This document shows positions 1 through 64,000 of a stretch of DNA of 64,000 bases, in pieces. A model generated the notes under the pieces. The model made no database searches. It worked only from the letters and a program-made list of their open reading frames with translations, and was not told the DNA's origin. Source of the stretch: Kovacikia minuta CCNUW1 (lineage in GTDB: Bacteria > Cyanobacteriota > Cyanobacteriia > Leptolyngbyales > Leptolyngbyaceae); the NCBI RefSeq assembly GCF_020091585.1, contig NZ_CP083582.1, positions 2,976,001 through 3,040,000 on the forward strand, written 5' to 3'. Numbering within the stretch: position 1 is the stretch's first letter; each line of letters starts with the position of its first letter. The position numbers and the translations under genes are program-made.

Positions 1-1743
1 GGGAACTGAAGCGCCAGATTGCCATGCCTTACGGATTATACCGGGGGGCAGATCCACGTACTTCCCAGTCCCAACTTCAAGTTTTAAATCGGGTTTTGGT
101 GCAATACCGATACAGTGGCACTCAGCTCGCTATTCTGCGGCTCAGACCGATTATCGGCGATCGCGACTTTCACCATACCCAGCAAAAGGAATCTGACCTT
201 AATTTTTCTCAAATGGTGGGTTCCCACCAGGTTTTTTTGCAAGCACCTCCGGGCAGGGCAAGCAGGCACTCCCTGGCAACTGCGTTGGAGCCAGGGACAC
301 TATCAACCAGAGGGAGCCTGGTACTGGAATTACTTCTATCCCAAAGAAGCGAATCGGGGACTGGATTATCTGGAGGATTTACACAGCCCTGGCTACCTGA
401 CTGTGATCATGCAGCCAGGAGATACAGTTACTCTGGAAGCCAGGGTTGGTTTACCTTCAGCAACTTTGACCAACCTCAGTTCCATGAGTTTTGACCAGAC
501 CGTACTGGCAAAGCAACAACGCTTAGAACGGGAATTCCTGCATCTGCCCCATTTGACGGGGGAATGGTCGGGCACATGGGAACGGCTGCTGAAGATGAGT
601 GACCAGTTCATCGCCTACCAGACCTCCTCAACTGCACCCAGCATCATTGCCGGATATCACTGGTTTGGCGATCGCAGCCGCGATACCCTGCTCTGCCTAC
701 CAGGATTTACCCTTGCCACCAAACGCTATGCCCTTGCCCGCAAGTTTCTCGATCGGCTCGGTCGCCTTTGCTGCCAGGGGCTAATTCCCAACGAAATCTC
801 AACTGGTGGAGACAGTCCCGTTTTTCGCAGTATTGACTGTTCCCTCTGGTGGATTGAGACCCTGGGGCTGTATCTTCAGGCAACCCAGGATTGGGAGTTT
901 CTGGTTGAACAGTATCCGGTGGTCAAGCAAATCTACAAAGCCTTTATTGCAGGCACTCTGCATAACATTCGGGTGGATGCTGCCGACGGGCTAGTGACCT
1001 GGGATGATGCCAGCGTACCGTTAACCTGGATGGATACGATAGTAAACGGGCAACCCGTCACTTCCCGTCATGGTAAACCCGTTGAAATTAATGCCCTCTG
1101 GTATTCTGCCCTTTGTTGGGCAAGCGACTGGGCAAATCGTCTGAGCAAAAGCTCAACAACCCCCAATGTCGATCGCCTGAAGAACCAGGCACGCCGCTAT
1201 GCAGAACAGGCAGAGGAAGTTAAATCGTCCCTGCAAAAGTATTGGAATTCCCAGTTGGGCTATTTGTATGACCGGATTGAACCTGACGATCGCCTGGATG
1301 CAACGATCCGCCCCAATGCTGTGTTGGCGCTTTCGCTGCATCACTGTGGGTTTAGCCGCGAACAGGGGCAGAAAGTGTTGCAGGTTGCCCGCGATCGCCT
1401 GCTGACTCCCTACGGACTCCGCACCCTCGATCCTGGTGATCCTGCCTATGTTGGGTATTACAAAGGCACCCCCCAACAGCGCGACCTTGCTTACCACCAG
1501 GGCACCGTTTGGAGTTGGCTATTGGGACCGTTCATCCGTGCCTGGCATCGTTGCTACGGCAACACGGAACCCCTTCCCCTTGATTTAAATCCTCTCCTGA
1601 CACACTTCAGCCAGCAAACCTGCTTTGATAGCATTTCAGAAGTTTTTGATGGCGATGCCCCCCATCTACCCGGTGGCGCGATCGCCCATGCCATTACCGT
1701 CGCCGAACTGCTGCGCCACTGGCAGGAGCTGGAGTGGAAGTGA
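1..1743 (+). CDS. glycogen debranching enzyme (amylo-alpha-1,6-glucosidase), 5' end outside window, one frame break
   Basis: C-terminal six-hairpin glucosidase part of a bacterial glycogen debranching enzyme, which removes alpha-1,6 branches from glycogen in the cytosol. The signature GYHWFGDRSRDTLLCLPGF lies near 655-710 and is followed by conserved NRLSK/WDDAS and PNAVLALSLHHCGF segments. The reading frame is broken. Bases 3 to about 250 read in one frame (RQIAMPYGLYRGADPRTSQ, then RLRPIIGDRDFHHTQ), while AGQAGTPWQLRWSQGHYQPE and the rest, to the stop at 1743, read one base later. A 7-T run at about 231-237 is close to the break. The earliest ATG of the downstream frame (115) is therefore not the true start. 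Family assignment is firm; whether the break is biological is unknown. Confidence 0.85.
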
Positions 1744-1932
1744 GGTGTTAGGTGTCAGGTGTCAGGTGTCAGGTGTCAGGTAAAACGATATGAAGGCAGA
1801 GGGTAGAGGGCAGAAGCGGATGCAGAGACACGGGGACGTAGGGACGCGGAGGGTTTCATTCAAAATTCAAAATTCTTCCCCATCACCCCACACCCTCTCT
1901 TACCACCCCCCTCACTCCTCACTCCTCACTCC
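1744..1932. repeat. heptamer tandem-repeat spacer (STRR-like)
   Basis: Spacer between two convergent genes made of short arrays with a 7-bp period: GTCAGGT x4 near 1750-1780, GGCAGAG-type near 1797-1815, AAAATTC near 1860-1877 and CTCACTC x4 near 1910-1938. No gene is seen. The last array runs into the 3' end of leuD. Confidence 0.8.
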
Positions 1933-2523
1933 TCACTTCCAAGCCAGGTAGGGGAGTTTCGCCGCTGTCGCTTGAATTTGCTCTGCCTGGGCAATCAGTT
2001 GTCCACAGGCATCCCAACTGCCACTGAGCATCATTTTTCGCGCACTTTCTTCCTTTGAAATGGGGGCAGAAAAATCACCCCAATGAAGTTGCAGGGTTTC
2101 CAGATCGACGGTAACTGGAGTGCAGGGGTCTTCTGTCAAAAAGTCTTGCAAGCGTTTGACGGTTGCAGGGTCGGCAATGACACAGGGAATCCCCAGAGCA
2201 ACACAGTTGCCATAGAAGATTTCAGCGAAGCTCTCGCCGACGATCGCCCGAATTCCCCACTTGGCAAGTGCTTGAGGGGCATGTTCCCGTGAGGAACCGC
2301 AGCCAAAGTTGGCGTTGACCACAAGAATTTCGGCTGCCTGATGATGCTCCTGGTCAAAGGGATGTTGCCCCTTGGCTTGGGCGCGATCGTCAGCAAACAC
2401 CTGAGCACCAAGCCCATCAAAGGTAACGCAGCGCAGAAACCGAGCCGGAATAATCCGATCCGTATCAATATCGTTGCCCCGTAGGGGAATTCCATGCCCC
2501 GAAACTGCCTTAATTACACTCAT
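1933..2523 (-). CDS. leuD: 3-isopropylmalate dehydratase small subunit
   Basis: Small (swivelling) subunit of isopropylmalate isomerase, which with LeuC interconverts 2- and 3-isopropylmalate in leucine synthesis. The family landmarks are [15 protein letters not shown] near the N-terminus and [15 protein letters not shown] in the middle, followed by an [14 protein letters not shown] segment. About 196 residues is normal for the family. The start at 2523 is preferred over 2538 because GGAG lies about seven bases upstream of this ATG and the protein then begins MSVIKAVSG. The large subunit is not in the window. Confidence 0.93.
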
Positions 2524-2610
2524 AAAATGCTCCGCCATTTCAAGATATCTAGTATAGGATGAATGGTCAGTTAAGCCCTATTCTGCAATCTTGCACCTTA
2601 CTTGCTAACT

Positions 2611-3051
2611 ATGCATAGCCAGAATCAGCCGATCATTCTCCTCCCAGTTTTGCTGTCTGCAATGCTCAGCCTGATTGCTCTGCCGCTGACGAATGGACGT
2701 GCCCAGGCTCAAACTGTTAGCAAGCCTGAAATTACTGTTAGTCCCAACGATCGCTCTAGCGAACCGCAGATTGCCATCCGCTCTGACACGCAACAGGTGT
2801 CGCCTGACAACAATCTGATTACGGCAACCGGGAATGTGTTCTTTCTTGCCCCTGCTCAGCAAATCGAGGCAACGGCAATGCAAGTTCAATATTTTAGAAA
2901 CGAACAGCGCGTGGTGTTAACGGGAAATGTCTCCCTCAAGCAACCGGATAAGACCATCAAAGCTGATAAAGTTACCTGCATTCTGGGAACGGGAGAATGT
3001 AATGTTGCAGAGATGACCCAACCAACGCCCATGCCTGCCCAGAAGCAATAA
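2611..3051 (+). CDS. LptA/OstA-like periplasmic protein
   Basis: Small exported protein of the OstA/LptA beta-jellyroll family, which in Gram-negative bacteria bridges lipopolysaccharide transport across the periplasm. A hydrophobic N-terminal segment (ILLPVLLSAMLSLIALPL) ends in an AQA-type signal-peptidase site. The rest shows the family pattern of short strands: DNNLITATGNVFFLA, then IEATAMQVQYFRNEQRVVLTG and KADKV. It is divergent from leuD and about 146 residues long. The ATG at 2611 is chosen over an in-frame TTG at 2602; neither has a clear ribosome binding site. An LPS-transport role is inferred from the fold only. Confidence 0.75.
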   Translation: MHSQNQPIILLPVLLSAMLSLIALPLTNGRAQAQTVSKPEITVSPNDRSSEPQIAIRSDTQQVSPDNNLITATGNVFFLAPAQQIEATAMQVQYFRNEQRVVLTGNVSLKQPDKTIKADKVTCILGTGECNVAEMTQPTPMPAQKQ

Positions 3052-3081
3052 ACAGAAAGGTGATGAAGGCTTTCGTATGCT

Positions 3082-3110
3082 GTAGAGGCGTTCCGGCGGA
3101 ACGTCTCTAC
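3082..3110. repeat. 29-bp palindromic repeat, family A
   Basis: Nearly perfect inverted repeat with the arms GTAGAGGCGTTCC and GGAACGTCTCTAC around a GGC centre. A close relative with the same GAGACGCTCCGGCGGAG core lies at 46282-46309. It sits directly downstream of the LptA-like gene and could act as its terminator, but it belongs to a dispersed palindrome family. Confidence 0.75.
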
Positions 3111-3230
3111 GAATATGCTCCACAAATCTGAAACACGCCCCAGAATGGCTACCAATTTAACGTGGGACACTTCAGGAAATCAGGAGTCAGAACTCTCCTG
3201 GTGACCGACTCCTAGCGACCGACTGCTCCC

Positions 3231-3725
3231 CTAGCGGATAGCCTGAAGAAACTCCTTGATTGCCTGGGTTCATCCTGCGATCGAGTATGCTCTGCCAGCA
3301 ATTGCAGATTCAAATTTGGAAAGAATTCGCTCTGATCAGCCTGGCGATAGTTTTCACCTCGGAGGTCATAGAGAGTAATACCAATTTGAATTGAAAATGC
3401 GACCGATCGGGTAGGGGCGTTTGGCCAAACGCCCTTACAGGATGTTGATGTGCCACGAAGACTGTTTAAATTGGTACAAATTCGTTGCTCTGCCAGATCA
3501 ACACCTCAGGAACATCGAGCACATGGTAGACTGCTAACTTGTCTACACCTCCGCTGGTTAAATTTACTTCGATCGCAAAATCAGGCAGTTCTTTCAAGTC
3601 CCTAGACAGTAAGCACTCGTCAGGCTCCAACCCTCTCGCCTTCGCTTCTCGCCGAAACGTGGTTGCTCCATACCCATGCAAAGGAATCGGACTTGAATGA
3701 AGGTGGACATACGTGTAGAACCCTC
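3231..3725 (-). pseudogene. Uma2-family endonuclease remnant, disrupted by a MITE-like insert
   Basis: Remnant of a Uma2 (PD-(D/E)XK fold) gene. The upstream part reads HGYGATTFRREAKARGLEPD and PDFAIEVNLTSGGVDKL, then VPEVLIWQSNEF, where it runs into a 98-bp insert (3379-3476) and stops. Beyond the insert the same strand resumes with TLYDLRGENYRQADQSEFFP and NLNLQLLAEH, typical of the Uma2 C-terminus. A further frame change is needed to reach KEFLQAIR and a stop at about 3231. The N-terminal third is missing: a stop lies just upstream of 3725. I infer a dead gene. Confidence 0.75.
3379..3476. mobile_element. 98-bp MITE-like element with TA ends
   Basis: The ends are inverted (TACCAATTTGAA at the left, TTTAAATTGGTA at the right) and start with TA on both sides, as expected for a TA target duplication. 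The middle carries a perfect-looking palindrome at 3412-3437 (GGGCGTTTGGCCAAACGCCC). The Uma2 reading resumes outside both ends, which defines the insertion boundaries. It is too short to encode a transposase. A Tc1/IS630-type origin is inferred from the TA target only. Confidence 0.65.
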
Positions 3726-3745
3726 ACAGTCAGTACTGAATAACC

Positions 3746-4081
3746 TTAGAGAAGCCGAAAAATGAAGGGATAGCGGTAGGGCTTGTCGGTGTTGGTCGCC
3801 GTATGAACGATCGCCACGATCGGCATGATAAAAGCCACCAGGCCTAAGATGATCAACAGCGGAATTCCGATCACCAAAAATGCCAGGATGCCAAAAATAA
3901 CCCCGTAGATATACAGATTAATGTGAAAGTTAATCGACTCCTTGGCATTCTCTTTTACGATCGGATCTTCCGATACCAGCAAAATCGCGATCGGAACCCC
4001 AATTGAAATCACCAGCGGACTGAAAAAGATTGCACCATGACAGAAGGCTGACAGAAGTTTGCGCTTGTCTGGGTCGTACAT
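3746..4081 (-). CDS. DUF4870-type small membrane protein
   Basis: About 111 residues with three hydrophobic segments and the DUF4870/Tic20-like pattern: KLLSAFCHGAIFFSPLV, then VKENAKESINFHINLYIYG and a long final hydrophobic stretch ending in YRYPFIFRLL. An integral cytoplasmic-membrane protein of unknown role. The ATG at 4081 is preferred over an in-frame TTG two codons upstream. It shares its orientation with nadC upstream, 147 bp away, but the spacer between them carries 7-bp repeats (GGCTTCT type, 4160-4205), so co-transcription is uncertain. Confidence 0.75.
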   Translation of the reverse strand: MYDPDKRKLLSAFCHGAIFFSPLVISIGVPIAILLVSEDPIVKENAKESINFHINLYIYGVIFGILAFLVIGIPLLIILGLVAFIMPIVAIVHTATNTDKPYRYPFIFRLL

Positions 4082-4227
4082 ATTCAAACCTGCATGCTGA
4101 ATGCTGATCCCATTCTAGTTAGAAAATAGAAGGCAGAAGGCAGAATCCAGAATGGCTTTCTTCTCCTGGCTTCTGGTTCCTGGCTTCTGGTTCCTGGCTT
4201 CTGGTTCCTTAATTTCATGTAGACCTG

Positions 4228-5091
4228 TTACCGCATCTTCATACTCAAATCCAACCAGGTCGATCGCGTCACTGGAGCACTGCTGGAAATGTAGTCTACT
4301 CCGGTTGTGGCGATGGTACGAATGGTTTCCAGGGTAATATTTCCCGACGCTTCAATCTTGATCCGTTCGTTTGTTTGATGAATCAATTGAACCGCTTGTT
4401 GCATCGTTTCAATTGACATATTGTCCAGCATAATGATGTCTGCGCCATGCTTCAGGGCTTCCTGCACCATCTCAAGATTTTCCGTTTCAACTTCAATTGT
4501 GAGGGGGTATGGCATGCGATCGCGAATTTGGGCGATCGCATCTGCAATCCCTCCTGCCGCTGCGATATGGTTATCCTTGATCATGACGGCATCATCCAAC
4601 CCCATCCGGTGATTCACCGCTCCTCCCACCTGAGTTGCATACTTCTCCAACAATCGTAATCCCGGTGTTGTTTTCCGCGTATCAACCAATTGAGCGGGTA
4701 AATCCGCAATCAAATCCACATATTTGCGGGTCATTGTTGCAATTCCACTCAACCGCATCGCTAAATTCAACGCCGTTCGTTCGCCGGTGAGTAAGGCTTC
4801 CAGGGAACCTTCTAATGCAGCGATCGCCTGTCCCTTCTGACAAACCTCCCCCTCGTTCAATTTTGGGATCAGGGCTGCCTGCGGGTCGAGAAGTTGAAAC
4901 ACCCGCGCTGCCACAGGCAAACCTGCAACAATTCCAGTCTCTTTTGCCACCCACTCTGCCCGTCCAGTTTTGTCCCCTGGAAGCGTAAGCCCCTGAGTTG
5001 TGCGATCGCCCCGCCCAATATCCTCCAGCAACCAACTTTTTAACAGTTGATCCAACACTAAAATTGGCGGCAATACGGCAGAGGATTTCAT
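4228..5091 (-). CDS. nadC: nicotinate-nucleotide pyrophosphorylase (carboxylating)
   Basis: Quinolinate phosphoribosyltransferase, which makes nicotinate mononucleotide from quinolinate and PRPP in de novo NAD synthesis. Landmarks in order: EDIGRGDRTTQGL near the N-terminus, ALNLAMRLSGIATMTRKYVD, the phosphate-binding VDTRKTTPGLRLLEKYA, then GGAVNHRMGLDDAVMIKDNH and the late EASGNITLETI with GVDYIS. The length of 287 residues is normal. No nadA or nadB is present nearby. Confidence 0.95.
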   Translation of the reverse strand: MKSSAVLPPILVLDQLLKSWLLEDIGRGDRTTQGLTLPGDKTGRAEWVAKETGIVAGLPVAARVFQLLDPQAALIPKLNEGEVCQKGQAIAALEGSLEALLTGERTALNLAMRLSGIATMTRKYVDLIADLPAQLVDTRKTTPGLRLLEKYATQVGGAVNHRMGLDDAVMIKDNHIAAAGGIADAIAQIRDRMPYPLTIEVETENLEMVQEALKHGADIIMLDNMSIETMQQAVQLIHQTNERIKIEASGNITLETIRTIATTGVDYISSSAPVTRSTWLDLSMKMR

Positions 5092-5296
5092 CTGAAGCAG
5101 GGTGAAGGAAAGGGGGAGTGGGGAGTGGGAGTGTGCGGAATGGGGAGTAGGGAATGGAGAATGGGATTACCTCACTCCTCACTCTGAAATCTACCACCTA
5201 CCACCTTAATCCTTTCCCTAACACTTGACACCTGACACCTGACACCTATTCCCTTCTGGCTCCTGGCTCCTGAATCCTCCCCTCTGCCCTGGGGCA
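5092..5296. repeat. heptamer repeat spacer
   Basis: Spacer between nadC and the serine hydrolase gene with short 7-bp arrays: GGGAGTG-type near 5117-5160, CTACCAC-type near 5190-5205 and GACACCT x3 near 5224-5250. No gene is seen. Confidence 0.65.
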
Positions 5297-7234
5297 CTAG
5301 TTGGGTGTTGATTCCTCTGAAGTCGATTCCTCCGATTGGTTGCCGGAAGCGGGCGAACTATCAAGGGTTGGAGAGGATTCGCCGGTTGGACTGGGAGCGT
5401 ACTGCCCGGTTGGACTGGGGGAGTACTGCCCGGTTGGGCTAAGCGGCGAAGCGGTTGGGCTGACTGATGGGGTAGCAGGGGCGATGGTTGGGGTAACAGC
5501 AGGTTGTGTGCCTGTTGTTCGGGTGAAGTACTGGTAAGCCAGACGGGAAATTTGGCTGACAAAATCATACGCCCGATCGTCATTGAACGCACGCTTGACC
5601 AGGACAACAGCGGCATAGCGCTTGCCATTAGGCAGGTCGATTAACCCCACATCACCGATCATCGTGCCAATATCCCCGGTCTTATGGGCAATGGTTGCAC
5701 CTGCGCCCAACCCTTGAGGAAGTTGACTTCGGTTTTCGGTTTGGCGCATGATGTCCAACATGCGATCGCGCGATCGCATCGACATCAGCTCTCCCTGACT
5801 AATACGTGCCATTAACAGCGCCATGTCTCTGGGAGTGGTTGTATTCGTACCTTGCAGGTCAGGCAGGGGACGATTAATTGTGGTTGATTGTAGACCCCAG
5901 GATTTAAACCGTTGGTTCAGGGCATTCATTCCCCCCAAGCGGGCAATAACCATATTGGTTGCCGTATTGTCACTAATCGTAATCATCTTGGTAACGGTTT
6001 CCAGAGCTGTAAACCGCGTGCCGGGTTGCTGATACTGCATTTCCCCAGAACCGTTTCCAATTAGCTCTTTCCGTAAGGTCAGAGGTTCATCCAGCCGAAT
6101 TTTGCCCGCATCCAAATCCTGGAAAAAAGCAACCAGAATAGGCACCTTAATGGTGCTGGCCGAAGAAAAAGTAGCTTCTCCATTAATATCAACATAGGCA
6201 TTTTTATCCAAATCCAGGAAAAAAAGCCCCGTTGCCATTTGAGCATTCTTACCCAGTAAGGTCTGAAGCGCTAACTTCAGAGGGGTCATTTCCTGTCCCA
6301 GTTTGGGTAACTCATTCAGCGATGTTGCCGCCCCTGCATTCGCAGGAACCGCGACGCTGGCTTGTTTGTTTTGTTGAGAGGCACCTGCAGGCGATCGACT
6401 CGCGGGGTCCCACATCGACAGCATCGTACCTGCCAGCACCCCTACCCCCACACTCAAAATCACCATCCGAGCAGCATAAAGAGCGGCAGAAAGACCCGGC
6501 GAACGGGGCTTAACTACCCGCTCTCGTTTGGCCGTGTGGGCAGCCATCCGACTGTCTGCACCATTAAACTGGGTTGGAGCCTGCGTTGGCAGGCGGTTCG
6601 CACCTGGAATCAGCCCTCCTGAACGGCTTCCATTGGTTCTATGGGGAAGTAGCTGGTTGTAGCGATCGCGAATCCCTCGATGAACCGTCGGTTGCAGCAG
6701 ACTGGGCGATTTCGACCCCCTATCCCTAGCCGGAACCGATCGCGCAGGAACGGAACCATGCCCACCTTCTCCTCCCGCTTTGACAAAGTTTTTCGGTTTG
6801 TTGGTAGCACCGTCCCGGTTCGTTAACCCAACTCTATTACTCTGACGTTCTCCCCCATTGGAACGAAGAGTTTCCCCCCTCGACCTGGTTGCATCCCGGT
6901 TCTGACTCCGTTTTGATTGGGCAGGCGTTCGTCTGGAACCTTTACCAAACAACCGATTCCAAAAATTCGGTAGACGGCGCTCAGAGGATTTGTCTTTTGA
7001 ACCCGCACTCTGCGCCTGTCCCTTATCTGGAGGGGAAATCAGGTCAAAGGAAGGAGAATTGTTCCCCCGCACTTGACTCCCATTCGGTTGCTGATAACTG
7101 TCGGGATGCCCATTCCAGCTACCTTTCAACAATTGACGCGTTTGCCATGCGATCGCGCTCAAGCCGCGACTGCCGCCGCAACGGCAATAGTTCGGGGGAC
7201 ATTCCAACTGTCCTGGAAACTTTTGTTGATCCAT
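5297..7234 (-). CDS. membrane-anchored serine hydrolase, class A beta-lactamase-like
   Basis: A long, low-complexity cytoplasmic N-terminus rich in R, S, N and P (about 245 residues) leads to one transmembrane segment (about 250-275, AARMVILSVGVGVLAGTML). An extracytoplasmic beta-lactamase-fold domain follows. Active-site motifs are S-T-I-K (about 360-363), S-D-N (about 421) and H-K-T-G (about 517-520). The tail after about 575 is a Pro/Ser/Thr repeat (YSPSPTGQ and YAPSPTGE units). The family includes D,D-peptidases and housekeeping homologues, so beta-lactam hydrolysis is not implied. The N-terminus is uncertain: an ATG at 7292 opens 57 codons in another frame (MSESGDLPHKSRQN...), so the true start could lie upstream with a one-base shift. 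Confidence 0.8.
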   Translation of the reverse strand: MDQQKFPGQLECPPNYCRCGGSRGLSAIAWQTRQLLKGSWNGHPDSYQQPNGSQVRGNNSPSFDLISPPDKGQAQSAGSKDKSSERRLPNFWNRLFGKGSRRTPAQSKRSQNRDATRSRGETLRSNGGERQSNRVGLTNRDGATNKPKNFVKAGGEGGHGSVPARSVPARDRGSKSPSLLQPTVHRGIRDRYNQLLPHRTNGSRSGGLIPGANRLPTQAPTQFNGADSRMAAHTAKRERVVKPRSPGLSAALYAARMVILSVGVGVLAGTMLSMWDPASRSPAGASQQNKQASVAVPANAGAATSLNELPKLGQEMTPLKLALQTLLGKNAQMATGLFFLDLDKNAYVDINGEATFSSASTIKVPILVAFFQDLDAGKIRLDEPLTLRKELIGNGSGEMQYQQPGTRFTALETVTKMITISDNTATNMVIARLGGMNALNQRFKSWGLQSTTINRPLPDLQGTNTTTPRDMALLMARISQGELMSMRSRDRMLDIMRQTENRSQLPQGLGAGATIAHKTGDIGTMIGDVGLIDLPNGKRYAAVVLVKRAFNDDRAYDFVSQISRLAYQYFTRTTGTQPAVTPTIAPATPSVSPTASPLSPTGQYSPSPTGQYAPSPTGESSPTLDSSPASGNQSEESTSEESTPN

Positions 7235-7524
7235 TTAATCCAGAAGATCCATTTTGGCGTGACTTATGCGGCAGGTCGCCCGACTCAGACATGATGGAAA
7301 CCCCGTCAAAGTTCTAATCGAAACATTACCAGAAAAAAGCAAAATTATAGACCAGGCCGTCTGCAAATGTCATTTTAGATTTTTGGATAGAGATCGACAC
7401 TGTTAAGGAACGACAGAGGGCAGGAGGCAGGAGATGGGAAGGGAGGGGAAATATTTTTTATCCTTTATCCCCTTCCCCCTTTCCCCTCCTTCCCTTCCCC
7501 TTTACCTACCACCTAATACCTAAC

Positions 7525-8430
7525 CTATTTTCCCTCCTCTGACTCCTCAATGCCTTCTTTCCCCGATCGTGGGTTCTGAATTGCCCACTCAATCTGGCTC
7601 AAAATCCCCCTTAACAAAGCAACCTCTTCCGTCGAAGGGAGTGCCCGGTTGAACAAGCGGCGAAATTTTCTCATGCGGCTATCCGCTGTGTGGGGATAGA
7701 GATAGCCAATCTTCAACAGAACCGCTTCCAGATGCTGGTAATAGGCTTCAAGACTATCGAGAGAAGCGGGTGTGGGGTGTGGGGTGTGGGGTGTGGAAGT
7801 TTTGAGTGTTGAATGCTGAATGGAAGCTGAGGACTGAGGACTGAGGACTGAGGACTGAGTGCTGGAAGTCCCCGTGTTTCCCTCTCCCTGTGTCTCCGTG
7901 TCTTCCTCCACGGCTGACTCCTGACTCCTGACTTCTGACGCCTGAAATAATTCATAGCAACAAATCGCCACAGCCTGCGCCAGATTCAAAGAGGGGTAAA
8001 TGGGGCTGGTGGGAATTTGGAGAAAGCGCTGGGCATAGCTAAGTTCCCTATTGTTTAACCCCCGATCTTCAGGACCAAAGATGAGGGCAGCATTTCCGTG
8101 GTGGGCAACTTCCAGGAGCCAGGGAAGAATGATTTTGGGAGGTTCCAGGGTAATGTCTAACGTGCGAGGACGGGCAGTAGTGGCGATCGCCCACCGACAC
8201 CCACGCAACGCCTCAGGTAAGGTTCCGACGACCCCTGCTGCCTCCAACACATCACCCGCATGCACCGCCATCTGCCGGGCCTCTGGTCCCAAAAGGTCAC
8301 ACTTAGGAGCCACCAATATCAGCGTCCTCAAGCCCATATTCTTCATCGCTCGCGCGATCGCCCCTACATTTAGCGCCCCCGCTGGCTCAACCAAAACAAT
8401 TCGAATATTCGCCAACGCTGTTTTAACCAT
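7525..8430 (-). CDS. TrmH/SpoU-family RNA methyltransferase (TrmJ-like) with repeat-derived insert
   Basis: SPOUT-class methyltransferase that 2'-O-methylates RNA, most like the tRNA position-32 enzyme TrmJ. Motifs: VEPAGALNVGAIARAMKNMG at the N-terminus, ALIFGPEDRGLNNREL and the knot-forming IYPSLNLAQAVAICCYELFQ. The helical C-terminal part (YYQHLEAVLLKIGYLYPH and MRKFRRLFNRA) is typical. Between them, residues of about 165-222 are a low-complexity insert (QSSVLSPQSSASIQHS, then TPHTPHPTP) whose DNA, about 7768-7940, is the same heptamer repeat found in spacers. The insert lies between the SPOUT domain and the C-terminal extension and probably forms a flexible linker. Confidence 0.87.
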   Translation of the reverse strand: MVKTALANIRIVLVEPAGALNVGAIARAMKNMGLRTLILVAPKCDLLGPEARQMAVHAGDVLEAAGVVGTLPEALRGCRWAIATTARPRTLDITLEPPKIILPWLLEVAHHGNAALIFGPEDRGLNNRELSYAQRFLQIPTSPIYPSLNLAQAVAICCYELFQASEVRSQESAVEEDTETQGEGNTGTSSTQSSVLSPQSSASIQHSTLKTSTPHTPHPTPASLDSLEAYYQHLEAVLLKIGYLYPHTADSRMRKFRRLFNRALPSTEEVALLRGILSQIEWAIQNPRSGKEGIEESEEGK

Positions 8431-8560
8431 GCAAAACGTTTAATATTAAGTTTTATGATGCTAGGTCATGGAACCAGAAGCCAGGAACCAGAAGCCAAGA
8501 TTAACTTAAAACTTAATATTCAAAACTCAAAACTTAAAATCCTCTCGCCCTCCCCCTGCC

Positions 8561-8716
8561 ATGCCGCGCTCTCGCCCCAAGTCTGATTTACCCACCAAGA
8601 TCTGCCCTGTTTGCGATCGACCGTTCGCCTGGCGCAAAAAATGGGAAGATTGCTGGAACGATGTGAAATACTGCTCGGAGCGATGTCGGCGGCGGCGATC
8701 GCAAGCCAGTGGGTAG
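8561..8716 (+). CDS. DUF2256-type small cysteine-rich protein
   Basis: A 51-residue reading frame starting ATG CCG CGC TCT and ending TAG at 8716. It contains [17 protein letters not shown], then a [13 protein letters not shown] cluster, the hallmark of DUF2256: four cysteines in CxxC and CxxxC pairs, likely binding a metal, with a basic tail. The function is unknown. In other bacteria such genes often sit near photolyase/cryptochrome genes; none is seen here. Confidence 0.8.
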
Positions 8717-8926
8717 GAGTGTCAAATAGCAGGGACCTTTTCCCCAGCAACTCAGCAACTCATCCAAAGCAGTCCAGAAGTCTGTGTTACAGATATCGTT
8801 TGCCAATCATTCCATCATTTGGAGTGAGTATCTATGTGGATGGATTAACTGCTTGTTAACCGCTAATCGCTAACGGCTGACAACTAAAAGCTAATCGCTA
8901 GTAATCAATTTTTCGAGGTTCCAGGA

Positions 8927-9883
8927 ATGTCATCAGAGCGGGTGCAACCCAAAATCATAATTCACGGTGGGGCAGGCAGTTCACTTAAAGGCAAGGGGGG
9001 TGCCGAAGCCGTGCGGCAGTCTTTGTATCGAGTCATTGACGAACTCTACGAACTGTTGTTAGCGGGTGCAAATGCCCAGGTCTGTGTGGTTAAAGGATGC
9101 CAATTGTTAGAAGATGATCCCCGGTTCAACTCTGGAACAGGTTCGGTGCTCCAGTCGGATGGACAGATCCGTATGAGTGCTTCCCTGATGGATGGAACGA
9201 GCCAGCGGTTTAGCGGTGTGATCAATGTTTCACGGGTGAAAAATCCCATTACCCTGGCATTAGAACTCCAAGACTCCCACGATCGCGTCCTATCAGACTA
9301 CGGAGCCGCTGAACTCCTGCGTGAATTAGCCATTCCCACCTACGATCCGCTCACTGAAATTCGGCTCCAGGAATGGACGCTGGAACGTCAGGGCAATTTT
9401 ACGAAAGAAATGGCGGGAGTCGTGGCGGAACGCGAGTTGGTGGAAGACGGAGCCAGACGGGGAACGATCGGAGTTGTCGTGTTAGACAGCCAGGGAAATC
9501 TGGCCGTGGGTACCTCAACCGGAGGAAAGGGTTTTGAACGGATTGGACGGGTCAGCGACTCTGCCATGCCCGCCGGAAATTACGCCACCCCGCAGGCAGC
9601 CGTGAGTTGTACTGGAATTGGCGAAGATATCATTGATGAGTGTCTGGCAGCCCGGATTGTCGTTCGTGTGACGGATGGCATGCCATTACAAGCGGCCTTT
9701 GAGCGCTCCTTTAAAGAAGCTCACCGCAACCAACGGGATCTGGGCGCGATCGGAATTGATCAGAGTGGCGCGATCGCCTGGGGCAAAACCAGCGAGGTTC
9801 TCCTGGCTGCCTATCATACGGGAGAAAAAGTCGGAGACACCCTCGATTGGACGGGGGAAGAATTAGCCAGCAGCATCAGTTAA
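8927..9883 (+). CDS. iaaA: isoaspartyl peptidase / L-asparaginase (plant type)
   Basis: N-terminal nucleophile hydrolase that cleaves itself and then removes isoaspartyl residues from peptides or hydrolyses asparagine. The N-terminal IIHGGAGSS and the FNSGTGSVLQSDGQI segment are typical. The nucleophile is Thr180 in ARRGTIGVVVLD; autocleavage before it would give alpha (about 19 kDa) and beta (about 15 kDa) subunits. Downstream, GTSTGGKGFERIGRVSDS forms part of the substrate pocket. The length of 318 residues matches the family. It stands alone between a DUF2256 gene and repeat DNA. Confidence 0.92.
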   Translation: MSSERVQPKIIIHGGAGSSLKGKGGAEAVRQSLYRVIDELYELLLAGANAQVCVVKGCQLLEDDPRFNSGTGSVLQSDGQIRMSASLMDGTSQRFSGVINVSRVKNPITLALELQDSHDRVLSDYGAAELLRELAIPTYDPLTEIRLQEWTLERQGNFTKEMAGVVAERELVEDGARRGTIGVVVLDSQGNLAVGTSTGGKGFERIGRVSDSAMPAGNYATPQAAVSCTGIGEDIIDECLAARIVVRVTDGMPLQAAFERSFKEAHRNQRDLGAIGIDQSGAIAWGKTSEVLLAAYHTGEKVGDTLDWTGEELASSIS

Positions 9884-10030
9884 GAGGGGAAGGGGAAGGG
9901 GGTAGGAAAGGATAAAGGATGAAGGATAAAGGATAAAAAGAAAGCATCTCCATCACCCCTCATCCCCCCATCCCCCATCCTTACTCACTACTCCCTAGCC
10001 CCTCCCCCTTCTGCCTTTTGCTATACCCGA
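9884..10030. repeat. heptamer repeat spacer
   Basis: Spacer between convergent genes containing GGATAAA/GGATGAA arrays (about 9908-9940), TCATCCC-type arrays (about 9950-9980) and CTCACTAC/CCCTAGCC units. No coding signal. Confidence 0.7.
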
Positions 10031-10594
10031 CTATTCTTCTAGCCAGCTAAAGAGTTGACCCACGGTGAGCGTGAAGGATTCGGCGAAAGCAGGGACAGGC
10101 AAGCGATCGCCCATTTCCTCAAACACTGCAATGGTGCGATCGGCAAAATAAACAAACACCAGTTTTTCATCAGGGTCAATCAGCCAACCCATTTGGGTGC
10201 CGTGGGCAAGGCAATGAAGAATATTGCGGACAACTCTGGTCTGGCTTTGGTCGGGGGAGAGGATTTCGATTGTCCAGTCGGGGGCGATCGCAAAGGTATT
10301 GGCAACTTCACCGTTCTCGTCGCGGGGAATGCGTTCCCAGGTAAATACCGCGAGATCAGGGACGATCGACCTGCCGCCAAAAGTACAGCGCAGTTCGGGA
10401 TAGGCACGGGCAGTCCGACTGGGTTTGAGTGCCAGATTGATGGAAGCACCAAGGTCAATCTGAACCGTACTGTGTTTTCCTTGCGGCATGGGTTTCTGAA
10501 TGATTTGACCGTCGATGAATTCGCTGGCAGGTTTAGTTTCAGGCAGCTTGAGGAACTCGTCGAGAGTCAGAGATTGGGTAGGGGTTTGAACCAT
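10031..10594 (-). CDS. Uma2-family endonuclease
   Basis: Uma2 (DUF820) protein with a PD-(D/E)XK nuclease fold, a family greatly expanded in cyanobacteria and of unknown biological role. Motifs: LTLDEFLKLPETKPASEFIDG at the N-terminus, RCTFGGRSIVPDLAVF (catalytic Asp), then PDWTIEILSPDQSQTRVVRN (ExLS core) and MGWLIDPDEKLVFVYF. The length of 187 residues is normal and all core positions look intact, unlike the remnant at 3231-3725. Confidence 0.88.
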   Translation of the reverse strand: MVQTPTQSLTLDEFLKLPETKPASEFIDGQIIQKPMPQGKHSTVQIDLGASINLALKPSRTARAYPELRCTFGGRSIVPDLAVFTWERIPRDENGEVANTFAIAPDWTIEILSPDQSQTRVVRNILHCLAHGTQMGWLIDPDEKLVFVYFADRTIAVFEEMGDRLPVPAFAESFTLTVGQLFSWLEE

Positions 10595-10831
10595 CGTCGA
10601 TTGGAGCTGGAATGTTACAGCTATTGTAATGTGCCTTCTAAGTGCTGTACTAACATTAGAAATTGCCTATGTCAGTCTGTGCAGGAATTGAAGATTCTCC
10701 ATCTAAAAGAAAATAATTACAGATTATCTAAGGGCGTTTGAGGATATTCATGCCGAGTCGGGAATAACTAAAAGGTAGGTATTGCCATTCATCGTTGGAT
10801 TGCAATTTAGTTATCTTTGTGGAGAAAAACC

Positions 10832-11704
10832 ATGCTGGGCTGGATCTTTGGAGGATTTATTAAGAAACTGGAGCGCTCCACCAAAGAGGTCGTAAGAGAC
10901 AGTGGTAAAGAAATCGATAGGCTATTTGAGGAAAGGCTCGACCCTCTAGCTGACAAGCTTGACTATATCGCCAAAAAACGTATCGGACAGGTCGAAGCTT
11001 TGGAAACTAAGGTCAAAGACGATCTGGAATCTTTGCTTAACGACGCTGATGAGAAGTCACGCAAGATTTTAGAAGAAGTCAATCGTATGCGTGAAGAAGC
11101 TTTAAAGGATGTTAGGAAAACGGTTAAAGAGACAGATTTTTATCTGGAAAATCGAATTAACCAGATTTCCCTATCGGTGATGGAAGCACTGCAATTCTCC
11201 AATAGAAGTATTAAAAATGCTTTTCTAGAAATTAAATTTTTAGAAAACAAAATATTTCAAGATGCCAATTATCTTATTGACAAAATAGACATAATTGTCA
11301 TAGGAACCGTTGAGCAGATCAAGAATGACTTTCAAAGGTACTTAACTTTTCCTAATCCTTTCGATGAGTGTAGAAGGCAGCTTAATCTTCATTTGAAATT
11401 TGGAAGTCAAATTACTGACATAGAACTCTATCGTTTAGCTGAGTGTTGTGAATTGTCTAAGTTAAGCGAAGACACACCCATTGAAAAAGTAGTAGAAACA
11501 TACGCCCAATTACAGCTCAATTCAGCACGAATGGCTGCATTGTCCAGAAGTGCTCCTGCACTAAGGCAAATTGCTGTAGAAGATTGGATTAAGTATGGTG
11601 TTTTATGTGATTTTTGGTGCAATACGATCCAGACCTATGATTCTTCCAGATTGATTTTAGAGAAACGTGTTTGTCCTCCGCTTCCAGAAGAGAAAGGTAA
11701 GTAG
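10832..11704 (+). CDS. uncharacterised coiled-coil protein
   Basis: About 290 residues, not recognised. The start MLGWIFGGFIKKLE looks like an amphipathic or membrane-associating helix. It is followed by a highly charged helical region (about 20-110: KEVVRDSGKEIDRLFEERLD, KVKDDLESLLNDADEKS) that predicts a coiled coil. The C-terminal half is less charged and contains six cysteines. The ATG at 10832 is chosen because GGAG lies eight bases upstream; an in-frame TTG at 10817 is less likely. Base composition is visibly more AT-rich than the neighbours. It is the first of four co-directional genes leading to hemF, 70 bp before the next. Confidence 0.6.
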   Translation: MLGWIFGGFIKKLERSTKEVVRDSGKEIDRLFEERLDPLADKLDYIAKKRIGQVEALETKVKDDLESLLNDADEKSRKILEEVNRMREEALKDVRKTVKETDFYLENRINQISLSVMEALQFSNRSIKNAFLEIKFLENKIFQDANYLIDKIDIIVIGTVEQIKNDFQRYLTFPNPFDECRRQLNLHLKFGSQITDIELYRLAECCELSKLSEDTPIEKVVETYAQLQLNSARMAALSRSAPALRQIAVEDWIKYGVLCDFWCNTIQTYDSSRLILEKRVCPPLPEEKGK

Positions 11705-11774
11705 GCAGATAATTTTAACCTTTCGCCTATAAATCTTTTAGTTCCTATATCAACTTCCTATTGAGAGATTCAAG

Positions 11775-12050
11775 ATGGCTAGAGCAAATAATGGGGAAAC
11801 ACCATTAGGATATTACGAGAGCGCGATCGCTGAAACCTTGAAGATCCGCGAAGAGTTTCAATCAGATCGAAAAAATTTGGAAGAAATTAAAGCTGCTAAT
11901 AAACGTTTAGAAGCCGAACTACAGCAGGCAAAAGCAGAAATACAAAAACTGGAGATCGCTGTTAGTAATTATCGAGAAGAATTTCAGACACTAGTATTAA
12001 AAAACCAAATGTTGCAGAGTAACTTTGGAAGCTTGTCTGGCAGAAATTAA
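11775..12050 (+). CDS. coiled-coil N-terminal module (probably the 5' part of the GUN4 gene)
   Basis: 91 codons beginning MARANNGETPLGYYESAIAE, followed by a continuous charged heptad pattern to LVLKNQMLQSN. The opening shares the pattern NNG..TP.G.YE.AI.E....RE with the protein at 12690-13241, so it is a reusable N-terminal module. The frame ends at 12050, overlapping by 26 bp a frame one base later that continues the coiled coil into a GUN4 domain. That downstream frame has no ATG or GTG before the domain, only TTG at 12025. I infer that 11775-12648 was, or is, one gene with a +1 break near 12015-12030. Two overlapping genes remain possible. Confidence 0.55.
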   Translation: MARANNGETPLGYYESAIAETLKIREEFQSDRKNLEEIKAANKRLEAELQQAKAEIQKLEIAVSNYREEFQTLVLKNQMLQSNFGSLSGRN

Positions 12051-12648
12051 ATCCAGTAAACAAGGGATTCAAGAGGAGATTAAAGCAACTCAAGATAATT
12101 TTGAAAGTTGGATAGCGGAAGTTCAGGAAACAACTGAATCGACTCAAAATGAAGTTCAAGTTCTTAAAAAAAGGTTTGAAGAGAGAACTCAACCCGCATT
12201 GGACTATCGTCGCTTGAAACGACTATTGGAATCTGGAAGTTGGATGAGAGCAGACAAGGAAACGTTTAATCGAATTTTGGAAATAGCTGATAGCCAGAGA
12301 GATGGAAGGCTGAATGAGGAAAATATTGATCAAGTCTTAATTGAAGAGCTTCGAATTATCGATCAGTTGTGGACAAAGTACAGCAATGGACGTTTTGGTT
12401 TTAGTGTACAATTCGAAATTTATCAGGATTTAGGTGGAACTCAAAAATACGACGACAAAATTTGGAAAGACTTTGGTAATAAGGTCGGCTGGTATATCAG
12501 TAATCAATGGATTTGGTATAGATACGTCAACTTTAGGGGAATAGCACCTTCTGGTCATTTACCTGCCAGAGTGTGGGATAGCTATGAGGGTAGAGGAGTC
12601 GGTTCACTCCATTCTCTTATGCCAAAACTAATAGAATTTGGCTTCTAG
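12025..12648 (+). CDS. GUN4-domain protein (3' part)
   Basis: The N-terminal coiled coil (about 1-55, EACLAEIKSSKQGIQEEI) leads into a GUN4 domain (about 60-200): DYRRLKRLLESGSWMRADKE, then DQLWTKYSNGRFGFSVQFEI and WKDFGNKVGWYISNQWIWY, ending PARVWDSYEG. GUN4 domains bind porphyrins, and the stand-alone Gun4 stimulates Mg-chelatase; many cyanobacterial copies are fused to other modules with unknown roles. The nominal TTG start has no ribosome binding site. The coding region 41 bp downstream carries the same N-terminal module as the frame just upstream. See the entry at 11775. Confidence 0.8.
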   Translation: MEACLAEIKSSKQGIQEEIKATQDNFESWIAEVQETTESTQNEVQVLKKRFEERTQPALDYRRLKRLLESGSWMRADKETFNRILEIADSQRDGRLNEENIDQVLIEELRIIDQLWTKYSNGRFGFSVQFEIYQDLGGTQKYDDKIWKDFGNKVGWYISNQWIWYRYVNFRGIAPSGHLPARVWDSYEGRGVGSLHSLMPKLIEFGF

Positions 12649-12689
12649 ATTTTGTCGTTCATTGCTTTCAACCATCAGGAATATTAAAC

Positions 12690-13241
12690 ATGTTCAAATC
12701 AAACAACGGTGATGGGAAAACTCCGATCGGATTTTATGAAAAAGCAATCTCTGAACTGACCCATGCACGCGAACAGTTGCAGGCAGCGCAGAAAGAAATT
12801 CAGATTTTGCGAGAGGAGCTTCAATCGACGAGAGAAGACTTGAAGCAGGAACTCAAAAAGAGTCAGCAAAAAAGTCAGCAAACAACGGATGCTTTGGAAC
12901 AGGAAATTAGAGCGCTCAAAAATGGACTTGAGGATGGATCAGTCATTGTCCAAAAAGCAAAAATGCTACGCGGAAAAGATGACAATTACTGGATCGGTGT
13001 TTCCGCGGTTGATAGTGTCAACCACCATTGCCTCCAGGTTTGGAAAGCCGATAAGAATACCTGGCATAATGATGTTCGGGTGAAAGCCGCAACTTTTCTA
13101 CGGGCGAAGGATGATGATCACTGGGTTGGCTTTAAGTACATGAAAAAAGGTATTTATCACACTTTCTCTGTCTGGTCTGGAAAAGACAATACCTGGCATA
13201 GTCGTGTCCGGGTCAGCGCGGCAGATAAATTAGAGCCATAA
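12690..13241 (+). CDS. coiled-coil protein with twin C-terminal repeats
   Basis: 183 residues. The N-terminal module (NNGDGKTPIGFYEKAISEL) matches that at 11775. A coiled coil follows to about residue 90 (QQKSQQTTDALEQEIRALK). The C-terminus is two tandem repeats of about 44 residues, MLRGKDDNYWIGVSAVDSVN... and FLRAKDDDHWVGFKYMKKGI... Each closes with (K/D)NTWH(N/S)(D/R)VRV and an Ala-rich turn. The repeats are aromatic-rich and probably beta-stranded. I do not recognise the domain. It sits 41 bp after the GUN4 frame and 154 bp before hemF. Confidence 0.65.
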   Translation: MFKSNNGDGKTPIGFYEKAISELTHAREQLQAAQKEIQILREELQSTREDLKQELKKSQQKSQQTTDALEQEIRALKNGLEDGSVIVQKAKMLRGKDDNYWIGVSAVDSVNHHCLQVWKADKNTWHNDVRVKAATFLRAKDDDHWVGFKYMKKGIYHTFSVWSGKDNTWHSRVRVSAADKLEP

Positions 13242-13395
13242 AGTAGGAGCAAGATTGTAAGCGGTAAATACATTCTATCTAAGTCCAAATTTGGGACACT
13301 AATCACGCTTGGTTGTGTTCCCAATTCGCGATAGTCTAGGAAGGGTTCTTAAGGACTTCTGCCTCCTTGCCACCTACCACCTAACCCCTGCCACT

Positions 13396-14430
13396 ATGAC
13401 TGCCTTTTCCACCCCTGAAACGATCGCATCCAACCCCCTTCCCCCCTCGGACTCCCGCCAACGGGTGAGCCAGTTCCTCCAGGATTTGCAAGATCGAATC
13501 TGTCAGGGTTTGGAACAGGTAGATGGCAAAGAAACCTTCCGAGAAGACTCCTGGGAGCGGGAAGAAGGCGGTGGTGGGCGATCGCGGGTTCTCCGAGAGG
13601 GCGGCGTCTTCGAGCAAGGTGGCGTTAATTTTTCTGAAGTTTGGGGCAAAAATCTACCCCCTTCAATTCTGGTGCAGCGCCCGGAAGCTGCGGGGCATGA
13701 GTTTTACGCGACGGGAACCTCAATGGTGCTGCATCCCCGCAACCCCTACATTCCCACGGTTCATCTGAACTACCGTTACTTTGAAGCGGGTCCGGTTTGG
13801 TGGTTTGGTGGCGGAATTGACCTGACGCCCTATTATCCCTTTGCTGACGACGTGGTTCATTTTCACCGCACTCTGAAACAGGCTTGCGACCTTCACCATG
13901 CAGAGTATTACCCAACCTTTAAACTCTGGTGTGATGAATACTTCTATCTCAAGCACCGTCAGGAAACGAGAGGGGTGGGGGGCATCTTCTTTGATTATCA
14001 GGATGGTCGGGGAACGCTCTACAATGGCCCCGATGCCAACGGTCCAGCAGCACTGCACAGCCAGCAGGTGGGCAAAATTGGGGAACGGAGTTGGGAACAA
14101 CTCTTCGATTTTGTACAGGCGTGTGGCAATGCATTTTTGCCCGCCTACGTGCCCATTGCCGAGCGTCGGAGAGCGCAGGAATATGGCGATCGGGAACGAA
14201 ACTTCCAGCTTTACCGACGCGGGCGCTATGTAGAATTCAACCTGGTCTATGATCGGGGTACGATCTTTGGCTTGCAAACCAATGGACGCACCGAGTCCAT
14301 CCTTATGTCTTTGCCGCCGCTGGTACGCTGGGAGTATGGCTATCAACCAGAACCCAACACCCGTGAGGCTGAACTCTATGAAATTTTCTTGAAGCCACAA
14401 GATTGGGCCAACTGGATTCTACCAACCTGA
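13396..14430 (+). CDS. hemF: oxygen-dependent coproporphyrinogen III oxidase
   Basis: Aerobic oxidative decarboxylation of coproporphyrinogen III to protoporphyrinogen IX in heme and chlorophyll synthesis. Motifs: [38 protein letters not shown], the [13 protein letters not shown] signature, [10 protein letters not shown] and [19 protein letters not shown]. The ATG at 13396 gives about 344 residues, the family length. An upstream in-frame TTG at 13309 would add a non-conserved stretch read from repeat DNA (TTGCCACCTACCACCTAACC region). It follows the GUN4-containing islet on the same strand. Confidence 0.96.
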
Positions 14431-14703
14431 GAAGTCTGGGGTAGACTACTGAGAGATAAATGATTTACCCGATGCGTGTTGAACTTTTCGAAATTCTGTC
14501 AAAACTAAGTTGAGTCAGGGTCCGTGTCTTCACTGGTAGGGTCTACTGAGTTGCCTCTAGTTTGAATCTGTAGCCCTCCTGTCTTGTGATGCGAAACCGA
14601 TTGGGCATGGTTTACCCGTTGTTCATGCGGTTGCGGCTCACTGCGGATCTCTGTTGAAAATCACCCCAAATATCCACATTCTTAGGAGAGGGTAAGCAAT
14701 CCC

Positions 14704-15084
14704 ATGGAGCAGAAATCAATTCACATGGAGCAACGGACTCATACCACACAGGATGGGAAAACTGTGATTGTGCTGACTCCCAGCGGTCGTCTAGATATCA
14801 CAACCGCCTGGCAATTCCGGTTGAAGCTCCAGGAGTGTATCTCTAAACTCAGCCATCATGTTGTGGTGAATCTGGGACAGGTCAACTTCATCGATAGCTC
14901 CGGTCTAACCTCGCTTGTTGCCGGAATGCGCGATGCCGATAAGGTGAGGGGTAGTTTTCGGATTTGCAACGTCCACCCGGAAGCCCGATTGGTGTTTGAA
15001 GTCACCATGATGGACTCGGTCTTCGAGATTTTTGAGACAGAAGAAGAGGCATTGGAAGGGGTTCCCCGTGGGATTGCCAGTTGA
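14704..15084 (+). CDS. STAS-domain anti-sigma factor antagonist
   Basis: Single STAS domain of the SpoIIAA/RsbV type. The core is VIVLTPSGRLDITTAWQFR, then HHVVVNLGQVNFIDSSGLTS, where the S-S-G-L serine is the usual phosphorylation site, and FRICNVHPEARLVFEVTMMD. The length of 126 residues is normal. AGGAG lies about 11 bases before the ATG at 14704; MEQRTH at 14725 is an alternative start. A partner kinase or anti-sigma factor is not adjacent. The 273-bp leader upstream of the gene, 14431-14703, shows no recognisable element. Confidence 0.88.
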   Translation: MEQKSIHMEQRTHTTQDGKTVIVLTPSGRLDITTAWQFRLKLQECISKLSHHVVVNLGQVNFIDSSGLTSLVAGMRDADKVRGSFRICNVHPEARLVFEVTMMDSVFEIFETEEEALEGVPRGIAS

Positions 15085-15125
15085 ATAATTAAAAATTCAA
15101 AATGCAAAATTAAAGTAGAGAGAGG

Positions 15126-15485
15126 ATGCAGAACGTCTATCCTACGCTTCGGATTACCGACTACGAAACGAGTCGGTCATTTTATGTTGATAAACTGGGT
15201 TTTTGGATTGATTGGGAACACCGCTTTGAACCCCATTTTCCCGTATTCATGCAAATCACAAGAGAAGGGCTTTCGCTGTATCTCTCCCAGCATCAAGGGG
15301 ACTGCCAGGTAGGGGGACTGGTTTATCTCTATGTGCCCAACGTGGATAGTTGGTATCACGAAATGACTCATAAAGGGGTACAAATAGACGCTCCGCCGAC
15401 AGACCAGCCCTGGGGCGATCGTGATATCCGAGTTGTAGACTCGGACGGGAACCAATTGAACATCTGCACGCGTTTAAACTCTTGA
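15126..15485 (+). CDS. VOC-family protein (glyoxalase/bleomycin-resistance fold)
   Basis: 119 residues with the paired beta-alpha-beta-beta-beta modules of the vicinal-oxygen-chelate fold: YPTLRITDYETSRSFYVDKL, GFWIDWEHRF, then VDSWYHEMTHKGV and WGDRDIRVVDSDGNQLNIC. It most resembles glyoxalase-superfamily proteins that bind or modify small antibiotics or aldehydes; the substrate cannot be told. It lies 41 bp after the STAS gene on the same strand. Confidence 0.82.
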   Translation: MQNVYPTLRITDYETSRSFYVDKLGFWIDWEHRFEPHFPVFMQITREGLSLYLSQHQGDCQVGGLVYLYVPNVDSWYHEMTHKGVQIDAPPTDQPWGDRDIRVVDSDGNQLNICTRLNS

Positions 15486-15553
15486 TTTTCATAGCAAAGT
15501 CATCAGAAGGAGTGTACCCTGCCCCCTGACACCTAACCCCTGACACCTACTCC

Positions 15554-17540
15554 ATGATCCCTTCCTCCCCTCGTTTCCCAGATATCCAAACCCATTGGGC
15601 AAAACCTTTTGTTGAGGCGCTGGCTGCACGGGGGATGGTTCGCGGGTTTGAGGATCAAACCTTTCGTCCGAATCGAGCAGTCAGTCGGGCGGAGTTTGCC
15701 GCCTTGCTGCAAACCGCCTTTCCCAGTCCAGCGAAACGTCCCTACACCCCGTTTGCAGATGTTCCTGCCAACCACTGGGCAGCGATCGCCATTCGAAAAG
15801 CGTTACGAAACTGGATTTCTGTCCGGCTATCCGAATCGCAAGTTTCGCCCGGAGGAGTCCATTCCCAGGGTGCAAGCACTGGTTTCGCTGGCAGGGGGCT
15901 TAGGATTTAACCCATCGAATAGTCTTTCCCTGGCGAAGGTCTATCAGGATAGTGCCCAAATTCCAGATTGGGCGAAGGGGGCGATCGCTGCTGCCACTGA
16001 GGCTGAAATCGTTGTAAATTACCCCACACTGCAACAGTTGCGCCCACTCCAGGCGGCGACCCGGGCAGAAGTTGCTGCTTTTATCTACCAATGCCTGGTT
16101 GAACTGGGAAAGGCACCGCCGATCGCTTCCAACTATATCGTTCGCTGGGTTCAAACGGTTGCCGTTAGCCACCCGCGAGAGTTCCGGGGAGTATGGGTAA
16201 CATCCGTCTGGAATAGCGACTTTCCTTCTCAATCCAACTTGACGACACAGCAACAACAGGCAGAACTGATCGCCATCCTGGAACAGGTACAGGCGATGAA
16301 CTTCAATGCCCTGATCCTCCAGATCCGCCCTGAAGGTGACGCGCTTTATGCCTCCAAACTGGAGCCCTGGAGCAATTGGCTAACTGGAACTCAGGGGAAA
16401 GCGCCAGAACCGTTTTATGATCCGCTGGAGTTTGCGATCGCCCAATGCCATCAACGCAACATTGAACTCCATGCCTGGTTCAACCCTTACCGTGCCCGCA
16501 CCTCTAAACAGACCGTCAATGCTAAACCCCATATGGCTGCGACCCATCCGGAGGTGGTCTACCCCTGGGGCAACCAACTCTGGATGGACCCCGGCGCTAA
16601 GGTTGTGCAAGAGCGGGCATATGCGGTGATCATGGATGTGGTGCGCCGCTACGATGTCGATGGAATTCACCTGGACGACTATTTTTATCCCTACCCGATC
16701 GCAGGTCAGACCTTCCCGGACAGCAAAACCTATCAGGACTATCGATCGGGCGGAGGCACCCTGGCCCTGGCAGACTGGCGCAGGGAAAACGTTAACCAAC
16801 TGATCCAGCGACTGGCAATGGGTATCCGGGCTGAAAAGCCCCAGGTCAAATTTGGCATCAGTCCATTTGGGATCTACCGTCCTGGACAACCTGTCCAGAT
16901 CCGTGGACTGGATGCCTACGAACAACTCTATGCCGATTCCCTCAAGTGGTTACAACAGGGCTGGGTAGACTACCTCGCCCCGCAACTCTATTGGCGCATC
17001 GATCCTCCTGCGCAAAGCTATCCGGTTTTGTTGCAATGGTGGGCAGAGAACAATCCCAAACAATGTCACCTCTACCCCGGCAATAACCTGGGGCAACTGG
17101 ATGGGTCCAGTTGGGATCTGGCGGAAATTGAACGGCAGATCGACTTGACCCGCCAACTCAAATCGCAATTGGCGCTGGGGAATATTTTCTTTAGCATGAA
17201 GGCTTTTACTGCCAATCGTGAGGGGATTCGCGATCGGTTCAAAGTTGCCACCTACCGCACCCCCGCCCTGGCTCCTGTAGTGCCCTGGTTGAAAGCATCC
17301 CCACCAGATCCTCCCACCCGCGTTCGGGTACAAAACGGCAGAGTTACCTGGAACCCCGCAACGCCTAACATTCGTAGTTGGACTCTTTACCGCAAAGACG
17401 CCACCCAATGGACTCTGCTCCAGGTGCTTCCCGCCACTGCCACTACAGTCACCGTTGGACCGGGAACCTACGCCCTTTGCGGAGTGAATCGGTTATCTCA
17501 GGAAAGTGCAGGTGTGGTGATTTTGGTAAGCAATGGGTAA
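15554..17540 (+). CDS. SLH-domain family 10-like glycosylhydrolase (YngK/DUF187), one frame break
   Basis: The N-terminal S-layer-homology repeats (FPDIQTHWAKPFVEALAARG; FADVPANHWAAIAIRKA; a third near 15950-16110) anchor to cell-wall polymer. They are followed by the glycosylhydrolase-like barrel: REFRGVWVTSVWNSDFP, then LHAWFNPYRART and YDVDGIHLDDYFYPYP. It ends in a fibronectin-like strand segment. The second SLH repeat is interrupted: IRKA at 15791-15802 is followed, after one surplus base at 15803, by YETGFLSGYPNRKFRP. The whole span is 3n+1 bases. No signal peptide is visible at the ATG 15554, so the start may be incomplete. Confidence 0.85.
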
Positions 17541-17669
17541 TGCTTACCCTCCTGCGCAGCCTAAACCCTCTGTGCGTGTCCCAGTCACTTTGTTGCTTGC
17601 GTAGAGCAACGGACGCAACCGCGAATTTAAAAAGTTAGACTGGCGGAAGTGTCTTCTTACAATTTATCA

Positions 17670-18722
17670 ATGCTACTAGAGGCAATCATTACACTGCTCC
17701 TGGGAGGGCTGTTGTTTCGTTGGGGCATGCGCTTTGGGCGGGTGATGTTGCGAAAGGGAGCAACCGCAAATGATCTGTTCAAAGGAAAAACGGCAATTTC
17801 CTTACTGTTTTTGGGGCTTTATGTGGCGCTGATCGTGCTGGCGTTGAATGTGCCCCAGATGCAGGTTTTGCCTCTGGAATGGCGCATTTACGGAATGCAG
17901 GTGACCTGGACCATTATGCGGGTAATTCTCCTGGGATTCTGTGGACTGGCATTTACGGTGAGCTGGAAAACAGCCCGATCGCAGGTCATTGCCGTCATTC
18001 TGATCGGACTGTTGGGATTGGGTGGATTCAGTACCGCAGAAGCCTATTTTCTTGCGCCTATCTATTCTGAATTGCACGACAATTTGCAGCCCAATGGGGT
18101 CTTTAAGCAGACATCGATGAGCAGTTGTGCCCCTTCAGCCCTGGCAACTGTGCTCCGGCGATGGAAGATTAACGCGACCGAATCGAGTGTGGCAAAACTG
18201 GCGGGTACCAGCCGCCTGGGAACCTCCATGCCGCAACTAATCGAAGCGGCCCGCGATTTGGATATGGATGGTATTGAGTTGTCTCCCACCTGGGAACAGA
18301 TGGTGCGGATCAATCGCCCTGGTGTATTGGGCGTATGGCTGATTGACGGGTCACGCAAGCTGCCCCATGCTGTTGCATTGTTGGCGATCAATCAAGAGCA
18401 GGCTGCGATCGGTGATCCAGCTCGGGGCAAAATTTATATCCTGAATCGCAGCCAGTTTGCTGAAATTTGGCGACAACAGTATGTTCCTATTTTTCGTCGG
18501 GGAGAAACTGCCATTACCCACAGCCAGGCGATGGATTATTTGCGGCGATCGGGCTTCCTGAACCAGTCCCGACCAGACTTCAAAGAATCCCTCATGCAAT
18601 TTCAGAAGGTGCAAGAAATTAAGCCCACTGACTACCTGGACACCCAAACCACCCTACTGCTGATGGGACCCTACCTGGAAGGGGTACCGACGTTGAATGA
18701 ATTTAAGATTGTGCAGCCTTAG
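17670..18722 (+). CDS. membrane protein with C39-like cysteine peptidase domain
   Basis: Four hydrophobic segments at the N-terminus (LLEAIITLLLGGLLF; ISLLFLGLYVALIVLAL; WTIMRVILLGFCGLAF; VIAVILIGLLGLGGF) are followed by a papain-like C39-type domain. The catalytic Cys is in TSMSSCAPSALATVLRRW (about residue 153), with a His in KLPHAVALLAI and a later D-P pair. The tail (MDYLRRSGFLNQSRPDFKES) resembles a peptidoglycan-binding helix set. The substrate is unknown; a role in processing or wall-associated proteolysis is inference. A GTG seven codons upstream at 17649 is an alternative start. Confidence 0.72.
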   Translation: MLLEAIITLLLGGLLFRWGMRFGRVMLRKGATANDLFKGKTAISLLFLGLYVALIVLALNVPQMQVLPLEWRIYGMQVTWTIMRVILLGFCGLAFTVSWKTARSQVIAVILIGLLGLGGFSTAEAYFLAPIYSELHDNLQPNGVFKQTSMSSCAPSALATVLRRWKINATESSVAKLAGTSRLGTSMPQLIEAARDLDMDGIELSPTWEQMVRINRPGVLGVWLIDGSRKLPHAVALLAINQEQAAIGDPARGKIYILNRSQFAEIWRQQYVPIFRRGETAITHSQAMDYLRRSGFLNQSRPDFKESLMQFQKVQEIKPTDYLDTQTTLLLMGPYLEGVPTLNEFKIVQP

Positions 18723-18982
18723 TTGTGGAGGAAGGGCAAGAGTTCTCAGTTCTGCGTTTTAAGTTTTGAGTTCTGAATTGAGAAACAGTGAACAGTCAAC
18801 AGTGAACAACTTCTACCCAAAAGATTACTCCGTCTACTCCTGTTAAAGTCAACAGTGATGACTGGAGACTGGAGACTGGAAACTGATAACTGGAAACTGA
18901 TAACTGGAAACTGATAACTGGAAACTGATAACTGGAAACTAATCTCAACTCCTGCCACCTATGCTAATGCGATAATTGGGGC
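18723..18982. repeat. heptamer repeat spacer
   Basis: Contains CAACAGT-type heptamers (18789-18805) and a long array alternating AACTGGA and AACTGAT units at about 18860-18945, plus AGTTTTG-type units. No gene is seen. Confidence 0.8.
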
Positions 18983-19597
18983 ATGATGGACGGCAAGGAT
19001 GGTGCAGGGATGACCATTGCAGCTCGAAAACTGACGTTTGAGGAATATCTGAGCTACGACGACGGCACGGATACCCGCTATGAACTAGTCAATGGAGAAT
19101 TGGTTGCCATGAGTCTAGGTACAGGACGACATGGCAAGATCATCAAATTTGTGGATGATCAGTTGAATCGGGCAATTCAGCAATCTGGGCTTGATTGGAC
19201 TTCTCAGCGATTGACCGTAGGTGTGCAATCTCCACGGGGGTATCGCTGGGATACCTGTCGGATTCCCGATATCACAGTATTAACGCTAGAGCAATGGTCA
19301 GACATGGACGATCGCGAAGCCGTAATTTTGGCACACCAGGCTCCCCCAAAATTAGTGGTAGAGGTTGTAAGCCCCAGCACACAAACCGAAGATTACCGGG
19401 CGAAATGGGTGGAATATTCAGCACTAGACATTGCGGAATATTGGATGATTGACCCGATTCAAAACATCGTAACGATTTGTATCCTTGAACAAGGACGCTA
19501 TCAAGACACCATCTTTCGGGGTAAAGAACGCATCATTTCTCCTACCTTCCCAAGGCTAAACCTGACCGCAGAACAAATTCTTAAAGCGGAGGGGTAA
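18983..19597 (+). CDS. Uma2-family endonuclease
   Basis: Uma2 protein of about 204 residues: KLTFEEYLSYDDGTDTRYEL, VNGELVAMS, then YRWDTCRIPDITVLTLEQW (catalytic Asp), PPKLVVEVVSPSTQTEDYRA and EYWMIDPIQNIVTI. All core positions are present. Starts at 18983, 18986 and 19010 are possible; MTIAARKLTFEEYL at 19010 fits homologues best. It is not close to 10031-10594 in sequence. Confidence 0.87.
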   Translation: MMDGKDGAGMTIAARKLTFEEYLSYDDGTDTRYELVNGELVAMSLGTGRHGKIIKFVDDQLNRAIQQSGLDWTSQRLTVGVQSPRGYRWDTCRIPDITVLTLEQWSDMDDREAVILAHQAPPKLVVEVVSPSTQTEDYRAKWVEYSALDIAEYWMIDPIQNIVTICILEQGRYQDTIFRGKERIISPTFPRLNLTAEQILKAEG

Positions 19598-19757
19598 TTC
19601 TTTATCGGACTCGGTAAAATTTTTGTGTCAGATGGGCAAGGGAATCAAGGAATCAAGGGAGTCAAAGGAGAGTCAGACACGGATTTTTGAACAAACCCGA
19701 TAAAAAACCTGTTCTCACTCAAAACTCAAAACTTAAAACTCTCTCCCCTTCATCCTT

Positions 19758-20300
19758 TTACTCCGCCTCAAACACGTTCAAAAGCGTCTCCACACTTGCG
19801 TTGTGATCCAGGAAGGAGAACAGATGCTTATAGCGCAACCTTCCCTGGCGATCGACAGCAAATTGAGCCGGGAGGGGCGCACCCAGTGCCTGCCCAGTCT
19901 GATAAGCACGGAAGACTCGACAACTTGGGTCACTCAGAAGAGGCATTTTTAAGCTCAGATCGCGGGCAACAATTTTGCTTTGTTGCAGGTCGGTGCTGGT
20001 TACCATCAGCAGTTCGATGTTGCGATCCTGAAACTGCTCGTAATGCTCATTCAGCGCTTTGATGTGGGGAAAGCAAAAGGGACAATACTGCTTTTCGGTA
20101 AAAATCCGGGTAAACGCCAGAATCACGGGCTTTCGTCCCTTGTAGTCGGTTAATTTAATGCGCCGACCACTCGTTACATCGGGCAACTCAAAGTTGGGCA
20201 TAATCATGCCCTTAATCAGATCATTGGTTGCCGGAATCGGGAAAAAGTTGTTCAGAAACCGCTGGTTGAACAGCCCGCTAAAGTCTGTAGAAGTCAGCAT
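19758..20300 (-). CDS. peroxiredoxin-like AhpC/TSA-family protein
   Basis: Thioredoxin-fold redox protein: MIMPNFELPDVTSGRRIKLT, KPVILAFTRIFTEKQYCPFC, then ELLMVTSTDLQQSKIVARDL and LPAQFAVDRQGRLRYKH. The CPFC pair replaces the PxxxTxxC context of classical peroxiredoxins, so a thiol oxidoreductase role is as likely as peroxidase. The start MLTSTDFSGLF at 20300 is preferred; the 21 codons upstream to 20363 are read from CAGTCCT-type repeat DNA. It lies 138 bp downstream of a 2-Cys peroxiredoxin in the same direction. Confidence 0.8.
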   Translation of the reverse strand: MLTSTDFSGLFNQRFLNNFFPIPATNDLIKGMIMPNFELPDVTSGRRIKLTDYKGRKPVILAFTRIFTEKQYCPFCFPHIKALNEHYEQFQDRNIELLMVTSTDLQQSKIVARDLSLKMPLLSDPSCRVFRAYQTGQALGAPLPAQFAVDRQGRLRYKHLFSFLDHNASVETLLNVFEAE

Positions 20301-20438
20301 GGAAGTAGAGGTAGGTATCGGGTACTGGGTGAACAAAGAACAAAGGACTGAGTGCTGAGTCATACCATACTCAGTCCTCAGCCCTCAGCACTTAATTACT
20401 AGCTTAATCGCTAGAGCGAAAAGCTCATCGCTAAACAG

Positions 20439-21038
20439 CTACACTGCTGCAAAGTATTCCTTCGACTTCACCGGGTCAGGACTCATGGTCTTTTCACCGG
20501 GTTTCCAGCCCGCGGGGCAAACCTCATCGGGGTGGGATTGAACATACTGGATGGCTTGCAGAGTGCGCAGGGTTTCATCCACACTGCGACCAAACGCCAG
20601 GTTGTTGATGGTAGCGTGCTGGATGATTCCATCCTTGTCAATCAGGAATAGTCCGCGCAGAGCGATTCCTTCTTCAGGAACAAGAACATTGTAAGCACTG
20701 CTGATTTCCTTCTTAATGTCAGCCACCAGGGGATAGTTCAGGTCGCCAACGCCCCCAGATTTACGATCGGTCTGAATCCAGGCCAGGTGGGAGAATGCAC
20801 TATCGACTGACACCCCCAGAACTTCAGTGTTCAGGGATTTGAATTCGTCGTAGCGATCGCTGAATGCTGTGATCTCAGTTGGGCAAACAAAGGTAAAGTC
20901 AAGCGGATAGAAGAATAGAACAACGTACTTACCGCGATAATCAGACAATTTAATTTCCTTAAACTCCTGATCTACCACAGCCGTTGCCGTAAAATCGGGA
21001 GCGGTTTGCCCAACGCGCAGACATCCTTCTTGAGTCAT
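20439..21038 (-). CDS. typical 2-Cys peroxiredoxin
   Basis: Thioredoxin-dependent peroxidase reducing H2O2 and alkyl peroxides. The peroxidatic Cys lies in [20 protein letters not shown] and the resolving Cys in [19 protein letters not shown]. The YGGLG-type sensitivity motif is replaced by [12 protein letters not shown]. The C-terminus retains SKEYFAAV. The length of 199 residues is normal. It precedes the CPFC-type protein at 19758-20300, suggesting a peroxide-defence pair. Confidence 0.95.
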
Positions 21039-21504
21039 GAAACAATAGCCTCCTTGATAATTGCGTGCGTCTTGTTGAACAGTTCAACCAGTCGGTTTCG
21101 TCAAGCGCGAAACTTCTACAGCGAGTAAACAATACGAACTGTTACGACTATATCATAGTCATAACGATTTTGAGTAACAAAAGGCAGAGAATGGGGAAAG
21201 GATGGGTAGGGAGTAGGGAGTAGGCTGATATAGCGATAGCCATACAACTCCGGGCATCTGATCCCCCTGGAGTCTTTTGTTGTTGGCTATTTCTTCCCTG
21301 TCACCGTTCGGCTGAGGCTCACGTCGAAGCCTGCCACCTAGCACCCGGCATCTGCTGTAGGTCTGACAGATTCTTGAGGGGCAGGGCGATTACGGTCGAA
21401 TAGTGCGAAATAGCCTTGCTCAAAACCTCCGAGTTCTTAAAGAAATCGGAGGTTTCGGTAGCTGTATTGACTTCAATCGGTGCCACTCAGTTCTAAATCA
21501 ATCA
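21039..21504. other. gene-free region with one palindrome
   Basis: No gene is recognised between dapL and the peroxiredoxin. It is expected to hold the peroxiredoxin promoter (21039-21180). An imperfect hairpin with 10-bp arms AAACCTCCGA and TCGGAGGTTT is at 21423-21455; it shares its core with the hairpin at 47603-47635. Confidence 0.5.
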
Positions 21505-21537
21505 AAACCCAGGGTAGGCAGTGCCCACCCTGGGTTT
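21505..21537 (-). terminator. intrinsic terminator of dapL
   Basis: 11-bp perfect arms AAACCCAGGGT and ACCCTGGGTTT with an 11-base loop that can extend the stem. On the - strand the hairpin is followed by TTTTGATTGATT. It overlaps the dapL stop codon (21536-21538). Confidence 0.75.
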
Positions 21538-22771
21538 ATCCCTTGAACTTTTCTGTAATTCGTTTCATTGCCACTTCTACATTTTCTCGGCTGTTAAAGG
21601 CTGAAATGCGGAAGTAACCTTCGCCAGCGGCACCAAAACCGGAACCTGGGGTGCCAACCACATTGCAAATCGTGAGCAACTTGTCGAAGAAATCCCAACT
21701 AGAGAGGTTGTTGGGCGTTTTGACCCAGACGTAGGGGGCATTGATTCCACCAAAAACGGTCAGACCCGCTGCGGTTAGTTGCTCCCGAATAATTCGAGCA
21801 TTTTCCATGTAAAAGCTGACCAGAGCTTTGGTTTGAGCCTGCCCTTCCGGGGAGTAGACCGCTTCCGCACCCCGCTGGACGATGTAGGAGACGCCATTGA
21901 ACTTGGTCGATTGGCGACGATTCCACAGCTTCCACAATTCCACATTGGAACCATCTGCTGCTTTGGCAGTCAGGGTTTTGGGAACAACGGTAAGGGCGCA
22001 TCGGGTGCCGGTGAAGCCTGCATTTTTAGAAAAGGAACGAAATTCGATCGCACACTCCCGCGCCCCTTCAATTTCGTAGATTGAGTGGGGAATGGCTGGA
22101 TCGGTAATGAATGCTTCGTAGGCAGCATCAAAGAAAATGATTGAGCCATGCGCTTTAGCATAATCGACCCATGCCTTGAGATGCTCTCGGCTGGCGGTTG
22201 CGCCTGTGGGATTGTTGGGGAAACAGAGATAAATTAAATCGACCTTTTGGGCAGGAATCTCGGCAGTGAAGTGGTTTTCTGCGGAAATGGGCAGGTAAAT
22301 TAAACCACCGTACTCTCCCTTTTCGTTGGCTTCTCCGGTGTGTCCCGCCATCACATTGGTATCGACATAGACGGGATACACGGGGTCGGTAACGGCGATC
22401 GTATTATTATCTCCAAAAATATCTAGAATGTTGCCACAATCGCACTTGGAGCCATCGGAAACGAAGATTTCAGAGGCATCCACTTCACAGCCCCGTGCCT
22501 GGAAATCATGGGCAGCGATCTTTTCTCGCAACCAGGCGTAGCCCTGCTCTGGACCATAACCCTTAAACAGGGTGCGATCGCCCATTTCCTCCACTGCTTT
22601 GATCATTGCAGTGCGGCAGGCTTCAGGTAAAGGCTCTGTAACATCACCAATGCCCAGACGAATAATTTTCGCTTCTGGGTGTGCCTCTGCAAACGCATTG
22701 ACCCGTCGAGCAATTTCGGGAAACAGATAACCCGCTTTGAGTTTGAGGTAGTTGTCGTTGATGGTTGCCAT
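21536..22771 (-). CDS. dapL: LL-diaminopimelate aminotransferase
   Basis: PLP enzyme converting tetrahydrodipicolinate directly to LL-diaminopimelate, the lysine/peptidoglycan branch used by cyanobacteria and plants. Motifs: [33 protein letters not shown], then [20 protein letters not shown], and the PLP-lysine region [18 protein letters not shown]. The length of 411 residues is standard. Its product feeds MurE, encoded at 26038-27591, but the two genes are not an operon. Confidence 0.96.
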
Positions 22772-22883
22772 GATCGATCGCGATGAATGCTTTAAAACAG
22801 TAAAGCAGAGTGGGTAGAGGGTTCAAGCATTTTATTTGGAGGTGGTAGGTGGTAGGTGGTAGGTGATAGGTGTAATGAACGGG

Positions 22884-24204
22884 TCATAGCAGTCGAAGTT
22901 GGGTGTTCTCGGCCTCTGGAACTTCGGCAAGGGTGGAATGGAGCATCGGTTTTGCGTCTACATCTGCCTCAGGCAACGCAAACCAGGACATTCCATCTTC
23001 AGCTAGTAAATTTTGGGCAGCGTCCAGAATTTCTGCCTCAATTTCTTGCAGGTCTTCCCGGTTTGTCAGATAGGTTTTTAGCGCATCAAGTGGGGCAATG
23101 CTAGTTCCCACGCCCAGTTCTGGCAGACGGGGACGGGCAAGCTGGCTGACCAGTTCTGGCTGAATCGTATAGTTGTGGGCGATCGTCAACGCCTGATGGA
23201 CGGCAACGCTATCAATCTGATCCAATTGGTCGGCACGGAGATGGTAAACCAGCCGCACAACCGCATCCTGAATCAGTTCTGGCTGCAATGCCGCCAACAG
23301 TTTTGCCTGGGGATCTTCGACTGCGGAAAGATCGACTTCAATCGTGCGAAACACCCGTACCGGCAGGGGACAAAACTCAAAGGTCGTTTGTCCCTTTTCC
23401 AACTCCACCAGAACAAATCCCTTTTCTTCCTTCTCCGTCGCTAAAATCGACGCGCTCAATGCTGCCAGGATAAATCACGAGGGGCTGTTGGCAAAGCACC
23501 TGGTGCCGATGCACATGCCCCAATGCCACATAGTCGAAACAGGGGCGGGTTAGCAGGGCAAGGGGGACGGTGAACCCTTTGCCCACTGCCAGGAACCGTT
23601 CGGCACCATAGCGGGCGGTGTCTGCCATCAGGTGTGCCAGCAACACAGCGGGAACCTCTGGGTCGAGTGTGCGAATTTCACCTTCCAGCGCCACCCGCAG
23701 GCGATCGATCAACAACTGTCCCACTTCTCCCATCGACAGACCCTCTGCTTCAGGGCGAGTCAGCAAAGTAGAGCGGGTCAACCAGGGCAGGGTAACGACC
23801 TGAACCGGACCATTGCGAGTTTGAATTCGATGGGTTTCCAGGCGATCGCCAACCACAAACCCCGGCACTCCCAAGGTTCGATAAATGCACAGACTAGCTC
23901 CTCCCTGCCCCTGAGCATGCTGGTCATGGTTTCCAACCAGCAGAACAGTCGGAATTTGGGCATCGGCTAAGCGCCGAAACTGATTCGCAAATGCCTCCTG
24001 GACAAAGGGCGGCGGGGTGGCATCGGGAAACGCATCCCCGCCGAATAACACTAAATCGACAGGCTCAGCAATGGCACGATCGACACAGCGGCTTAAGGTC
24101 GTGACAAAATCCTCCAGGCGCGTGTTCAAGCCCGTCTCCGGATTGACCCGCCCGTGGGAAAACCCACTTCCCATATGGATATCAGACAGATGGAGGAGTT
24201 TCAT
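22884..24204 (-). CDS. sbcD: SbcD/Mre11-type exonuclease subunit, one frame break
   Basis: Metallophosphoesterase nuclease subunit, partner of the SbcC/Rad50 ATPase in processing DNA ends and hairpins. N-terminal motifs: MKLLHLSDIHMGSGFSHGR, VDLVLFGGDAFPD, TVLLVGNHDQHAQGQGG and YVALGHVHRHQVL. After YPGSIERVDFS at about 23440 the frame must shift by one surplus base to continue as TEKEEKGFVLVELEKGQT and the C-terminal capping domain down to 22884. The total span is 3n+1. The start at 24204 is chosen because the frame upstream is read from TAGGTGG-type repeat DNA. sbcC is not in the window. Confidence 0.87.
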
Positions 24205-24374
24205 TAGGTGGTAGGTGGTAGGTGGTAGGTGGTAGGGGTTAGGAAAAGGATAAAGGATAAGGGATGAGGGATAAAACAATCTCTACCAACCCATCACTCC
24301 ATCCCCCTGTCACCATCTTTCGTCCTTATACCCTTTATCCTCTATCCTTCATCCTTTATCCTTTCCCTTCATCC
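24205..24374. repeat. heptamer repeat spacer
   Basis: GGTAGGT arrays at 24205-24240, GGATAAA/GGGATGA units at about 24242-24272 and ATCCTTT/ATCCTCT units at about 24325-24365. No gene is seen. Confidence 0.75.
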
Positions 24375-25106
24375 CTAAAAATGAATCCCACATTCTGTCT
24401 TGCCTGTGCCTCTCCACCGTCCGGCACGTTCGTCTTCGCCTTCCCGAATGGGGGTAGTGAGGGGTTCGTCGCCAATGCTGGGGTAGCCCTGGTCGTGCAG
24501 GGGGTTGTAAATCATGTCGTGTTCAAACACGTATGCCCAGGTTTCTTTGCGCGTCCAGTTTGCCAGGGGATTGACTTTCAGCCGTTGTTCCCTATCTAGC
24601 TCAAAAATGGGCATGTCGGAGCGAGTGTTTGCCTGGTCGCGGCGGCGTCCCGTAATCCAGGCGATCGCCCCCAATTCCTTTAGCCCTCGCTGTAAGGGTT
24701 CGATCTTAGTAATGTCATGGAACTTAGTAATGTCTTTATCCCACAAAGCTTTACCGTGCTTAGCAGCAAATGCCTCACGCGTCGTGACACCAGGAGTCCG
24801 ATATACTTTTAAATTCAACCTGTAGAGATCTTTCGTTCTGGCAACCAGTTCCAGGGTTTGGGGGAAGTGATGGAGCGTGTCTAAGAATATGACAGGAACG
24901 GGTTTAACAGGTTTCAACTCTCGATATAGCAGATCGGTAATTAGCATATCATCGACGTTAAAAGCACTTGCCTGAACCAACCCGGTTGGAATATTGGCAA
25001 CGCACCAGGCGAGAATATCCTTCGGATGAAGGTTTTCAAACTTTTGATTCAGTTTTTTGAGATCAAGCTGGGTCGGTTGGATGAGTGAATCGCTGGAATG
25101 GGTCAT
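24375..25106 (-). CDS. cysH: phosphoadenylyl-sulfate reductase
   Basis: Thioredoxin-dependent reduction of PAPS to sulfite in assimilatory sulfate reduction. Motifs: ASAFNVDDMLITDLLY, PVIFLDTLHHFPQTLELV, AWITGRRRDQANTRSDMPIF, KVNPLANWTRKETWAYV and the catalytic C-terminal ECGIHF. The CC and CxxC pairs that ligate the iron-sulfur cluster of APS reductases are absent, which points to PAPS as substrate. The length of 243 residues is normal. Confidence 0.94.
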   Translation of the reverse strand: MTHSSDSLIQPTQLDLKKLNQKFENLHPKDILAWCVANIPTGLVQASAFNVDDMLITDLLYRELKPVKPVPVIFLDTLHHFPQTLELVARTKDLYRLNLKVYRTPGVTTREAFAAKHGKALWDKDITKFHDITKIEPLQRGLKELGAIAWITGRRRDQANTRSDMPIFELDREQRLKVNPLANWTRKETWAYVFEHDMIYNPLHDQGYPSIGDEPLTTPIREGEDERAGRWRGTGKTECGIHF

Positions 25107-25403
25107 CGTCGCGTCGTGAGTTGCCGTAAATCTTCTGCATTCTTACCATATCGAATTAGGGACTCATTGGCAGCAAAATTATGGAGTTAAGCCTTTTGGT
25201 AGGGAAATGGGGGAGATGGGGGAGATGGAGGGGATGGGGGAGATGGAGAGAAGAGTTTTGAGTTTTAAGTTTTTTAAGTTTTTTAAGTTTTTAAGAAGTG
25301 CGGAGTACGGACTATTTTTATCCCCCTGTCCCCCGATCTCCCTGTCCCCCAGTCTTCTTCCCCTTCTGCCTTCTGCCTTTCGCTATAAACAAGGATTTGG
25401 ACT
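25107..25403. repeat. spacer with 9-bp and other tandem repeats
   Basis: About 300 bp between divergent cysH and the glutaredoxin-like gene. It has an ATGGGGGAG-type 9-bp array at 25207-25245, TTTAAGT units at 25260-25290 and CCCCTGT units at 25320-25350. The promoters are presumably near 25107-25200. Confidence 0.65.
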
Positions 25404-25808
25404 ATGCGGTTGATTTTGTATAGCAAACCGGGATGTCATCTGTGTGAAGGGTTGCAGGAAAAGCTGGAGCACATTCAGAATCTTGACCTGGAATTGGAGG
25501 TTCGGGATATTACAACTCGCGACGATTGGTTTCAGGCGTATCAGTATGAGATTCCAGTGCTGTTTTGGGTGAGGGAGGAGAGGGAGTCAGGAGTCAGGAG
25601 TCAGAAGCTAAAAGAAGATGCGGAGAAGAAGGCAGCGGGCAGCGGGCAGCGGGCAGAAGGGGAGATGGGGGAACAGGGAGACAAGGGGACAAGGGGGGAG
25701 GAAATTCAAAGTTCAAAATTCATCCCTATCTCGCGCGTTTCTCCCCGTGCGTCCGTACAACAATTGGAGCGGATTTTGCGGAGCTATCTAGAGGGCGATC
25801 GCGAATAA
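25404..25808 (+). CDS. glutaredoxin-like (DUF836-type) protein with repeat-derived insert
   Basis: The N-terminus has the redox motif LILYSKPGCHLCEGLQEKLE, and IPVLFW forms the cis-proline strand. The C-terminal RVSPRASVQQLERILRSYL completes a small thioredoxin fold of about 90 residues. Between the cis-Pro strand and the last helix lie about 50 residues of charged low complexity (ESGVRSQKLKEDAEKKAAGS, then GEMGEQGDKGTRGEEIQSS). They are read from AGTCAGG, GGCAGCG and GGGACAA heptamers at about 25570-25735. The insert falls inside the fold, so activity is uncertain. Confidence 0.75.
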   Translation: MRLILYSKPGCHLCEGLQEKLEHIQNLDLELEVRDITTRDDWFQAYQYEIPVLFWVREERESGVRSQKLKEDAEKKAAGSGQRAEGEMGEQGDKGTRGEEIQSSKFIPISRVSPRASVQQLERILRSYLEGDRE

Positions 25809-26037
25809 TAGGCTTCCCCATTTTTGGAAAAGTGCTTTAAATTGTTGGGCAATAAGAGAGGGGGAGGGAGTAAGGGTCAGGGGCAAGGGTCAGGGGTCAG
25901 GGGTCAGGAGTGAGTATCCAACAACAAACAACCAATGATCAATGACCAATGACCAATGACCCAATAATCCCTAGCTCCTAACTCCTAGCCCCTAACCCCT
26001 AGCCCCTAACCCCTAATTAGGTCGTGAGGATTATCCA
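25809..26037. repeat. heptamer repeat spacer
   Basis: GGTCAGG x5 (25875-25912), CAATGAC x4 (25935-25962, the known STRR TTGGTCA type) and CCTAACC/CCTAGCC x6 (25975-26016). No gene is seen. Confidence 0.85.
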
Positions 26038-27591
26038 ATGAAACTGCGAGAGTTGCTGGCTGCGGTTCCTGAAATTGTCCAACCATCAGACCATCCTGCT
26101 TTGGCAGAGGAGGTCAAAGGTTTGACAGCCAATTCCCTTGCCTGTAAGCCGGGAGACCTGTTTATTGGGATGCCGGGAACGCGAGTAGATGGAGGGGATT
26201 TTTGGGCAGGGGCGATCGCGGCGGGGGCGATCGCAGCGGTTATTTCTCCCGAAGCGGCAGAAAAGGCAGAGGGCAGAGGACAGGAGGCAGATCTCAGTCC
26301 TCAGTCCTCGAACCCCACTCCCCTGCTTCTCTCTGCCCCTGATATGACTCAAGCCTGTGCCCAATTGGCAACCGCTTTCTATGGCTACCCAACTCAACAA
26401 ATGAAATTGGTTGGGGTGACGGGCACCAATGGTAAGACAACGACAACCCATTTAATTGAATTCCTTCTGAACCAGGCACAGAAGCCAACTGCTCTACTGG
26501 GAACGCTGTATGCTCGCTGGCGCAATTATCAGCAAACGGCGGCTCATACCACTCCCTTTGCAGTTGAACTTCAGCGGCAACTGGCGGAAGCCCGTGCAGC
26601 TGGTTCGGAGTACGGAGTCATGGAAGTCAGTTCCCATGCCCTGGCACAGGGACGGGTGCTAGGTTGCTCGTTTGAAACAGCGGTGTTTACGAACCTGACC
26701 CAGGATCACCTGGATTTTCACCGGGATATGGAGGATTACTTCGCGGCGAAGGCGTTGCTGTTCAGTCCGGGGTACCTCAAAGGAAAAGCGATCGTGAATC
26801 AGGATGACCCCTATGGTCGTCGGTTGATTCAACAAGTAGGTCGGGAGCGGGTATGGAGTTATAGTACCCATGAATCCAATGCGGATTTATGGACGAGTGA
26901 CCTGTCCTATGGCTCCGATGGAGTGGGTGGAATGTTGCATACACCCCAGGGGCAAATTGCGTTTCGATCGCCCCTCGTCGGTCAGTTCAATCTCTCGAAT
27001 CTGCTGGCAGCCGTTGGGGCAGCCTTACACCTGGGATTGGAACTAGAAGCCATTGGGGCAGCCTTGCCGCTGTTTGGGGGAGTACCGGGACGGATGGAGC
27101 AGGTGCAAATTTCCCCCAACCAGGACATTAGTGTAATTGTGGACTATGCCCATACACCAGACAGCCTGGAGAATTTGCTTAAAGCAGCCCGTCCCTTTAT
27201 TTCAGGCAGGATGATTTGTGTGTTTGGGTGTGGGGGCGATCGCGATCGGGGCAAACGTCCCCAAATGGGGAAAATTGCGGCTGATCTTGCCGATCAGGTG
27301 CTTGTCACCTCTGACAACCCTCGCACAGAAGACCCCCAGCGAATTTTAGCCGACATTGTGGCAGGAATTCCTGCCGTAGAAACGCGATTAGGCTCCTCTC
27401 TCCAGGTGATTGGCGATCGGGCTGAGGCAATTCGAACGGCAATTTTACAAGCCCAACCGGGAGATGGGGTGCTGATTGCAGGAAAGGGACACGAAGACTA
27501 TCAGATCTTAGGCACTGAAAAGATTCATTTCGACGATCGGGAGCAGGCACGCGCCGCCTTGGATAATCGCCTAACAGTCCTCAAGCAATGA
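26038..27591 (+). CDS. murE: UDP-MurNAc-L-Ala-D-Glu:meso-diaminopimelate ligase
   Basis: ATP-dependent addition of meso-diaminopimelate to the peptidoglycan precursor. The P-loop VGVTGTNGKTTTTHLIEFLL is at about 126, MEVSSHALAQGRV and VFTNLTQDHLDFHRDMEDY in the middle domain, VDYAHTPDSLENLL, and the DAP-specifying TSDNPRTEDP (about 424-433). AGKGHEDYQ is near the end. Residues of about 77-100 (EKAEGRGQEADLSPQSSNPT) are read from GGCAGAG and CAGTCCT heptamers at 26254-26330, inserted in the N-terminal UDP-binding domain. It is followed after 7 bp by a large membrane-protein gene. Confidence 0.95.
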   Translation: MKLRELLAAVPEIVQPSDHPALAEEVKGLTANSLACKPGDLFIGMPGTRVDGGDFWAGAIAAGAIAAVISPEAAEKAEGRGQEADLSPQSSNPTPLLLSAPDMTQACAQLATAFYGYPTQQMKLVGVTGTNGKTTTTHLIEFLLNQAQKPTALLGTLYARWRNYQQTAAHTTPFAVELQRQLAEARAAGSEYGVMEVSSHALAQGRVLGCSFETAVFTNLTQDHLDFHRDMEDYFAAKALLFSPGYLKGKAIVNQDDPYGRRLIQQVGRERVWSYSTHESNADLWTSDLSYGSDGVGGMLHTPQGQIAFRSPLVGQFNLSNLLAAVGAALHLGLELEAIGAALPLFGGVPGRMEQVQISPNQDISVIVDYAHTPDSLENLLKAARPFISGRMICVFGCGGDRDRGKRPQMGKIAADLADQVLVTSDNPRTEDPQRILADIVAGIPAVETRLGSSLQVIGDRAEAIRTAILQAQPGDGVLIAGKGHEDYQILGTEKIHFDDREQARAALDNRLTVLKQ

Positions 27592-27598
27592 ATGGTTC

Positions 27599-30500
27599 AT
27601 GGCTCCCCCTCCCGATCGCCCAATCATCCTGGAACTGGTTGTTCGCTCTGCCCATCCGGCTCTTTTAGAAGGATTAGATGTTTGGTTGCGACTGGGGTTG
27701 CTGTCCGATGAAACCGTGCGGCAAGTCTGCGAGGAGAATCTGGTTTGTGCCATTCGCCAACCCGTTGCCGTCAGTTCCCAGGTAGAAAATGACTTCTTAA
27801 CGGAGTTACCTCCGGTTGCAGCCGAACAGCCGCTCACTGACATTGCCGCGAGAGATTCCCCCTTGCCCCGTCCCAGGGGTTGGTTGGCGCAGATAACGCA
27901 GTCTTTTATGGCAGAACTCAGCGTTGTCTGGCTGCTGTTCCTGGGCGTTTTCATGGTGGTGGTTTCGTCGGGGGTATTGGCAGCCAGCCAGTGGCGAAAT
28001 TTCTCCCCAGTTGGGCAATACGGAATTTTGTTGGGATATACATTGGCATTCTGGCTCGTCAGTGTTTTGACGGGACGCCGCCCCAACCTGCGATTGACCA
28101 GTCACATGGTGCAGATTGCCACGCTATTGCTGATTCCCGTCAACTTCTGGATGATGGACAGCTTCCGTCTTAGCCAAAGCATTTCAGGCTTCAGTCTGGT
28201 GGCGATCGCTGCCCCCCTGCTTACCCTGGTCATCTTTTCCCTCCTCAAGCCCACCCCCACCGAACCCGGTAATACACGCCTGATCCTGGGAACGGCGATC
28301 GTCCTCGCCTGGCTCCAGTGGGGTTGGGGTTGGAGGGGTTTTCCCCTGGTCGCGACCTATGTGGGTACGATCGTGGCTTCCCTGGCTTTGGTCTATCAAG
28401 ACAGGGGCGTGGGGGGTGGAGATTGGGGAGTGGGGAATAGGGGAGATGGGGGAGATGGGGAAGTAGAGGAGGAAGGGGAAGTAGGAACCTCCTCCATTCC
28501 CATCCCCCATCCCCCATCCCACACCTCACACCCCACACCCCACACCCCACACCCCACACCCCTCTCCTCTGGTTTCATTACCGTCGCCTTCAGCGTCCTA
28601 TTGCTGCTTGCCAGGGCAGTGTTTGTGGCAAAAGTACCAATTACCCGACTGGGGCTGGCAGCAGGAATTTGTGGTTGGCTGCTGTGCTGGCTATCACGGC
28701 GGAATGTTGCTCATGCAATTTGGTCACAGGTGGGAGCCGGGCTGTTGCTGGTCGGCTGGTTTGTTGCGGTGATGGTTACCCCCCCCTGGCAGGCGATCGC
28801 CATTAGTGGATTAGGTTTATGGCTACTAGGGGATTATCTCCTGCGATCGGGGCAGGCTTCGTACCTCTTAGCGGGATGGCTGGTTGGGTTGCAAACCGTC
28901 TGGTTGCTGTGGCGCATCATTCCCCCTAACTGGCAGCAACAGTTGATTGATACGGGCATCCAACTGGCTGGGTCAATCGCCATGCCCGCTGCCCTGTTAG
29001 GACTCTGGTTCTTTCCCTACCTGCTGTTGACCGTATTTCTGGCATTCCGTCTGCGCCGTTGGCAACGTCTTGATTTAGCAAAGCAGGCAGAGTTGCTGGC
29101 TCTCGGATTGGGGATTGTCCTGGCAGCGTTAAGCAGCGGCAATTCGCTGGTGAGATCGCTCAACCTTGTGCTTTCTACGCTCACCCTGGCGGCTGTCGTC
29201 ATAAGCAGGCGCACTCGCCCCGAAGTTCCCCTCATCTATCTGACCCACGCCACTGGGTTAGGGGCGATCGTCGCCTGCATTCACCAAATTTTCCCCAATC
29301 TCAGCCTTAATACCTGGGCAAGCGTCTTTTTAGCTGGAACGCTGATTGAATGGGTTTTTAGTGCGTTGGGGGAAGGCAGAGGTCAGGGAGCAGAGGTCAG
29401 GGGACAGAGAGGAGAGTGGAGAGGGGAAGGTGGGGAAGAACGGGGGATAACCGGAGACACGGAGACGCGGGGACACGGAGACACGGAGACCCCTCAACCT
29501 CCACCCCCCCACCCCCACCCCCCCACCCCCCACCCTGGCACCAATCCGCCTGGTACTTCGGCTTTGCCCTGGCAGCCCTCAGCTACATGCTCTTGATTGG
29601 GGAAGCCTGGTCTGGTAACAATCTCTGGGGCGGACGGTGGCTGGTCATCCCGGTAGCGCTGACTCTACTGGGGTATCGCAGACACTTCTGGCAACACCCA
29701 TTAGCCAGTTGGCTGAGTGTGGCAGCACTGTTTCTGGTTCAACCCCTGATGGTTGATACTGTGGCGGGACGCCTGACGAGCCTGGGGGTCGCGACACTCC
29801 TGATGCTGTTCAATACCCGCCAGCTCAGGCACCTATTTGCTGCCTGGGTAACTGTGGGTTTTGGGTTGGGATTTGCCGCCGTTGCCGCCTGGGAAGTTTT
29901 GATTGAACGGCTCAAAATTGACTGGGGGATGAGTTTACCCGCGATCGCCATCCTGGTTCTGTGGCTGTTGTGGAGTTGGCTGATTCGTCAGGAAACTCTT
30001 CTGGCAGGGCTTTACAAACGGGCAACAGACATCTGGGCAATCACCCTGACGCTCCCCAACCTATTCCTACTGACGATCGGTACCTTCCTCGCGTACCTTC
30101 CTGCAACGTTAGAACCTGAGATCCACCACTGGGTGCTGGCATCTGGACTGATGCTACTTGCCACCAGCTACCGCACCTGGCAGGTTCCATTTGATGCTGG
30201 ATACTACCTGACAGCCTGGAGTCTGGAACTACTGGTGGCAGGGATGCTTACCCTAACCGGACGTTCTTTAGATGCACTGGCGATCGCCAATCTTGCCCTC
30301 GGTTTGGCAACCCAACTGGTGGGTGATGGGTGGATGAGAGGGGAAGGCAGAGGGCAGGGGGCAGAGGGCAGAAGGCAAGGAAGCCAGGAGTCTTCTTCCC
30401 CACACCCCACACCCTACACCCCACACCCTCATCACCTCATTCCCCTACTCTACGCGGGCTTTGGGCTTCTCCTTGCCCACCATGCCTTTACGGCTTCTAC

Positions 30501-31875
30501 CGGGCTTTATACGATCGCCGCTGCCCTGGTGGGAATTGGGGTAGGACGGCGACAACTCCGCTTTAAGCCCCTCACCTACCTCTCTGTTCTTGCGATCTCC
30601 TTTGGTGCGTATGAACTGCTGTTTTATCAATTGTCTCAGGCAAAAGGAGACCGTCCGGGGGATGCGATCGTTCTCCTGGGAGTGTTGGCAGCCTTTCTGG
30701 CGATCGCCCTGCGCCTGTTGCTCCCGTGGCTCCTTCCTTACCTGCGCCTGCTCCCTGGGGAAATCCTGGCAATTGCACACGTTCACTGGGCGATCGGCAG
30801 CATTTTTCTGGTGGGCGCACTCCTGAATCCCCTAAGCACTCAGGGCGAATGGGGATGGGTTGGAGTCGCTGCGGTTCTGGCTGGCTATGCCCTGGTGATG
30901 GGGCATGGGAGATGGGGAATAGGAGATGGGGGAGGTAGGGAAGATAGGGAGGCAGAAGAGTCCTCAGTCCTCAGTCCTCAGTCCTCAGCCCCCCTCAGTC
31001 CTCGAACCCCACACCTCACACCCCACACCCCACACCCTACACCCCAATTCTGGACGTATGCCGGAATCATCGAAGCGGTCCTCACCTTCGCCTACCTGCT
31101 GCATCTGCTGCTGCCCGATGCCTTTTTAATTAAATGGGGTGGAACGATCGCCGCTATCCTGGCTTTTTCCCTATACCAGGTACCCTGGCAATCCTGGGGT
31201 TGGCAACGGGAACCCTGGCGCAAATCGGCAGCAACCCTCCCTGCCCTCGCGACGATGCTGACCGCGGGCGGAATTTCCCTCCAAAGTTTGCTGATTGTGG
31301 CAGCGTTCTATGCCTGGTTAGCCAAGGCAGAACGACAGGTGCGCCTCAGCTATCTGAGTGTGTTGCTGGCAGACTGGGCAGCCGTGCGTTTTCTCCATCA
31401 ACACAATGCGGTAGAACCGCTATGGCTTGCGGTTTTAGTAGGGGTAACTCTGCTTTACATGGCTCAAATTGATCCGGATCTGCGATCGCCCACGGAACGC
31501 GACAAACGCCATCTGCTCCGTTGTCTGGCAACGGGCTTAGTCAGCCTAACCGCATTCTACCAATCCGAAATCGGCATCTCAGGCATTCTACCCATTCTGG
31601 TTGGCATCCTAAGCATTGGGTTGGCACTTGGCTTTATCCTGACGGGAATTTGGCTGCGGGTGCGGGCATTCCTCTACATTGGCACCCTTGCCTTTGTCGT
31701 GCAAATATTGCGACAGCTATGGCTCTTTATCAACGACTACTCACTGGTGCTATGGGCGGTAATTGGCGCAATGGGATTGGTCTTCATGTGGATTGCAGCA
31801 ACCTTTGAAGCGCGACGCACTCAAATGACCGCACTGGTAGCATATTGGTCTTCCGAACTGGAGAATTGGGAATAA
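27599..31875 (+). CDS. very large polytopic membrane protein (DUF2157-like), frame break in a repeat array
   Basis: About 1425 codons. The soluble N-terminal region (HPALLEGLDVWLRLGLLSDE) precedes more than 25 hydrophobic segments (e.g. LSVVWLLFLGVFMVVVSSG; VQIATLLLIPVNFWMM). The first frame is open to 29596; membrane-protein sequence resumes in another frame at about 29545 (SAWYFGFALAALSYMLLIGE) and ends at 31875. The switch lies in a 29370-29540 array including CGGAGACA octamers. The span is 3n+2 bases, which one extra octamer or one lost heptamer would produce. Three other arrays (28405-28565, 30330-30440, 30905-31050) sit in loops between membrane segments and keep frame. The family assignment is tentative. 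Confidence 0.65.
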
Positions 31876-31998
31876 AAAAGAAACCGAGTCAAACGCTTTA
31901 ATTTGAAGGGAACCTTATTGAATTAAATCGAACCAGAAAAATGAAAATGAATCATCTAAATCAGTACCCGAATGATGCTGAGGTTTGGGAAAATTTTT

Positions 31999-32361
31999 CT
32001 ATGGCGTAATGGTTGCGGGTGCTGACTTCCCACTGTCTGAACTCAACCCATCGTTCAGTTCTTCCAGGCGCTGCTGTTCCTCAACATCATAGGAAACCAT
32101 TACCTCATCGTGAATCCGTAAACGATTGCAGGGAAGCGTATCTGAGAGGATTGCGCTGGCCATCATTCCGGTATGAATCTCAAGTAGGGCTTCGGGTAAA
32201 GCTTCAAACACAAGCCGCTGTCCTGGAAACACAACCCGTTCGAAATACCAGCTTGGAATATTCGTAACGCGGACAATCTGGATGCGACTGGTCGCATTCA
32301 CATAGCAGCAAATAATCTGATTGGCACTATCCGCAGGCAGCGGATCAAAAACTTGGGGCAT
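31999..32361 (-). CDS. DUF1830 domain protein
   Basis: A 120-residue protein of a family confined largely to cyanobacteria, function unknown. The core is IICCYVNATSRIQIVRVTNI, PSWYFERVVFPGQRLVFEA, then LEIHTGMMASAILSDTLPC and a short acidic tail. Cys and Trp positions typical of the family are present. It is convergent with the membrane-protein gene. Confidence 0.87.
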   Translation of the reverse strand: MPQVFDPLPADSANQIICCYVNATSRIQIVRVTNIPSWYFERVVFPGQRLVFEALPEALLEIHTGMMASAILSDTLPCNRLRIHDEVMVSYDVEEQQRLEELNDGLSSDSGKSAPATITP

Positions 32362-32663
32362 AGTAGCCTACACCGAAATGAGAAGGACTACTCCAACCTA
32401 ACATCCTGTGATCCCGTTCGCTGTAAATCCGATTACCAACCGTGGTAGGGGGTAGGTGATAGGTGGTAGGTAGTAGGTGGTAGGTAGTAGGGGGCAGGGG
32501 GTAGGGGATAGGGGGCAGGTGTCAGGTGTCAGGTATCAGGGGGTAGATTTTATTCCTCATCCCTCATCCCTCATCCCCCCCTCCCCCTCCCTCATCCCTC
32601 ATCCCCCCTCCCCCTCCCCCTCCCTCATCCCTCATCCCCCCCTCCCCCTCCCCCTCCCCTCCC
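32362..32663. repeat. dense heptamer repeat array
   Basis: GGTAGGT/GGTGATA units 32443-32500, GTCAGGT units 32518-32540, then TCATCCC and CCCTCCC units to 32663. One of the longest arrays in the window. It abuts the 3' end of the glycosyltransferase gene. Confidence 0.85.
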
Positions 32664-34458
32664 TCACTTCCCACAGCGGTACATCTGGTAGGGAATGCCA
32701 AGCCGATGATAATGGGTTGGATCAATTTCACATTGCTGTTTGCCGCTGTCTCCTGCAAAAAAAAGGTTGACAGGGAATTCAACCCGCTTTAAGCCAGGAG
32801 CGACAAGCCAGAAATTGAAGGGTAGGGGTAGGGGTGGTTTCTTCTGGGAGAGACTTTGGAACGCTTGAGTGTAGCCCGACGATCGCCCCAAAAAAGTAAA
32901 ATAATCCTCCGATTTCCGGTTTGGTTGAGTGATCGTCTGATCTCGCAACGCCAGTCCAAAACTCAACCCCAATGCCACATCCTGAAAATCCGAATATCCC
33001 ATGCCAACAAACACCGAGATTTCCGGGTCAATTCGCATCTGCTGCGCAACCCGATCGGGGTGGTAGGGCTTTAGAAACACCTGATTTGAGACAACCAGTA
33101 CACTGCTGATGAATCCAACCATCAAAACCGAGGTTAAAAGATGGGGAGTGGGGAGTAGGGAATGGGGAATGGGGAAGAGTCGTTTTGAGTTTTGAGTTTT
33201 CAGTTTTGAGGGACTTCTGACTTCTGACTTCTGGCTCCTGGCTTCTGGCTCCTGCGCCAAACTTGCCCCCAATAATGCACACACCCCAGGGAAGTAGATG
33301 AAGTTATAACGAGGAACCAGAGTAATATCTTTTCCTAAAAAATAAATGATTCCCAGAAACTCAAGCAGTACAACAAGAACGAAAATTACCAGCATCCGGG
33401 TTGCCATGTGGGTTTCGGGGGTGCTCCAAAGTTGCCCAAAGCGGCTTGAAATTTGCCATAGTAGCCAGCCACTAAACAACAGCATCAGTGCGCCCGAAAG
33501 AATTGCCATCCAGGCTGGCTGAAGTTCTACAGGAAACGCCACAACCATCAATATCCAGCCCAATGGAATTTGGTACAGTGGAGCGATCGCATCCACCCAG
33601 TTGGATTCCTGTAACTTGAGCCAGTCGGTTTCAGGGCGGCTGAGATGGCTGAACAAGGTGGGCAACCAGGGAAAATAGGTGAGGCAAACCCCCAGGGTAG
33701 CCAGGGCGATCGCCACTAAAGAGCGGGGGTGGAGGGTATGGGGGGTGGGGTGGAGGGTGGGAAGGTATTTGAAGCTGAGGAAATTAATGGTCAGCGTGAC
33801 GACCTGAGCAACAAATGCAAGGAGGAAAAAATAATGGACATAAAAGCCAAGGCTGTTAATCGCAATCCATCCCGAACCAGATGGCAGGTCTAAATCGTTG
33901 CTGATAAAGGTCTGTCTGCAAATGGTACAGTCCAGTCAATGCCAGAATGACCAGGAGCATTGGTAGGGTGTAGTGACGGGCTTCCTGGGAAAGATAAACG
34001 GCAAAGGGAGAGACTGCCATTAACGCTGCTGCCGTCAATCCTGCCTGGGATGAGAAAACGACCCGATTGAGTTGATAGATTGCCGCGATCGCCACAACCC
34101 CAATCAGGGCTGGGAGCGATCGTAACTTCCACACCCAGGATTGAGAAAGCCCATCGATCCACAGAAGCCAATCGTGCATCCAACAAAAAAATAGGGGAGG
34201 ATGAACCGATTGAGTTGCCACCGTTGCTGCAATTTGGGCACAGGTTGTTTCCGGCTTGAGGGTAAACACCTGGGACAGTCTGGATAGGGGAAACGCCCCT
34301 TCTACGGGAACGGCATCGAAACTTCGCCCCAGACTAAATAGGGCAGAGAGCACCTCATCTAGCCAGAGAGGTTTGAGATCTAAATTCCAAAACCGCAGAC
34401 CCGCACCCACAAGCAGAATGGCTACCAATACGAGGGAATGTTTAGTAGCGACTTTCAT
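32664..34458 (-). CDS. GT39-like (PMT/ArnT-type) membrane glycosyltransferase, one frame break
   Basis: Polytopic GT-C glycosyltransferase using a lipid-linked sugar donor. The N-terminus has a membrane segment, then RFWNLDLKPLWLDEVLSALF, whose D-E is the GT-C catalytic position, and SVHPPLFFCWMHDWLLWI. At about 33870 the first frame reads RPAIWFGMDCD and stops. One base later the strand reads WIAINSLGFYVHYFFLLAF and continues to VGVCLTYFPWLP-type segments and the stop at 32664. The span is 3n+1. Repeat-derived stretches lie at 33135-33255 (EARSQKSEVRSPSKLKTQNS) and 33720-33770. The first ATG overlaps the end of the upstream YdcF gene by 17 bp. Confidence 0.8.
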
Positions 34459-35098
34459 ACCGCCTGCTCAAACTTGCTCCGGTATGTCCTGTTGTTACCC
34501 ACAGAATTGCCCTTGCCCCATCCCTGAGTGCCCTGGGAAAGGATTCCGTTGGGTCCTTAGAAGGGACAGAAACGGGTCGGAGATAAATTCCTCGACTACC
34601 AAAAACAATTTCCCCAATCACACGGGCACGCCGCATGTGGTAATCCGAAGTAATCAAATAAACACTATTAATGCCCTTGGCACGGAGCTTATCGACCAGC
34701 GTTGTAAAGTTCGTTACAGTATCGAGGGCTGCCTGGTCAATATACACCCGCTCTGGGGAAATACCAGCTTTGACAAACACCTCTTTTGTACTTTCGGGAT
34801 TGCCAACCCCTGAAACCCAAATTGGCACATTGGGGTGTTGGCGGGCAAAGTCTGCTGCAAAGTTTTCTCTTTCCGGGTCGCCACCCAGGACCAACATGGC
34901 TTGCGGCTGCACAAAATAGCTCATTACGTCCCGGTAACCTACCCAAAGAAAGGGTAGTAATAGCAGCAGCCAGAATAGAGATTTAACTTTGAATCGCGCA
35001 GGCTTAGAAACGGTGCCACGCGATCGATTGAAGTAGAGCGTTCCCCTCAGTCCCATCGTTAATCCCAAGTTGTCATCGGGAGCCTTGTTGGTGAACAT
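34442..35098 (-). CDS. YdcF/DUF218-family membrane protein
   Basis: One N-terminal membrane segment (LFWLLLLLPFLWVGYRDV) is followed by the DUF218 fold: AMLVLGGDPERENFAADFAR, IWVSGVGNPESTKEVFVKAG, then VYLITSDYHMRRARVIGEIV. The family acts on envelope polymers in some bacteria (SanA, ElyC); the exact role is unknown. Its last codons overlap the glycosyltransferase start, so the two are probably co-translated. The start at 35098 (MFTNKAP) or 35056 (MGLRGTLYF) is likely; an upstream in-frame start at 35113 is less so. Confidence 0.82.
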   Translation of the reverse strand: MFTNKAPDDNLGLTMGLRGTLYFNRSRGTVSKPARFKVKSLFWLLLLLPFLWVGYRDVMSYFVQPQAMLVLGGDPERENFAADFARQHPNVPIWVSGVGNPESTKEVFVKAGISPERVYIDQAALDTVTNFTTLVDKLRAKGINSVYLITSDYHMRRARVIGEIVFGSRGIYLRPVSVPSKDPTESFPRALRDGARAILWVTTGHTGASLSRRYESRY

Positions 35099-35274
35099 TA
35101 TTATGCTCACCATTTACAGGTACATAAATTGCTGCGGTGCAAATTAGTGCACCTGTATTGAACAGATGATTTAATGCAAAACAGAATGTAATAAATAATT
35201 CACTGTCAGACTACAGCCAATTACCAGAATTTGAAAGAGCGTTTTGCCTTTTGTTTTGCGGTCAGATGCTAACC

Positions 35275-36159
35275 CTATTGTGGAGAAGCTTGAGTCCGGG
35301 GGGGACGCTCCTGTGCCTGGGCGATCGTTGCTTTCATTTGGGGGGTTTCCAGAAATTTCTTGGTATCTGCCAACAAACGCTCACCCCAAAGATTGTCCTT
35401 CAGGAACTTTAAATCTCCATAGCGACTATCAATCTTGATTGCCGCTTCTCCCAATGTTAACCCCTGTTCCCGATCGCCCCGGGCATAGAGCGCAACCGCA
35501 TTTGCCAATTGGGGTTCTGCCGCCTTCTTATCAATCGCGCTGGCTCTTCTCCAATGCTTGATTGCTTCGTCCGCATTTCCCTGCTCGTAACGAATTAGCC
35601 CAATGTTGTTAATGGCGGGCCAAAAATCCTTATCTTGGGCAACTGCCTTTTCGTACTGGGCGATCGCATCGGAATACTGCCGCAACATCAAAAAAGCATT
35701 GCCTAAATCAAACAACGCTCCAGGAACATTCGGCTTAATCTTCAAACCCGACTCAAGATTATCGATCGCAGTTTTGTACTGCCCCTTCTGAAAATAGGCT
35801 GAACCAAGCCCAAACAAAACTGCTGCATTCTTAGGATCTAGCTTCAACGCCTGCTGAAGTGCTTCAATTCCCTTGTCTACCTCATTTGTTTGGAGGTACA
35901 ACCCACCCAAAAGGGACCACACCTCCGGAGTTCTCGGTGAAAGTTGAGTTGCCAGTTTTGCTCTAGGCAATGCCAATTCGTATTGCTGAAACTGAGCGAG
36001 TTGTGCTGCCTCTTGAGCCAGACTTAACCCCTGGCGCTCCACCTTAGCTGGATCGAGCTGTAAGGTATGCGGTATGAGCGCCTGGGCTGAAGCGGGTTGG
36101 GCAACGCCCCATAGACCCAGAAGAACGAAAAGTGAAGGAATACAGTTGCGATTGGGCAC
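35275..36159 (-). CDS. secreted TPR-repeat protein
   Basis: The signal peptide (SLFVLLGLWGVAQPASAQA) is cleaved after an A-x-A site near residue 26. At least five tetratricopeptide repeats follow, e.g. PEVWSLLGGLYLQTNEVDKG, AAVLFGLGSAYFQKGQYKTA, PGALFDLGNAFLMLRQYSDA and PAINNIGLIRYEQGNADEAI. A scaffold for protein complexes outside the cytoplasmic membrane is expected; partners are not apparent. The start codon is GTG at 36159. The tail is Gln/Pro-rich. Confidence 0.85.
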   Translation of the reverse strand: MPNRNCIPSLFVLLGLWGVAQPASAQALIPHTLQLDPAKVERQGLSLAQEAAQLAQFQQYELALPRAKLATQLSPRTPEVWSLLGGLYLQTNEVDKGIEALQQALKLDPKNAAVLFGLGSAYFQKGQYKTAIDNLESGLKIKPNVPGALFDLGNAFLMLRQYSDAIAQYEKAVAQDKDFWPAINNIGLIRYEQGNADEAIKHWRRASAIDKKAAEPQLANAVALYARGDREQGLTLGEAAIKIDSRYGDLKFLKDNLWGERLLADTKKFLETPQMKATIAQAQERPPRTQASPQ

Positions 36160-36541
36160 GGTTCAACTTGATAGAAATGGGGTTGTCAGTAGCTTAATTC
36201 ATTTAAAAACATCCTGGCATAAAAATGAAAAGACGCCAGGAAAGATCAAAGGCAACTATAGCATCTGGGAAGGGAGTTAGGAGGCAGGGAGTGGGGAGTA
36301 GGGAGTGGGGAGTGGAGAAGAAGAGTTTTGAATTGAAGAACTCTCCGCGTCCCCGTGTCTCTGCGTCCCCCTGTCTTCCCCTTCTGCCCTCTGCCTTTTT
36401 CTCTTCTGACTCCTAACTCCTGAATTCTCGCTTCCTTGCCTTCTGCCTTTTAAGCAATTAAAAATTAAAAGTTAAGAATTTCTAGTTGTGTTCTAGAGCG
36501 CGTATTCTAGGGAGTTTGAAGTTCTCAGGACTGCTTTTTCT
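36160..36541. repeat. spacer with heptamer repeats
   Basis: 382 bp between divergent genes. GGGAGTG/GGGAGTA arrays 36285-36320, CCCCGTG/TCTGCGT and TTCTGCC units 36345-36400. The last 80 bp before thyX is non-repetitive and probably carries its promoter. Confidence 0.65.
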
Positions 36542-37264
36542 ATGGACCGCTTTACGGTTGAAGTGATCGCCCAAACACCAAACCCGCAGCAAACCATCTA
36601 TGCTGCAATGCACCAGGATTATTCGGAGGCATTTGTTTGGGGGGAACGCGATCACTTCCCAAGTGAAGAGAAATGCGGTGAAATCATTGTCCGCAGCCTT
36701 CTGGCGGGCAACCGGGGGCACTACGGTCCCCTGGAACATCCCCAAATTATCCTCAACTGCGGTTGGTTTCCCCATAGCACCATGCAACAAATCCGTACCC
36801 ATCGCGTTGGAATCAGCTTCGATGTGCAGTCTTTCCGCTACACAGGAGTTCGCATCATTGATGTGGCAGAAGGTAAGCGGGATGTGGAAGATGTGTTTTA
36901 CCTCCGTCCCCTGGGTGCCTACACCGATCGCCAGGGAAAACGCTACGACTACACAGCAGAGCAACGTCAACAAGACCTGGAATGGTGCCGGTCAGCCTGC
37001 CGCCGCTATCAACAACGCATCAGTGAAGGTTTATCCGAAGAACATGCCAGGGGACTGATTCCCTTTGATGTGCGACAACACTGGGTCATGTCAGCCAATG
37101 TCCGATCGCTGATGCACCTGCTCGATTTGCGCTGGAAACTCGATGCCCAGCTTGAAGCACAGAAACTCTGCGAAATCATCTGGCCCCATTTTCAAGCCTG
37201 GGTTCCAGCGATCGCCGAATGGTATGAAACTACTCGCCTTAAGAAGGCTCGTCTGGCTCCATAA
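36542..37264 (+). CDS. thyX: FAD-dependent thymidylate synthase
   Basis: Flavin-dependent conversion of dUMP to dTMP, replacing ThyA. Motifs: SEEKCGEIIVRSLLAGNRGH, GPLEHPQIILNCGWFPHSTM, the ThyX signature region QIRTHRVGISFDVQSFRYTG, and RGLIPFDVRQHWVMSANVRS with LMHLLDLR. The length of 240 residues is normal. It follows a spacer of 7-bp repeats. Confidence 0.95.
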   Translation: MDRFTVEVIAQTPNPQQTIYAAMHQDYSEAFVWGERDHFPSEEKCGEIIVRSLLAGNRGHYGPLEHPQIILNCGWFPHSTMQQIRTHRVGISFDVQSFRYTGVRIIDVAEGKRDVEDVFYLRPLGAYTDRQGKRYDYTAEQRQQDLEWCRSACRRYQQRISEGLSEEHARGLIPFDVRQHWVMSANVRSLMHLLDLRWKLDAQLEAQKLCEIIWPHFQAWVPAIAEWYETTRLKKARLAP

Positions 37265-37469
37265 GGAGAAGGAAAATGATGAGTTATGAATAATGAATAG
37301 AGTCATTGGTCATTGGTTTTTAGGTATTGGTTGTTAGTTGTTACCAGTTATTGAGACTAACACCTGACACCTAATACCTTTTCCCCTCTGCCCTCTGCCT
37401 TCTGCTTTCGTCAAGATGAAGCAGCGATGAAATCGGAATAAAGCCGAGATAAAGCAGAGTGACACCTGA
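37265..37469. repeat. spacer with TTGGTCA and other heptamers
   Basis: CATTGGT/TATTGGT units at 37306-37335 (STRR TTGGTCA type), GACACCT units and CTCTGCC units to 37405. A short non-repetitive stretch follows before the next coding region. Confidence 0.65.
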
Positions 37470-37829
37470 AACATTCGCCTTTGGATTCGGTCTGAGAGGA
37501 GAAATAAGACCAAACTCTACGCGGTTGTCGTTCTGCTATTTCTTGTAAACCTGGATTGTGCCAGCAAGAAAGCCGGATTTGATCACGGGTGGAGGAGTCC
37601 CCGTCGCCAGACGATTCAGTTCGAGCGCAGCCTCAGGTATACGGAGATTGCCCAGACCACCACAACGCAGCTTGTCATATACACCAGTGCAACTCAAATT
37701 AGAGCTGCCCGCGAAACCACGTTTGTAACCCAATCCGTTGCCTATACCCCAACCTCTACGACCACCGTCCGGCGAGAGCAGAGCCGCTTCAGTCTGACAA
37801 TCCTACAGAAGCAAAGCACCTTATCAAAT

Positions 37830-38657
37830 GTGATTGCCCGGATTTCGCTGAAACCAAGACGCACTCAAGGTTTTCTTGCTGAGGAACTGATTGGAGATTT
37901 TCGGTACAAGCTAAAAGGAAAGAAACACAGGGCAAAGTTTATTAAAGGACTCTATGCGGGCGATCGCGTCATTGTTCGCCTATTTACCCCCGACAACCGA
38001 TTCATTGGTTATAGCGAATTCGAATTGCTCTCTTCAAATACCGCAGTGACCCTGGTCTTACCAGAACGCCCTTCTGCGTATGGCATTGTTCGAACCATTT
38101 ATGGAGCTGATCTCAACGAAGACTACGGGATCGATCGCAGCGCCCAGATCTATGACTACTACACCCAAGTCTCCCAGGTTCAGAACTATCAGGAAGCTCG
38201 TGTTACTTTCCTGGAAACTGTGCAGACCTCACTCGTGAATCTATTTAATGTATCGGGATTGCCCAATCCTCGCCCCACCTGCTCCTATCCCAATTCCTTC
38301 CGTACCGGCTCCTTTACCCTGGTTAATCAGATCATTCGGGTATTTAGTTCCAACCTGACTCCCGCTCTTGTTTCATTTCCAGGACAGGTTGTGCAAGTCA
38401 ACAATGTCAGCACAACCAACATTTCTACCTACGAAGTCAGACAACAAATTGTCAACTATCAGAGAATTGGGGCGACCCCAGGCACCATTGTTTACACCAG
38501 TGACGATGGCTGGGATGACGATCGCAAACCCCGCAAACGCAACTGTAATCAAGGGATTGGCAACGGGTCCGAAGGCTGCGACCCCGGTAACTCCCATCCC
38601 CACGGTGGCAGTAACGATGAAGGAGGCAGAAGCCTAGGCGGCAGGGGCAAGCGTTAG
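37830..38657 (+). CDS. uncharacterised, probably secreted protein; true start probably upstream near 37490
   Basis: Not recognised. The first canonical start is GTG 37830, giving 275 residues rich in beta-type sequence (RFIGYSEFELLSSNTAVTLV) and Tyr/Gln. The tail is Gly/Asn/Asp-rich (GNGSEGCDPGNSHPHGGSND). The frame is open back to a stop at 37467-37469, and the extra codons look coding: a basic stretch and hydrophobic run resembling a signal peptide (RRNKTKLYAVVVLLFLVN), then Thr-rich sequence (QTTTTQLVIYTSATQI). No ATG, GTG or TTG occurs in that extension, so the real start is a rare codon or is hidden by an error. Confidence 0.5.
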   Translation: MIARISLKPRRTQGFLAEELIGDFRYKLKGKKHRAKFIKGLYAGDRVIVRLFTPDNRFIGYSEFELLSSNTAVTLVLPERPSAYGIVRTIYGADLNEDYGIDRSAQIYDYYTQVSQVQNYQEARVTFLETVQTSLVNLFNVSGLPNPRPTCSYPNSFRTGSFTLVNQIIRVFSSNLTPALVSFPGQVVQVNNVSTTNISTYEVRQQIVNYQRIGATPGTIVYTSDDGWDDDRKPRKRNCNQGIGNGSEGCDPGNSHPHGGSNDEGGRSLGGRGKR

Positions 38658-38736
38658 CACCAACTCTAAATTCAATTGCTGCAAAACTGGCAGATGATTA
38701 TACAATGCTGCCAAAGCAATTGTGTTGAGCAAGACA

Positions 38737-39231
38737 ATGAGTTGGTCTAGTTTACTGAAAGTATTAAGTGGCTTTTTCCTGGCGATCGCCCTGATTGCAG
38801 GAGGAAGCTATTTCGCAGTGCAACGAGTAATTGCCCAGTTTACCGCTCCGCCACCCAGACCGATTTTTCCTAACGACAAACCTGCTCCCAAAGCTAAGCC
38901 TGTAAAATCAAGTCAGCCCAGCGCTGCGGCTATCAGCCCCTCTCCCCAGCCCAGCGCAACCCCCAGCGCAGCCCCCAGCCCAACCCCCAGCGCAAAACCT
39001 TCTGCTAAAAAACCTGAATCTGAGGGCTATCGGGCACGAATTGTAATTTCTGAGGGACTGAATCTTCGAGAAGGTCCAGACCGAAACTCCAACCGGGTTG
39101 GAGGCGTAGAATACAACGATGAAATTACAATTCTTGAAGATAGCCCCGATAAAGAGTGGCAAAAGGTGCGGGTAGAGGGTAGCAATGTTGAAGGATGGAT
39201 TAAATCCGGCTATGCGGAGAAGCTGAACTGA
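38737..39231 (+). CDS. membrane-anchored SH3-domain protein
   Basis: About 164 residues: an N-terminal membrane segment (VLSGFFLAIALIAGGSYFAV), a Pro/Ser/Ala linker (ISPSPQPSATPSAAPSPTPS), then a bacterial SH3 domain (ARIVISEGLNLREGPDRNSN, NDEITILEDSPDKEWQKVRV, GWIKSGYAEKLN). Such domains bind peptidoglycan or peptides in the envelope. The ATG at 38737 is preferred over the GTG at 38722. It is 79 bp after the secreted-protein gene. Confidence 0.85.
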   Translation: MSWSSLLKVLSGFFLAIALIAGGSYFAVQRVIAQFTAPPPRPIFPNDKPAPKAKPVKSSQPSAAAISPSPQPSATPSAAPSPTPSAKPSAKKPESEGYRARIVISEGLNLREGPDRNSNRVGGVEYNDEITILEDSPDKEWQKVRVEGSNVEGWIKSGYAEKLN

Positions 39232-39374
39232 ATCAGTTATTAGTCTGGCTCGTAGAAAAGCCTTTGTATTCAAGGGGTAGTGCCTGTGTGCCTACCCCTT
39301 TAGTATTTGTGGCAATTTCTGAATGATTGCCCCTTCAAACTGGATAAAGATCGATCGCAAGCTTACTCCAACTG

Positions 39375-40682
39375 CTTAGTGGTGCAGAAAAGTTCCGAAA
39401 GCCAGATGAACAGGAGATCTCATGATGAGACAGGAGTGACAGAAAAGGGGATGACGTGGGATGCTCAAGTTTCCACACAAAAAGCAACTCCCAATGTCAA
39501 TCCCCCAACTGTATCGTCAACTGCAAACTCAATTGAGTCAATGGATTGTTCCTAAAGACCAACGCCACCTGCATGGGTTTTGTGAAAACGTGGCCGCGAT
39601 TTTGCAAGCGCAAAGCGCTTGTTTGAGCCATTGGCTGCCCTACTTGAGCCACCGAGACTGTCAGGCGCGCAGTCACATGGAGCGCTTAAACTATTTTGTT
39701 CACAATGCTCAGATTAACGCTGAGACCTTTTATGTACCACTGCTGAAGCAGTTTCTCAGTGCTTGGCAAGGGATGACAATGCTGCTGACGCTTGACACGA
39801 GTGTGCTGTGGGATCAGTATTGTTTGATTGAGGTGTGTCTGGTCTGGGGCGGTCGTTCAGTCGTGCTGGCTCAGCAGGTGTTAGAACACGGCAGTGCCAC
39901 CGTTGGCTTTGAAGACTACCGGGCCGTGTTAGAAACGGCACAACAACGATTGCCTCAAGATGTTCAGGTTACTTTGTTAGCAGACCGAGGTTTTGAACAC
40001 GGGGCCTTGATTCGCTGGCTACAACAGCAGCACTGGAATTGGGCAATTCGCGCCAAAGTGGACTTGAACGTCATCCTCTCAACGGGTAGAACTGCTGCGG
40101 TCGCTGATTTGTTGCCGCCACAAGGAGAAGCGTACCTGTTTCGCGAGGTGACGATTCTTCAAGACATTGACTGCCATCTTGCTACGGCTCATCTCAGTTT
40201 AGCAGGTGAAGCTTGGGCAGTCCTCTCCAACCTGCCGCCAACGTTAGCCACGTTTGAACTGTATGGTCAACGCTTTGGCGGAATTGAACCGCACTTCAAG
40301 GATTACAAGTCGGCTGCCTTTGACCTGATCCGTTCTCATTTGCGAGGTGCTGCTGCCCTCGGTTGCCTGCTGATGTTATTAGCAGCGGCAACGCTGATTG
40401 CCATTGCCATTGCAGTTGTTGCAGTCATCGAACAAGGACAAAGGACAGCCTTGGACTGGCACAGTCAGCGCGGCTTGAGTTTTTTACAATTAGGATTACG
40501 CGAAATTGAACGATTGGGGTATCTCAACTTGCCACTACCTCACTTAGCAACATTACCTCGCAAGAGTCCATCGGCGGCAACAGCTTCCCTCAAAAAACGC
40601 GTGCAATGGGAAACTCGGATTGAATTTTCCCGTGTCACTGTATTCTCATCTTGAGACTCCAAAAGTTTTCTGCACCACTAAG
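39375..40682 (+). mobile_element. IS4-like insertion sequence, complete
   Basis: 1308-bp element bounded by near-perfect inverted ends (CTTAGTGGTGCAGAAAAGTT at the left; its complement with two mismatches at the right). It is flanked by a perfect 9-bp direct repeat, CTCCAACTG, at 39366-39374 and 40683-40691, the expected target duplication. The transposase is intact. These features indicate a recent insertion into an intergenic site. Confidence 0.92.
39494..40654 (+). CDS. IS4-family DDE transposase
   Basis: 386 residues. The catalytic core is TMLLTLDTSVLWDQYCLIEV (first Asp), VTLLADRGFEHGALIRWLQQ (second Asp) and FGGIEPHFKDYKSAAFDLIR (Glu in the Y-(2)-R/G-x-x-E region). A helical hydrophobic stretch (LLMLLAAATLIAIAIAVVAV) follows. 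The ATG at 39494 is chosen over a start at 39461; both lie inside the element. The gene fills the IS and has no frame break. Confidence 0.9.
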   Translation: MSIPQLYRQLQTQLSQWIVPKDQRHLHGFCENVAAILQAQSACLSHWLPYLSHRDCQARSHMERLNYFVHNAQINAETFYVPLLKQFLSAWQGMTMLLTLDTSVLWDQYCLIEVCLVWGGRSVVLAQQVLEHGSATVGFEDYRAVLETAQQRLPQDVQVTLLADRGFEHGALIRWLQQQHWNWAIRAKVDLNVILSTGRTAAVADLLPPQGEAYLFREVTILQDIDCHLATAHLSLAGEAWAVLSNLPPTLATFELYGQRFGGIEPHFKDYKSAAFDLIRSHLRGAAALGCLLMLLAAATLIAIAIAVVAVIEQGQRTALDWHSQRGLSFLQLGLREIERLGYLNLPLPHLATLPRKSPSAATASLKKRVQWETRIEFSRVTVFSS

Positions 40683-40691
40683 CTCCAACTG

Positions 40692-41350
40692 TGAAAAATG
40701 TCTTGCTAACCAGCAGTTCGCGATCGACAAAAGGTTAATTGCTATCGCTGATGGTTAAATGATTAAGCCTCGCTGATAGCCGAACTGGGGCTCCGACAGA
40801 ATTTTGGCAAGCCAAGAATCGAAGCATTTTCCGAGCAGAAGTCTACCCTCCAGAGTAGTGATTCATAAAGGAAGCTGCACTATACCAAATTCAAATTGTT
40901 TCGGTTAATATTTAGGACGATTGTATTAAAAGAATCGGGGGTTTAATCGTTCTCCCAATCTGGAAGAGTTTAGGACGACTGTATTAAAAACAGCGCGCGG
41001 TATCGCTATCTATTTAATAGTTTCTTGTTCCGTTGCAACCAGTCAACTTCTTTTGCTCGTTAGGTTTGAGTTCGCTTCTTGTTGCCAGTTTGAGCCGTTA
41101 CCCCTCTAACCCAGTGCTGGTCAGAGAAATGAGCTTCAACTTAATTCTCAAAATTTTTGTGCTCATTTGTAGAACCAGGACTAGAATGTCATATCGCAAA
41201 AAATTGCCCATCGAATCGGGTCGGACTTCATCGCAAAATTTAAATTTTGCGACCAATTTGTCTTGGGTAATTGATTATTCTAGAATTTTGATAAAGAATA
41301 GAATAGATAGCCAAAAGTTGGCTGACGACCCAAGATTTTGCAGGAAACCT
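40692..41350. other. gene-free region with two 20-bp direct repeats
   Basis: 659 bp between the IS element and the next gene. It contains TTTAGGACGA(T/C)TGTATTAAAA at 40911-40930 and again at 40969-40988, 58 bp apart, upstream of the peptidoglycan-binding protein gene. A TACCAAATTCAAATTG segment at 40883 resembles one end of the MITE at 3379 but has no matching partner. No gene is recognised. Confidence 0.55.
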
Positions 41351-42100
41351 ATGAAAACCCTTGCGTACTTGCGGGCTAAACGCGCCTGCCAAATTTCTGA
41401 TGTGCCAACTACTTCAGCAACCTCAACCATTCCAACCCGCAAACAATTAGCTGGTTGGGCTGGTGCATTGATGCTGCTTCTCACCCCCGCCCTGATCCTG
41501 GCAACGACCGGGGAATCCCAGGCAAATTCCTCTTGTAGGGGGCGTTACCGTTCAGTTGGGTGTAGTAGTAAACATCATCGGCACGGCAGTTACTGTGGAG
41601 GCTTATCCATTGGCAGCTCAGGTCCCGCAGTTGCACTCCTGCAAGAAGGGTTAACAGGAGCTGGGTTCCCAGTTGGTATTGATGGCGTCTTTGGTTTTGA
41701 AACGGACCAGGCTGTACGCGCATTTCAGGCATCCAGTGGCTTGGCCCCTGATGGCTGTGTGGGACCTGCAACGGCCCAAGCACTGAGGTACGACAACCGT
41801 GTTGCGAGCCGCCGACCCATCAATTGTGATCAACCCCGCTGTCGTACCCCTGTTCCGCTGCCGACGCCCATTGGTCCAGTTGTTAGAGAAACGTTAAGAT
41901 TCGTTGTTGCCATCCCATCAGATAATCCAGAGAAGCTTTTCCGGGTTCAACGATTTGTACCAGGAGCATTTTTTGCAAGTTCCCGCCTGGGTACGTACAT
42001 TAATGCAGGTTCGTTTGTCGATCGCGCACCCGCCGAAGCAAGAGCATCAGAATTGCAGGCTTTCGGAATTGATGCCCAGGTCAGACATCGGGATTTCTAG
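41351..42100 (+). CDS. secreted peptidoglycan-binding protein with SPOR-like C-terminus
   Basis: The N-terminal membrane/signal segment (GWAGALMLLLTPALILATTG) precedes a PG_binding_1 domain: GSSGPAVALLQEGLTGAGFP, VGIDGVFGFETDQAVRAFQA, LAPDGCVGPATAQAL. The C-terminal part (TLRFVVAIPSDNPEKLFRVQ, then EARASELQAFGIDAQVR) resembles a SPOR-type fold. 249 residues from the ATG at 41351. The frame extends upstream to 41033, but that part lacks domain character. A wall-associated role is inferred. Confidence 0.82.
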   Translation: MKTLAYLRAKRACQISDVPTTSATSTIPTRKQLAGWAGALMLLLTPALILATTGESQANSSCRGRYRSVGCSSKHHRHGSYCGGLSIGSSGPAVALLQEGLTGAGFPVGIDGVFGFETDQAVRAFQASSGLAPDGCVGPATAQALRYDNRVASRRPINCDQPRCRTPVPLPTPIGPVVRETLRFVVAIPSDNPEKLFRVQRFVPGAFFASSRLGTYINAGSFVDRAPAEARASELQAFGIDAQVRHRDF

Positions 42101-42240
42101 GCGTGGGTTTCGACATACAGCCTTGGATCAATGCAGGATTTTGCTGCGTTCCTGGTAGTCGAAGTCAGTCATTGGTAGCGGGTAACGGGTAATTAGCCAG
42201 AGTTGCGATTATCCCTTACCCATTCATTGTTGGAAATCTC

Positions 42241-42699
42241 CTAAACGGGCAGCAACGATCGCTGACAGGAGGGACAAACCGCATGGATCGTGAGTTGGCA
42301 ATCCAGCAGGTGATATCCTTCTTTCTGTGCAGTTTTGGAGCCAATTTTGAGGATGGTATCGCTCTTAAACTCAATCGTTTTACTACAGCGAACACAGATC
42401 AAATGGTGATGGTGGTAAGGATAGGGTTGATTTAACTCATAGTGCTTGTGTCCCTCTGCCAGTTCCAATTCTCGCAAGATTCCCATCCGCGCCATCAGCT
42501 TTAGGGTTCGATAGATCGTAGACAGGCTAATTTCTTCCCCCTGACCCTTCAACGTATTGTAAAGATCTTCCGCGCTGAGATGATTTCCCTTAGCAAGATT
42601 TTGAAAAACTTGAAGAATGGTTTCCCGCTGGGGAGTCAGCCGCCAACCTTTCTCATTCAGTTCTGCCTTCAGCGAAGACACCGTGTAAGGAGCAACCAT
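42241..42699 (-). CDS. Fur-family transcriptional regulator
   Basis: 152 residues. The winged-helix part is GWRLTPQRETILQVFQNLAK, SAEDLYNTLKGQGEEISLST, IYRTLKLMARMGILREL. The metal-binding part has the HHHH stretch in NQPYPYHHHHLICVRCSKTI and a C-terminal CPSC pair. Sub-type (iron Fur, zinc Zur or peroxide PerR) cannot be fixed from sequence alone; both CxxC pairs are present. Inverted repeats just upstream (42706-42785) suggest autoregulation. The neighbouring M28 gene is transcribed towards it. Confidence 0.92.
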   Translation of the reverse strand: MVAPYTVSSLKAELNEKGWRLTPQRETILQVFQNLAKGNHLSAEDLYNTLKGQGEEISLSTIYRTLKLMARMGILRELELAEGHKHYELNQPYPYHHHHLICVRCSKTIEFKSDTILKIGSKTAQKEGYHLLDCQLTIHAVCPSCQRSLLPV

Positions 42700-42705
42700 A
42701 ACTGT

Positions 42706-42785
42706 CTTCTCAATAAGTCTTCTTTATTGAGAAGGATACACAATCTAACACCGATTTTCAAGTAGAGTTGCTTATTGAGAATAAG
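42706..42785 (-). promoter_or_regulatory. candidate Fur-family operator region
   Basis: The fur-like gene is preceded by CTTCTCAATAAG and CTTTATTGAGAAG (42706-42734), an inverted repeat with one extra base. A second palindrome, CTTATTGAGAATAAG, is at 42771-42785. All carry the TTCTCAATAA core reported for cyanobacterial Fur-family boxes, and the spacing to the start (7-86 bp) suits autoregulation. Confidence 0.6.
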
Positions 42786-43007
42786 TCTTGAAAAGGGTAA
42801 CTTTAGCTTAGGTTGATTTGTCAGCCAGGACACAGGATTTGGATAGCTGGGAAAGCAACAAACCTCAGCTTCTCGCAGAAACCTGAGTTTTGTCTTAGCA
42901 ATCGTTGCCTATAAGAGCGATTTTTATTCCACTTTAGATTTCAAACGTTACAGCGAGGAGAAGAAATAACTTTTATCCTTTATCCTTCTTCCTTTCCCTA
43001 CCCCCCC

Positions 43008-43850
43008 CTACAACCGCCGCAGGCCTTCGACCAGTCCTTGACAAACCCCTGTCATGAAATCAAGATCCAACGTTTCGATGCGATCGCTCGGTTTGTGATA
43101 GTTTGGGTTCCGCATAAATGCGGTATCGGTGACCATAATTGCCCGATAACCCCGATCCCAAAAGGGAGCGTGATCACTCAAGCGGGTTGCTTGCACAATC
43201 ATGCCGCGCTTCCCGGCAGGTAGCCACTCAGCAGGCACGCCCGCCTGACGGATACTACGGCTGAGATAGATTAAGTCGGGAATCGTTGCCACATTGCCAA
43301 TTAAGCCAATGAAGTTGCCGCGATCGGGGTAGAAGTATTGAAGCCCTGCCGGATACTTCTGGGAGTTGGGTTCGTTACTGCAATAACCCAGCATCTCTAG
43401 AGACAACATCAGGCGCACTGATTTCTGCCGTTGGGCAAGAGCCTGCGCGTATTCCGCACTGCCCAACAAACCATATTCCTCTAAATCAAAAGCAACAAGT
43501 TGAATCGGGTAGTAGGCAGGTTCTTCACTAAAAAGGCGTGCCAGTTCCAGCAGCACAGCCACCCCACTGGCGTTGTCATCTGCTCCCTGGGTGCCTGGAA
43601 CAGCGTCATAGTGAGCACCAATTAAAATCGGGGGTCTATTTGAACGACCCGCTTGAGCAGGCAAATTCAAAATCAAGTTTGTATGGTTTCGAGTTTTGAT
43701 TTTGAACTCGTGGGTTTCAACTGTTCCCCACTGCTCTAACTGTTGCCGAATATATTGCTGCACATAGAAATGCCCTTCGGTTGCTAAGTAAGGATCGCGT
43801 TCCCGACTAATCTGAATCAGGTGGGCACGCAACTGTTCCTTCAGATTCAT
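43008..43850 (-). CDS. M28-family metallo-aminopeptidase
   Basis: Zinc peptidase of the M28 family, 280 residues. Zinc ligands appear in ILIGAHYDAVPGTQGADDNA (His, bridging Asp), VAFDLEEYGLLGSAEY (Glu-Glu) and MLSLEMLGYC. The late IMVTDTAFMRNPNYHKPSDR has the final His. No signal peptide is visible in the chosen frame, so localisation is open. It lies between the fur-like gene and an IS110 element, and the spacer upstream holds no repeats. Confidence 0.88.
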   Translation of the reverse strand: MNLKEQLRAHLIQISRERDPYLATEGHFYVQQYIRQQLEQWGTVETHEFKIKTRNHTNLILNLPAQAGRSNRPPILIGAHYDAVPGTQGADDNASGVAVLLELARLFSEEPAYYPIQLVAFDLEEYGLLGSAEYAQALAQRQKSVRLMLSLEMLGYCSNEPNSQKYPAGLQYFYPDRGNFIGLIGNVATIPDLIYLSRSIRQAGVPAEWLPAGKRGMIVQATRLSDHAPFWDRGYRAIMVTDTAFMRNPNYHKPSDRIETLDLDFMTGVCQGLVEGLRRL

Positions 43851-44030
43851 GCTACTTCTCTAAGGATGGGATATCGATTTAAATGAACTTCTGGGCAAAT
43901 GTAAACAATCGTAGCGATTGTCTTGGGTGTCAAGGGGTTGAGGAACAACAGTTCACCTAAAAACGCCCAAGAGAAAGCGACAAACCGGAGGAGGGTTTGC
44001 GTGTCAGGGAGTGGAATGAAGGTGGACAAA

Positions 44031-45180
<1,150 letters not shown>

Positions 45181-45451
45181 TTAGGGGCGTCGGGTTACCT
45201 TCCCTCAACATACAAGGGGCGGGTTGGGTTGAGATGGTTGGTTGAGATGAATCGGTATGGACTAAACCCGTCCCTACAGGCATCTGCCCTATTCTCAATT
45301 TAATTGGGTATGAGTACTTTTTAAGATAACCAACGGTTTTACCTGTTTAAGATTTATTCAGGTCAAAACCTGTCGCAGGTGAGACGAAACCCTCCTCTGC
45401 TCCAGGTAATCTCCAGGTAATGATTAACTTTAATTTATTAGGAGTAGACCT
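45181..45451. other. gene-free leader of the rhomboid gene
   Basis: No gene is seen. The last 40 bases are AT-rich, with AGGAG about 9 bases before the GTG start of the next gene. The promoter is presumably here. Confidence 0.4.
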
Positions 45452-46222
45452 GTGGTTCCTTTACGGGATGATAATCCGACTCGAATTACGCCATACGTTA
45501 CCTATGGTTTGATTGCGGTCAACATTCTGGTTTTTCTATTTGAATCCAGCTTAATGGGTTCATCACTTTTAGAGCAATTTTTACGAACCTGGTCAGTGAT
45601 ACCCGCAGAGCTAAGTGCAAGTTTTCAAGGTGCTCCCCAGTATCCTCTGTTGCAAGAGGTTCCGACCCTCATTACTTCTCAATTTCTGCATGCCGGGTTG
45701 CTCCATATTGGTGGCAACATGCTCTATTTATGGATCTTTGGCAATAATGTTGAAGAACAAATGGGGCGAGTTCGGTTCCTGGTGTTTTATCTGTTATGTG
45801 GCGCTTTAGCTGCACTTGCCCAATGGTTTGTTGCGCCAGAATCCACCATTCCTTCCCTCGGTGCCAGTGGGGCGATCGCAGGCGTGATGGGCGCTTATAT
45901 CCTAAGATTCCCCCAGGTGAGAATTCTTACCCTTCTCCCCCTGTTCCTTTTCTTTACTACAATTCGGCTGCCTGCCATTGTTTACCTTGGCGTCTGGTTT
46001 GTCCAACAAGCACTGTATGGATTTGCCAGCTTTAATACACCGACAATGGTTGGCATGGAAGGGGGTGGAGTTGCCTACTGGGCACACGCAGGCGGGTTTG
46101 TCTTTGGTGCAGTCCTGGGACCGATCTTTGGGTTGTTCTCGAAACCCGCCGCTCCTAATATGGGACCGGATATACAATCTTCTGCCGGACAGTTGAATTT
46201 GGAGTCCCAGGATACCCCTTAA
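45452..46222 (+). CDS. rhomboid-family intramembrane serine protease
   Basis: 256 residues, six or seven membrane segments. The catalytic Ser is in IPSLGASGAIAGVMGAYIL (GASG) and the catalytic His in GVAYWAHAGGFVFGAVLG. The first loop has HAGLLHIGGNMLYLWIFGNN, typical of the family. The start is GTG at 45452 with AGGAG upstream. Substrates are unknown. The C-terminal tail is short and polar. Confidence 0.92.
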   Translation: MVPLRDDNPTRITPYVTYGLIAVNILVFLFESSLMGSSLLEQFLRTWSVIPAELSASFQGAPQYPLLQEVPTLITSQFLHAGLLHIGGNMLYLWIFGNNVEEQMGRVRFLVFYLLCGALAALAQWFVAPESTIPSLGASGAIAGVMGAYILRFPQVRILTLLPLFLFFTTIRLPAIVYLGVWFVQQALYGFASFNTPTMVGMEGGGVAYWAHAGGFVFGAVLGPIFGLFSKPAAPNMGPDIQSSAGQLNLESQDTP

Positions 46223-46281
46223 ATCACCGTCAACGCCACTTCCAGATAGCCGTCCTAAGACACAACCATTAATAGAGATAA

Positions 46282-46309
46282 TAGAGACGCTCCGGCGGAG
46301 TGTCTCTAC
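46282..46309. repeat. 28-bp palindromic repeat, family A
   Basis: Arms TAGAGACGCTCC and GGAGTGTCTCTA around GGC. Same core as 3082-3110. Located between the rhomboid and padR genes, which converge here, so it may also serve as a terminator. Confidence 0.7.
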
Positions 46310-46377
46310 AAGTTTTTGATGACAGGTTTCTACAAAAAGTTGCCCGATCGTTCTTGAGATGGGTATGACATTGGTAG

Positions 46378-46950
46378 TCAGCGGTCAACAGCACGCTGAT
46401 AATGGTCTAATTTCAACAACACCATTATTTCGTCATACCAGGTCAACCATCCTGTTTCGTAGTGAATTCCGCGTAACAGCGTCATGTATTGAAATTTGAG
46501 TATGTTTGACAGTGCTTGTGGATTTTTGAAGTACTGATTTTTAATTTCTTGATAAATGGCTAAGCGCTGCTGATGTTGTTGCCGATGCGTTTCTAGCTTG
46601 GTCAAGATCGTTTGATCTGACACGAGATGCCCGGCGTAAAGTTTTACGAGTAATTCATCTTTAATCACTGCCATCTCTTCGGATGCGGCAATCCATTGAC
46701 ACAACTGCTGTTTACCCAGTGCTGTTACTGCGTAGATCCGTTTGTCAGGTCGGTTTTCCTGCTGTACCGTTTCGGCTTGCAACCATTCCTTTTCTTCCAG
46801 ACGATTCAGTTCGCGGTAAATCTGCTGGAAACTGGCGCTCCAGAAAAAACCGACCGACCCTTCCACCGAGGGGTTAAACCTTTTGGCGAGGTCGTAACCG
46901 CTGCTGGGGGAGCAGATCAGTACAGACAGGATGGCATAGGTCAGAGACAT
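46378..46950 (-). CDS. PadR-family transcriptional regulator
   Basis: Winged-helix regulator: MSLTYAILSVLICSPSSGYD, LAKRFNPSVEGSVGFFWSAS, FQQIYRELNRLEEKEWLQAE and KRIYAVTALGKQQLCQWI. The C-terminal Vir-like helical domain (about 95-185) mediates dimerisation. The start at 46950 (ATG) is preferred to 46989, which would put part of the operator inside the gene. It is divergent from the gene at 47151, with a perfect palindrome between them. Confidence 0.92.
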   Translation of the reverse strand: MSLTYAILSVLICSPSSGYDLAKRFNPSVEGSVGFFWSASFQQIYRELNRLEEKEWLQAETVQQENRPDKRIYAVTALGKQQLCQWIAASEEMAVIKDELLVKLYAGHLVSDQTILTKLETHRQQHQQRLAIYQEIKNQYFKNPQALSNILKFQYMTLLRGIHYETGWLTWYDEIMVLLKLDHYQRAVDR

Positions 46951-46967
46951 CGATCGCAATTTGACAT

Positions 46968-47015
46968 ATTCAACTAATTGAGTATACATTAGATTTTATA
47001 CTCAATTAGTTGAAT
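46968..47015. promoter_or_regulatory. perfect 19-bp inverted repeat, likely PadR operator
   Basis: Arms 46968-46986 (ATTCAACTAATTGAGTATA) and 46997-47015 are perfectly complementary with a 10-bp spacer. The repeat lies 18 bp upstream of the padR start and about 136 bp upstream of the divergent gene. The size and position suit a PadR dimer site controlling both directions. Confidence 0.75.
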
Positions 47016-47047
47016 AATCTACTTAGTGAGTATCAACCCCCGGAACA

Positions 47048-47072
47048 CCGATTTCCAATTTGTAGAAATCGG
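47048..47072 (+). other. leader hairpin upstream of the PadR-linked gene
   Basis: CCGATTTC and GAAATCGG form an 8-bp stem with a 9-base loop, inside the presumed 5' untranslated leader of the gene at 47151. Could be a chance feature. Confidence 0.3.
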
Positions 47073-47150
47073 ATTTCTTCCAGCGGGGCTGACAAAATTT
47101 GGGTTCCCAAAACAGGAACTCGATTTCTTGACCAGTGTTCTAGGTATCCA

Positions 47151-47567
47151 ATGAAAAGGATTGCAAAGATGGCAAGTGCAAAAAGCTATTCCATTTATCA
47201 AGTCGATCTGCCGGAACACCCAGAAGCAGTTGTCTTCGTCAATGGCATTCTGGCTCGCGATCGCACGGGGTTCTTCTGGATGTGGAGAAATCTGTTATGG
47301 ATTAACAACGCCACTGCTAGAGCAGAGGGGTGTGTGCAAACAAAAGCTGGAATTTGTGGAGCCAATGAAGTGATTATGGTCAGTTATTGGCGTTCAGAAC
47401 GTGACCTGAAACAATTCTTTCGAGGTGAATCCCATCGGCGAATGGTGCAGTTTGTAATGAAACATCCTAATAGTCTCTGTTTATATAACGAGACCTATCA
47501 ACCGTGGCACAGTGGCAAATACAGCCATGAACCGCAAGGAATGGCAATGGTCTATAGGGCAGTTTAA
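47151..47567 (+). CDS. DUF4188-like protein (monooxygenase-like)
   Basis: About 138 residues. The C-terminal half, EVIMVSYWRSERDLKQFF, HRRMVQFVMKHPN and LYNETYQPWHSGKYSHEPQ, resembles DUF4188 proteins, which are relatives of small heme or flavin monooxygenases. The N-terminal half is RNLLWINNATARAEGCVQTK. The start at 47151 (MKRIAKM) or 47169. Divergent from padR and probably its target, as PadR regulators commonly control adjacent stress or detoxification genes. Confidence 0.6.
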   Translation: MKRIAKMASAKSYSIYQVDLPEHPEAVVFVNGILARDRTGFFWMWRNLLWINNATARAEGCVQTKAGICGANEVIMVSYWRSERDLKQFFRGESHRRMVQFVMKHPNSLCLYNETYQPWHSGKYSHEPQGMAMVYRAV

Positions 47568-47602
47568 CGCCCCAAAGAGCATGCACCGAAACTCAGATTC
47601 CC

Positions 47603-47635
47603 AGACTTCGGAGGTTTTCAAAACCTCCGAAGTCT
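47603..47635. terminator. 16-bp perfect hairpin, family B palindrome
   Basis: AGACTTCGGAGGTTTT pairs with AAAACCTCCGAAGTCT across a single central C. It lies just downstream of the DUF4188-like gene. The A/T core gives a terminator-like shape, and the GGAGGTTT arm recurs at 21423-21455. Confidence 0.6.
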
Positions 47636-47690
47636 AAGTTTGACCGTTTCTTTAAACCTGGAGCAACCTGAAAATCGTTCGGCTCACGTT

Positions 47691-48467
47691 ATGCTAACGA
47701 TAGAAAACTCAACGAAAGGGCATTCGCAGATGGTGGCGCATCCCTCCATTCCTCCCGCTGTGGAGATTCTCTATCCTGAAACAGACGGTCAACCAATGGC
47801 GGATAATACAGCGCAGTTTCGTTGGATCGTCACCATTAAGGAGAATCTCGAAATATTGTTCGCGGCTGATCCCACGGTCTTTGTCGCGGGGGATTTGTTG
47901 TGGTATCCCGTGGAAGGGAACAACAGGCTCTGTCAGGCTCCCGACGCAATGGTGGTCTTCGGCAGACCCAAGCAGGATCGCGGTTCATACCAACAATGGC
48001 GGGAAGAAAATATTGCCCCGCAAGTCGTGTTTGAAATTTTATCGCCAAGCAACACTGGGGCGGAAATGACGCGCAAGCTATTGTTTTACCAGCAATACGG
48101 CGTTGAGGAATACTATATTTATGACCCCAGTTGTAATGAGTTGGTTGGCTCTCGAAGGTTAGACCAGCACCTGGCTGAAATCACTGAGATTCAGGGATGG
48201 GTGAGTCCTCGGTTGGGGATTCGGTTTGAGTTAGACGAAACCACCCTTTGCATTTATGCGCCCAATGGCGATCGCTTCCTGACCCCGGTGGAACTTGCCG
48301 CCCAGCGTGACCAGGAACGCCAACGGGCTGACCAGGAGCAACAACGGGCTGACCAGGAACGCCAACGGGCTGACCAGGAGCAACAACGGGCTGACCAGGA
48401 GCAACAACGGGCTGATCGATTGGCTGCTAGATTACGCACAATGGGAATTGACCCAGATACGGGCTGA
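47691..48467 (+). CDS. Uma2-family endonuclease with coiled-coil heptad tail
   Basis: The Uma2 domain: VEILYPETDGQPMADNTAQF, LCQAPDAMVVFGRPKQDRGS (catalytic Asp), PQVVFEILSPSNTGAEMTRK and EEYYIYDPSCNELVG. The C-terminal extension (about 48300-48420) is five near-identical 21-bp units, reading ADQE(Q/R)QR in heptads, then RADRLAARLRTMGIDPDTG. It would form a charged coiled coil. The ATG at 47691 is chosen; a TTG at 47640 sits next to the hairpin, and MVAHPS at 47730 is another option. Confidence 0.83.
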   Translation: MLTIENSTKGHSQMVAHPSIPPAVEILYPETDGQPMADNTAQFRWIVTIKENLEILFAADPTVFVAGDLLWYPVEGNNRLCQAPDAMVVFGRPKQDRGSYQQWREENIAPQVVFEILSPSNTGAEMTRKLLFYQQYGVEEYYIYDPSCNELVGSRRLDQHLAEITEIQGWVSPRLGIRFELDETTLCIYAPNGDRFLTPVELAAQRDQERQRADQEQQRADQERQRADQEQQRADQEQQRADRLAARLRTMGIDPDTG

Positions 48468-48888
48468 CCAGCCAAGCAGTCTGTCATACTTCTGCACAGG
48501 CGAAACGCGAAATAGCCACCTTACAGCCAGTTTCATTTGGATTAACCCCACCCCCCTTCACCAGACTGGGGCTTGCTGATCTAAAAACCGCGATAAATTC
48601 ATCCCTCTCCTTTCCCCAACAGGTCTGCCCTCTTCCATCTGTATTTCCCTCGCTAAACATATTAAAGCTTAAGGTTTGTTACCCATCTAAACCTTTCCTA
48701 AGAGAGATGTAACACCATCTGTTTCTCTCGAAAGACAGATAGGTGTTTTGTACCCACCTCTCTAAAATGGATGAAATACGATCGCCTCAAGCCTTGCCGG
48801 ATCTGAGTCGTTAAGTTTGTGCAACTATTTCCCGTCTGCTGCATTGACCTGACCACTCCTGCTCACACCCCACATCCAAAGGTTCGCC
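48468..48888. other. gene-free leader of the giant kinase gene
   Basis: 421 bp with no recognisable gene. There are no long repeats; it presumably contains the promoter of the downstream signalling genes. Confidence 0.4.
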
Positions 48889-51800
48889 ATGTCAACTGCC
48901 CAAGCCACCAACGACACTGAGAGTCTCGATCTAAAACAGCTTTTGAAGATTTTAAGCGAGGTCAAAAAAGGGGATTTTTCCGTTCGGATGCCCAATGATC
49001 AGACGGGTATCGCCGGGAAAATTGCCGATACCCTGAATGACATTATTGAGCGGAACGAACAGATGACCGCTGAACTAGAGCGGATCAGCACCGTCGTTGG
49101 TAAAGAGGGCAAGATTAATGAACGAGCTTCTTTGGGAGGAAATGCCAGGGGTTCCTGGAAGGCGTCTGTGACTTCAATTAATACTCTGATCACCGATCTG
49201 GTGCAGCCGACTGCCGAAACGGCGCGGGTACTGCGGGCGGTGGCAAATGGAAATTTGACTCAGACGGTGGCGATCGAAATCGATGGCAGACCGCTACAAG
49301 GGGAGTTCCTGCAAACGGCCCACGTGGTTAATACAATGGTGGATCAGCTTAACTCTTTTGCGTCTGAGGTGACGCGGGTGGCGCGGGAAGTGGGAACTGA
49401 AGGCAAACTGGGGGTGCAGGCACAGGTGCCAGGAGTTGCCGGAACCTGGAAGGACCTGACCGATAGTGTGAACTCGATGGCAGGTAACCTGACCGCCCAG
49501 GTGCGCAACATTGCAGAAGTGACGACAGCGGTAGCAAATGGTGATTTGTCCAAGAAAATTACCGTTAATGTAAAGGGCGAAATTCTGGAGCTAAAAAACA
49601 CGATTAACACAATGGTGGATCAGCTCAACTCCTTCGCTTCAGAAGTGACACGGGTGGCGCGGGAGGTGGGAACCGAGGGCAAACTGGGGGTGCAGGCGCA
49701 GGTGCCAGGAGTTGCCGGAACCTGGAAGGATCTGACGGATAACGTGAACTTGATGGCAGGCAACCTGACCGGGCAGGTGCGCAACATTGCGGAAGTGGCA
49801 ACGGCGATCGCCAACGGCGACCTCTCAAAGAAAATTACCGTCGATGTTAAAGGTGAAATTTTAGAACTCAAAAACACGATCAACATCATGGTGGATCAGC
49901 TCAACTCCTTCGCTTCAGAAGTGACACGGGTGGCACGGGAAGTGGGCGCAGAAGGCAAACTGGGCGGGCAGGCACAGGTGCGGGGTGTTGCCGGAACCTG
50001 GAAAGATCTGACCGACAGTGTGAACTTCATGGCAGGCAGTTTGACTGACCAGGTACGAAACATTGCCGAAGTGACCACCGCTGTGGCAAACGGCAATCTC
50101 TCAAAGAAAATTACCGTCGATGTCAAAGGTGAAATTTTAGAACTCAAGAACACCATCAATATCATGGTGGATCAGCTCAACTCCTTTGCTTCTGAGGTAA
50201 CGCGGGTGGCGCGGGAGGTGGGAACCGAGGGCAAACTGGGGGTGCAGGCGCAGGTACCAGGGGTTGCCGGAACCTGGAAGGATCTGACGGATAATGTAAA
50301 TTTGATGGCAGGCAACCTGACCGGGCAGGTGCGGAACATTGCGGAAGTGACGACGGCGGTGGCAAATGGTGACCTCTCCAAAAAGATCACCGTGGATGTG
50401 AAGGGCGAAATCCTGGAGCTGAAAAACACGATCAACACGATGGTGGATCAGCTCAACTCCTTTGCTTCAGAAGTGACGCGGGTGGCACGGGAAGTAGGCG
50501 CAGAAGGCAAACTGGGCGGACAGGCGGAGGTGCGGGGTGTCGCCGGAACCTGGAAAGACCTGACCGACAGTGTGAACTTCATGGCAGGCAGTTTGACTGA
50601 CCAGGTACGGAACATTGCGGAAGTGACGACCGCCGTGGCAAATGGCGACCTGTCCAAAAAGATCACCGTGGATGTGAAGGGCGAAATCCTGGAGCTGAAA
50701 AACACCATCAACATCATGGTGGATCAGCTCAACTCCTTTGCTTCTGAGGTAACGCGGGTGGCGCGGGAAGTGGGAACCGAAGGCAAACTGGGGGTACAGG
50801 CGGAGGTGCGGGGTGTTGCCGGAACCTGGAAAGACCTGACCGACAGTGTGAACTCGATGGCAGGCAACCTGACCGCCCAGGTACGGAACATTGCGGAAGT
50901 GACGACCGCCGTGGCAAATGGCGACCTGTCCAAAAAGATCACCGTGGATGTGAAGGGCGAAATCCTGGAGCTGAAAAACACGATCAACATCATGGTGGAC
51001 CAGCTTAACTCCTTTGCTTCTGAAGTAACGCGGGTGGCGCGGGAAGTGGGAACCGAAGGCAAACTGGGGGTGCAGGCGGAGGTGCGTGGCGTCGCTGGCA
51101 CCTGGAAAGACCTGACCGATAACGTGAATTCGATGGCAGGTAACCTGACCGCCCAGGTACGGAATATTGCGGAAGTATCGACAGCGATCGCGAATGGCGA
51201 CCTGTCCAAGAAAATCACCGTGCAGGTAAAGGGCGAAATTCTGGAACTGAAAAACACGATCAACACGATGGTGGATCAACTCAGTTCCTTCGCCTCTGAA
51301 GTAACGCGGGTGGCGCGGGAAGTCGGTTCTGAAGGCAAACTGGGGGTGCAGGCAGATATACGCGGCGTTGCCGGAACCTGGAAAGACCTGACCGACAGCG
51401 TCAACTTCATGGCAGGCAGTTTGACCGCCCAGGTGCGGCACATCGCTACCGTGACGACCGCCGTAGCAAACGGCGACCTGTCCAAAAAGATCACCGTGGA
51501 TGTGAAGGGCGAAATCCTGGAGCTGAAGAATACCATCAACACGATGGTGGATCAGCTCAACTCCTTCGCCTCTGAAGTAACGCGGGTGGCGCGGGAAGTG
51601 GGAACCGAAGGCAAACTGGGGGTGCAGGCGGAGGTGCGGGGTGTTGCCGGAACCTGGAAAGACCTGACCGACAGTGTGAACTCGATGGCAGGCAGTTTGA
51701 CCGCCCAGGTGCGGAACATTGCGGAAGTGACGACCGCCGTGGCAAACGGTGACCTGTCCAAGAAGATCACCGTGGATGTGAAGGGCGAAATCCTGGAACT

Positions 51801-54800
51801 GAAGAACACCATTAATACAATGGTGGATCAGCTGAGTGCCTTTGCTTCTGAAGTAACGCGGGTGGCGCGGGAGGTGGGAACCGAAGGAAAACTGGGGGTA
51901 CAAGCCTACGTGCGAGGCGTTGCGGGCATCTGGAAAGACCTGACCGATAACGTAAACTCGATGGCAGGTAACCTGACCGCCCAGGTACGAAACATCGCGG
52001 AAGTGACCAAGGCGGTGGCAAACGGCGACCTCTCCAAAAAGATCACCGTGGATGTGAAGGGTGAAATTTTGGATCTGAAGGACACCATTAATACAATGGT
52101 GGATCAGCTCAACTCCTTTGCTTCTGAAGTAACGCGGGTAGCCCGTGAGGTAGGAACCGAAGGGATTCTGGGAGGGCAGGCGGACGTAAAGGGCGTTGCC
52201 GGAACCTGGAAAGACCTGACCGACAGTGTGAACTCGATGGCAGGCAACCTGACCGCCCAAGTGCGGGGCATCGCGAAAGTGGTAACGGCAGTAGCAAATG
52301 GGGACCTGAAGCGAAAACTGATGTTGGAAGCCAAGGGTGAAATTGAAACCCTGGCGGATACGATCAACGAAATGACCGACACCCTGGCAACCTTTGCCGA
52401 TCAGGTGACCACAGTGGCACGCGAGGTGGGAATTGAAGGGAAACTGGGGGGGCAGGCAAAAGTGCCCGGTGCATCGGGAACCTGGCGTCACCTGACCGAC
52501 AACGTGAACGAATTGGCAGCCAACTTAACCACTCAGGTACGGGCGATCGCGGAGGTTGCCACCGCTGTGACCAAGGGCGATTTAACCCGCTCGATCGCCG
52601 TTGCCGCCGAGGGTGAAGTGGCGATCCTGAAGGACAATATCAACCAGATGATTGCCAACCTGCGCGAAACCACACAGAAGAACACCGAGCAGGACTGGCT
52701 CAAAACCAACCTGGCGAAGTTCACCCGCATGTTGCAGGGGCAACGCGATCTGGAAACGGTTTCCAAGCTCATCCTGTCCGAACTAGCACCGCTGGTTTCG
52801 GCACAGCATGGCGTCTTCTACCTGATGGAGATGAGCGAGGATCATCCCCCCTACCTGAAGTTACTCAGCACCTACGCCTACCGCGAACGCAAGAATCTGG
52901 CAAACCGCTTCCAGTTGGGTGAGGGGTTGGTCGGTCAATGTGCGCTGGAAAAAGAACGGATTCTAATTACCGAAGTCCCCCATGATTACATCAAGATCAG
53001 TTCCGGCTTAGGGGAAGCGACACCACTCAATGCAGTCATATTGCCTGTTCTGTTTGAAGGTCAGGTAACTGCGGTAATTGAACTAGCATCCTTCCGTCGC
53101 TTTAGCGAAATTCACCTGATGTTCTTCGATCAGTTGACGGAAAGTATCGCGATCGTCCTCAACACGATCGCTGCCAGCATGAGAACGGAGGAACTGCTGA
53201 AGCAATCCCAATCCCTGGCAGAAGAACTGCAAACGCAACAGAAGGAACTGACCGAAACCAACAAACGGTTGGAACAACAAGCCCAATCTTTGAAGGCATC
53301 GGAAGACCTGCTGAGAAATCAACAGGAACAGTTGCAGCAAACCAATGCCGAGTTGGAAGAAAAAGCCGAACTGCTGGCATTGCAAAACCGGGAAGTGGAA
53401 CGCAAGAATCGCGAGATTGAGCAAGCCAAACGCTCTCTGGAAGAGAAAGCCGAACAACTGGCACTCACGTCCAAATACAAATCCGAGTTTCTGGCTAACA
53501 TGTCCCACGAACTGCGGACTCCACTCAACAGCTTGCTGATTTTAGCCCGGTTGCTATCCGAAAACAGTGAGCGTAACCTGACCCAAAAACAGGTCGAGTA
53601 TGCCCAAACCATCCATTCCTCCGGGCACGATTTGCTGGAGTTAATCAACGACATCCTTGATCTGGCGAAGATCGAATCGGGCACGATCGCCATCAATATC
53701 GATTCGACCAAGTTTACCGATTTGCAAGAGCAAACCGAACGCACCTTTCGCCAGGTTGCCCAGGACAAAAATCTGAACTTCTCAATTCGCCTGGATCAGC
53801 ACCTGCCCCCGACTCTCCATACCGACTCAAAGCGACTTCAGCAAGTGTTGAAGAATCTGCTGTCGAACGCCTTCAAATTCACAGAGCAGGGACAGGTCGA
53901 TCTGAGCATCAGCATCGCCACCGGAGGCTGGAGTCCGGATCATAAGATCCTCAACCGTGCAGATCAGGTGATTGCCTTTGAAGTGAAGGATACGGGCATT
54001 GGAATTGCGGCTGAAAAACAACAGGTCATTTTTGAAGCCTTCCAACAGGCAGATGGCACCACAAGCCGGAGATACGGTGGCACGGGTCTGGGCTTGTCCA
54101 TTAGTCGGGAAATTGTCCGGCTCCTGGGTGGACAAATTCAGTTGGTCAGTGAAGTGGGGGTAGGCAGCACCTTTACCCTGTATCTGCCGCAAACCTACCA
54201 TCCCCCAGAGGAGCCAAAGTCCAGGGAAGATTCCAGCTACCTGTTCAAACGCTCTGGCACATCCGATTCGCCGCTGCACCTGTCCCAAACCCTGACAACG
54301 GCAAATACTCGCACCCAGACGATCGATCTGTTGCTGGAGAATGAACTGGAGGACGATCGGGAAATCATTCAGACGGATGACCACACCCTGTTAATCATCG
54401 AAGATGACCCCAAGTTCGCCCGGATTCTGCTGGACATGGTGCGGGAGCAAGGCTTTAAAGGACTGGTGGCATTGCGGGGAGATGTCGGTCTGGCGATGGC
54501 GCAGGAATTCAAACCGGCGGCGATCGTACTGGACATTCGTCTACCCGTGCTGGATGGTTGGATGGTGCTGGATCGGCTCAAGCACGACCCCAGTGTTCGC
54601 CATATTCCCGTTCACATCATGTCCGTTGAAGATGGCTTGCAGCGTGGGTTGCACCAGGGCGCGATCGCCTATTTGCAAAAACCCATCACCAGCGAAGCCC
54701 TAGGGAATGCCCTCAGCGCCATCAAAGAGTTTGTTGAGCGCCCCATGAAAAACCTGCTGATTATTGAGGGAAGCGGCATTCAACGGCAAAAAATTGTGGA

Positions 54801-55551
54801 CTTCATTGGGAATAACGACATTATCAACACGGCAGTGAGCAGCGGTGCAGAAGCCCTGGAAACCCTGCGGTCAAATCGGTTTGATTGCATGGTTCTGGAT
54901 CTGGAACTGCCCGACATGAGTGGATTTGATCTGCTTGATCAGATCAAGCAGGAACTCAGCCCCAACTTCCTGCCAATTATTATTTACACCAGTCGGGAGT
55001 TGACTGCCCAGGAAACCACCCAACTGCAACAGGCATCTGAGGCGATCGTGATTAAAGATGTCCATTCTCCGGAACGACTCATCGACGAGATGGTACTATT
55101 TTTGCATCGCGTTCAGGCAAATCTGCCGTTCCATACACAGCAAGTGTTGGAACAGATTCAGCACCATGATCCAACCCTGGCAGGCAAAAAAGTGCTCATC
55201 GTCGATGATGATGTTCGCAACATTTTTGCCCTCACCAGCCTGCTGGAGCAGTATCAAATGCAGGTTCTTTACGCCGAAAACGGCAGAGATGGGATTGCCA
55301 TGTTGCAAAACAATTTCGATATTCACCTGGTGTTAATGGACATCATGATGCCAGAAATGGATGGCTACGAAACCACCCAGGCGATCCGTCAAATCGGTCA
55401 GTTTGCCACACTGCCCATCATTGCCCTGACAGCAAAGGCAATGCAGGGCGATCGGGAAAAATGCCTTGCTGCCGGAGCCACTAACTATATCCCCAAACCT
55501 GTCAACACGGAACAACTTCTGTCGTTGATGCGGGTTTGCCTTCATCAATGA
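48889..55551 (+). CDS. poly-HAMP hybrid histidine kinase with GAF and three receiver domains
   Basis: 2220 residues, no membrane segment, cytosolic. The N-terminal HAMP-like segment (1-147) is followed by twelve HAMP repeats of exactly 92 residues (148-1251), as in fungal Nik1-type osmosensing kinases. Next come a GAF domain (about 1280-1425), a coiled coil (about 1430-1520) and HisKA with His1540 in [16 protein letters not shown]. HATPase_c shows VKDTGIGIA and [13 protein letters not shown]. Three receivers follow: REC1 from about 1830, Asp1882; REC2 from about 1955, Asp2004; REC3 from about 2100, Asp2151. REC2 has IIEGSG where the acidic pair should be, so it is probably weak or dead. It starts at ATG 48889. 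Confidence 0.93.
49330..52641 (+). repeat. twelve tandem 276-bp HAMP-coding repeats
   Basis: Unit starts are spaced by exactly 276 bp (11 intervals from 49330 to 52366). Each begins with N-(T/I)-M-V-D-Q-L and contains KLG(V/G)QA...[11 protein letters not shown] and a DLSKKITV core. Repeats 2 and 4 share [11 protein letters not shown], and repeats 3 and 5 share [11 protein letters not shown], showing that a two-unit block (552 bp) was duplicated. The last two repeats are the most divergent. Confidence 0.92.
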
Positions 55552-55719
55552 GAATTAGGAATTGAGAATTATGAATTCAGTAGGGCTGATGCAGATTATT
55601 GGTAATTGGATCTTGCCCCCATTACCAATTACCAAACCAGTTCTAATTGGTTTTTTCCAAATTAAGGATGATAAGTTAATTCTTAATTCTTAATTCTTAA
55701 TGCCTAATTTCTCCATCCA

Positions 55720-58700
55720 ATGCTCAACAAATTCAGAATTAGAACCAAAATCGGGGCAGGGTTTGCCACTGGTGTGGTGATCTCGGCAGCGATCGGACTC
55801 TTTATTTACAAAAGTGCTACCCAGGCGATAGAAGCTGCCCATTGGGAAACCCATACTTATAAGGTTCTCACCGACCTTGAGAATCTGATGTATCGCCTGA
55901 AGGATGCTGAGGTTGGGCAACGGAATTATCTAATCACGGGCAACGAGCAGTATTTAGAACCCTTGAATTCTATCAATCAGGAACTCAATCAAAACCTGAC
56001 AAATCTTCGCCAATTGACCAAGGACAATCTCCAACAGCAGCAGTTTTTAAATCAATTAGAACCCCTGGTCAAAGGGCGCTTACAAACGTTAGAAAAAGTT
56101 GCTCAAGTTCGTCGAACCCAGGGATTTGCCGCCGCTACTAATCCAGTGTCACTCAAACAGGGAATTGATCAGGCAGAGGCTATTCGCAGGCTTGCCCAGG
56201 AGATGCGAAATAAAGAACAAAAATTGTTAGAACAGCGCACCGAACAATCCAATGCGGCAACGCAGCAAATGCTGTATAGCATTTCAATTGGGATTCCGCT
56301 CTATGCGGTGCTGCTGGGCCTGATTGGGTTTTTCCTGACCCGCAACATTGCCAACCCCCTCAGAAATATTTCCGCTGCTGCCGAACGCATCGCAGCCGAT
56401 GATTTGCTCAGTTCATCTGCCCGTGGACGATCGCAATGATGAGATTGGCACCCTCTCCCAAACCTTCAACCAGATGGTTGCGAACCTGCGAGAAAACAGG
56501 CAGCAAACTGCGGAACAGGATTGGCTCAAAACCAATCTGACCAATTTCACCCAAATGCTTCAGGGGCAACGGGATCTGGAAACTACCGCCAAGCAAATTT
56601 TGTCTGAACTGGCTCCTCTGGTTGCGGCACAGCATGGGGTGTTTTACCTGATGCAATCCGATGGCAGCCTTACCCCATCCCTGAAACTGCTGAGTGCTTA
56701 CGCCTATCGAGAACGCAAACATCTGGCAAACCAGTTTCGCCTGGGAGAAGGTCTGGTTGGGCAATGTGCGCTGGAAAAGGAACAAATTTTGCTGACTGAA
56801 GTCCCCCAGGACTATATCAAAATTAACTCCGGCTTAGGGGAAGCGACGCCATTAAATGTGGTGGTGTTGCCTGCGGTATTTGAAAACCAGACGATCGCCG
56901 TAATTGAGTTGGCCTCCTTTCAACGGTTTAGTGAGATTCAACTGACCTTTTTGGATCAACTGATGGTGAATCTGGCGATCGTCCTCAACAATATGATCGC
57001 CAACCAGAAAACGAAAGAATTGCTGGAAGAATCCCAAACCCTTACGGAAGAACTGCAAACCCAACAGGAAGAACTGACCGAACGAAATCAACGTCTAGCA
57101 GAACAAGCAAAAACTTTGAGAGAGTCAGAACAACTCCTAAAAGAACAACAGGAAGAATTGCAGCAAACTAATGAGGAGTTAGAGGAGAAAACGGAGTTAT
57201 TGGCGCTGCAAAATCGGGAAATGGAGCGCAAAAACAAAGAGTTGGAAGAAGCAGGAGCTTCCCTGGAAGAAAAGGCGAACCAACTGACGCTCACCTCCAA
57301 ATATAAATCCGAGTTTCTGGCGAATATGTCCCATGAACTCCGAACTCCCCTCAACAGTTTATTAATTCTGGCCCGGTTACTGTCTGAAAATGGAGAGGGA
57401 AACTTATCCCAAAAACAAACGGAGTATGCCCGCACCATTTACTCCGCTGGCAACGATCTATTAGCGCTGATTAATGACATTCTCGATCTGACCAAGATTG
57501 AAGCAGGGATGATGTCCGTCGATGTCAATCGGACTTTGTTTACCGATATCAGTGGGCATCTGGAACAAACCTTTCGTCAGATTGCCCAAGACAAAGGGCT
57601 GGAGTTTACCATTCACCTGGATGCTAACTTGCCATCGGCGATCGATACTGATCCAAAACGCCTCCAGCAGGTGTTAAAAAATCTACTGGCAAATGCGTTT
57701 AAGTTTACCGATCGCGGTCAAATTGCCCTGTCAATTTCTCCAGTGTCCCACGGTTGGAGCTTCGACCAGACTGCCCTGAATCAGGCGGAAACAGTCATCG
57801 CCTTCGCCGTTCAGGATACGGGCATTGGCATTGCCCCCGATAATCAGCAAATGATCTTTGAAGCTTTTCAGCAAGCAGACGGCACCACCAACCGCAAATA
57901 TGGAGGCACCGGGTTGGGCTTATCCATCAGCCGTGAACTTGCCCATTTACTGAGTGGTGAAATTCGCCTGGTCAGCCAACCGGGGGTAGGGAGTACCTTT
58001 ACGCTTTACTTGCCACAGGCTGTAGAGAAGACAGAGGGAAGCACTCAACCCCCAGTTCTCAGTTCTCAGTCCCCAGCTTCAATTCACAATCCAAAATCCA
58101 AAGTCCAAAATTCTGTCCCAACTCAAAACTTAGAACTCAAAACTCAAAACTCTTCCTCATCCCTCATCCCCCACCCCTCACTCCTTACCGAAAACCCCCT
58201 ACAGGACGATCGCAACACCCTCCAACCTGACGATCACAGCCTGTTAATTATTGAAGATGACTTAAACTTTGCCCGAATTTTGCTGGACATGGCACGCCAC
58301 CATGGCCTTAAAGGACTGGTGGCACCCCGGGGAGATGTTGGTTTGGCGATGGTTCAAGAGTTCAAGCCAACCGCCATCATGCTGGATATTGCCTTACCAG
58401 GTATAGACGGTTGGCAAATTCTCGATCGCTTGAAGCATGACCCCAGTTGCCGCCACATTCCAATCCATGTCATGAGCGTAGAAGAAGGGCAACAACGGAG
58501 TTTGCATCAGGGTGCGATCGCCTATCTCCAAAAACCAGTCAGCAGCGAAGAAGTGACTCGAGCGCTGACCTCACTCAACGAGTTTATCGATCGTCCTGTG
58601 AAGAATCTGCTGATTGTGGAAGATGACAACCTTCAACGCCATAGTTTGGTTGAACTAATTGGAAATGGAGATGTGGTCAGCACCGCCGTTGGCACCGGCG

Positions 58701-59404
58701 CAGAAGCCCTGGAAGCCTTACAATCGAGCCATTTTGACTGCATGGTGCTAGATCTGGGATTGCCGGATATGAGCGGTTTTGAGTTAATTGAGCAGATCAA
58801 ACAACAACCCAGTTTGGGTTACCTGCCGATCATTGTTTACACCGGCAAGGATCTCAGCCACCGGGAAGAAACCGAACTGCGCCGCATCTCTGACACGATC
58901 ATCGTCAAAGGGGTGCGCTCCCCAGAACGGCTTCTGGACGAAACGGCTCTGTTTCTCCATCGCGTTCAGGCAAGCCTGCCCGAACCCAAGCGGATTGTGC
59001 TAGACCAACTGAGGCAAAACGATCCGGTTCTGGCAGGCAAAAAAGTGTTGATCGTAGACGATGATGTCAGAAATATCTTTGCTCTCACCAGTCTCCTAGA
59101 GGGCTATCAGATTCAAGTGTTCTACGCCGAAAATGGGCAGGATGGCATCGCAGCCCTGCAAGCCAACCCCGACATTGATGTGGTGTTAATGGATGTCATG
59201 ATGCCCGAAATGGACGGCTACGAAACCACCCGTGCCATTCGCCAGAACAAGCAGTTCTCTTCCCTACCCATCATTGCCCTGACGGCAAAAGCAATGCAGG
59301 GCGATCGCGAAAAATGTATCGAAGCTGGAGCCTCAGATTACATCACCAAACCCGTGGATACCGAGCAATTACTTTCCTTACTCAGGGTGTGGCTGTATCA
59401 GTAG
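55720..59404 (+). CDS. CHASE3-HAMP-GAF hybrid histidine kinase with three receivers, one frame break
   Basis: A membrane segment, CHASE3-like extracytoplasmic domain (YRLKDAEVGQRNYLITGNEQ, LEPLVKGRLQTLEKVAQV), second membrane segment (YAVLLGLIGFFLTRNIANPL) and HAMP. At about 56407 one surplus base separates ERIAADDL from SVHLPVDDRNDEIGTLSQTF. Then GAF, coiled coil, HisKA ([16 protein letters not shown]), HATPase_c and three RECs, all closely similar to the upstream kinase. Unlike it, REC2 here keeps the acidic pair (LIVEDDNLQRHSLVEL). A repeat-derived linker (PASIHNPKSKVQNSVPTQ...) at 58030-58195 separates the ATPase from REC1. The span is 3n+1. Confidence 0.9.
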
Positions 59405-59692
59405 GAAGGGTGTCGGGTGTCGGGGGGGAAGAGTTTTAATTTTTAATTCTTAATTTTTAATTGACCCTACAGTCTCCGCATCTCCGTGTCTTCCCATCTC
59501 CGTGTCTCCTTCCCCTTCTTCCCTCTGACTGCTTCTTCAAATTTCTGTCTTTAGATAGTTGAGTCCCACTCTGAATGCTTTTATTTTTGATTAAGTCTAC
59601 TTTTGGCATACGCCTTGCGGATGGGGACATGTCCATCATTTCCATACCTTATAACTACAAGATGAACGTGAAATTTTTATATTGATTTTCAT
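59405..59692. other. gene-free spacer
   Basis: 288 bp with TTTTTAATT and TCTCCGTGTCT units near 59430-59515. Nothing else recognised; an ATG at 59662 begins MNVKFLY and then stops in that frame (see the CheR entry). Confidence 0.4.
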
Positions 59693-60550
59693 TTGTCTAC
59701 CCCACACCCCACATCCCACACTCCACGCCCTACCCCCTCTCCCGACTTGGAGGAAATCGAAATTCAACTCCTACTTGAGGGAGTGTATCGTTTGTATGGT
59801 TTTGACTTTCGCAATTATGCTCCATCTTCTCTCAAACGACGGGTTCGCAACCTTATGGAAGCTGAGGCACTAAGCAGCATTTCAGCCTTACAGGATCGAG
59901 TCCTGCATGATACCAGTTGCATGGAGCGATTTCTGCTGGGGGTAACGGTTCACGTTACCGCCATGTTTCGAGATCCCGGTTTTTTTGTCCGGTTCAGAAA
60001 TCAGGTTGTTCCACTTTTGTCTACCTATCCGTTTATCCGCATCTGGCATGCAGGTTGCTCTACGGGACAGGAAGTTTACTCGCTGGCAATTTTGCTACTA
60101 GAGGAAGGGTTGTATCACCGCTGTCGTATTTACGCCACGGATATGAATGAGCGGGTACTGCAAAAAGCAAAAAGTGGGATTTATCCATTGGAACTGATGC
60201 AGGAATACACACAGCTTTACCTTAAAGCAGGGGGTAAACGCTCTTTCTCAGAGTACTATACCGCTGCCTATGACAATGCCGCTTTTCGTGCCTCACTCAG
60301 AGAGAACATCATTTTTTCCCAGCACAACCTGGCAACCGATCATTCATTTAACGAATTCCATGTGATTCTGTGCCGGAATGTCCTGATTTATTTTGATCCG
60401 GTTCTGCAAAAACGAGTTCACCAACTGTTTTACGATAGCCTTTGTCCTTTGGGTATTCTGGGTTTAGGTCGTCAGGAAACGCTTAGACTAACCCCCTATG
60501 AACCGCACTACGAAGAATTGGGCGATCGCATCTATCGGAGGCTGCATTAA
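59693..60550 (+). CDS. CheR-family protein-glutamate methyltransferase
   Basis: S-adenosylmethionine-dependent methylation of receptor-type glutamates. CheR motifs: RLYGFDFRNYAPSSLKRRVR, TVHVTAMFRDPGFFVRFRNQ, IRIWHAGCSTGQEVYSLAI, RIYATDMNERVLQKAKSGIY and FHVILCRNVLIYFDPVLQKR. It is a stand-alone CheR without TPR repeats. The start is uncertain. TTG 59693 reads repeat DNA (TPHPTSHTPRPTP). Alternatively, ATG 59662 (MNVKFLY) would join this frame after one surplus base (DFHLSTP...). The stop TAA overlaps the cheB ATG by one base. Confidence 0.9.
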   Translation: MSTPHPTSHTPRPTPSPDLEEIEIQLLLEGVYRLYGFDFRNYAPSSLKRRVRNLMEAEALSSISALQDRVLHDTSCMERFLLGVTVHVTAMFRDPGFFVRFRNQVVPLLSTYPFIRIWHAGCSTGQEVYSLAILLLEEGLYHRCRIYATDMNERVLQKAKSGIYPLELMQEYTQLYLKAGGKRSFSEYYTAAYDNAAFRASLRENIIFSQHNLATDHSFNEFHVILCRNVLIYFDPVLQKRVHQLFYDSLCPLGILGLGRQETLRLTPYEPHYEELGDRIYRRLH

Positions 60551-61122
60551 TGGCGTTTGAGATCATCGTCATTGGCACCTCTCTGGGTGGGTTGAGTGCC
60601 CTCAGAGTGCTGCTAGGTAGCTTGCCCCGAGACTTTCCCCTGGCAATCGCTGTTGTTCAGCATCGCTACAAAGACTTCAACAACAGCCTAAGCTCCTTCT
60701 TACAGCAATTTCTTTCCCTGCCTATTAAAGATGTGGAAGACAAAGACCCCATCCAACCTGGGAAAATTTATCTAGCTCCAGCAGACTATCATTTGTTGGT
60801 TGAACCGGGTTATTTCTCGCTTTCTATTGATGAACCCGTTTCTTTTGCCCGTCCCTCGATCGATGTTTTGTTTGAGTCCGCCGCAGACACCTACCGAGAC
60901 CGGACAGTGGGAATTGTTTTGACTGGAGCAAATCATGACGGAGCGCGGGGCTTAAGCAGCATCAAAACAGCCAATGGTTTGACGATTGTACAGGACCCCG
61001 CCTCAGCGGAAAGTAACATAATGCCCCTGGCAGCCATTGCCGCGACCTGCGTTGACGCCATTTTGCCGCTGGCTGAGATTGCCCCCTATCTAATGAACCG
61101 TTGTGCTTCTGTCCGGAGTTGA
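60550..61122 (+). CDS. CheB-type protein-glutamate methylesterase domain, no receiver
   Basis: Removes methyl groups added by CheR. The catalytic triad is visible: Ser in IVIGTSLGGLSALRVLLG, His in AIAVVQHRYKDFNNSLSSFL, Asp in IVLTGANHDGARGLSSIKTA. 190 residues. It lacks the N-terminal receiver of classical CheB, and the REC domains of the neighbouring kinases may supply regulation. It overlaps cheR by one base, and the next kinase begins 4 bp after its stop, so the three are almost certainly one operon. Confidence 0.92.
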   Translation: MAFEIIVIGTSLGGLSALRVLLGSLPRDFPLAIAVVQHRYKDFNNSLSSFLQQFLSLPIKDVEDKDPIQPGKIYLAPADYHLLVEPGYFSLSIDEPVSFARPSIDVLFESAADTYRDRTVGIVLTGANHDGARGLSSIKTANGLTIVQDPASAESNIMPLAAIAATCVDAILPLAEIAPYLMNRCASVRS

Positions 61123-61126
61123 GTCT

Positions 61127-63391
61127 ATGCAGCCAGACCTTCAAGTAAACATCCTGTTGGTGGATGATCGGGAAGAAAACTTGCTGTCCTTAGACGCTGT
61201 GCTGAGTAGCCTGGGTGAAAATCTGGTGCAGGCGCGTTCTGGAGAAGAAGCTTTGAGATGTTTACTGGAGCAGGATTTTGCGGTCATTCTGTTGGATGTG
61301 CAGATGCCCGGAATGAATGGGTTTGAAACCGCAAATCTGATCCGCAATCGACCCCGATCGCGCCACACCCCAATCATTTTTCTAACTGCCTTTAGCACAA
61401 GCGATGAGTTTGTCTTTAAAGGGTATTCATCTGGAGCGGTGGATTACCTTTTGAAACCGATCGATCCGGTGATTCTGACCTCCAAAGTGGCGGTATTTGT
61501 TGATCTATTTAGAAAGAACGAAATCATCAAACAGCAGGCAGAGGAGGTGAGACGCAAAGCAGCCCAACTAAAAACCATTAACACTGAATTACGCCAGAGT
61601 GAAGAACGCTTTCGCTCCCTCAGTGCTTGTTCTCCGGTGGGCATTTTTCTACTCGATATTCATGGACAATGCATCTACACCAATCCCCGTTGTCAGGCAA
61701 TTTGCGGCTTCTCCTCAACTGAAAGCATGGGGGAAGGATGGATGCAGTTTATCCATCCTGATGATCAAAAACGGGCGATCGAGGATTGGGCAAATTACAC
61801 CCATCAGCAAAAAGAAGATACCTACGAATATCGGTTTCAAACTGCCGACGGAACGATTCGCTGGACCCTTGTACGCTCCTCTCCCATGTTCTCTGACAAG
61901 GGCAAATTGATCGGGCACGTTGGTACCGTTGAAGATATTACCCAGCGCAAACAGGCAGAAGCCGATCGCGAGCAAATGATTCGCGAACAAGCTGCCCGCC
62001 GAGAAGCAGAAGCCGCCAACCGAATGAAAGACGAGTTTTTGGCAGTTCTTTCCCATGAACTACGCACTCCTCTTAGTGCCATGCTGGGTTGGGCACGCCT
62101 ACTTCGCACCCAAAAGTTGGATAAGCCCACCAGGGAGCGCGCCCTGGAGACAATTGAACGCAACGCAGTGGTTCAGTCCCAACTGATTGAAGATATCCTG
62201 GATGTTTCAAAAATTATCCGCGGCAAGCTGAACCTGAAATGCGCGCCAATCAATCTGGTTTCTGTGGTTGAAGGTGCAATCGATTCGGTTCGACACCAGT
62301 TGGAATCAAAGGAAATTCAGCTGGAAACCCTATTGGATGCGGCAACCGGACGAGTTCAAGGAGACCCTTTCCGACTCCAGCAGGTGATCTGGAATTTGCT
62401 GACCAACGCCATTAAATTTACCCCCGATAAGGGCAGGGTGGAAATCAGACTAGAAAGGGTGCAAGCAGGGAGTAGGGAGTGGGGAGTAGGGAGTGGGGAA
62501 CAAGCGTCCCACGCCCCACACCCCACGCCCCACACCCCCGCTTTTGTTCAAATCCAGGTCATCGACACTGGCATTGGCATCAGTCCAGATTTTTTGCCCA
62601 ATGTCTTTGACCGCTTTCGTCAGGCAGATAGCACCACCACCCGATCGCACAATGGATTGGGCTTGGGGCTTGCGATCGTGCGCCACCTGGTTGAACTGCA
62701 CGGCGGCACAGTCCACGCTGCCAGCCCCGGTGAGGGCAAAGGGGCAACCTTTACGGTGCGGCTACCCTTGATTGAGGCAGGCAAGCCAGGAGGGGAGGCG
62801 GGGACACGGGGATGGGGGGACGCGGAGATTAAAGTAGAAGGCAGAGGGCAGGAGGCAGAGGGCAGAAGGCAGGAGGTGCAGGGGGAAACTCAGCGCTCAG
62901 TACTCAGCCCTCAGCCCTCAGCCTCAATTCAAAATTCAAAATTCAAAATTCAAAATTCTGAATTCACTCAAAACCCTGCCCCAGCCGACACCCCCCTGCA
63001 CGGAATTCAGGTTCTCGTTGTAGATGACGAAGCAGACACGCTGGAATTGATGTCCTTTGCCCTCCAGCAGTTTGGTGCAACCACGATCGCCGTGAATTCG
63101 GCTAACAAAGCGCTGGAAGAACTGAGTCATGCCAAACCTGACGTATTAATCAGCGATATTAGCATGCCAGAACAGGATGGCTACATGCTGATTCACCAGG
63201 TTCGGGAGCGCGAAACGGAAAGCCAGGCACCCCTGCCCGCGATTGCCCTGACTGCGCACACCCGCGAAGAAGACCAAAAAAAAGTCCTATCCGCAGGATT
63301 CCAGGCTCACCTCGCTAAGCCCATTGACATGAACCTGCTAGCAGAGGCGATCGTCCGACTTCTGAACCACCCTGTAGAACTATCTAATTAA
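61127..63391 (+). CDS. REC-PAS hybrid histidine kinase with C-terminal receiver
   Basis: 754 residues. The N-terminal REC (NILLVDDREENLLSLDAVLS, phospho-acceptor in VILLDVQMPGMNGFETA), PAS/PAC (LSACSPVGIFLLDIHGQCIY), HisKA ([20 protein letters not shown]), HATPase_c (VIDTGIGISPDFLPNVFDRF, NGLGLGLAIVRHLVELHGG) and a second REC (IQVLVVDDEADTLELMSFAL, DVLISDISMPEQDGYMLI). The ATPase domain is interrupted by a repeat-derived stretch at 62460-62540 (AGSREWGVGSGEQASHAPHP...). A second array (62785-62960) links ATPase to REC2. GGAG at 61115 supports the ATG at 61127. Confidence 0.93.
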   Translation: MQPDLQVNILLVDDREENLLSLDAVLSSLGENLVQARSGEEALRCLLEQDFAVILLDVQMPGMNGFETANLIRNRPRSRHTPIIFLTAFSTSDEFVFKGYSSGAVDYLLKPIDPVILTSKVAVFVDLFRKNEIIKQQAEEVRRKAAQLKTINTELRQSEERFRSLSACSPVGIFLLDIHGQCIYTNPRCQAICGFSSTESMGEGWMQFIHPDDQKRAIEDWANYTHQQKEDTYEYRFQTADGTIRWTLVRSSPMFSDKGKLIGHVGTVEDITQRKQAEADREQMIREQAARREAEAANRMKDEFLAVLSHELRTPLSAMLGWARLLRTQKLDKPTRERALETIERNAVVQSQLIEDILDVSKIIRGKLNLKCAPINLVSVVEGAIDSVRHQLESKEIQLETLLDAATGRVQGDPFRLQQVIWNLLTNAIKFTPDKGRVEIRLERVQAGSREWGVGSGEQASHAPHPTPHTPAFVQIQVIDTGIGISPDFLPNVFDRFRQADSTTTRSHNGLGLGLAIVRHLVELHGGTVHAASPGEGKGATFTVRLPLIEAGKPGGEAGTRGWGDAEIKVEGRGQEAEGRRQEVQGETQRSVLSPQPSASIQNSKFKIQNSEFTQNPAPADTPLHGIQVLVVDDEADTLELMSFALQQFGATTIAVNSANKALEELSHAKPDVLISDISMPEQDGYMLIHQVRERETESQAPLPAIALTAHTREEDQKKVLSAGFQAHLAKPIDMNLLAEAIVRLLNHPVELSN

Positions 63392-63406
63392 ACCTGAATG
63401 ACACCT

Positions 63407-63441
63407 TAGATCCCCGGATTCTCAAAGAATCCGGGGATCTA
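63407..63441 (+). terminator. 16-bp perfect hairpin after the kinase operon
   Basis: TAGATCCCCGGATTCT pairs with AGAATCCGGGGATCTA around CAA, and AAATTCCTT follows. It sits 16 bp after the stop of the last kinase and is the likely terminator of the signalling cluster. Confidence 0.75.
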
Positions 63442-63827
63442 AAATTCCTTGAGTCAGTGCCATTCAATTAAACCTGAATTTTTCTCTCTATTTACCTTTC
63501 ACGCCCCATTCCGTCTCTCCCTCCTCCCCCTCCCCCCACTCCTATTTCCTCCTCCCCTCCCCCTGTACCCCATTCCTTCTCCCCTCCACACCTCCAATTT
63601 GCCATACAACCAGGGGATCGGAGAGATCAGCACACAGTTGGACAGGCAAATTGACATAAAGAAGGAATAAATAGAACCCCAATCTCCTAGTTTCAATGGC
63701 AGCCTCCTGGAAGTTGGGTGTAAGCTAGAGTAACGAGTACAGGTGCATCTGACATTGATGGTGTCGGGGTTAGCAATTTCAAATCTGTTCTCGACCAGGC
63801 AACTCCTAAGACTGGCATTCCTACTCC
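63442..63827. other. gene-free leader of hisD, with pyrimidine-rich repeats
   Basis: CTCCTCCCCCTCCCC-type pyrimidine-rich stretches at 63510-63590. The rest is unremarkable. The hisD promoter is presumably near 63640-63800. Confidence 0.4.
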
Positions 63828-64000
63828 ATGCTGCGAATCATTACTCAGCGGTCTGAGGCACGAACGGAACTGCGACGAATCTGCGATCGCACCCACGATG
63901 ATCAGGTCGTTCATAAAGAGGCAACGGTGCGGGAAGTGCTTCAGGCGGTTAAACGCCAGGGGGATCGCGCACTCCTGCATTACACATCGGAATTTGATCA
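63828..64000 (+). CDS. hisD: histidinol dehydrogenase, N-terminal part, cut by window edge
   Basis: The reading frame starts ATG CTG CGA ATC at 63828 and runs without a stop to the window edge (57 codons). It reads MLRIITQRSEARTELRRICD, then VREVLQAVKRQGDRALLHY, matching the N-terminus of cyanobacterial HisD. HisD catalyses the last two oxidations of histidine synthesis. The catalytic part lies beyond the window. Confidence 0.85.
   Translation, partial: MLRIITQRSEARTELRRICDRTHDDQVVHKEATVREVLQAVKRQGDRALLHYTSEFD

Follow-up and report, generated by a model that had tools for sequence, protein, structure and literature searches.

Heptamer repeats have long been known in cyanobacteria and, as far as the literature we met goes, we know of no agreed account of their origin. 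The STRR heptamers of filamentous cyanobacteria were reportedly described by Mazel et al. in 1990. Both STRR heptamers and in-frame repeats are already known. In the part of PMC2670836 available to us, STRR are tandem arrays of a degenerate 7-nt unit, scattered through the genome and found chiefly in spacers. The accessible part of PMC4692102 deals with GGGGA(T/C)T and GGGAATC heptamers in Nostoc and Xanthomonas: in Nostoc 68% are intergenic and some are intragenic; they lie nearer to the next 5' ORF whatever the orientation of that ORF, and the coding strand of ORFs is depleted in them. Rickettsia palindromic elements, each a defined unit of some 150 bp, reside in frame in many unrelated genes (PMC10969869, available part). 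Finally, the P6b stem-loop of the Nostoc trnL intron carries 7-nt repeats on its two sides, varying by whole units (PMC4476775, available part).

Heptamer arrays in genes and spacers

The distribution of heptamer arrays was analyzed in a window of 64,000 nucleotides of the Kovacikia minuta CCNUW1 genome, and in larger samples of that genome. A sequence-only reading of the window had placed such arrays within coding sequence; they are indeed present where it put them, inside open frames. The in-gene cassettes and the spacer clusters are as follows.

7768..7945, minus strand: cassette in a TrmJ-like gene (SpoU family), with GTCAGGA, octamers, CTCAGTC, AAAATTC-like units and CCCCACA in gene sense
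24205..24364, no strand assigned: spacer cluster of AGGTGGT, AAAGGAT and ATCCTTT (G, G, C)
25570..25735, plus strand: cassette in a glutaredoxin-like (DUF836) gene, with GTCAGGA, GGCAGCG, then AAAATTC-like units
25865..26016, no strand assigned: spacer cluster of AGGGGTC, AATGACC and AACCCCT (G, C, C)
26254..26330, plus strand: short cassette in murE, within the Mur_ligase match
28418..28569, plus strand: cassette in membrane ORF 27599-29596, with G-rich arrays and CCCCACA after them
29376..29535, plus strand: cassette at the overlap of ORFs 27599-29596 and 29416-31875, whose frames differ
30343..30428, plus strand: cassette in ORF 29416-31875, with GGCAGAG and CCCCACA after it
30897..31046, plus strand: cassette in ORF 29416-31875, with G-rich arrays, CAGTCCT and CCCCACA
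32442..32663, no strand assigned: spacer cluster of AGGTGGT type, with CCCTCCT/CCTCATC type after it (G, C)
33141..33254, minus strand: cassette in a GT39-like ORF, with GYCAGRA, AAAACTC and CCCATTC in gene sense
58030..58195, plus strand: cassette in a hybrid kinase, in the gap between HATPase and receiver, with CAGTTCT, AAAATCC, AAAACTC and ATCCCTC
62467..62538, plus strand: cassette in a second kinase, within the HATPase match, with GGGAGTA/G and CCCCACR after it
62785..62966, plus strand: cassette in the second kinase, past the HATPase match, with GGCAGAR, CAGYCCT and AAAATTC

The cassette of the GT39-like ORF does lie in an open frame; the GT39 label is the sequence-only reading's own, and this ORF has no Pfam family at E 1e-5. 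The "membrane protein" of that reading carries its cassettes but is not one gene, since it consists of two ORFs, 27599-29596 and 29416-31875, that do not share a frame. In 30 of 32 relatives matching the latter ORF, the open frame there runs to 1068-1434 aa, compared to 837 here; the remaining two have 521 and 647. Unless the C-runs (29489-29535) were mis-assembled, one cassette (about 29376-29535) thus coincides with a frame break in the membrane protein, and in-frame residence fails there. On the whole, the observation made from the sequence was partly confirmed, and its interpretation partly supported.

In a 2.024 Mb sample of the genome we counted 795 heptamer arrays. Spacers are richer in them than genes (532 vs 161), the latter being spread over 65 genes in 50 homology groups, so that many hosts are indeed unrelated, as had been proposed. 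Other periods gave 5-58 arrays each. In a 1.224 Mb sample, 522 arrays have period 7, compared to 3-33 for each period from 4 to 6 and 8 to 11, and to 3 and 0 in a pair of order-5 Markov controls. Counts at lags 12-15 are a threshold artefact and were excluded from use. The window is denser in arrays (0.80 per kb) than the remainder of the 1.224 Mb sample (0.41 per kb). It also holds 56 HIP1 sites (GCGATCGC) for about 1 expected, which points to a cyanobacterial origin. Genes were called with a home-made finder, which called 70% of the sample coding and overlooked ORF 27599-29596, so that the array at 28499 was tallied as spacer. Part of the sampled stretches were spaced by position; several later ones (e.g. 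C1:550001, 1660001, 2370001, 2950001, 3910001, 4700001) were set over earlier matches, a choice made on repeats and blind to frame and polarity. Before these were added, purine preceded pyrimidine in adjacent pairs 29 v 0, and the phases were already biased (16/3/1 and 19/3/3, in overlapping sets).

Polarity and order of the arrays

Arrays lying within 100 bp of each other were chained into clusters, and each array was typed by the sign of G minus C in its unit. G-skewed arrays stand ahead of C-skewed ones in all 138 clusters that contain both types, in spacers and genes and on either strand. Among adjacent pairs of this genome, 136 run from G to C and 0 from C to G; likewise purine precedes pyrimidine in 80/80 clusters (32 in spacers, 31 in genes, 17 at edges). 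Single arrays in spacers follow the same layout, the G type at the left and the C type at the right. Once arrays are masked, the spacers that carry them still combine a left G-skew with a right C-skew (161 v 75); the corresponding figures for spacers free of arrays are 276 v 255. A looser order runs from flank to centre, GGGGTGT preceding GAGTTTT (21 v 2) and GAGTTTT preceding GGACTGA (8 v 1). At the loci of relatives, adjacent pairs are G-C in 9 cases and C-G in 3, a small set from which the polarity rule may not be absolute outside this genome. The rule looks new; we do not claim that it is absent from print, most subscription papers lying outside our search.

Two simple sources of this order were considered and rejected. 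The first is a hairpin. Purine (R) and pyrimidine (Y) units are not complementary above chance, neither in genes (4.41 of 7 positions vs 4.70 for permuted pairs, 27 pairs) nor in spacers (4.19 vs 4.46, 27 pairs). Clusters do fold somewhat more strongly than their shuffles (median z -1.1, vs -0.4 for random windows; z below -2 in 32-36% vs 10%), but a C-then-G layout should fold equally well. The second is transcription, as a cause of the spacer skew: this skew is present with tandem neighbours (47 v 20, 58 v 23) and also with divergent ones (29 v 15, P 0.049); with convergent neighbours it is not significant (27 v 17, P 0.17).

The order proposed from the sequence exists, but its assignment to a linker-making cassette is not supported, because spacers show the same polarity and the same flank-to-centre order. 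The fixed succession of CAGTCCT and AAAATTC is likewise a preference and not absolute: its exact form occurs at 10 places of the genome and the reverse at 3, one locus having both.

Reading frame and coded peptides

The explanation that we favour, and hold to be probable, is that polar composite heptamer-repeat DNA of the STRR kind was inserted many times and that a coding filter keeps some of it as linkers. Composite insertions would have entered the lineage repeatedly; in this genome each has a G-skewed left half and a C-skewed right half on either strand, and a loose flank-to-centre order. They fill spacers and are also present within genes. In-gene inserts that persist occupy length-variable loops, as four genes show, are stop-free (in practice GGCAGAR/GYCAGRA at left; CAGTCCT, AAAAYTC and CCCCACA at right) and mostly encode hydrophilic peptides. 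The "conserved composite order" would then be the general polarity of this DNA viewed through the coding filter, and the shared frame would arise from frame-neutral heptamers, from stop filtering along the full cassette, and from a register at junctions that is presumably passed on to copies.

As had been noted, the TrmJ-like gene (SPQSSASIQHS) and kinase ORFs 56348-59404 (SSQSPASIHNP) and 61103-63391 (SPQPSASIQNS) use a single frame for the CTCAGTC/AAAATTC block. Contrary to the sequence-only reading, these kinases are homologues, both falling into a homology group of 7 genes to which TrmJ does not belong. A pure heptamer array gives an identical cyclic heptapeptide from all three frames; therefore the "same frame" is informative at junctions only. 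Avoidance of stop codons is seen in genes, but it is a property of the strand: AAAATTC, AAAACTC, CAGTCCT and GTCAGGA are stop-free on one strand only, and CCCCACA, GGCAGAG and GGGAGTG on both.

Frame use was tested on AAAAYTC arrays, taking one array per homology group and only cases in which the favoured frame is open together with one or both of the others. The favoured frame is used in 18/25 cases when no flank is included (expected 9.2, P 0.0005), in 14/18 when flanks of 60 nt are required to be open (expected 7.8, P 0.003) and in 7/9 with 90 nt (expected 4.2, P 0.057). Junction frame bias thus goes modestly beyond what open frames give by chance, as the sequence-only reading supposed, and an account by stops alone is weakened. 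It keeps some probability, because unused frames in coding DNA can collect stops later; the filter alone does not account for the bias that persists after allowing for open frames with short flanks. At the CAGTCCT/AAAATTC junction, the two arrays share a 7-nt register at 9 of the 10 places, so that this block likely spread through copying of existing composites. No general register exists at same-side junctions (11/85 vs 15.4 expected). In addition, 5-unit AAAAYTC modules (33 nt if complete) are enriched in gene arrays (28/41 vs 38/129 in spacers, P 1.5e-5).

This frame bias, the junction register and the module enrichment would all suit a mobile element similar to those of Rickettsia, that is, a defined in-frame cassette copied whole from gene to gene, whose frame is kept because it passes from one coding sequence to another. 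We consider this unlikely: module make-up varies freely among genes, the arms are not inverted repeats above chance, spacers carry the same composites, and no element ends were seen.

Strand use reveals a second constraint. When both strands of an in-gene array are open, the more hydrophilic one is used in 79 of 88 cases and the less hydrophilic in 9, and hydropathy is -1.28 for in-gene heptapeptides, whereas spacer arrays read on their stop-free strands give -0.21. In genes, the GGGAGTG/CACTCCC family favours neither strand (3 v 4). Hydropathy and single arrays contradict a choice of strand by stops alone. In-gene arrays are under two filters, stop-freedom and hydrophilic peptides, and the coded linkers are probably disordered. 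As words, the coded peptides gave no match in a literature search.

Relatives have short linkers, or different heptamer-coded ones, at the same sites. Linkers of period 7 occur at the TrmJ site in 7/29 relatives (control lags 2), at the glutaredoxin site in 4/29 (control lags 0), at the MurE site in 4/29 (control lags 0) and at the GT39-like site in 1/29 (control lags 1). The insert linkers are thus lineage-specific, with recurrent use of the same sites; judging from these alignments, inserts appear to recur at permissive loops. The strong hydrophilic bias, and the presence of the linkers in many enzymes, might suggest that the peptides were retained for use, e.g. as a regulated linker or protease site. 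This seems quite improbable, given the short or unrelated linkers of most aligned relatives, the broken frame at one cassette and the greater abundance of the same DNA in spacers. Although the sites are variable linkers, slippage within each linker's own coding sequence can practically be dismissed, given that the same unit families recur across 50 homology groups as well as in spacers, that period 7 alone dominates, and that the polarity runs G before C.

Origin of the composites and known systems

A polarity that holds in every mixed cluster of this genome without complementary arms constrains models of the origin of these repeats and makes the question testable. Insertion followed by two measurable filters would also offer a route from noncoding repeat DNA to protein linkers, housekeeping enzymes included. 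By analogy with telomere fusion, one tentative and rather doubtful mechanism is that both 3' ends of a break or gap receive G-rich heptamers and are then joined, leaving a scar that runs G-to-C whichever strand is read. Such end-addition would explain the polarity without complementary arms, the left single G and right single C arrays, and the flank-to-centre order. If true, spacers and many protein linkers of cyanobacteria would grow by a polar DNA-adding process, and the coding filter would turn some scars into linkers. Ku-type end joining was considered behind this mechanism and rejected: the genome gave no Ku match, in a search whose control was positive in 1 of 14 genomes.

Among known systems, the two sides of trnL P6b pair in an RNA stem in the available part of its description, whereas the arms here are unmatched. 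Compared with MITE, our arm test opposes inverted repeats of the arrays only. Like Rickettsia palindromic elements, the arrays reside in frame in many genes, but they lack palindromic arms above chance and, judged by reading, a defined length or consensus, clusters being made of 1-6 varied arrays. The Nostoc and Xanthomonas heptamers are G-rich like our left arrays and sometimes intragenic; their study, in its accessible part (PMC4692102), concerns one unit family with a G-quadruplex focus and reports few paired inverted repeats for Nostoc. G-left polarity predicts the proximity to the next 5' ORF given there. With regard to STRR, the composite G-before-C layout and the widespread in-frame gene residence go beyond what the available part of PMC2670836 contains, and the arrays are themselves 7-nt, tandem, degenerate and dispersed, as STRR are.

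Heptamer arrays and their host genes

Tandem 7-nt arrays are present at the places named in the sequence-only reading, and the ORF translations continue through them. A lag-7 scan of 2.024 Mb (the window and 98 stretches of 20 kb) gave 795 period-7 arrays, 26.5 kb in total, against 5 to 58 arrays for each of the other periods (4-6 and 8-11). Heptamer density in the window is twice that in the rest of the sample; the window also holds 56 HIP1 sites (GCGATCGC) versus about 1 expected. Genes were called with a home-made gene finder, and an array was counted as in-gene when it lay 60 nt or more inwards of the gene's edges: 161 arrays lie within 65 genes, 102 touch or lie near gene edges and 532 are in spacers. 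After repeat masking these genes form 50 homology groups, so the insertions are largely independent events. Pfam was searched with 40 proteins (38 of the 65 array-bearing gene products, MurE and ORF 27599-29596), and 32 obtained a family at E 1e-5. Host families include the DNA gyrase/topoisomerase IV A family, NAD synthase, a SIS/GATase protein, MnmE, LpxB, RsmB/F, UvrD, squalene-hopene cyclase and tocopherol cyclase.

In-frame residence does not hold everywhere, however: in the membrane protein the cassette at 29376-29535, which contains C-runs, joins ORFs 27599-29596 and 29416-31875, which overlap within it in different frames. The second part belongs to one open frame of 1068-1434 aa in 30 of 32 matching relatives. 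Either the gene was broken by the cassette or the C-runs were mis-assembled; each fits filtered DNA rather than design. Between the heptamer halves, at 29452-29490, are 8-nt arrays of CGGAGACA type, period 8 being the second commonest in the sample (58 arrays). The GT39-like ORF (32664-34458 region) has 350 aa, in an open frame of 423, and is shorter than the open frames of about 550-650 aa in most matching relatives; with ORF 33856-34458, immediately upstream on the same strand, it is possibly a second broken gene. Longer tandem repeats also occur in window ORFs:

48308-48415: 21-nt tandem repeat, about 5 copies, within ORF 47640-48467
49333-52281: 276-nt tandem repeat, about 10.7 copies, within ORF 48889-55551 (2220 aa)

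Strand and frame in coding sequence

A pure heptamer array encodes one cyclic heptapeptide in every frame, so that within pure arrays strand alone counts. For AAAATTC, AAAACTC, CAGTCCT and GTCAGGA the opposite strand contains stops. CCCCACA, GGCAGAG and GGCAGAA are stop-free on both strands and are nevertheless oriented in genes (31 vs 2, 13 vs 0 and 6 vs 0), a bias absent from the GGGAGTG family (3 vs 4); module linkage accounts for part of it. The more hydrophilic strand is read in 79 of 88 both-open units in genes, and in 15 of 16 single both-open arrays (counted by hand). Heptapeptides encoded in genes have a mean hydropathy of -1.28; for arrays in spacers, random strands without stops average -0.21. 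Units open on one strand can also be rare in genes: AGGTGTC, ATCCTTT and ACCACCT occur 46, 43 and 35 times in spacers, and in open sense in genes 2, 0 and 0 times.

Frame is informative at array junctions. For AAAAYTC (AAAATTC/AAAACTC) arrays, the codon phases of the first unit are 27/5/3 in genes, while the open frames surrounding arrays in spacers give 42/27/29 (P 2e-4). In a stricter test, limited to a single array from each homology group and to cases in which the favoured and at least one other frame are open, the favoured phase was used in 18 of 25 cases without flanks (P 0.0005), and in 17 of 23, 14 of 18 and 7 of 9 with flanks of 30, 60 and 90 nt (P 0.003, 0.003 and 0.057). When phases were compared with open frames in an omnibus test, P was 0.035 for the first unit; for the last unit it was 0.089. 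Phases of the four other unit families lie within open-frame expectation, except for the last CAGTCCT unit (P 0.022). Stop avoidance alone therefore does not fully explain frame use, but the bias beyond it is modest.

Insert sites in relatives and the composite junction

Kovacikia minuta CCNUW1 is the sole genome of its genus among the 42 genomes of its family that were searched; of these, the TrmJ-like core was matched in 39, MurE in 40, the glutaredoxin-like protein in 41 and the GT39-like protein in 37. Alignment with 29 relatives for each places the inserts of these four proteins in segments of variable length.

Linkers at the insert sites (29 relatives per protein; the lag control is the same score by the best of five other lags)
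Protein; length here (aa); length in relatives (aa); relatives with a different heptamer-coded linker at the same site; lag control
TrmJ-like; 63; 16-86; 7; 2
Glutaredoxin-like; 52; 3-44; 4; 0
MurE; 27; 17-27; 4; 0
GT39-like; 43; 10-46; 1; 1

Some relatives' loci, among them L051 (TrmJ) and L240 (glutaredoxin), have a GGCAGAG-type peptide followed by the QNSK type, in the same order as here. Since lengths vary and other heptamer linkers occupy the same sites, either these are permissive sites that have been filled again, or there has been turnover of old inserts. The linkers are not an ancestral feature of all strains, and they are not restricted to Kovacikia minuta CCNUW1 either.

The genome has the exact composite CAGTCCTCAG..ATTCAAAATTCA at 10 places (18 matches that overlap; 0 for the control), and the reversed arrangement at 3 places (5 matches). 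Neither arrangement is present in the 41 other genomes of the taxonomic order that were searched. A scan of a genome collection, from which records near Kovacikia minuta were possibly left out, matched one Okeania MAG. At locus L180 (5268-7707, Okeania sp. SIO2C9 MAG), AAAATTC, AAAAGTC and AGGAGTC arrays extend over 2.4 kb, in a layout unlike the cassettes here. Both composite arrays share a single 7-nt register at 9 of the 10 places, which suggests that the junction has a shared ancestry or was copied.

Polarity of the clusters and its possible origin

Each unit was classed as G-type or C-type from its G minus C sign, and clusters were defined as at least two arrays chained within 100 bp. Both types are present in 138 of the 183 clusters of the sample, and in all 138 the G-type arrays without exception come before the C-type ones. 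The order noticed in the proteins is a general polarity of the DNA, identical when read on the opposite strand. Adjacent pairs within clusters are G-C in 136 cases and C-G in 0; the counts are 20 and 1 at 100-200 bp, and 18 and 47 at 200-1000 bp, a spacing that mostly links separate clusters. Purine-rich units precede pyrimidine-rich ones in 80 of 80 clusters. Inside a half, flank-to-centre order is loose: GGGGTGT then GAGTTTT 21 vs 2, GAGTTTT then GGACTGA 8 vs 1, and weaker for other pairs (e.g. GGGGTGT/AAAGGAT, 4 vs 3). Outside the arrays, array-bearing spacers of 150-1500 bp are G-skewed on the left and C-skewed on the right (161 vs 75, P 2e-8), whereas array-free spacers show no such skew (276 vs 255). 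Lone spacer arrays lie on the side predicted by polarity in 80 of 119 cases. The rule is weaker in the few data from relatives: their loci, 429 kb with 76 period-7 arrays and 11 multi-array clusters, gave 9 G-C and 3 C-G adjacent pairs. In four plasmid stretches the arrays were too few.

Polarity, a coding filter and recurrent insert sites are shown for the Kovacikia minuta genome. Polar repeat DNA was probably inserted and turned over, with copying of some composites. A bolder reading is that the two 3' ends at a break were each extended with G-rich DNA and then joined. This would account for polarity without matched arms; however, there is no known enzyme for it here, and Ku was not found on searching the CCNUW1 genome (the control of this search matched in 1 of 14 genomes). 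Complementarity between the arms does not exceed that of permuted pairs (P 0.94 in genes and 0.95 in spacers, 27 pairs each), so that descent from inverted repeats does not look likely for the clusters. The polarity agrees with what PMC4692102 reports for Nostoc and Xanthomonas, where G-rich heptamers are closer to the next 5' ORF, whatever the ORF orientation.

Follow-up and report, generated by a model that had tools for sequence, protein, structure and literature searches.

The S74 domain is a chaperone that acts on trimeric fibres. The beta-prism II fold needs three B-lectin subdomains, so that one subdomain completes the fold only as three chains, and GUN4 is an intracellular tetrapyrrole-binding regulator. 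Among the closest systems described so far are the EAD-type conflict systems of cyanobacteria, which include VMAP, iSTAND ternary and related systems (PMC7159879, PMC8195603), and GUN4 fusions have been proposed as sensors of photosynthesis status (PMC7159879). Here we describe a three-gene islet which resembles the EAD-type systems in placing a common N-terminal adapter on varied C-terminal domains, GUN4 among them. However, the adapter of the islet is a coiled-coil start of about 22 residues, its heads include lectins rather than enzymes, and it is accompanied by a new partner protein, A. The N-termini of the proteins concerned matched no Pfam or NCBIfam domain, neither a known EAD nor a death-like adapter. 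In the literature, we found no description of this gene set, while GUN4 genes were mentioned in other settings without this architecture.

Layout of the islet

The islet was identified in a stretch of 64,000 nucleotides (G000:C1:2976001-3040000, hereafter the window) of the 8.56 Mb genome of Kovacikia minuta CCNUW1. As read in an initial annotation of this DNA, three genes follow one another on the + strand, namely A (10832-11704), B (from 11775) and C (12690-13241), with spacers of 70 and 41 bp. The islet is also AT-richer than its surroundings, with a GC content of 0.393 versus 0.521 in the flanks. AT-richness was likewise found at 42 of 45 related loci, and it may partly reflect the codon composition of coiled coils. 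On the 3′ side of this GUN4-bearing islet lies hemF, encoding coproporphyrinogen oxidase (13396-14430), an adjacency that was not seen at other loci. A role of the islet in haem synthesis was considered and rejected, because the neighbours differ at other loci and because hemF and the window's second neighbour gene lie apart in relatives.

Gene A encodes the constant partner

Gene A (10832-11704, + strand; 290 aa) is the constant component of the set, found at 35 split loci and in six fusions, and consists of a stalk and a conserved C-terminal helical domain. Its amphipathic N-terminus (MLGWIFGGFIKKLERSTK; 10832-10885, + strand) follows the motif MLGW[ILV]FGG.VKKLERAAK, in which M1, G3, F6, G8 and E14 were invariant in 14 A homologues, and may contact a membrane. 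The long amphipathic helix that follows (10874-11326, + strand; about 150 residues) has an 11-residue, or hendecad, hydrophobic periodicity, as reflected by a spectrum peak at 98-99 degrees in the 14 homologues, which corresponds to 11 residues per 3 turns. Such a helix would suit either a stalk or a lipid-surface helix. The C-terminal helical domain (11348-11641, + strand), which we named ACD, is the most conserved part of the protein; it is about 95 residues long and non-repetitive, with invariant P, C, G, Y and W residues. AlphaFold gave a model of A that was moderate overall (pLDDT 62.6, pTM 0.35), with a helix at residues 3-167, mostly of low confidence, and then a compact helical domain with pLDDT mostly 74-88, the ACD.

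We found no relative of A in Pfam, NCBIfam, PADLOC, PHROGs or the PDB, only sub-threshold coiled-coil noise, and a Foldseek search with the A model gave no PDB match below E 0.5. Weak coil matches to HmpF, SMC, GAS, HlyE, ZorA and similar proteins were judged to be noise of the same kind. The HlyE/ClyA family cutoff was not reached (best score 23.5 bits versus 25, in one fusion), and the split A protein P0001 had no match to this family. The initial annotation had supposed that the partner is membrane-linked. A hydrophobic segment was absent from all 14 A proteins (highest 19-residue Kyte-Doolittle mean, 1.29), and neither A nor the arm proteins described below carried a transmembrane-like segment; the amphipathic start alone points to a membrane, and the link is now only a possibility.

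Genes B and C share an N-terminal module

The products of B, C and their relatives, here called arm proteins, share a start of about 22 residues (KTPLGYYEKAIEELRRTREELQ), which is followed by a coiled coil with heptad periodicity (about 102 degrees) and then by an exchangeable head. B and C are alike over these first 22 or so residues, behind a variable start. The resemblance noted initially proved to be real, since a search of the whole 8.56 Mb genome with C ranked the start of B second (E 9.8e-5). Across 17 module proteins, the T, P, E, I and Q residues were invariant. The modules of B (ETPLGYYESAIAETLKIREEFQS; 11796-11864, + strand) and C (KTPIGFYEKAISELTHAREQLQA; 12717-12785, + strand) were recognised with E values of 9.1e-14 and 1.2e-14, respectively. 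A module profile of 24 columns, made from arm N-termini (consensus KTPLGYYExAIxELRxxREELQ), matched them with 2.8e-10 and 3.5e-11 at genome scale. When the N-termini of the arm proteins were searched against Pfam and NCBIfam, the module was not part of any family.

Gene B has the coiled-coil-GUN4 architecture that was first assigned to it, but not a single open frame: its ORFs, 11775-12050 and 12025-12648, lie in different frames, and the reading moves by +1 somewhere in the interval of about 11990-12040. The 5′ part (11775-12050, + strand; 91 aa) encodes the N-module and coiled coil and stops at the frameshift, while the 3′ part in the other frame (12001-12648, + strand) encodes coiled coil and the GUN4 head (PF05419, about 12196-12567). 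The head was recognised by Pfam with E 1.4e-33 (116.4 bits versus a cutoff of 29.2), matched the solved GUN4 structures 1z3x and 1y6i, and has kept the GHLP motif. A programmed -1 frameshift at A AAA AAC was rejected, because GUN4 is read in the +1 frame. At least two other genes of the window look frameshifted, so the frameshift in B could be an assembly error. One is an SLH-domain gene (15554-17540), in which the frame changes near 15.79 kb and the SLH-like reading goes on in another frame, which suggests assembly indel errors or real decay; the other is a sensor-kinase-like gene (55720-59404), split near 56.4 kb, with a HAMP-like region resuming in the next frame. Gene B is unbroken in most relatives. 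Several GUN4 arms elsewhere were also split or truncated (L046, L106, L111, L114 and the second arm of L050), indicating that decay is common.

Gene C (12690-13241, + strand; 183 aa) joins the N-module and heptad coiled coil to a head of two repeats of about 43 residues. Repeat 1 (..GKDDNYWIG..NHHCLQVW..NTWHNDVRVK; 12954-13085, + strand) occurs in A-bearing genomes only, and repeat 2 follows directly (13086-13223, + strand). The twin repeats described before were thus confirmed, while their 'beta-type' character is unproven, the AlphaFold model of the head (input of four sequences) having a pLDDT of 40; this model was left out of the fold search. Scanning genome contigs with the C protein alone as the query gave no match. 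Residues 21-116 of C matched proteins of about 630 aa of the same family, a candidate that we discarded because the match was mainly coiled coil and the module was absent.

The gene set recurs across cyanobacteria

Within the window's order, A was found in 1 of 42 genomes, the window genome itself, and in a class sample it was found in 8 of 390. Among the Nostocaceae, the A profile matched 42 of 218 genomes; about 30 of these carry a full-length or nearly full-length copy and several carry N-terminal relics only. Pooling of the class and Nostocaceae samples with 14 named genomes gave 35 distinct split loci, which occur in Nostoc, Anabaena, Calothrix, Scytonema, Lyngbya, Argonema, Chroococcus and others, that is, in several families and with differing flanks. 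All 35 have one or two arm genes immediately downstream of A on the same strand, according to the ORF calls made in this analysis, and these arm genes carry the module, except at a few damaged loci that lost it. The islet therefore recurs as a gene set, as had been anticipated. GUN4 heads were the most frequent, occurring at 24 of the 35 loci: 18 loci had GUN4 arms only, 11 had C arms only, 4 had both, 1 in Lyngbya aestuarii combined GUN4 with an H-type lectin (H_lectin E 4.1e-17), and 1 in Argonema combined GUN4 with an arm without a recognised head. The GUN4 heads among the arms were recognised with E values down to 4e-40.

At E<1e-7, the module profile matched 9 of the 390 class genomes, which were the 8 with A plus one further genome, G166. 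In G166 (locus L042, around 5583-5610), A is cleanly deleted and the GUN4 arm gene is intact, and the flanks match those of the sister strain (L036). Similarly, the C-head profile matched 4 genomes of the same sample, all with A. This confinement to A genomes, with G166 added for the module, indicates that the module, the C head and A belong together. As the module lies outside known families and the set occurs at 35 loci, we are dealing neither with an ordinary piece of a well-known family nor with a gene set restricted to one genome.

Reading the ORF lists around the loci by eye, we found no conserved neighbour besides the set itself; the surrounding genes were housekeeping or mobile-element genes. 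The gene ychF lies directly upstream of A, or one gene off, at L040, L044, L045 and L056 (at least three genera), and trx, pyrF or other neighbours lie upstream of A at other loci. Relics of A of about 45-56 residues, mostly from the N-terminus, were seen without an arm gene in five Nostocaceae genomes (L125, L126, L127, L128 and L129).

Fusions join A to the module, and heads are exchanged

At six loci, a single long protein replaces the separate genes, with the ACD running straight into an arm and both the start Met of the second gene and the module retained. The A-module junction reads NETMTAQQAFDEAIRRLDQARNEYQ in L065 and EDDMTPLTALETRIKQLED in L041 and L057. The six fused proteins form one clade and have different ends: a C repeat in L041 and L065, a single B-lectin subdomain in L057 (PDB lectins to E 1.2e-12), an S74 endosialidase-type chaperone in L123 (E 1.5e-12), an H-type lectin in L124 (E 2.8e-20), and no recognised head in L117. 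The two H_lectin heads scored 62.5 and 72.7 bits versus a Pfam cutoff of 24. Identity between fused and split A is low, 26% for L041 to P0001 and 31% for L065, so the geometry of the fusions may not carry over. The fused A-C gene of L065 (7935-9041) is located on plasmid p057_H of Nostoc sp. C057, typed as conjugative, near vanadium nitrogenase genes, and that of L041 (7734-9071) has a lysozyme-like gene directly upstream, beside an integrase-like gene, as read from the sequence.

Comparison of the fusions showed that L065 and L123 are 81% identical over 312 aa, and L041 and L057 78% identical over 353 aa, and that both pairs then continue into unrelated heads. Conversely, L041 and L065 carry near-identical C heads though they are only 37% identical overall. 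Moreover, arm genes with different heads at the same locus share their 5′ DNA and then diverge, over 129 bp at 91% in Lyngbya, 102 bp at 86% in Argonema and 115 bp at 79% in Nostoc 106C. Like stalks with unlike heads, near-identical heads on distant stalks and the 5′ cassettes together indicate that heads were exchanged between stalks, and modules between heads. In a weaker test, the likeness of modules within a locus was clearly above that to same-head genes elsewhere at only two of five testable loci. Altogether, the 35 loci, the fusions and the head swapping bear out the original idea of a common N-terminal adapter with interchangeable C-termini and a constant partner. The results lend no support to the description of these C-termini as 'effector-like': the heads that could be identified, GUN4, H-type lectin, B-lectin and S74, are binding or assembly domains, and none belongs to the nucleases, proteases or toxins.

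A proposed recognition fibre

Based on the above results, we consider the chances about even that the products of the islet build a modular, plug-in type of recognition fibre. A would be the constant stalk, composed of the amphipathic start, the long helix of 11-residue repeats and the ACD at its end, and B and C would be plug-in arms, with the N-module of about 22 residues docking on the ACD and the heptad coiled coil serving as the shaft. The C-terminal head would bind the ligand, a tetrapyrrole for GUN4, glycans for the H-type and B-type lectins and a further ligand for the C repeat. The best evidence that stalk and arm meet comes from the fusions, which join both halves end to end, and the position of the module directly behind the ACD in these proteins makes the ACD the predicted hub for N-modules. 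Heads would be swapped between stalks by recombination, either inside the 5′ module or along the coiled coil, so that one chassis could be re-aimed, as with phage tail fibres. We hold somewhat more tentatively to the wider proposal of a non-viral two-part fibre platform, in which the constant anchoring stalk A takes interchangeable trimeric arms through the plug of about 22 residues, and the cell re-aims the fibre at tetrapyrrole, glycan or other ligands by swapping arm genes, as a cellular counterpart of tail-fibre tip exchange.

The single B-lectin subdomain of L057 and the S74 end of L123 suggest that the arms are most likely trimers; to our knowledge, GUN4 has not been described as the tip of a trimeric fibre. 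As no signal peptide or membrane segment was seen, we favour a fibre that is cytoplasmic, at a membrane surface or self-assembling over a secreted one. None of the databases used here describes A, the N-module or the repeat head of C, and GUN4, usually discussed as a cofactor of chlorophyll synthesis, here shares one swappable chassis with lectins and tail-fibre ends. If docking holds, plug and hub would make a natural exchangeable platform for protein display, and the GUN4 heads would make it testable what free-standing cyanobacterial GUN4 fusions sense.

The best surviving alternative, which we regard as rather unlikely, is an intracellular sensor, in which A is a membrane- or scaffold-bound hub, the heads report tetrapyrrole status (GUN4) or glycans (lectins), and head exchange retunes the input. 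The predominance of GUN4 heads, and an amphipathic start on A with no membrane segment in A or the arms, would suit such a sensor. However, the set has no conserved output domain or partner gene beside it, and a cytoplasmic sensor would not usually carry lectin, B-lectin or S74 heads.

Less probable again is a conflict or defence module, in which the arms recognise an invader (phage or competitor), A executes membrane damage, and an arms race diversifies the heads. The scattered occurrence of the set (1 of 42 genomes of the order and 42 of 218 of the Nostocaceae), the decayed copies and N-terminal relics, the fusions on a plasmid or beside integrase- or transposase-like genes, and the weak, sub-threshold HlyE similarity in A fusions are what one might expect of such a module. 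Yet no effector enzyme was found, the HlyE matches are below the Pfam cutoff and of the coiled-coil kind, and the phage collections gave no match. In the ORF lists around the loci, read by eye, we noticed no VMAP, MoxR-vWA or STAND partner beside the arm genes and no recurring NTPase. Defence had also been suggested in the initial annotation, and this part of it finds no direct support here, as nothing beyond the set is conserved next to it and PADLOC gives only GUN4 itself within PD-T4-6.

We think it improbable that A is the base of a fibre belonging to a phage-tail-like particle, or to an extracellular contractile one, with its structural genes elsewhere in the genome. Tail fibres, too, show swapped heads, coiled-coil shafts, S74 ends and lectin tips, and two fusions, L123 and L057, have PHROGs tail-fibre matches in their heads and coils, but no tail or baseplate genes were noticed near any locus, A, the module and the C head are absent from IMG/VR and phage records, and GUN4 tips would be unprecedented. 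Finally, that generic coiled-coil genes, alike by low complexity, stand together by chance has next to no likelihood: the coil matches in Pfam and NCBIfam are typical low-complexity noise and the AT-richness fits composition, but the idea is already refuted by the confinement of the module to A genomes among the 390 (plus G166, with A deleted), the adjacency at 35 of 35 loci, the non-repetitive ACD with its invariant P, C, G, Y and W, and the module-bearing fusions.

Comparison with known systems

The recognition fibre that we prefer can be set beside several described proteins. The head of gene B is a GUN4 domain (PF05419; Mg-chelatase cofactor) with its GHLP motif, but it differs from the cofactor in riding on a module and coiled coil, in being paired with A and in being frameshifted in the window. 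The PADLOC model of the anti-phage system PD-T4-6 (PDLC04062) contains a stretch that matches GUN4, with E 2.7e-41 for gene B of L044, whereas the match is limited to positions 281-429 of the 450 in the model, the GUN4 part, and the rest has no counterpart here. Because the last third of PDLC04062 matches GUN4, automated annotation of defence genes could label GUN4 proteins as PD-T4-6. The B-lectin subdomain of L057 resembles the lectin-like bacteriocins pyocin L1 and putidacin L1 as well as monocot mannose-binding lectins (E 1e-12 to 1e-9); in place of tandem full lectin domains, L057 has a lone subdomain carried by the long helical A stalk.

The viral and phage collections (IMG/VR and phage records) held no relative of A, the C head, gene C or the fused protein. 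In design, the set is like phage tail fibres and mosaic trimeric fibres, which have a coiled-coil shaft, a conserved N-terminal attachment part and tips exchanged by recombination, and the S74 end of L123 and the lectin tips add to this likeness. Unlike tail fibres, it is chromosomal or plasmid-borne without tail genes, has the separate constant protein A and carries GUN4 tips. The set is thus new as a system, built on a design principle, exchangeable fibre tips, that is already known.
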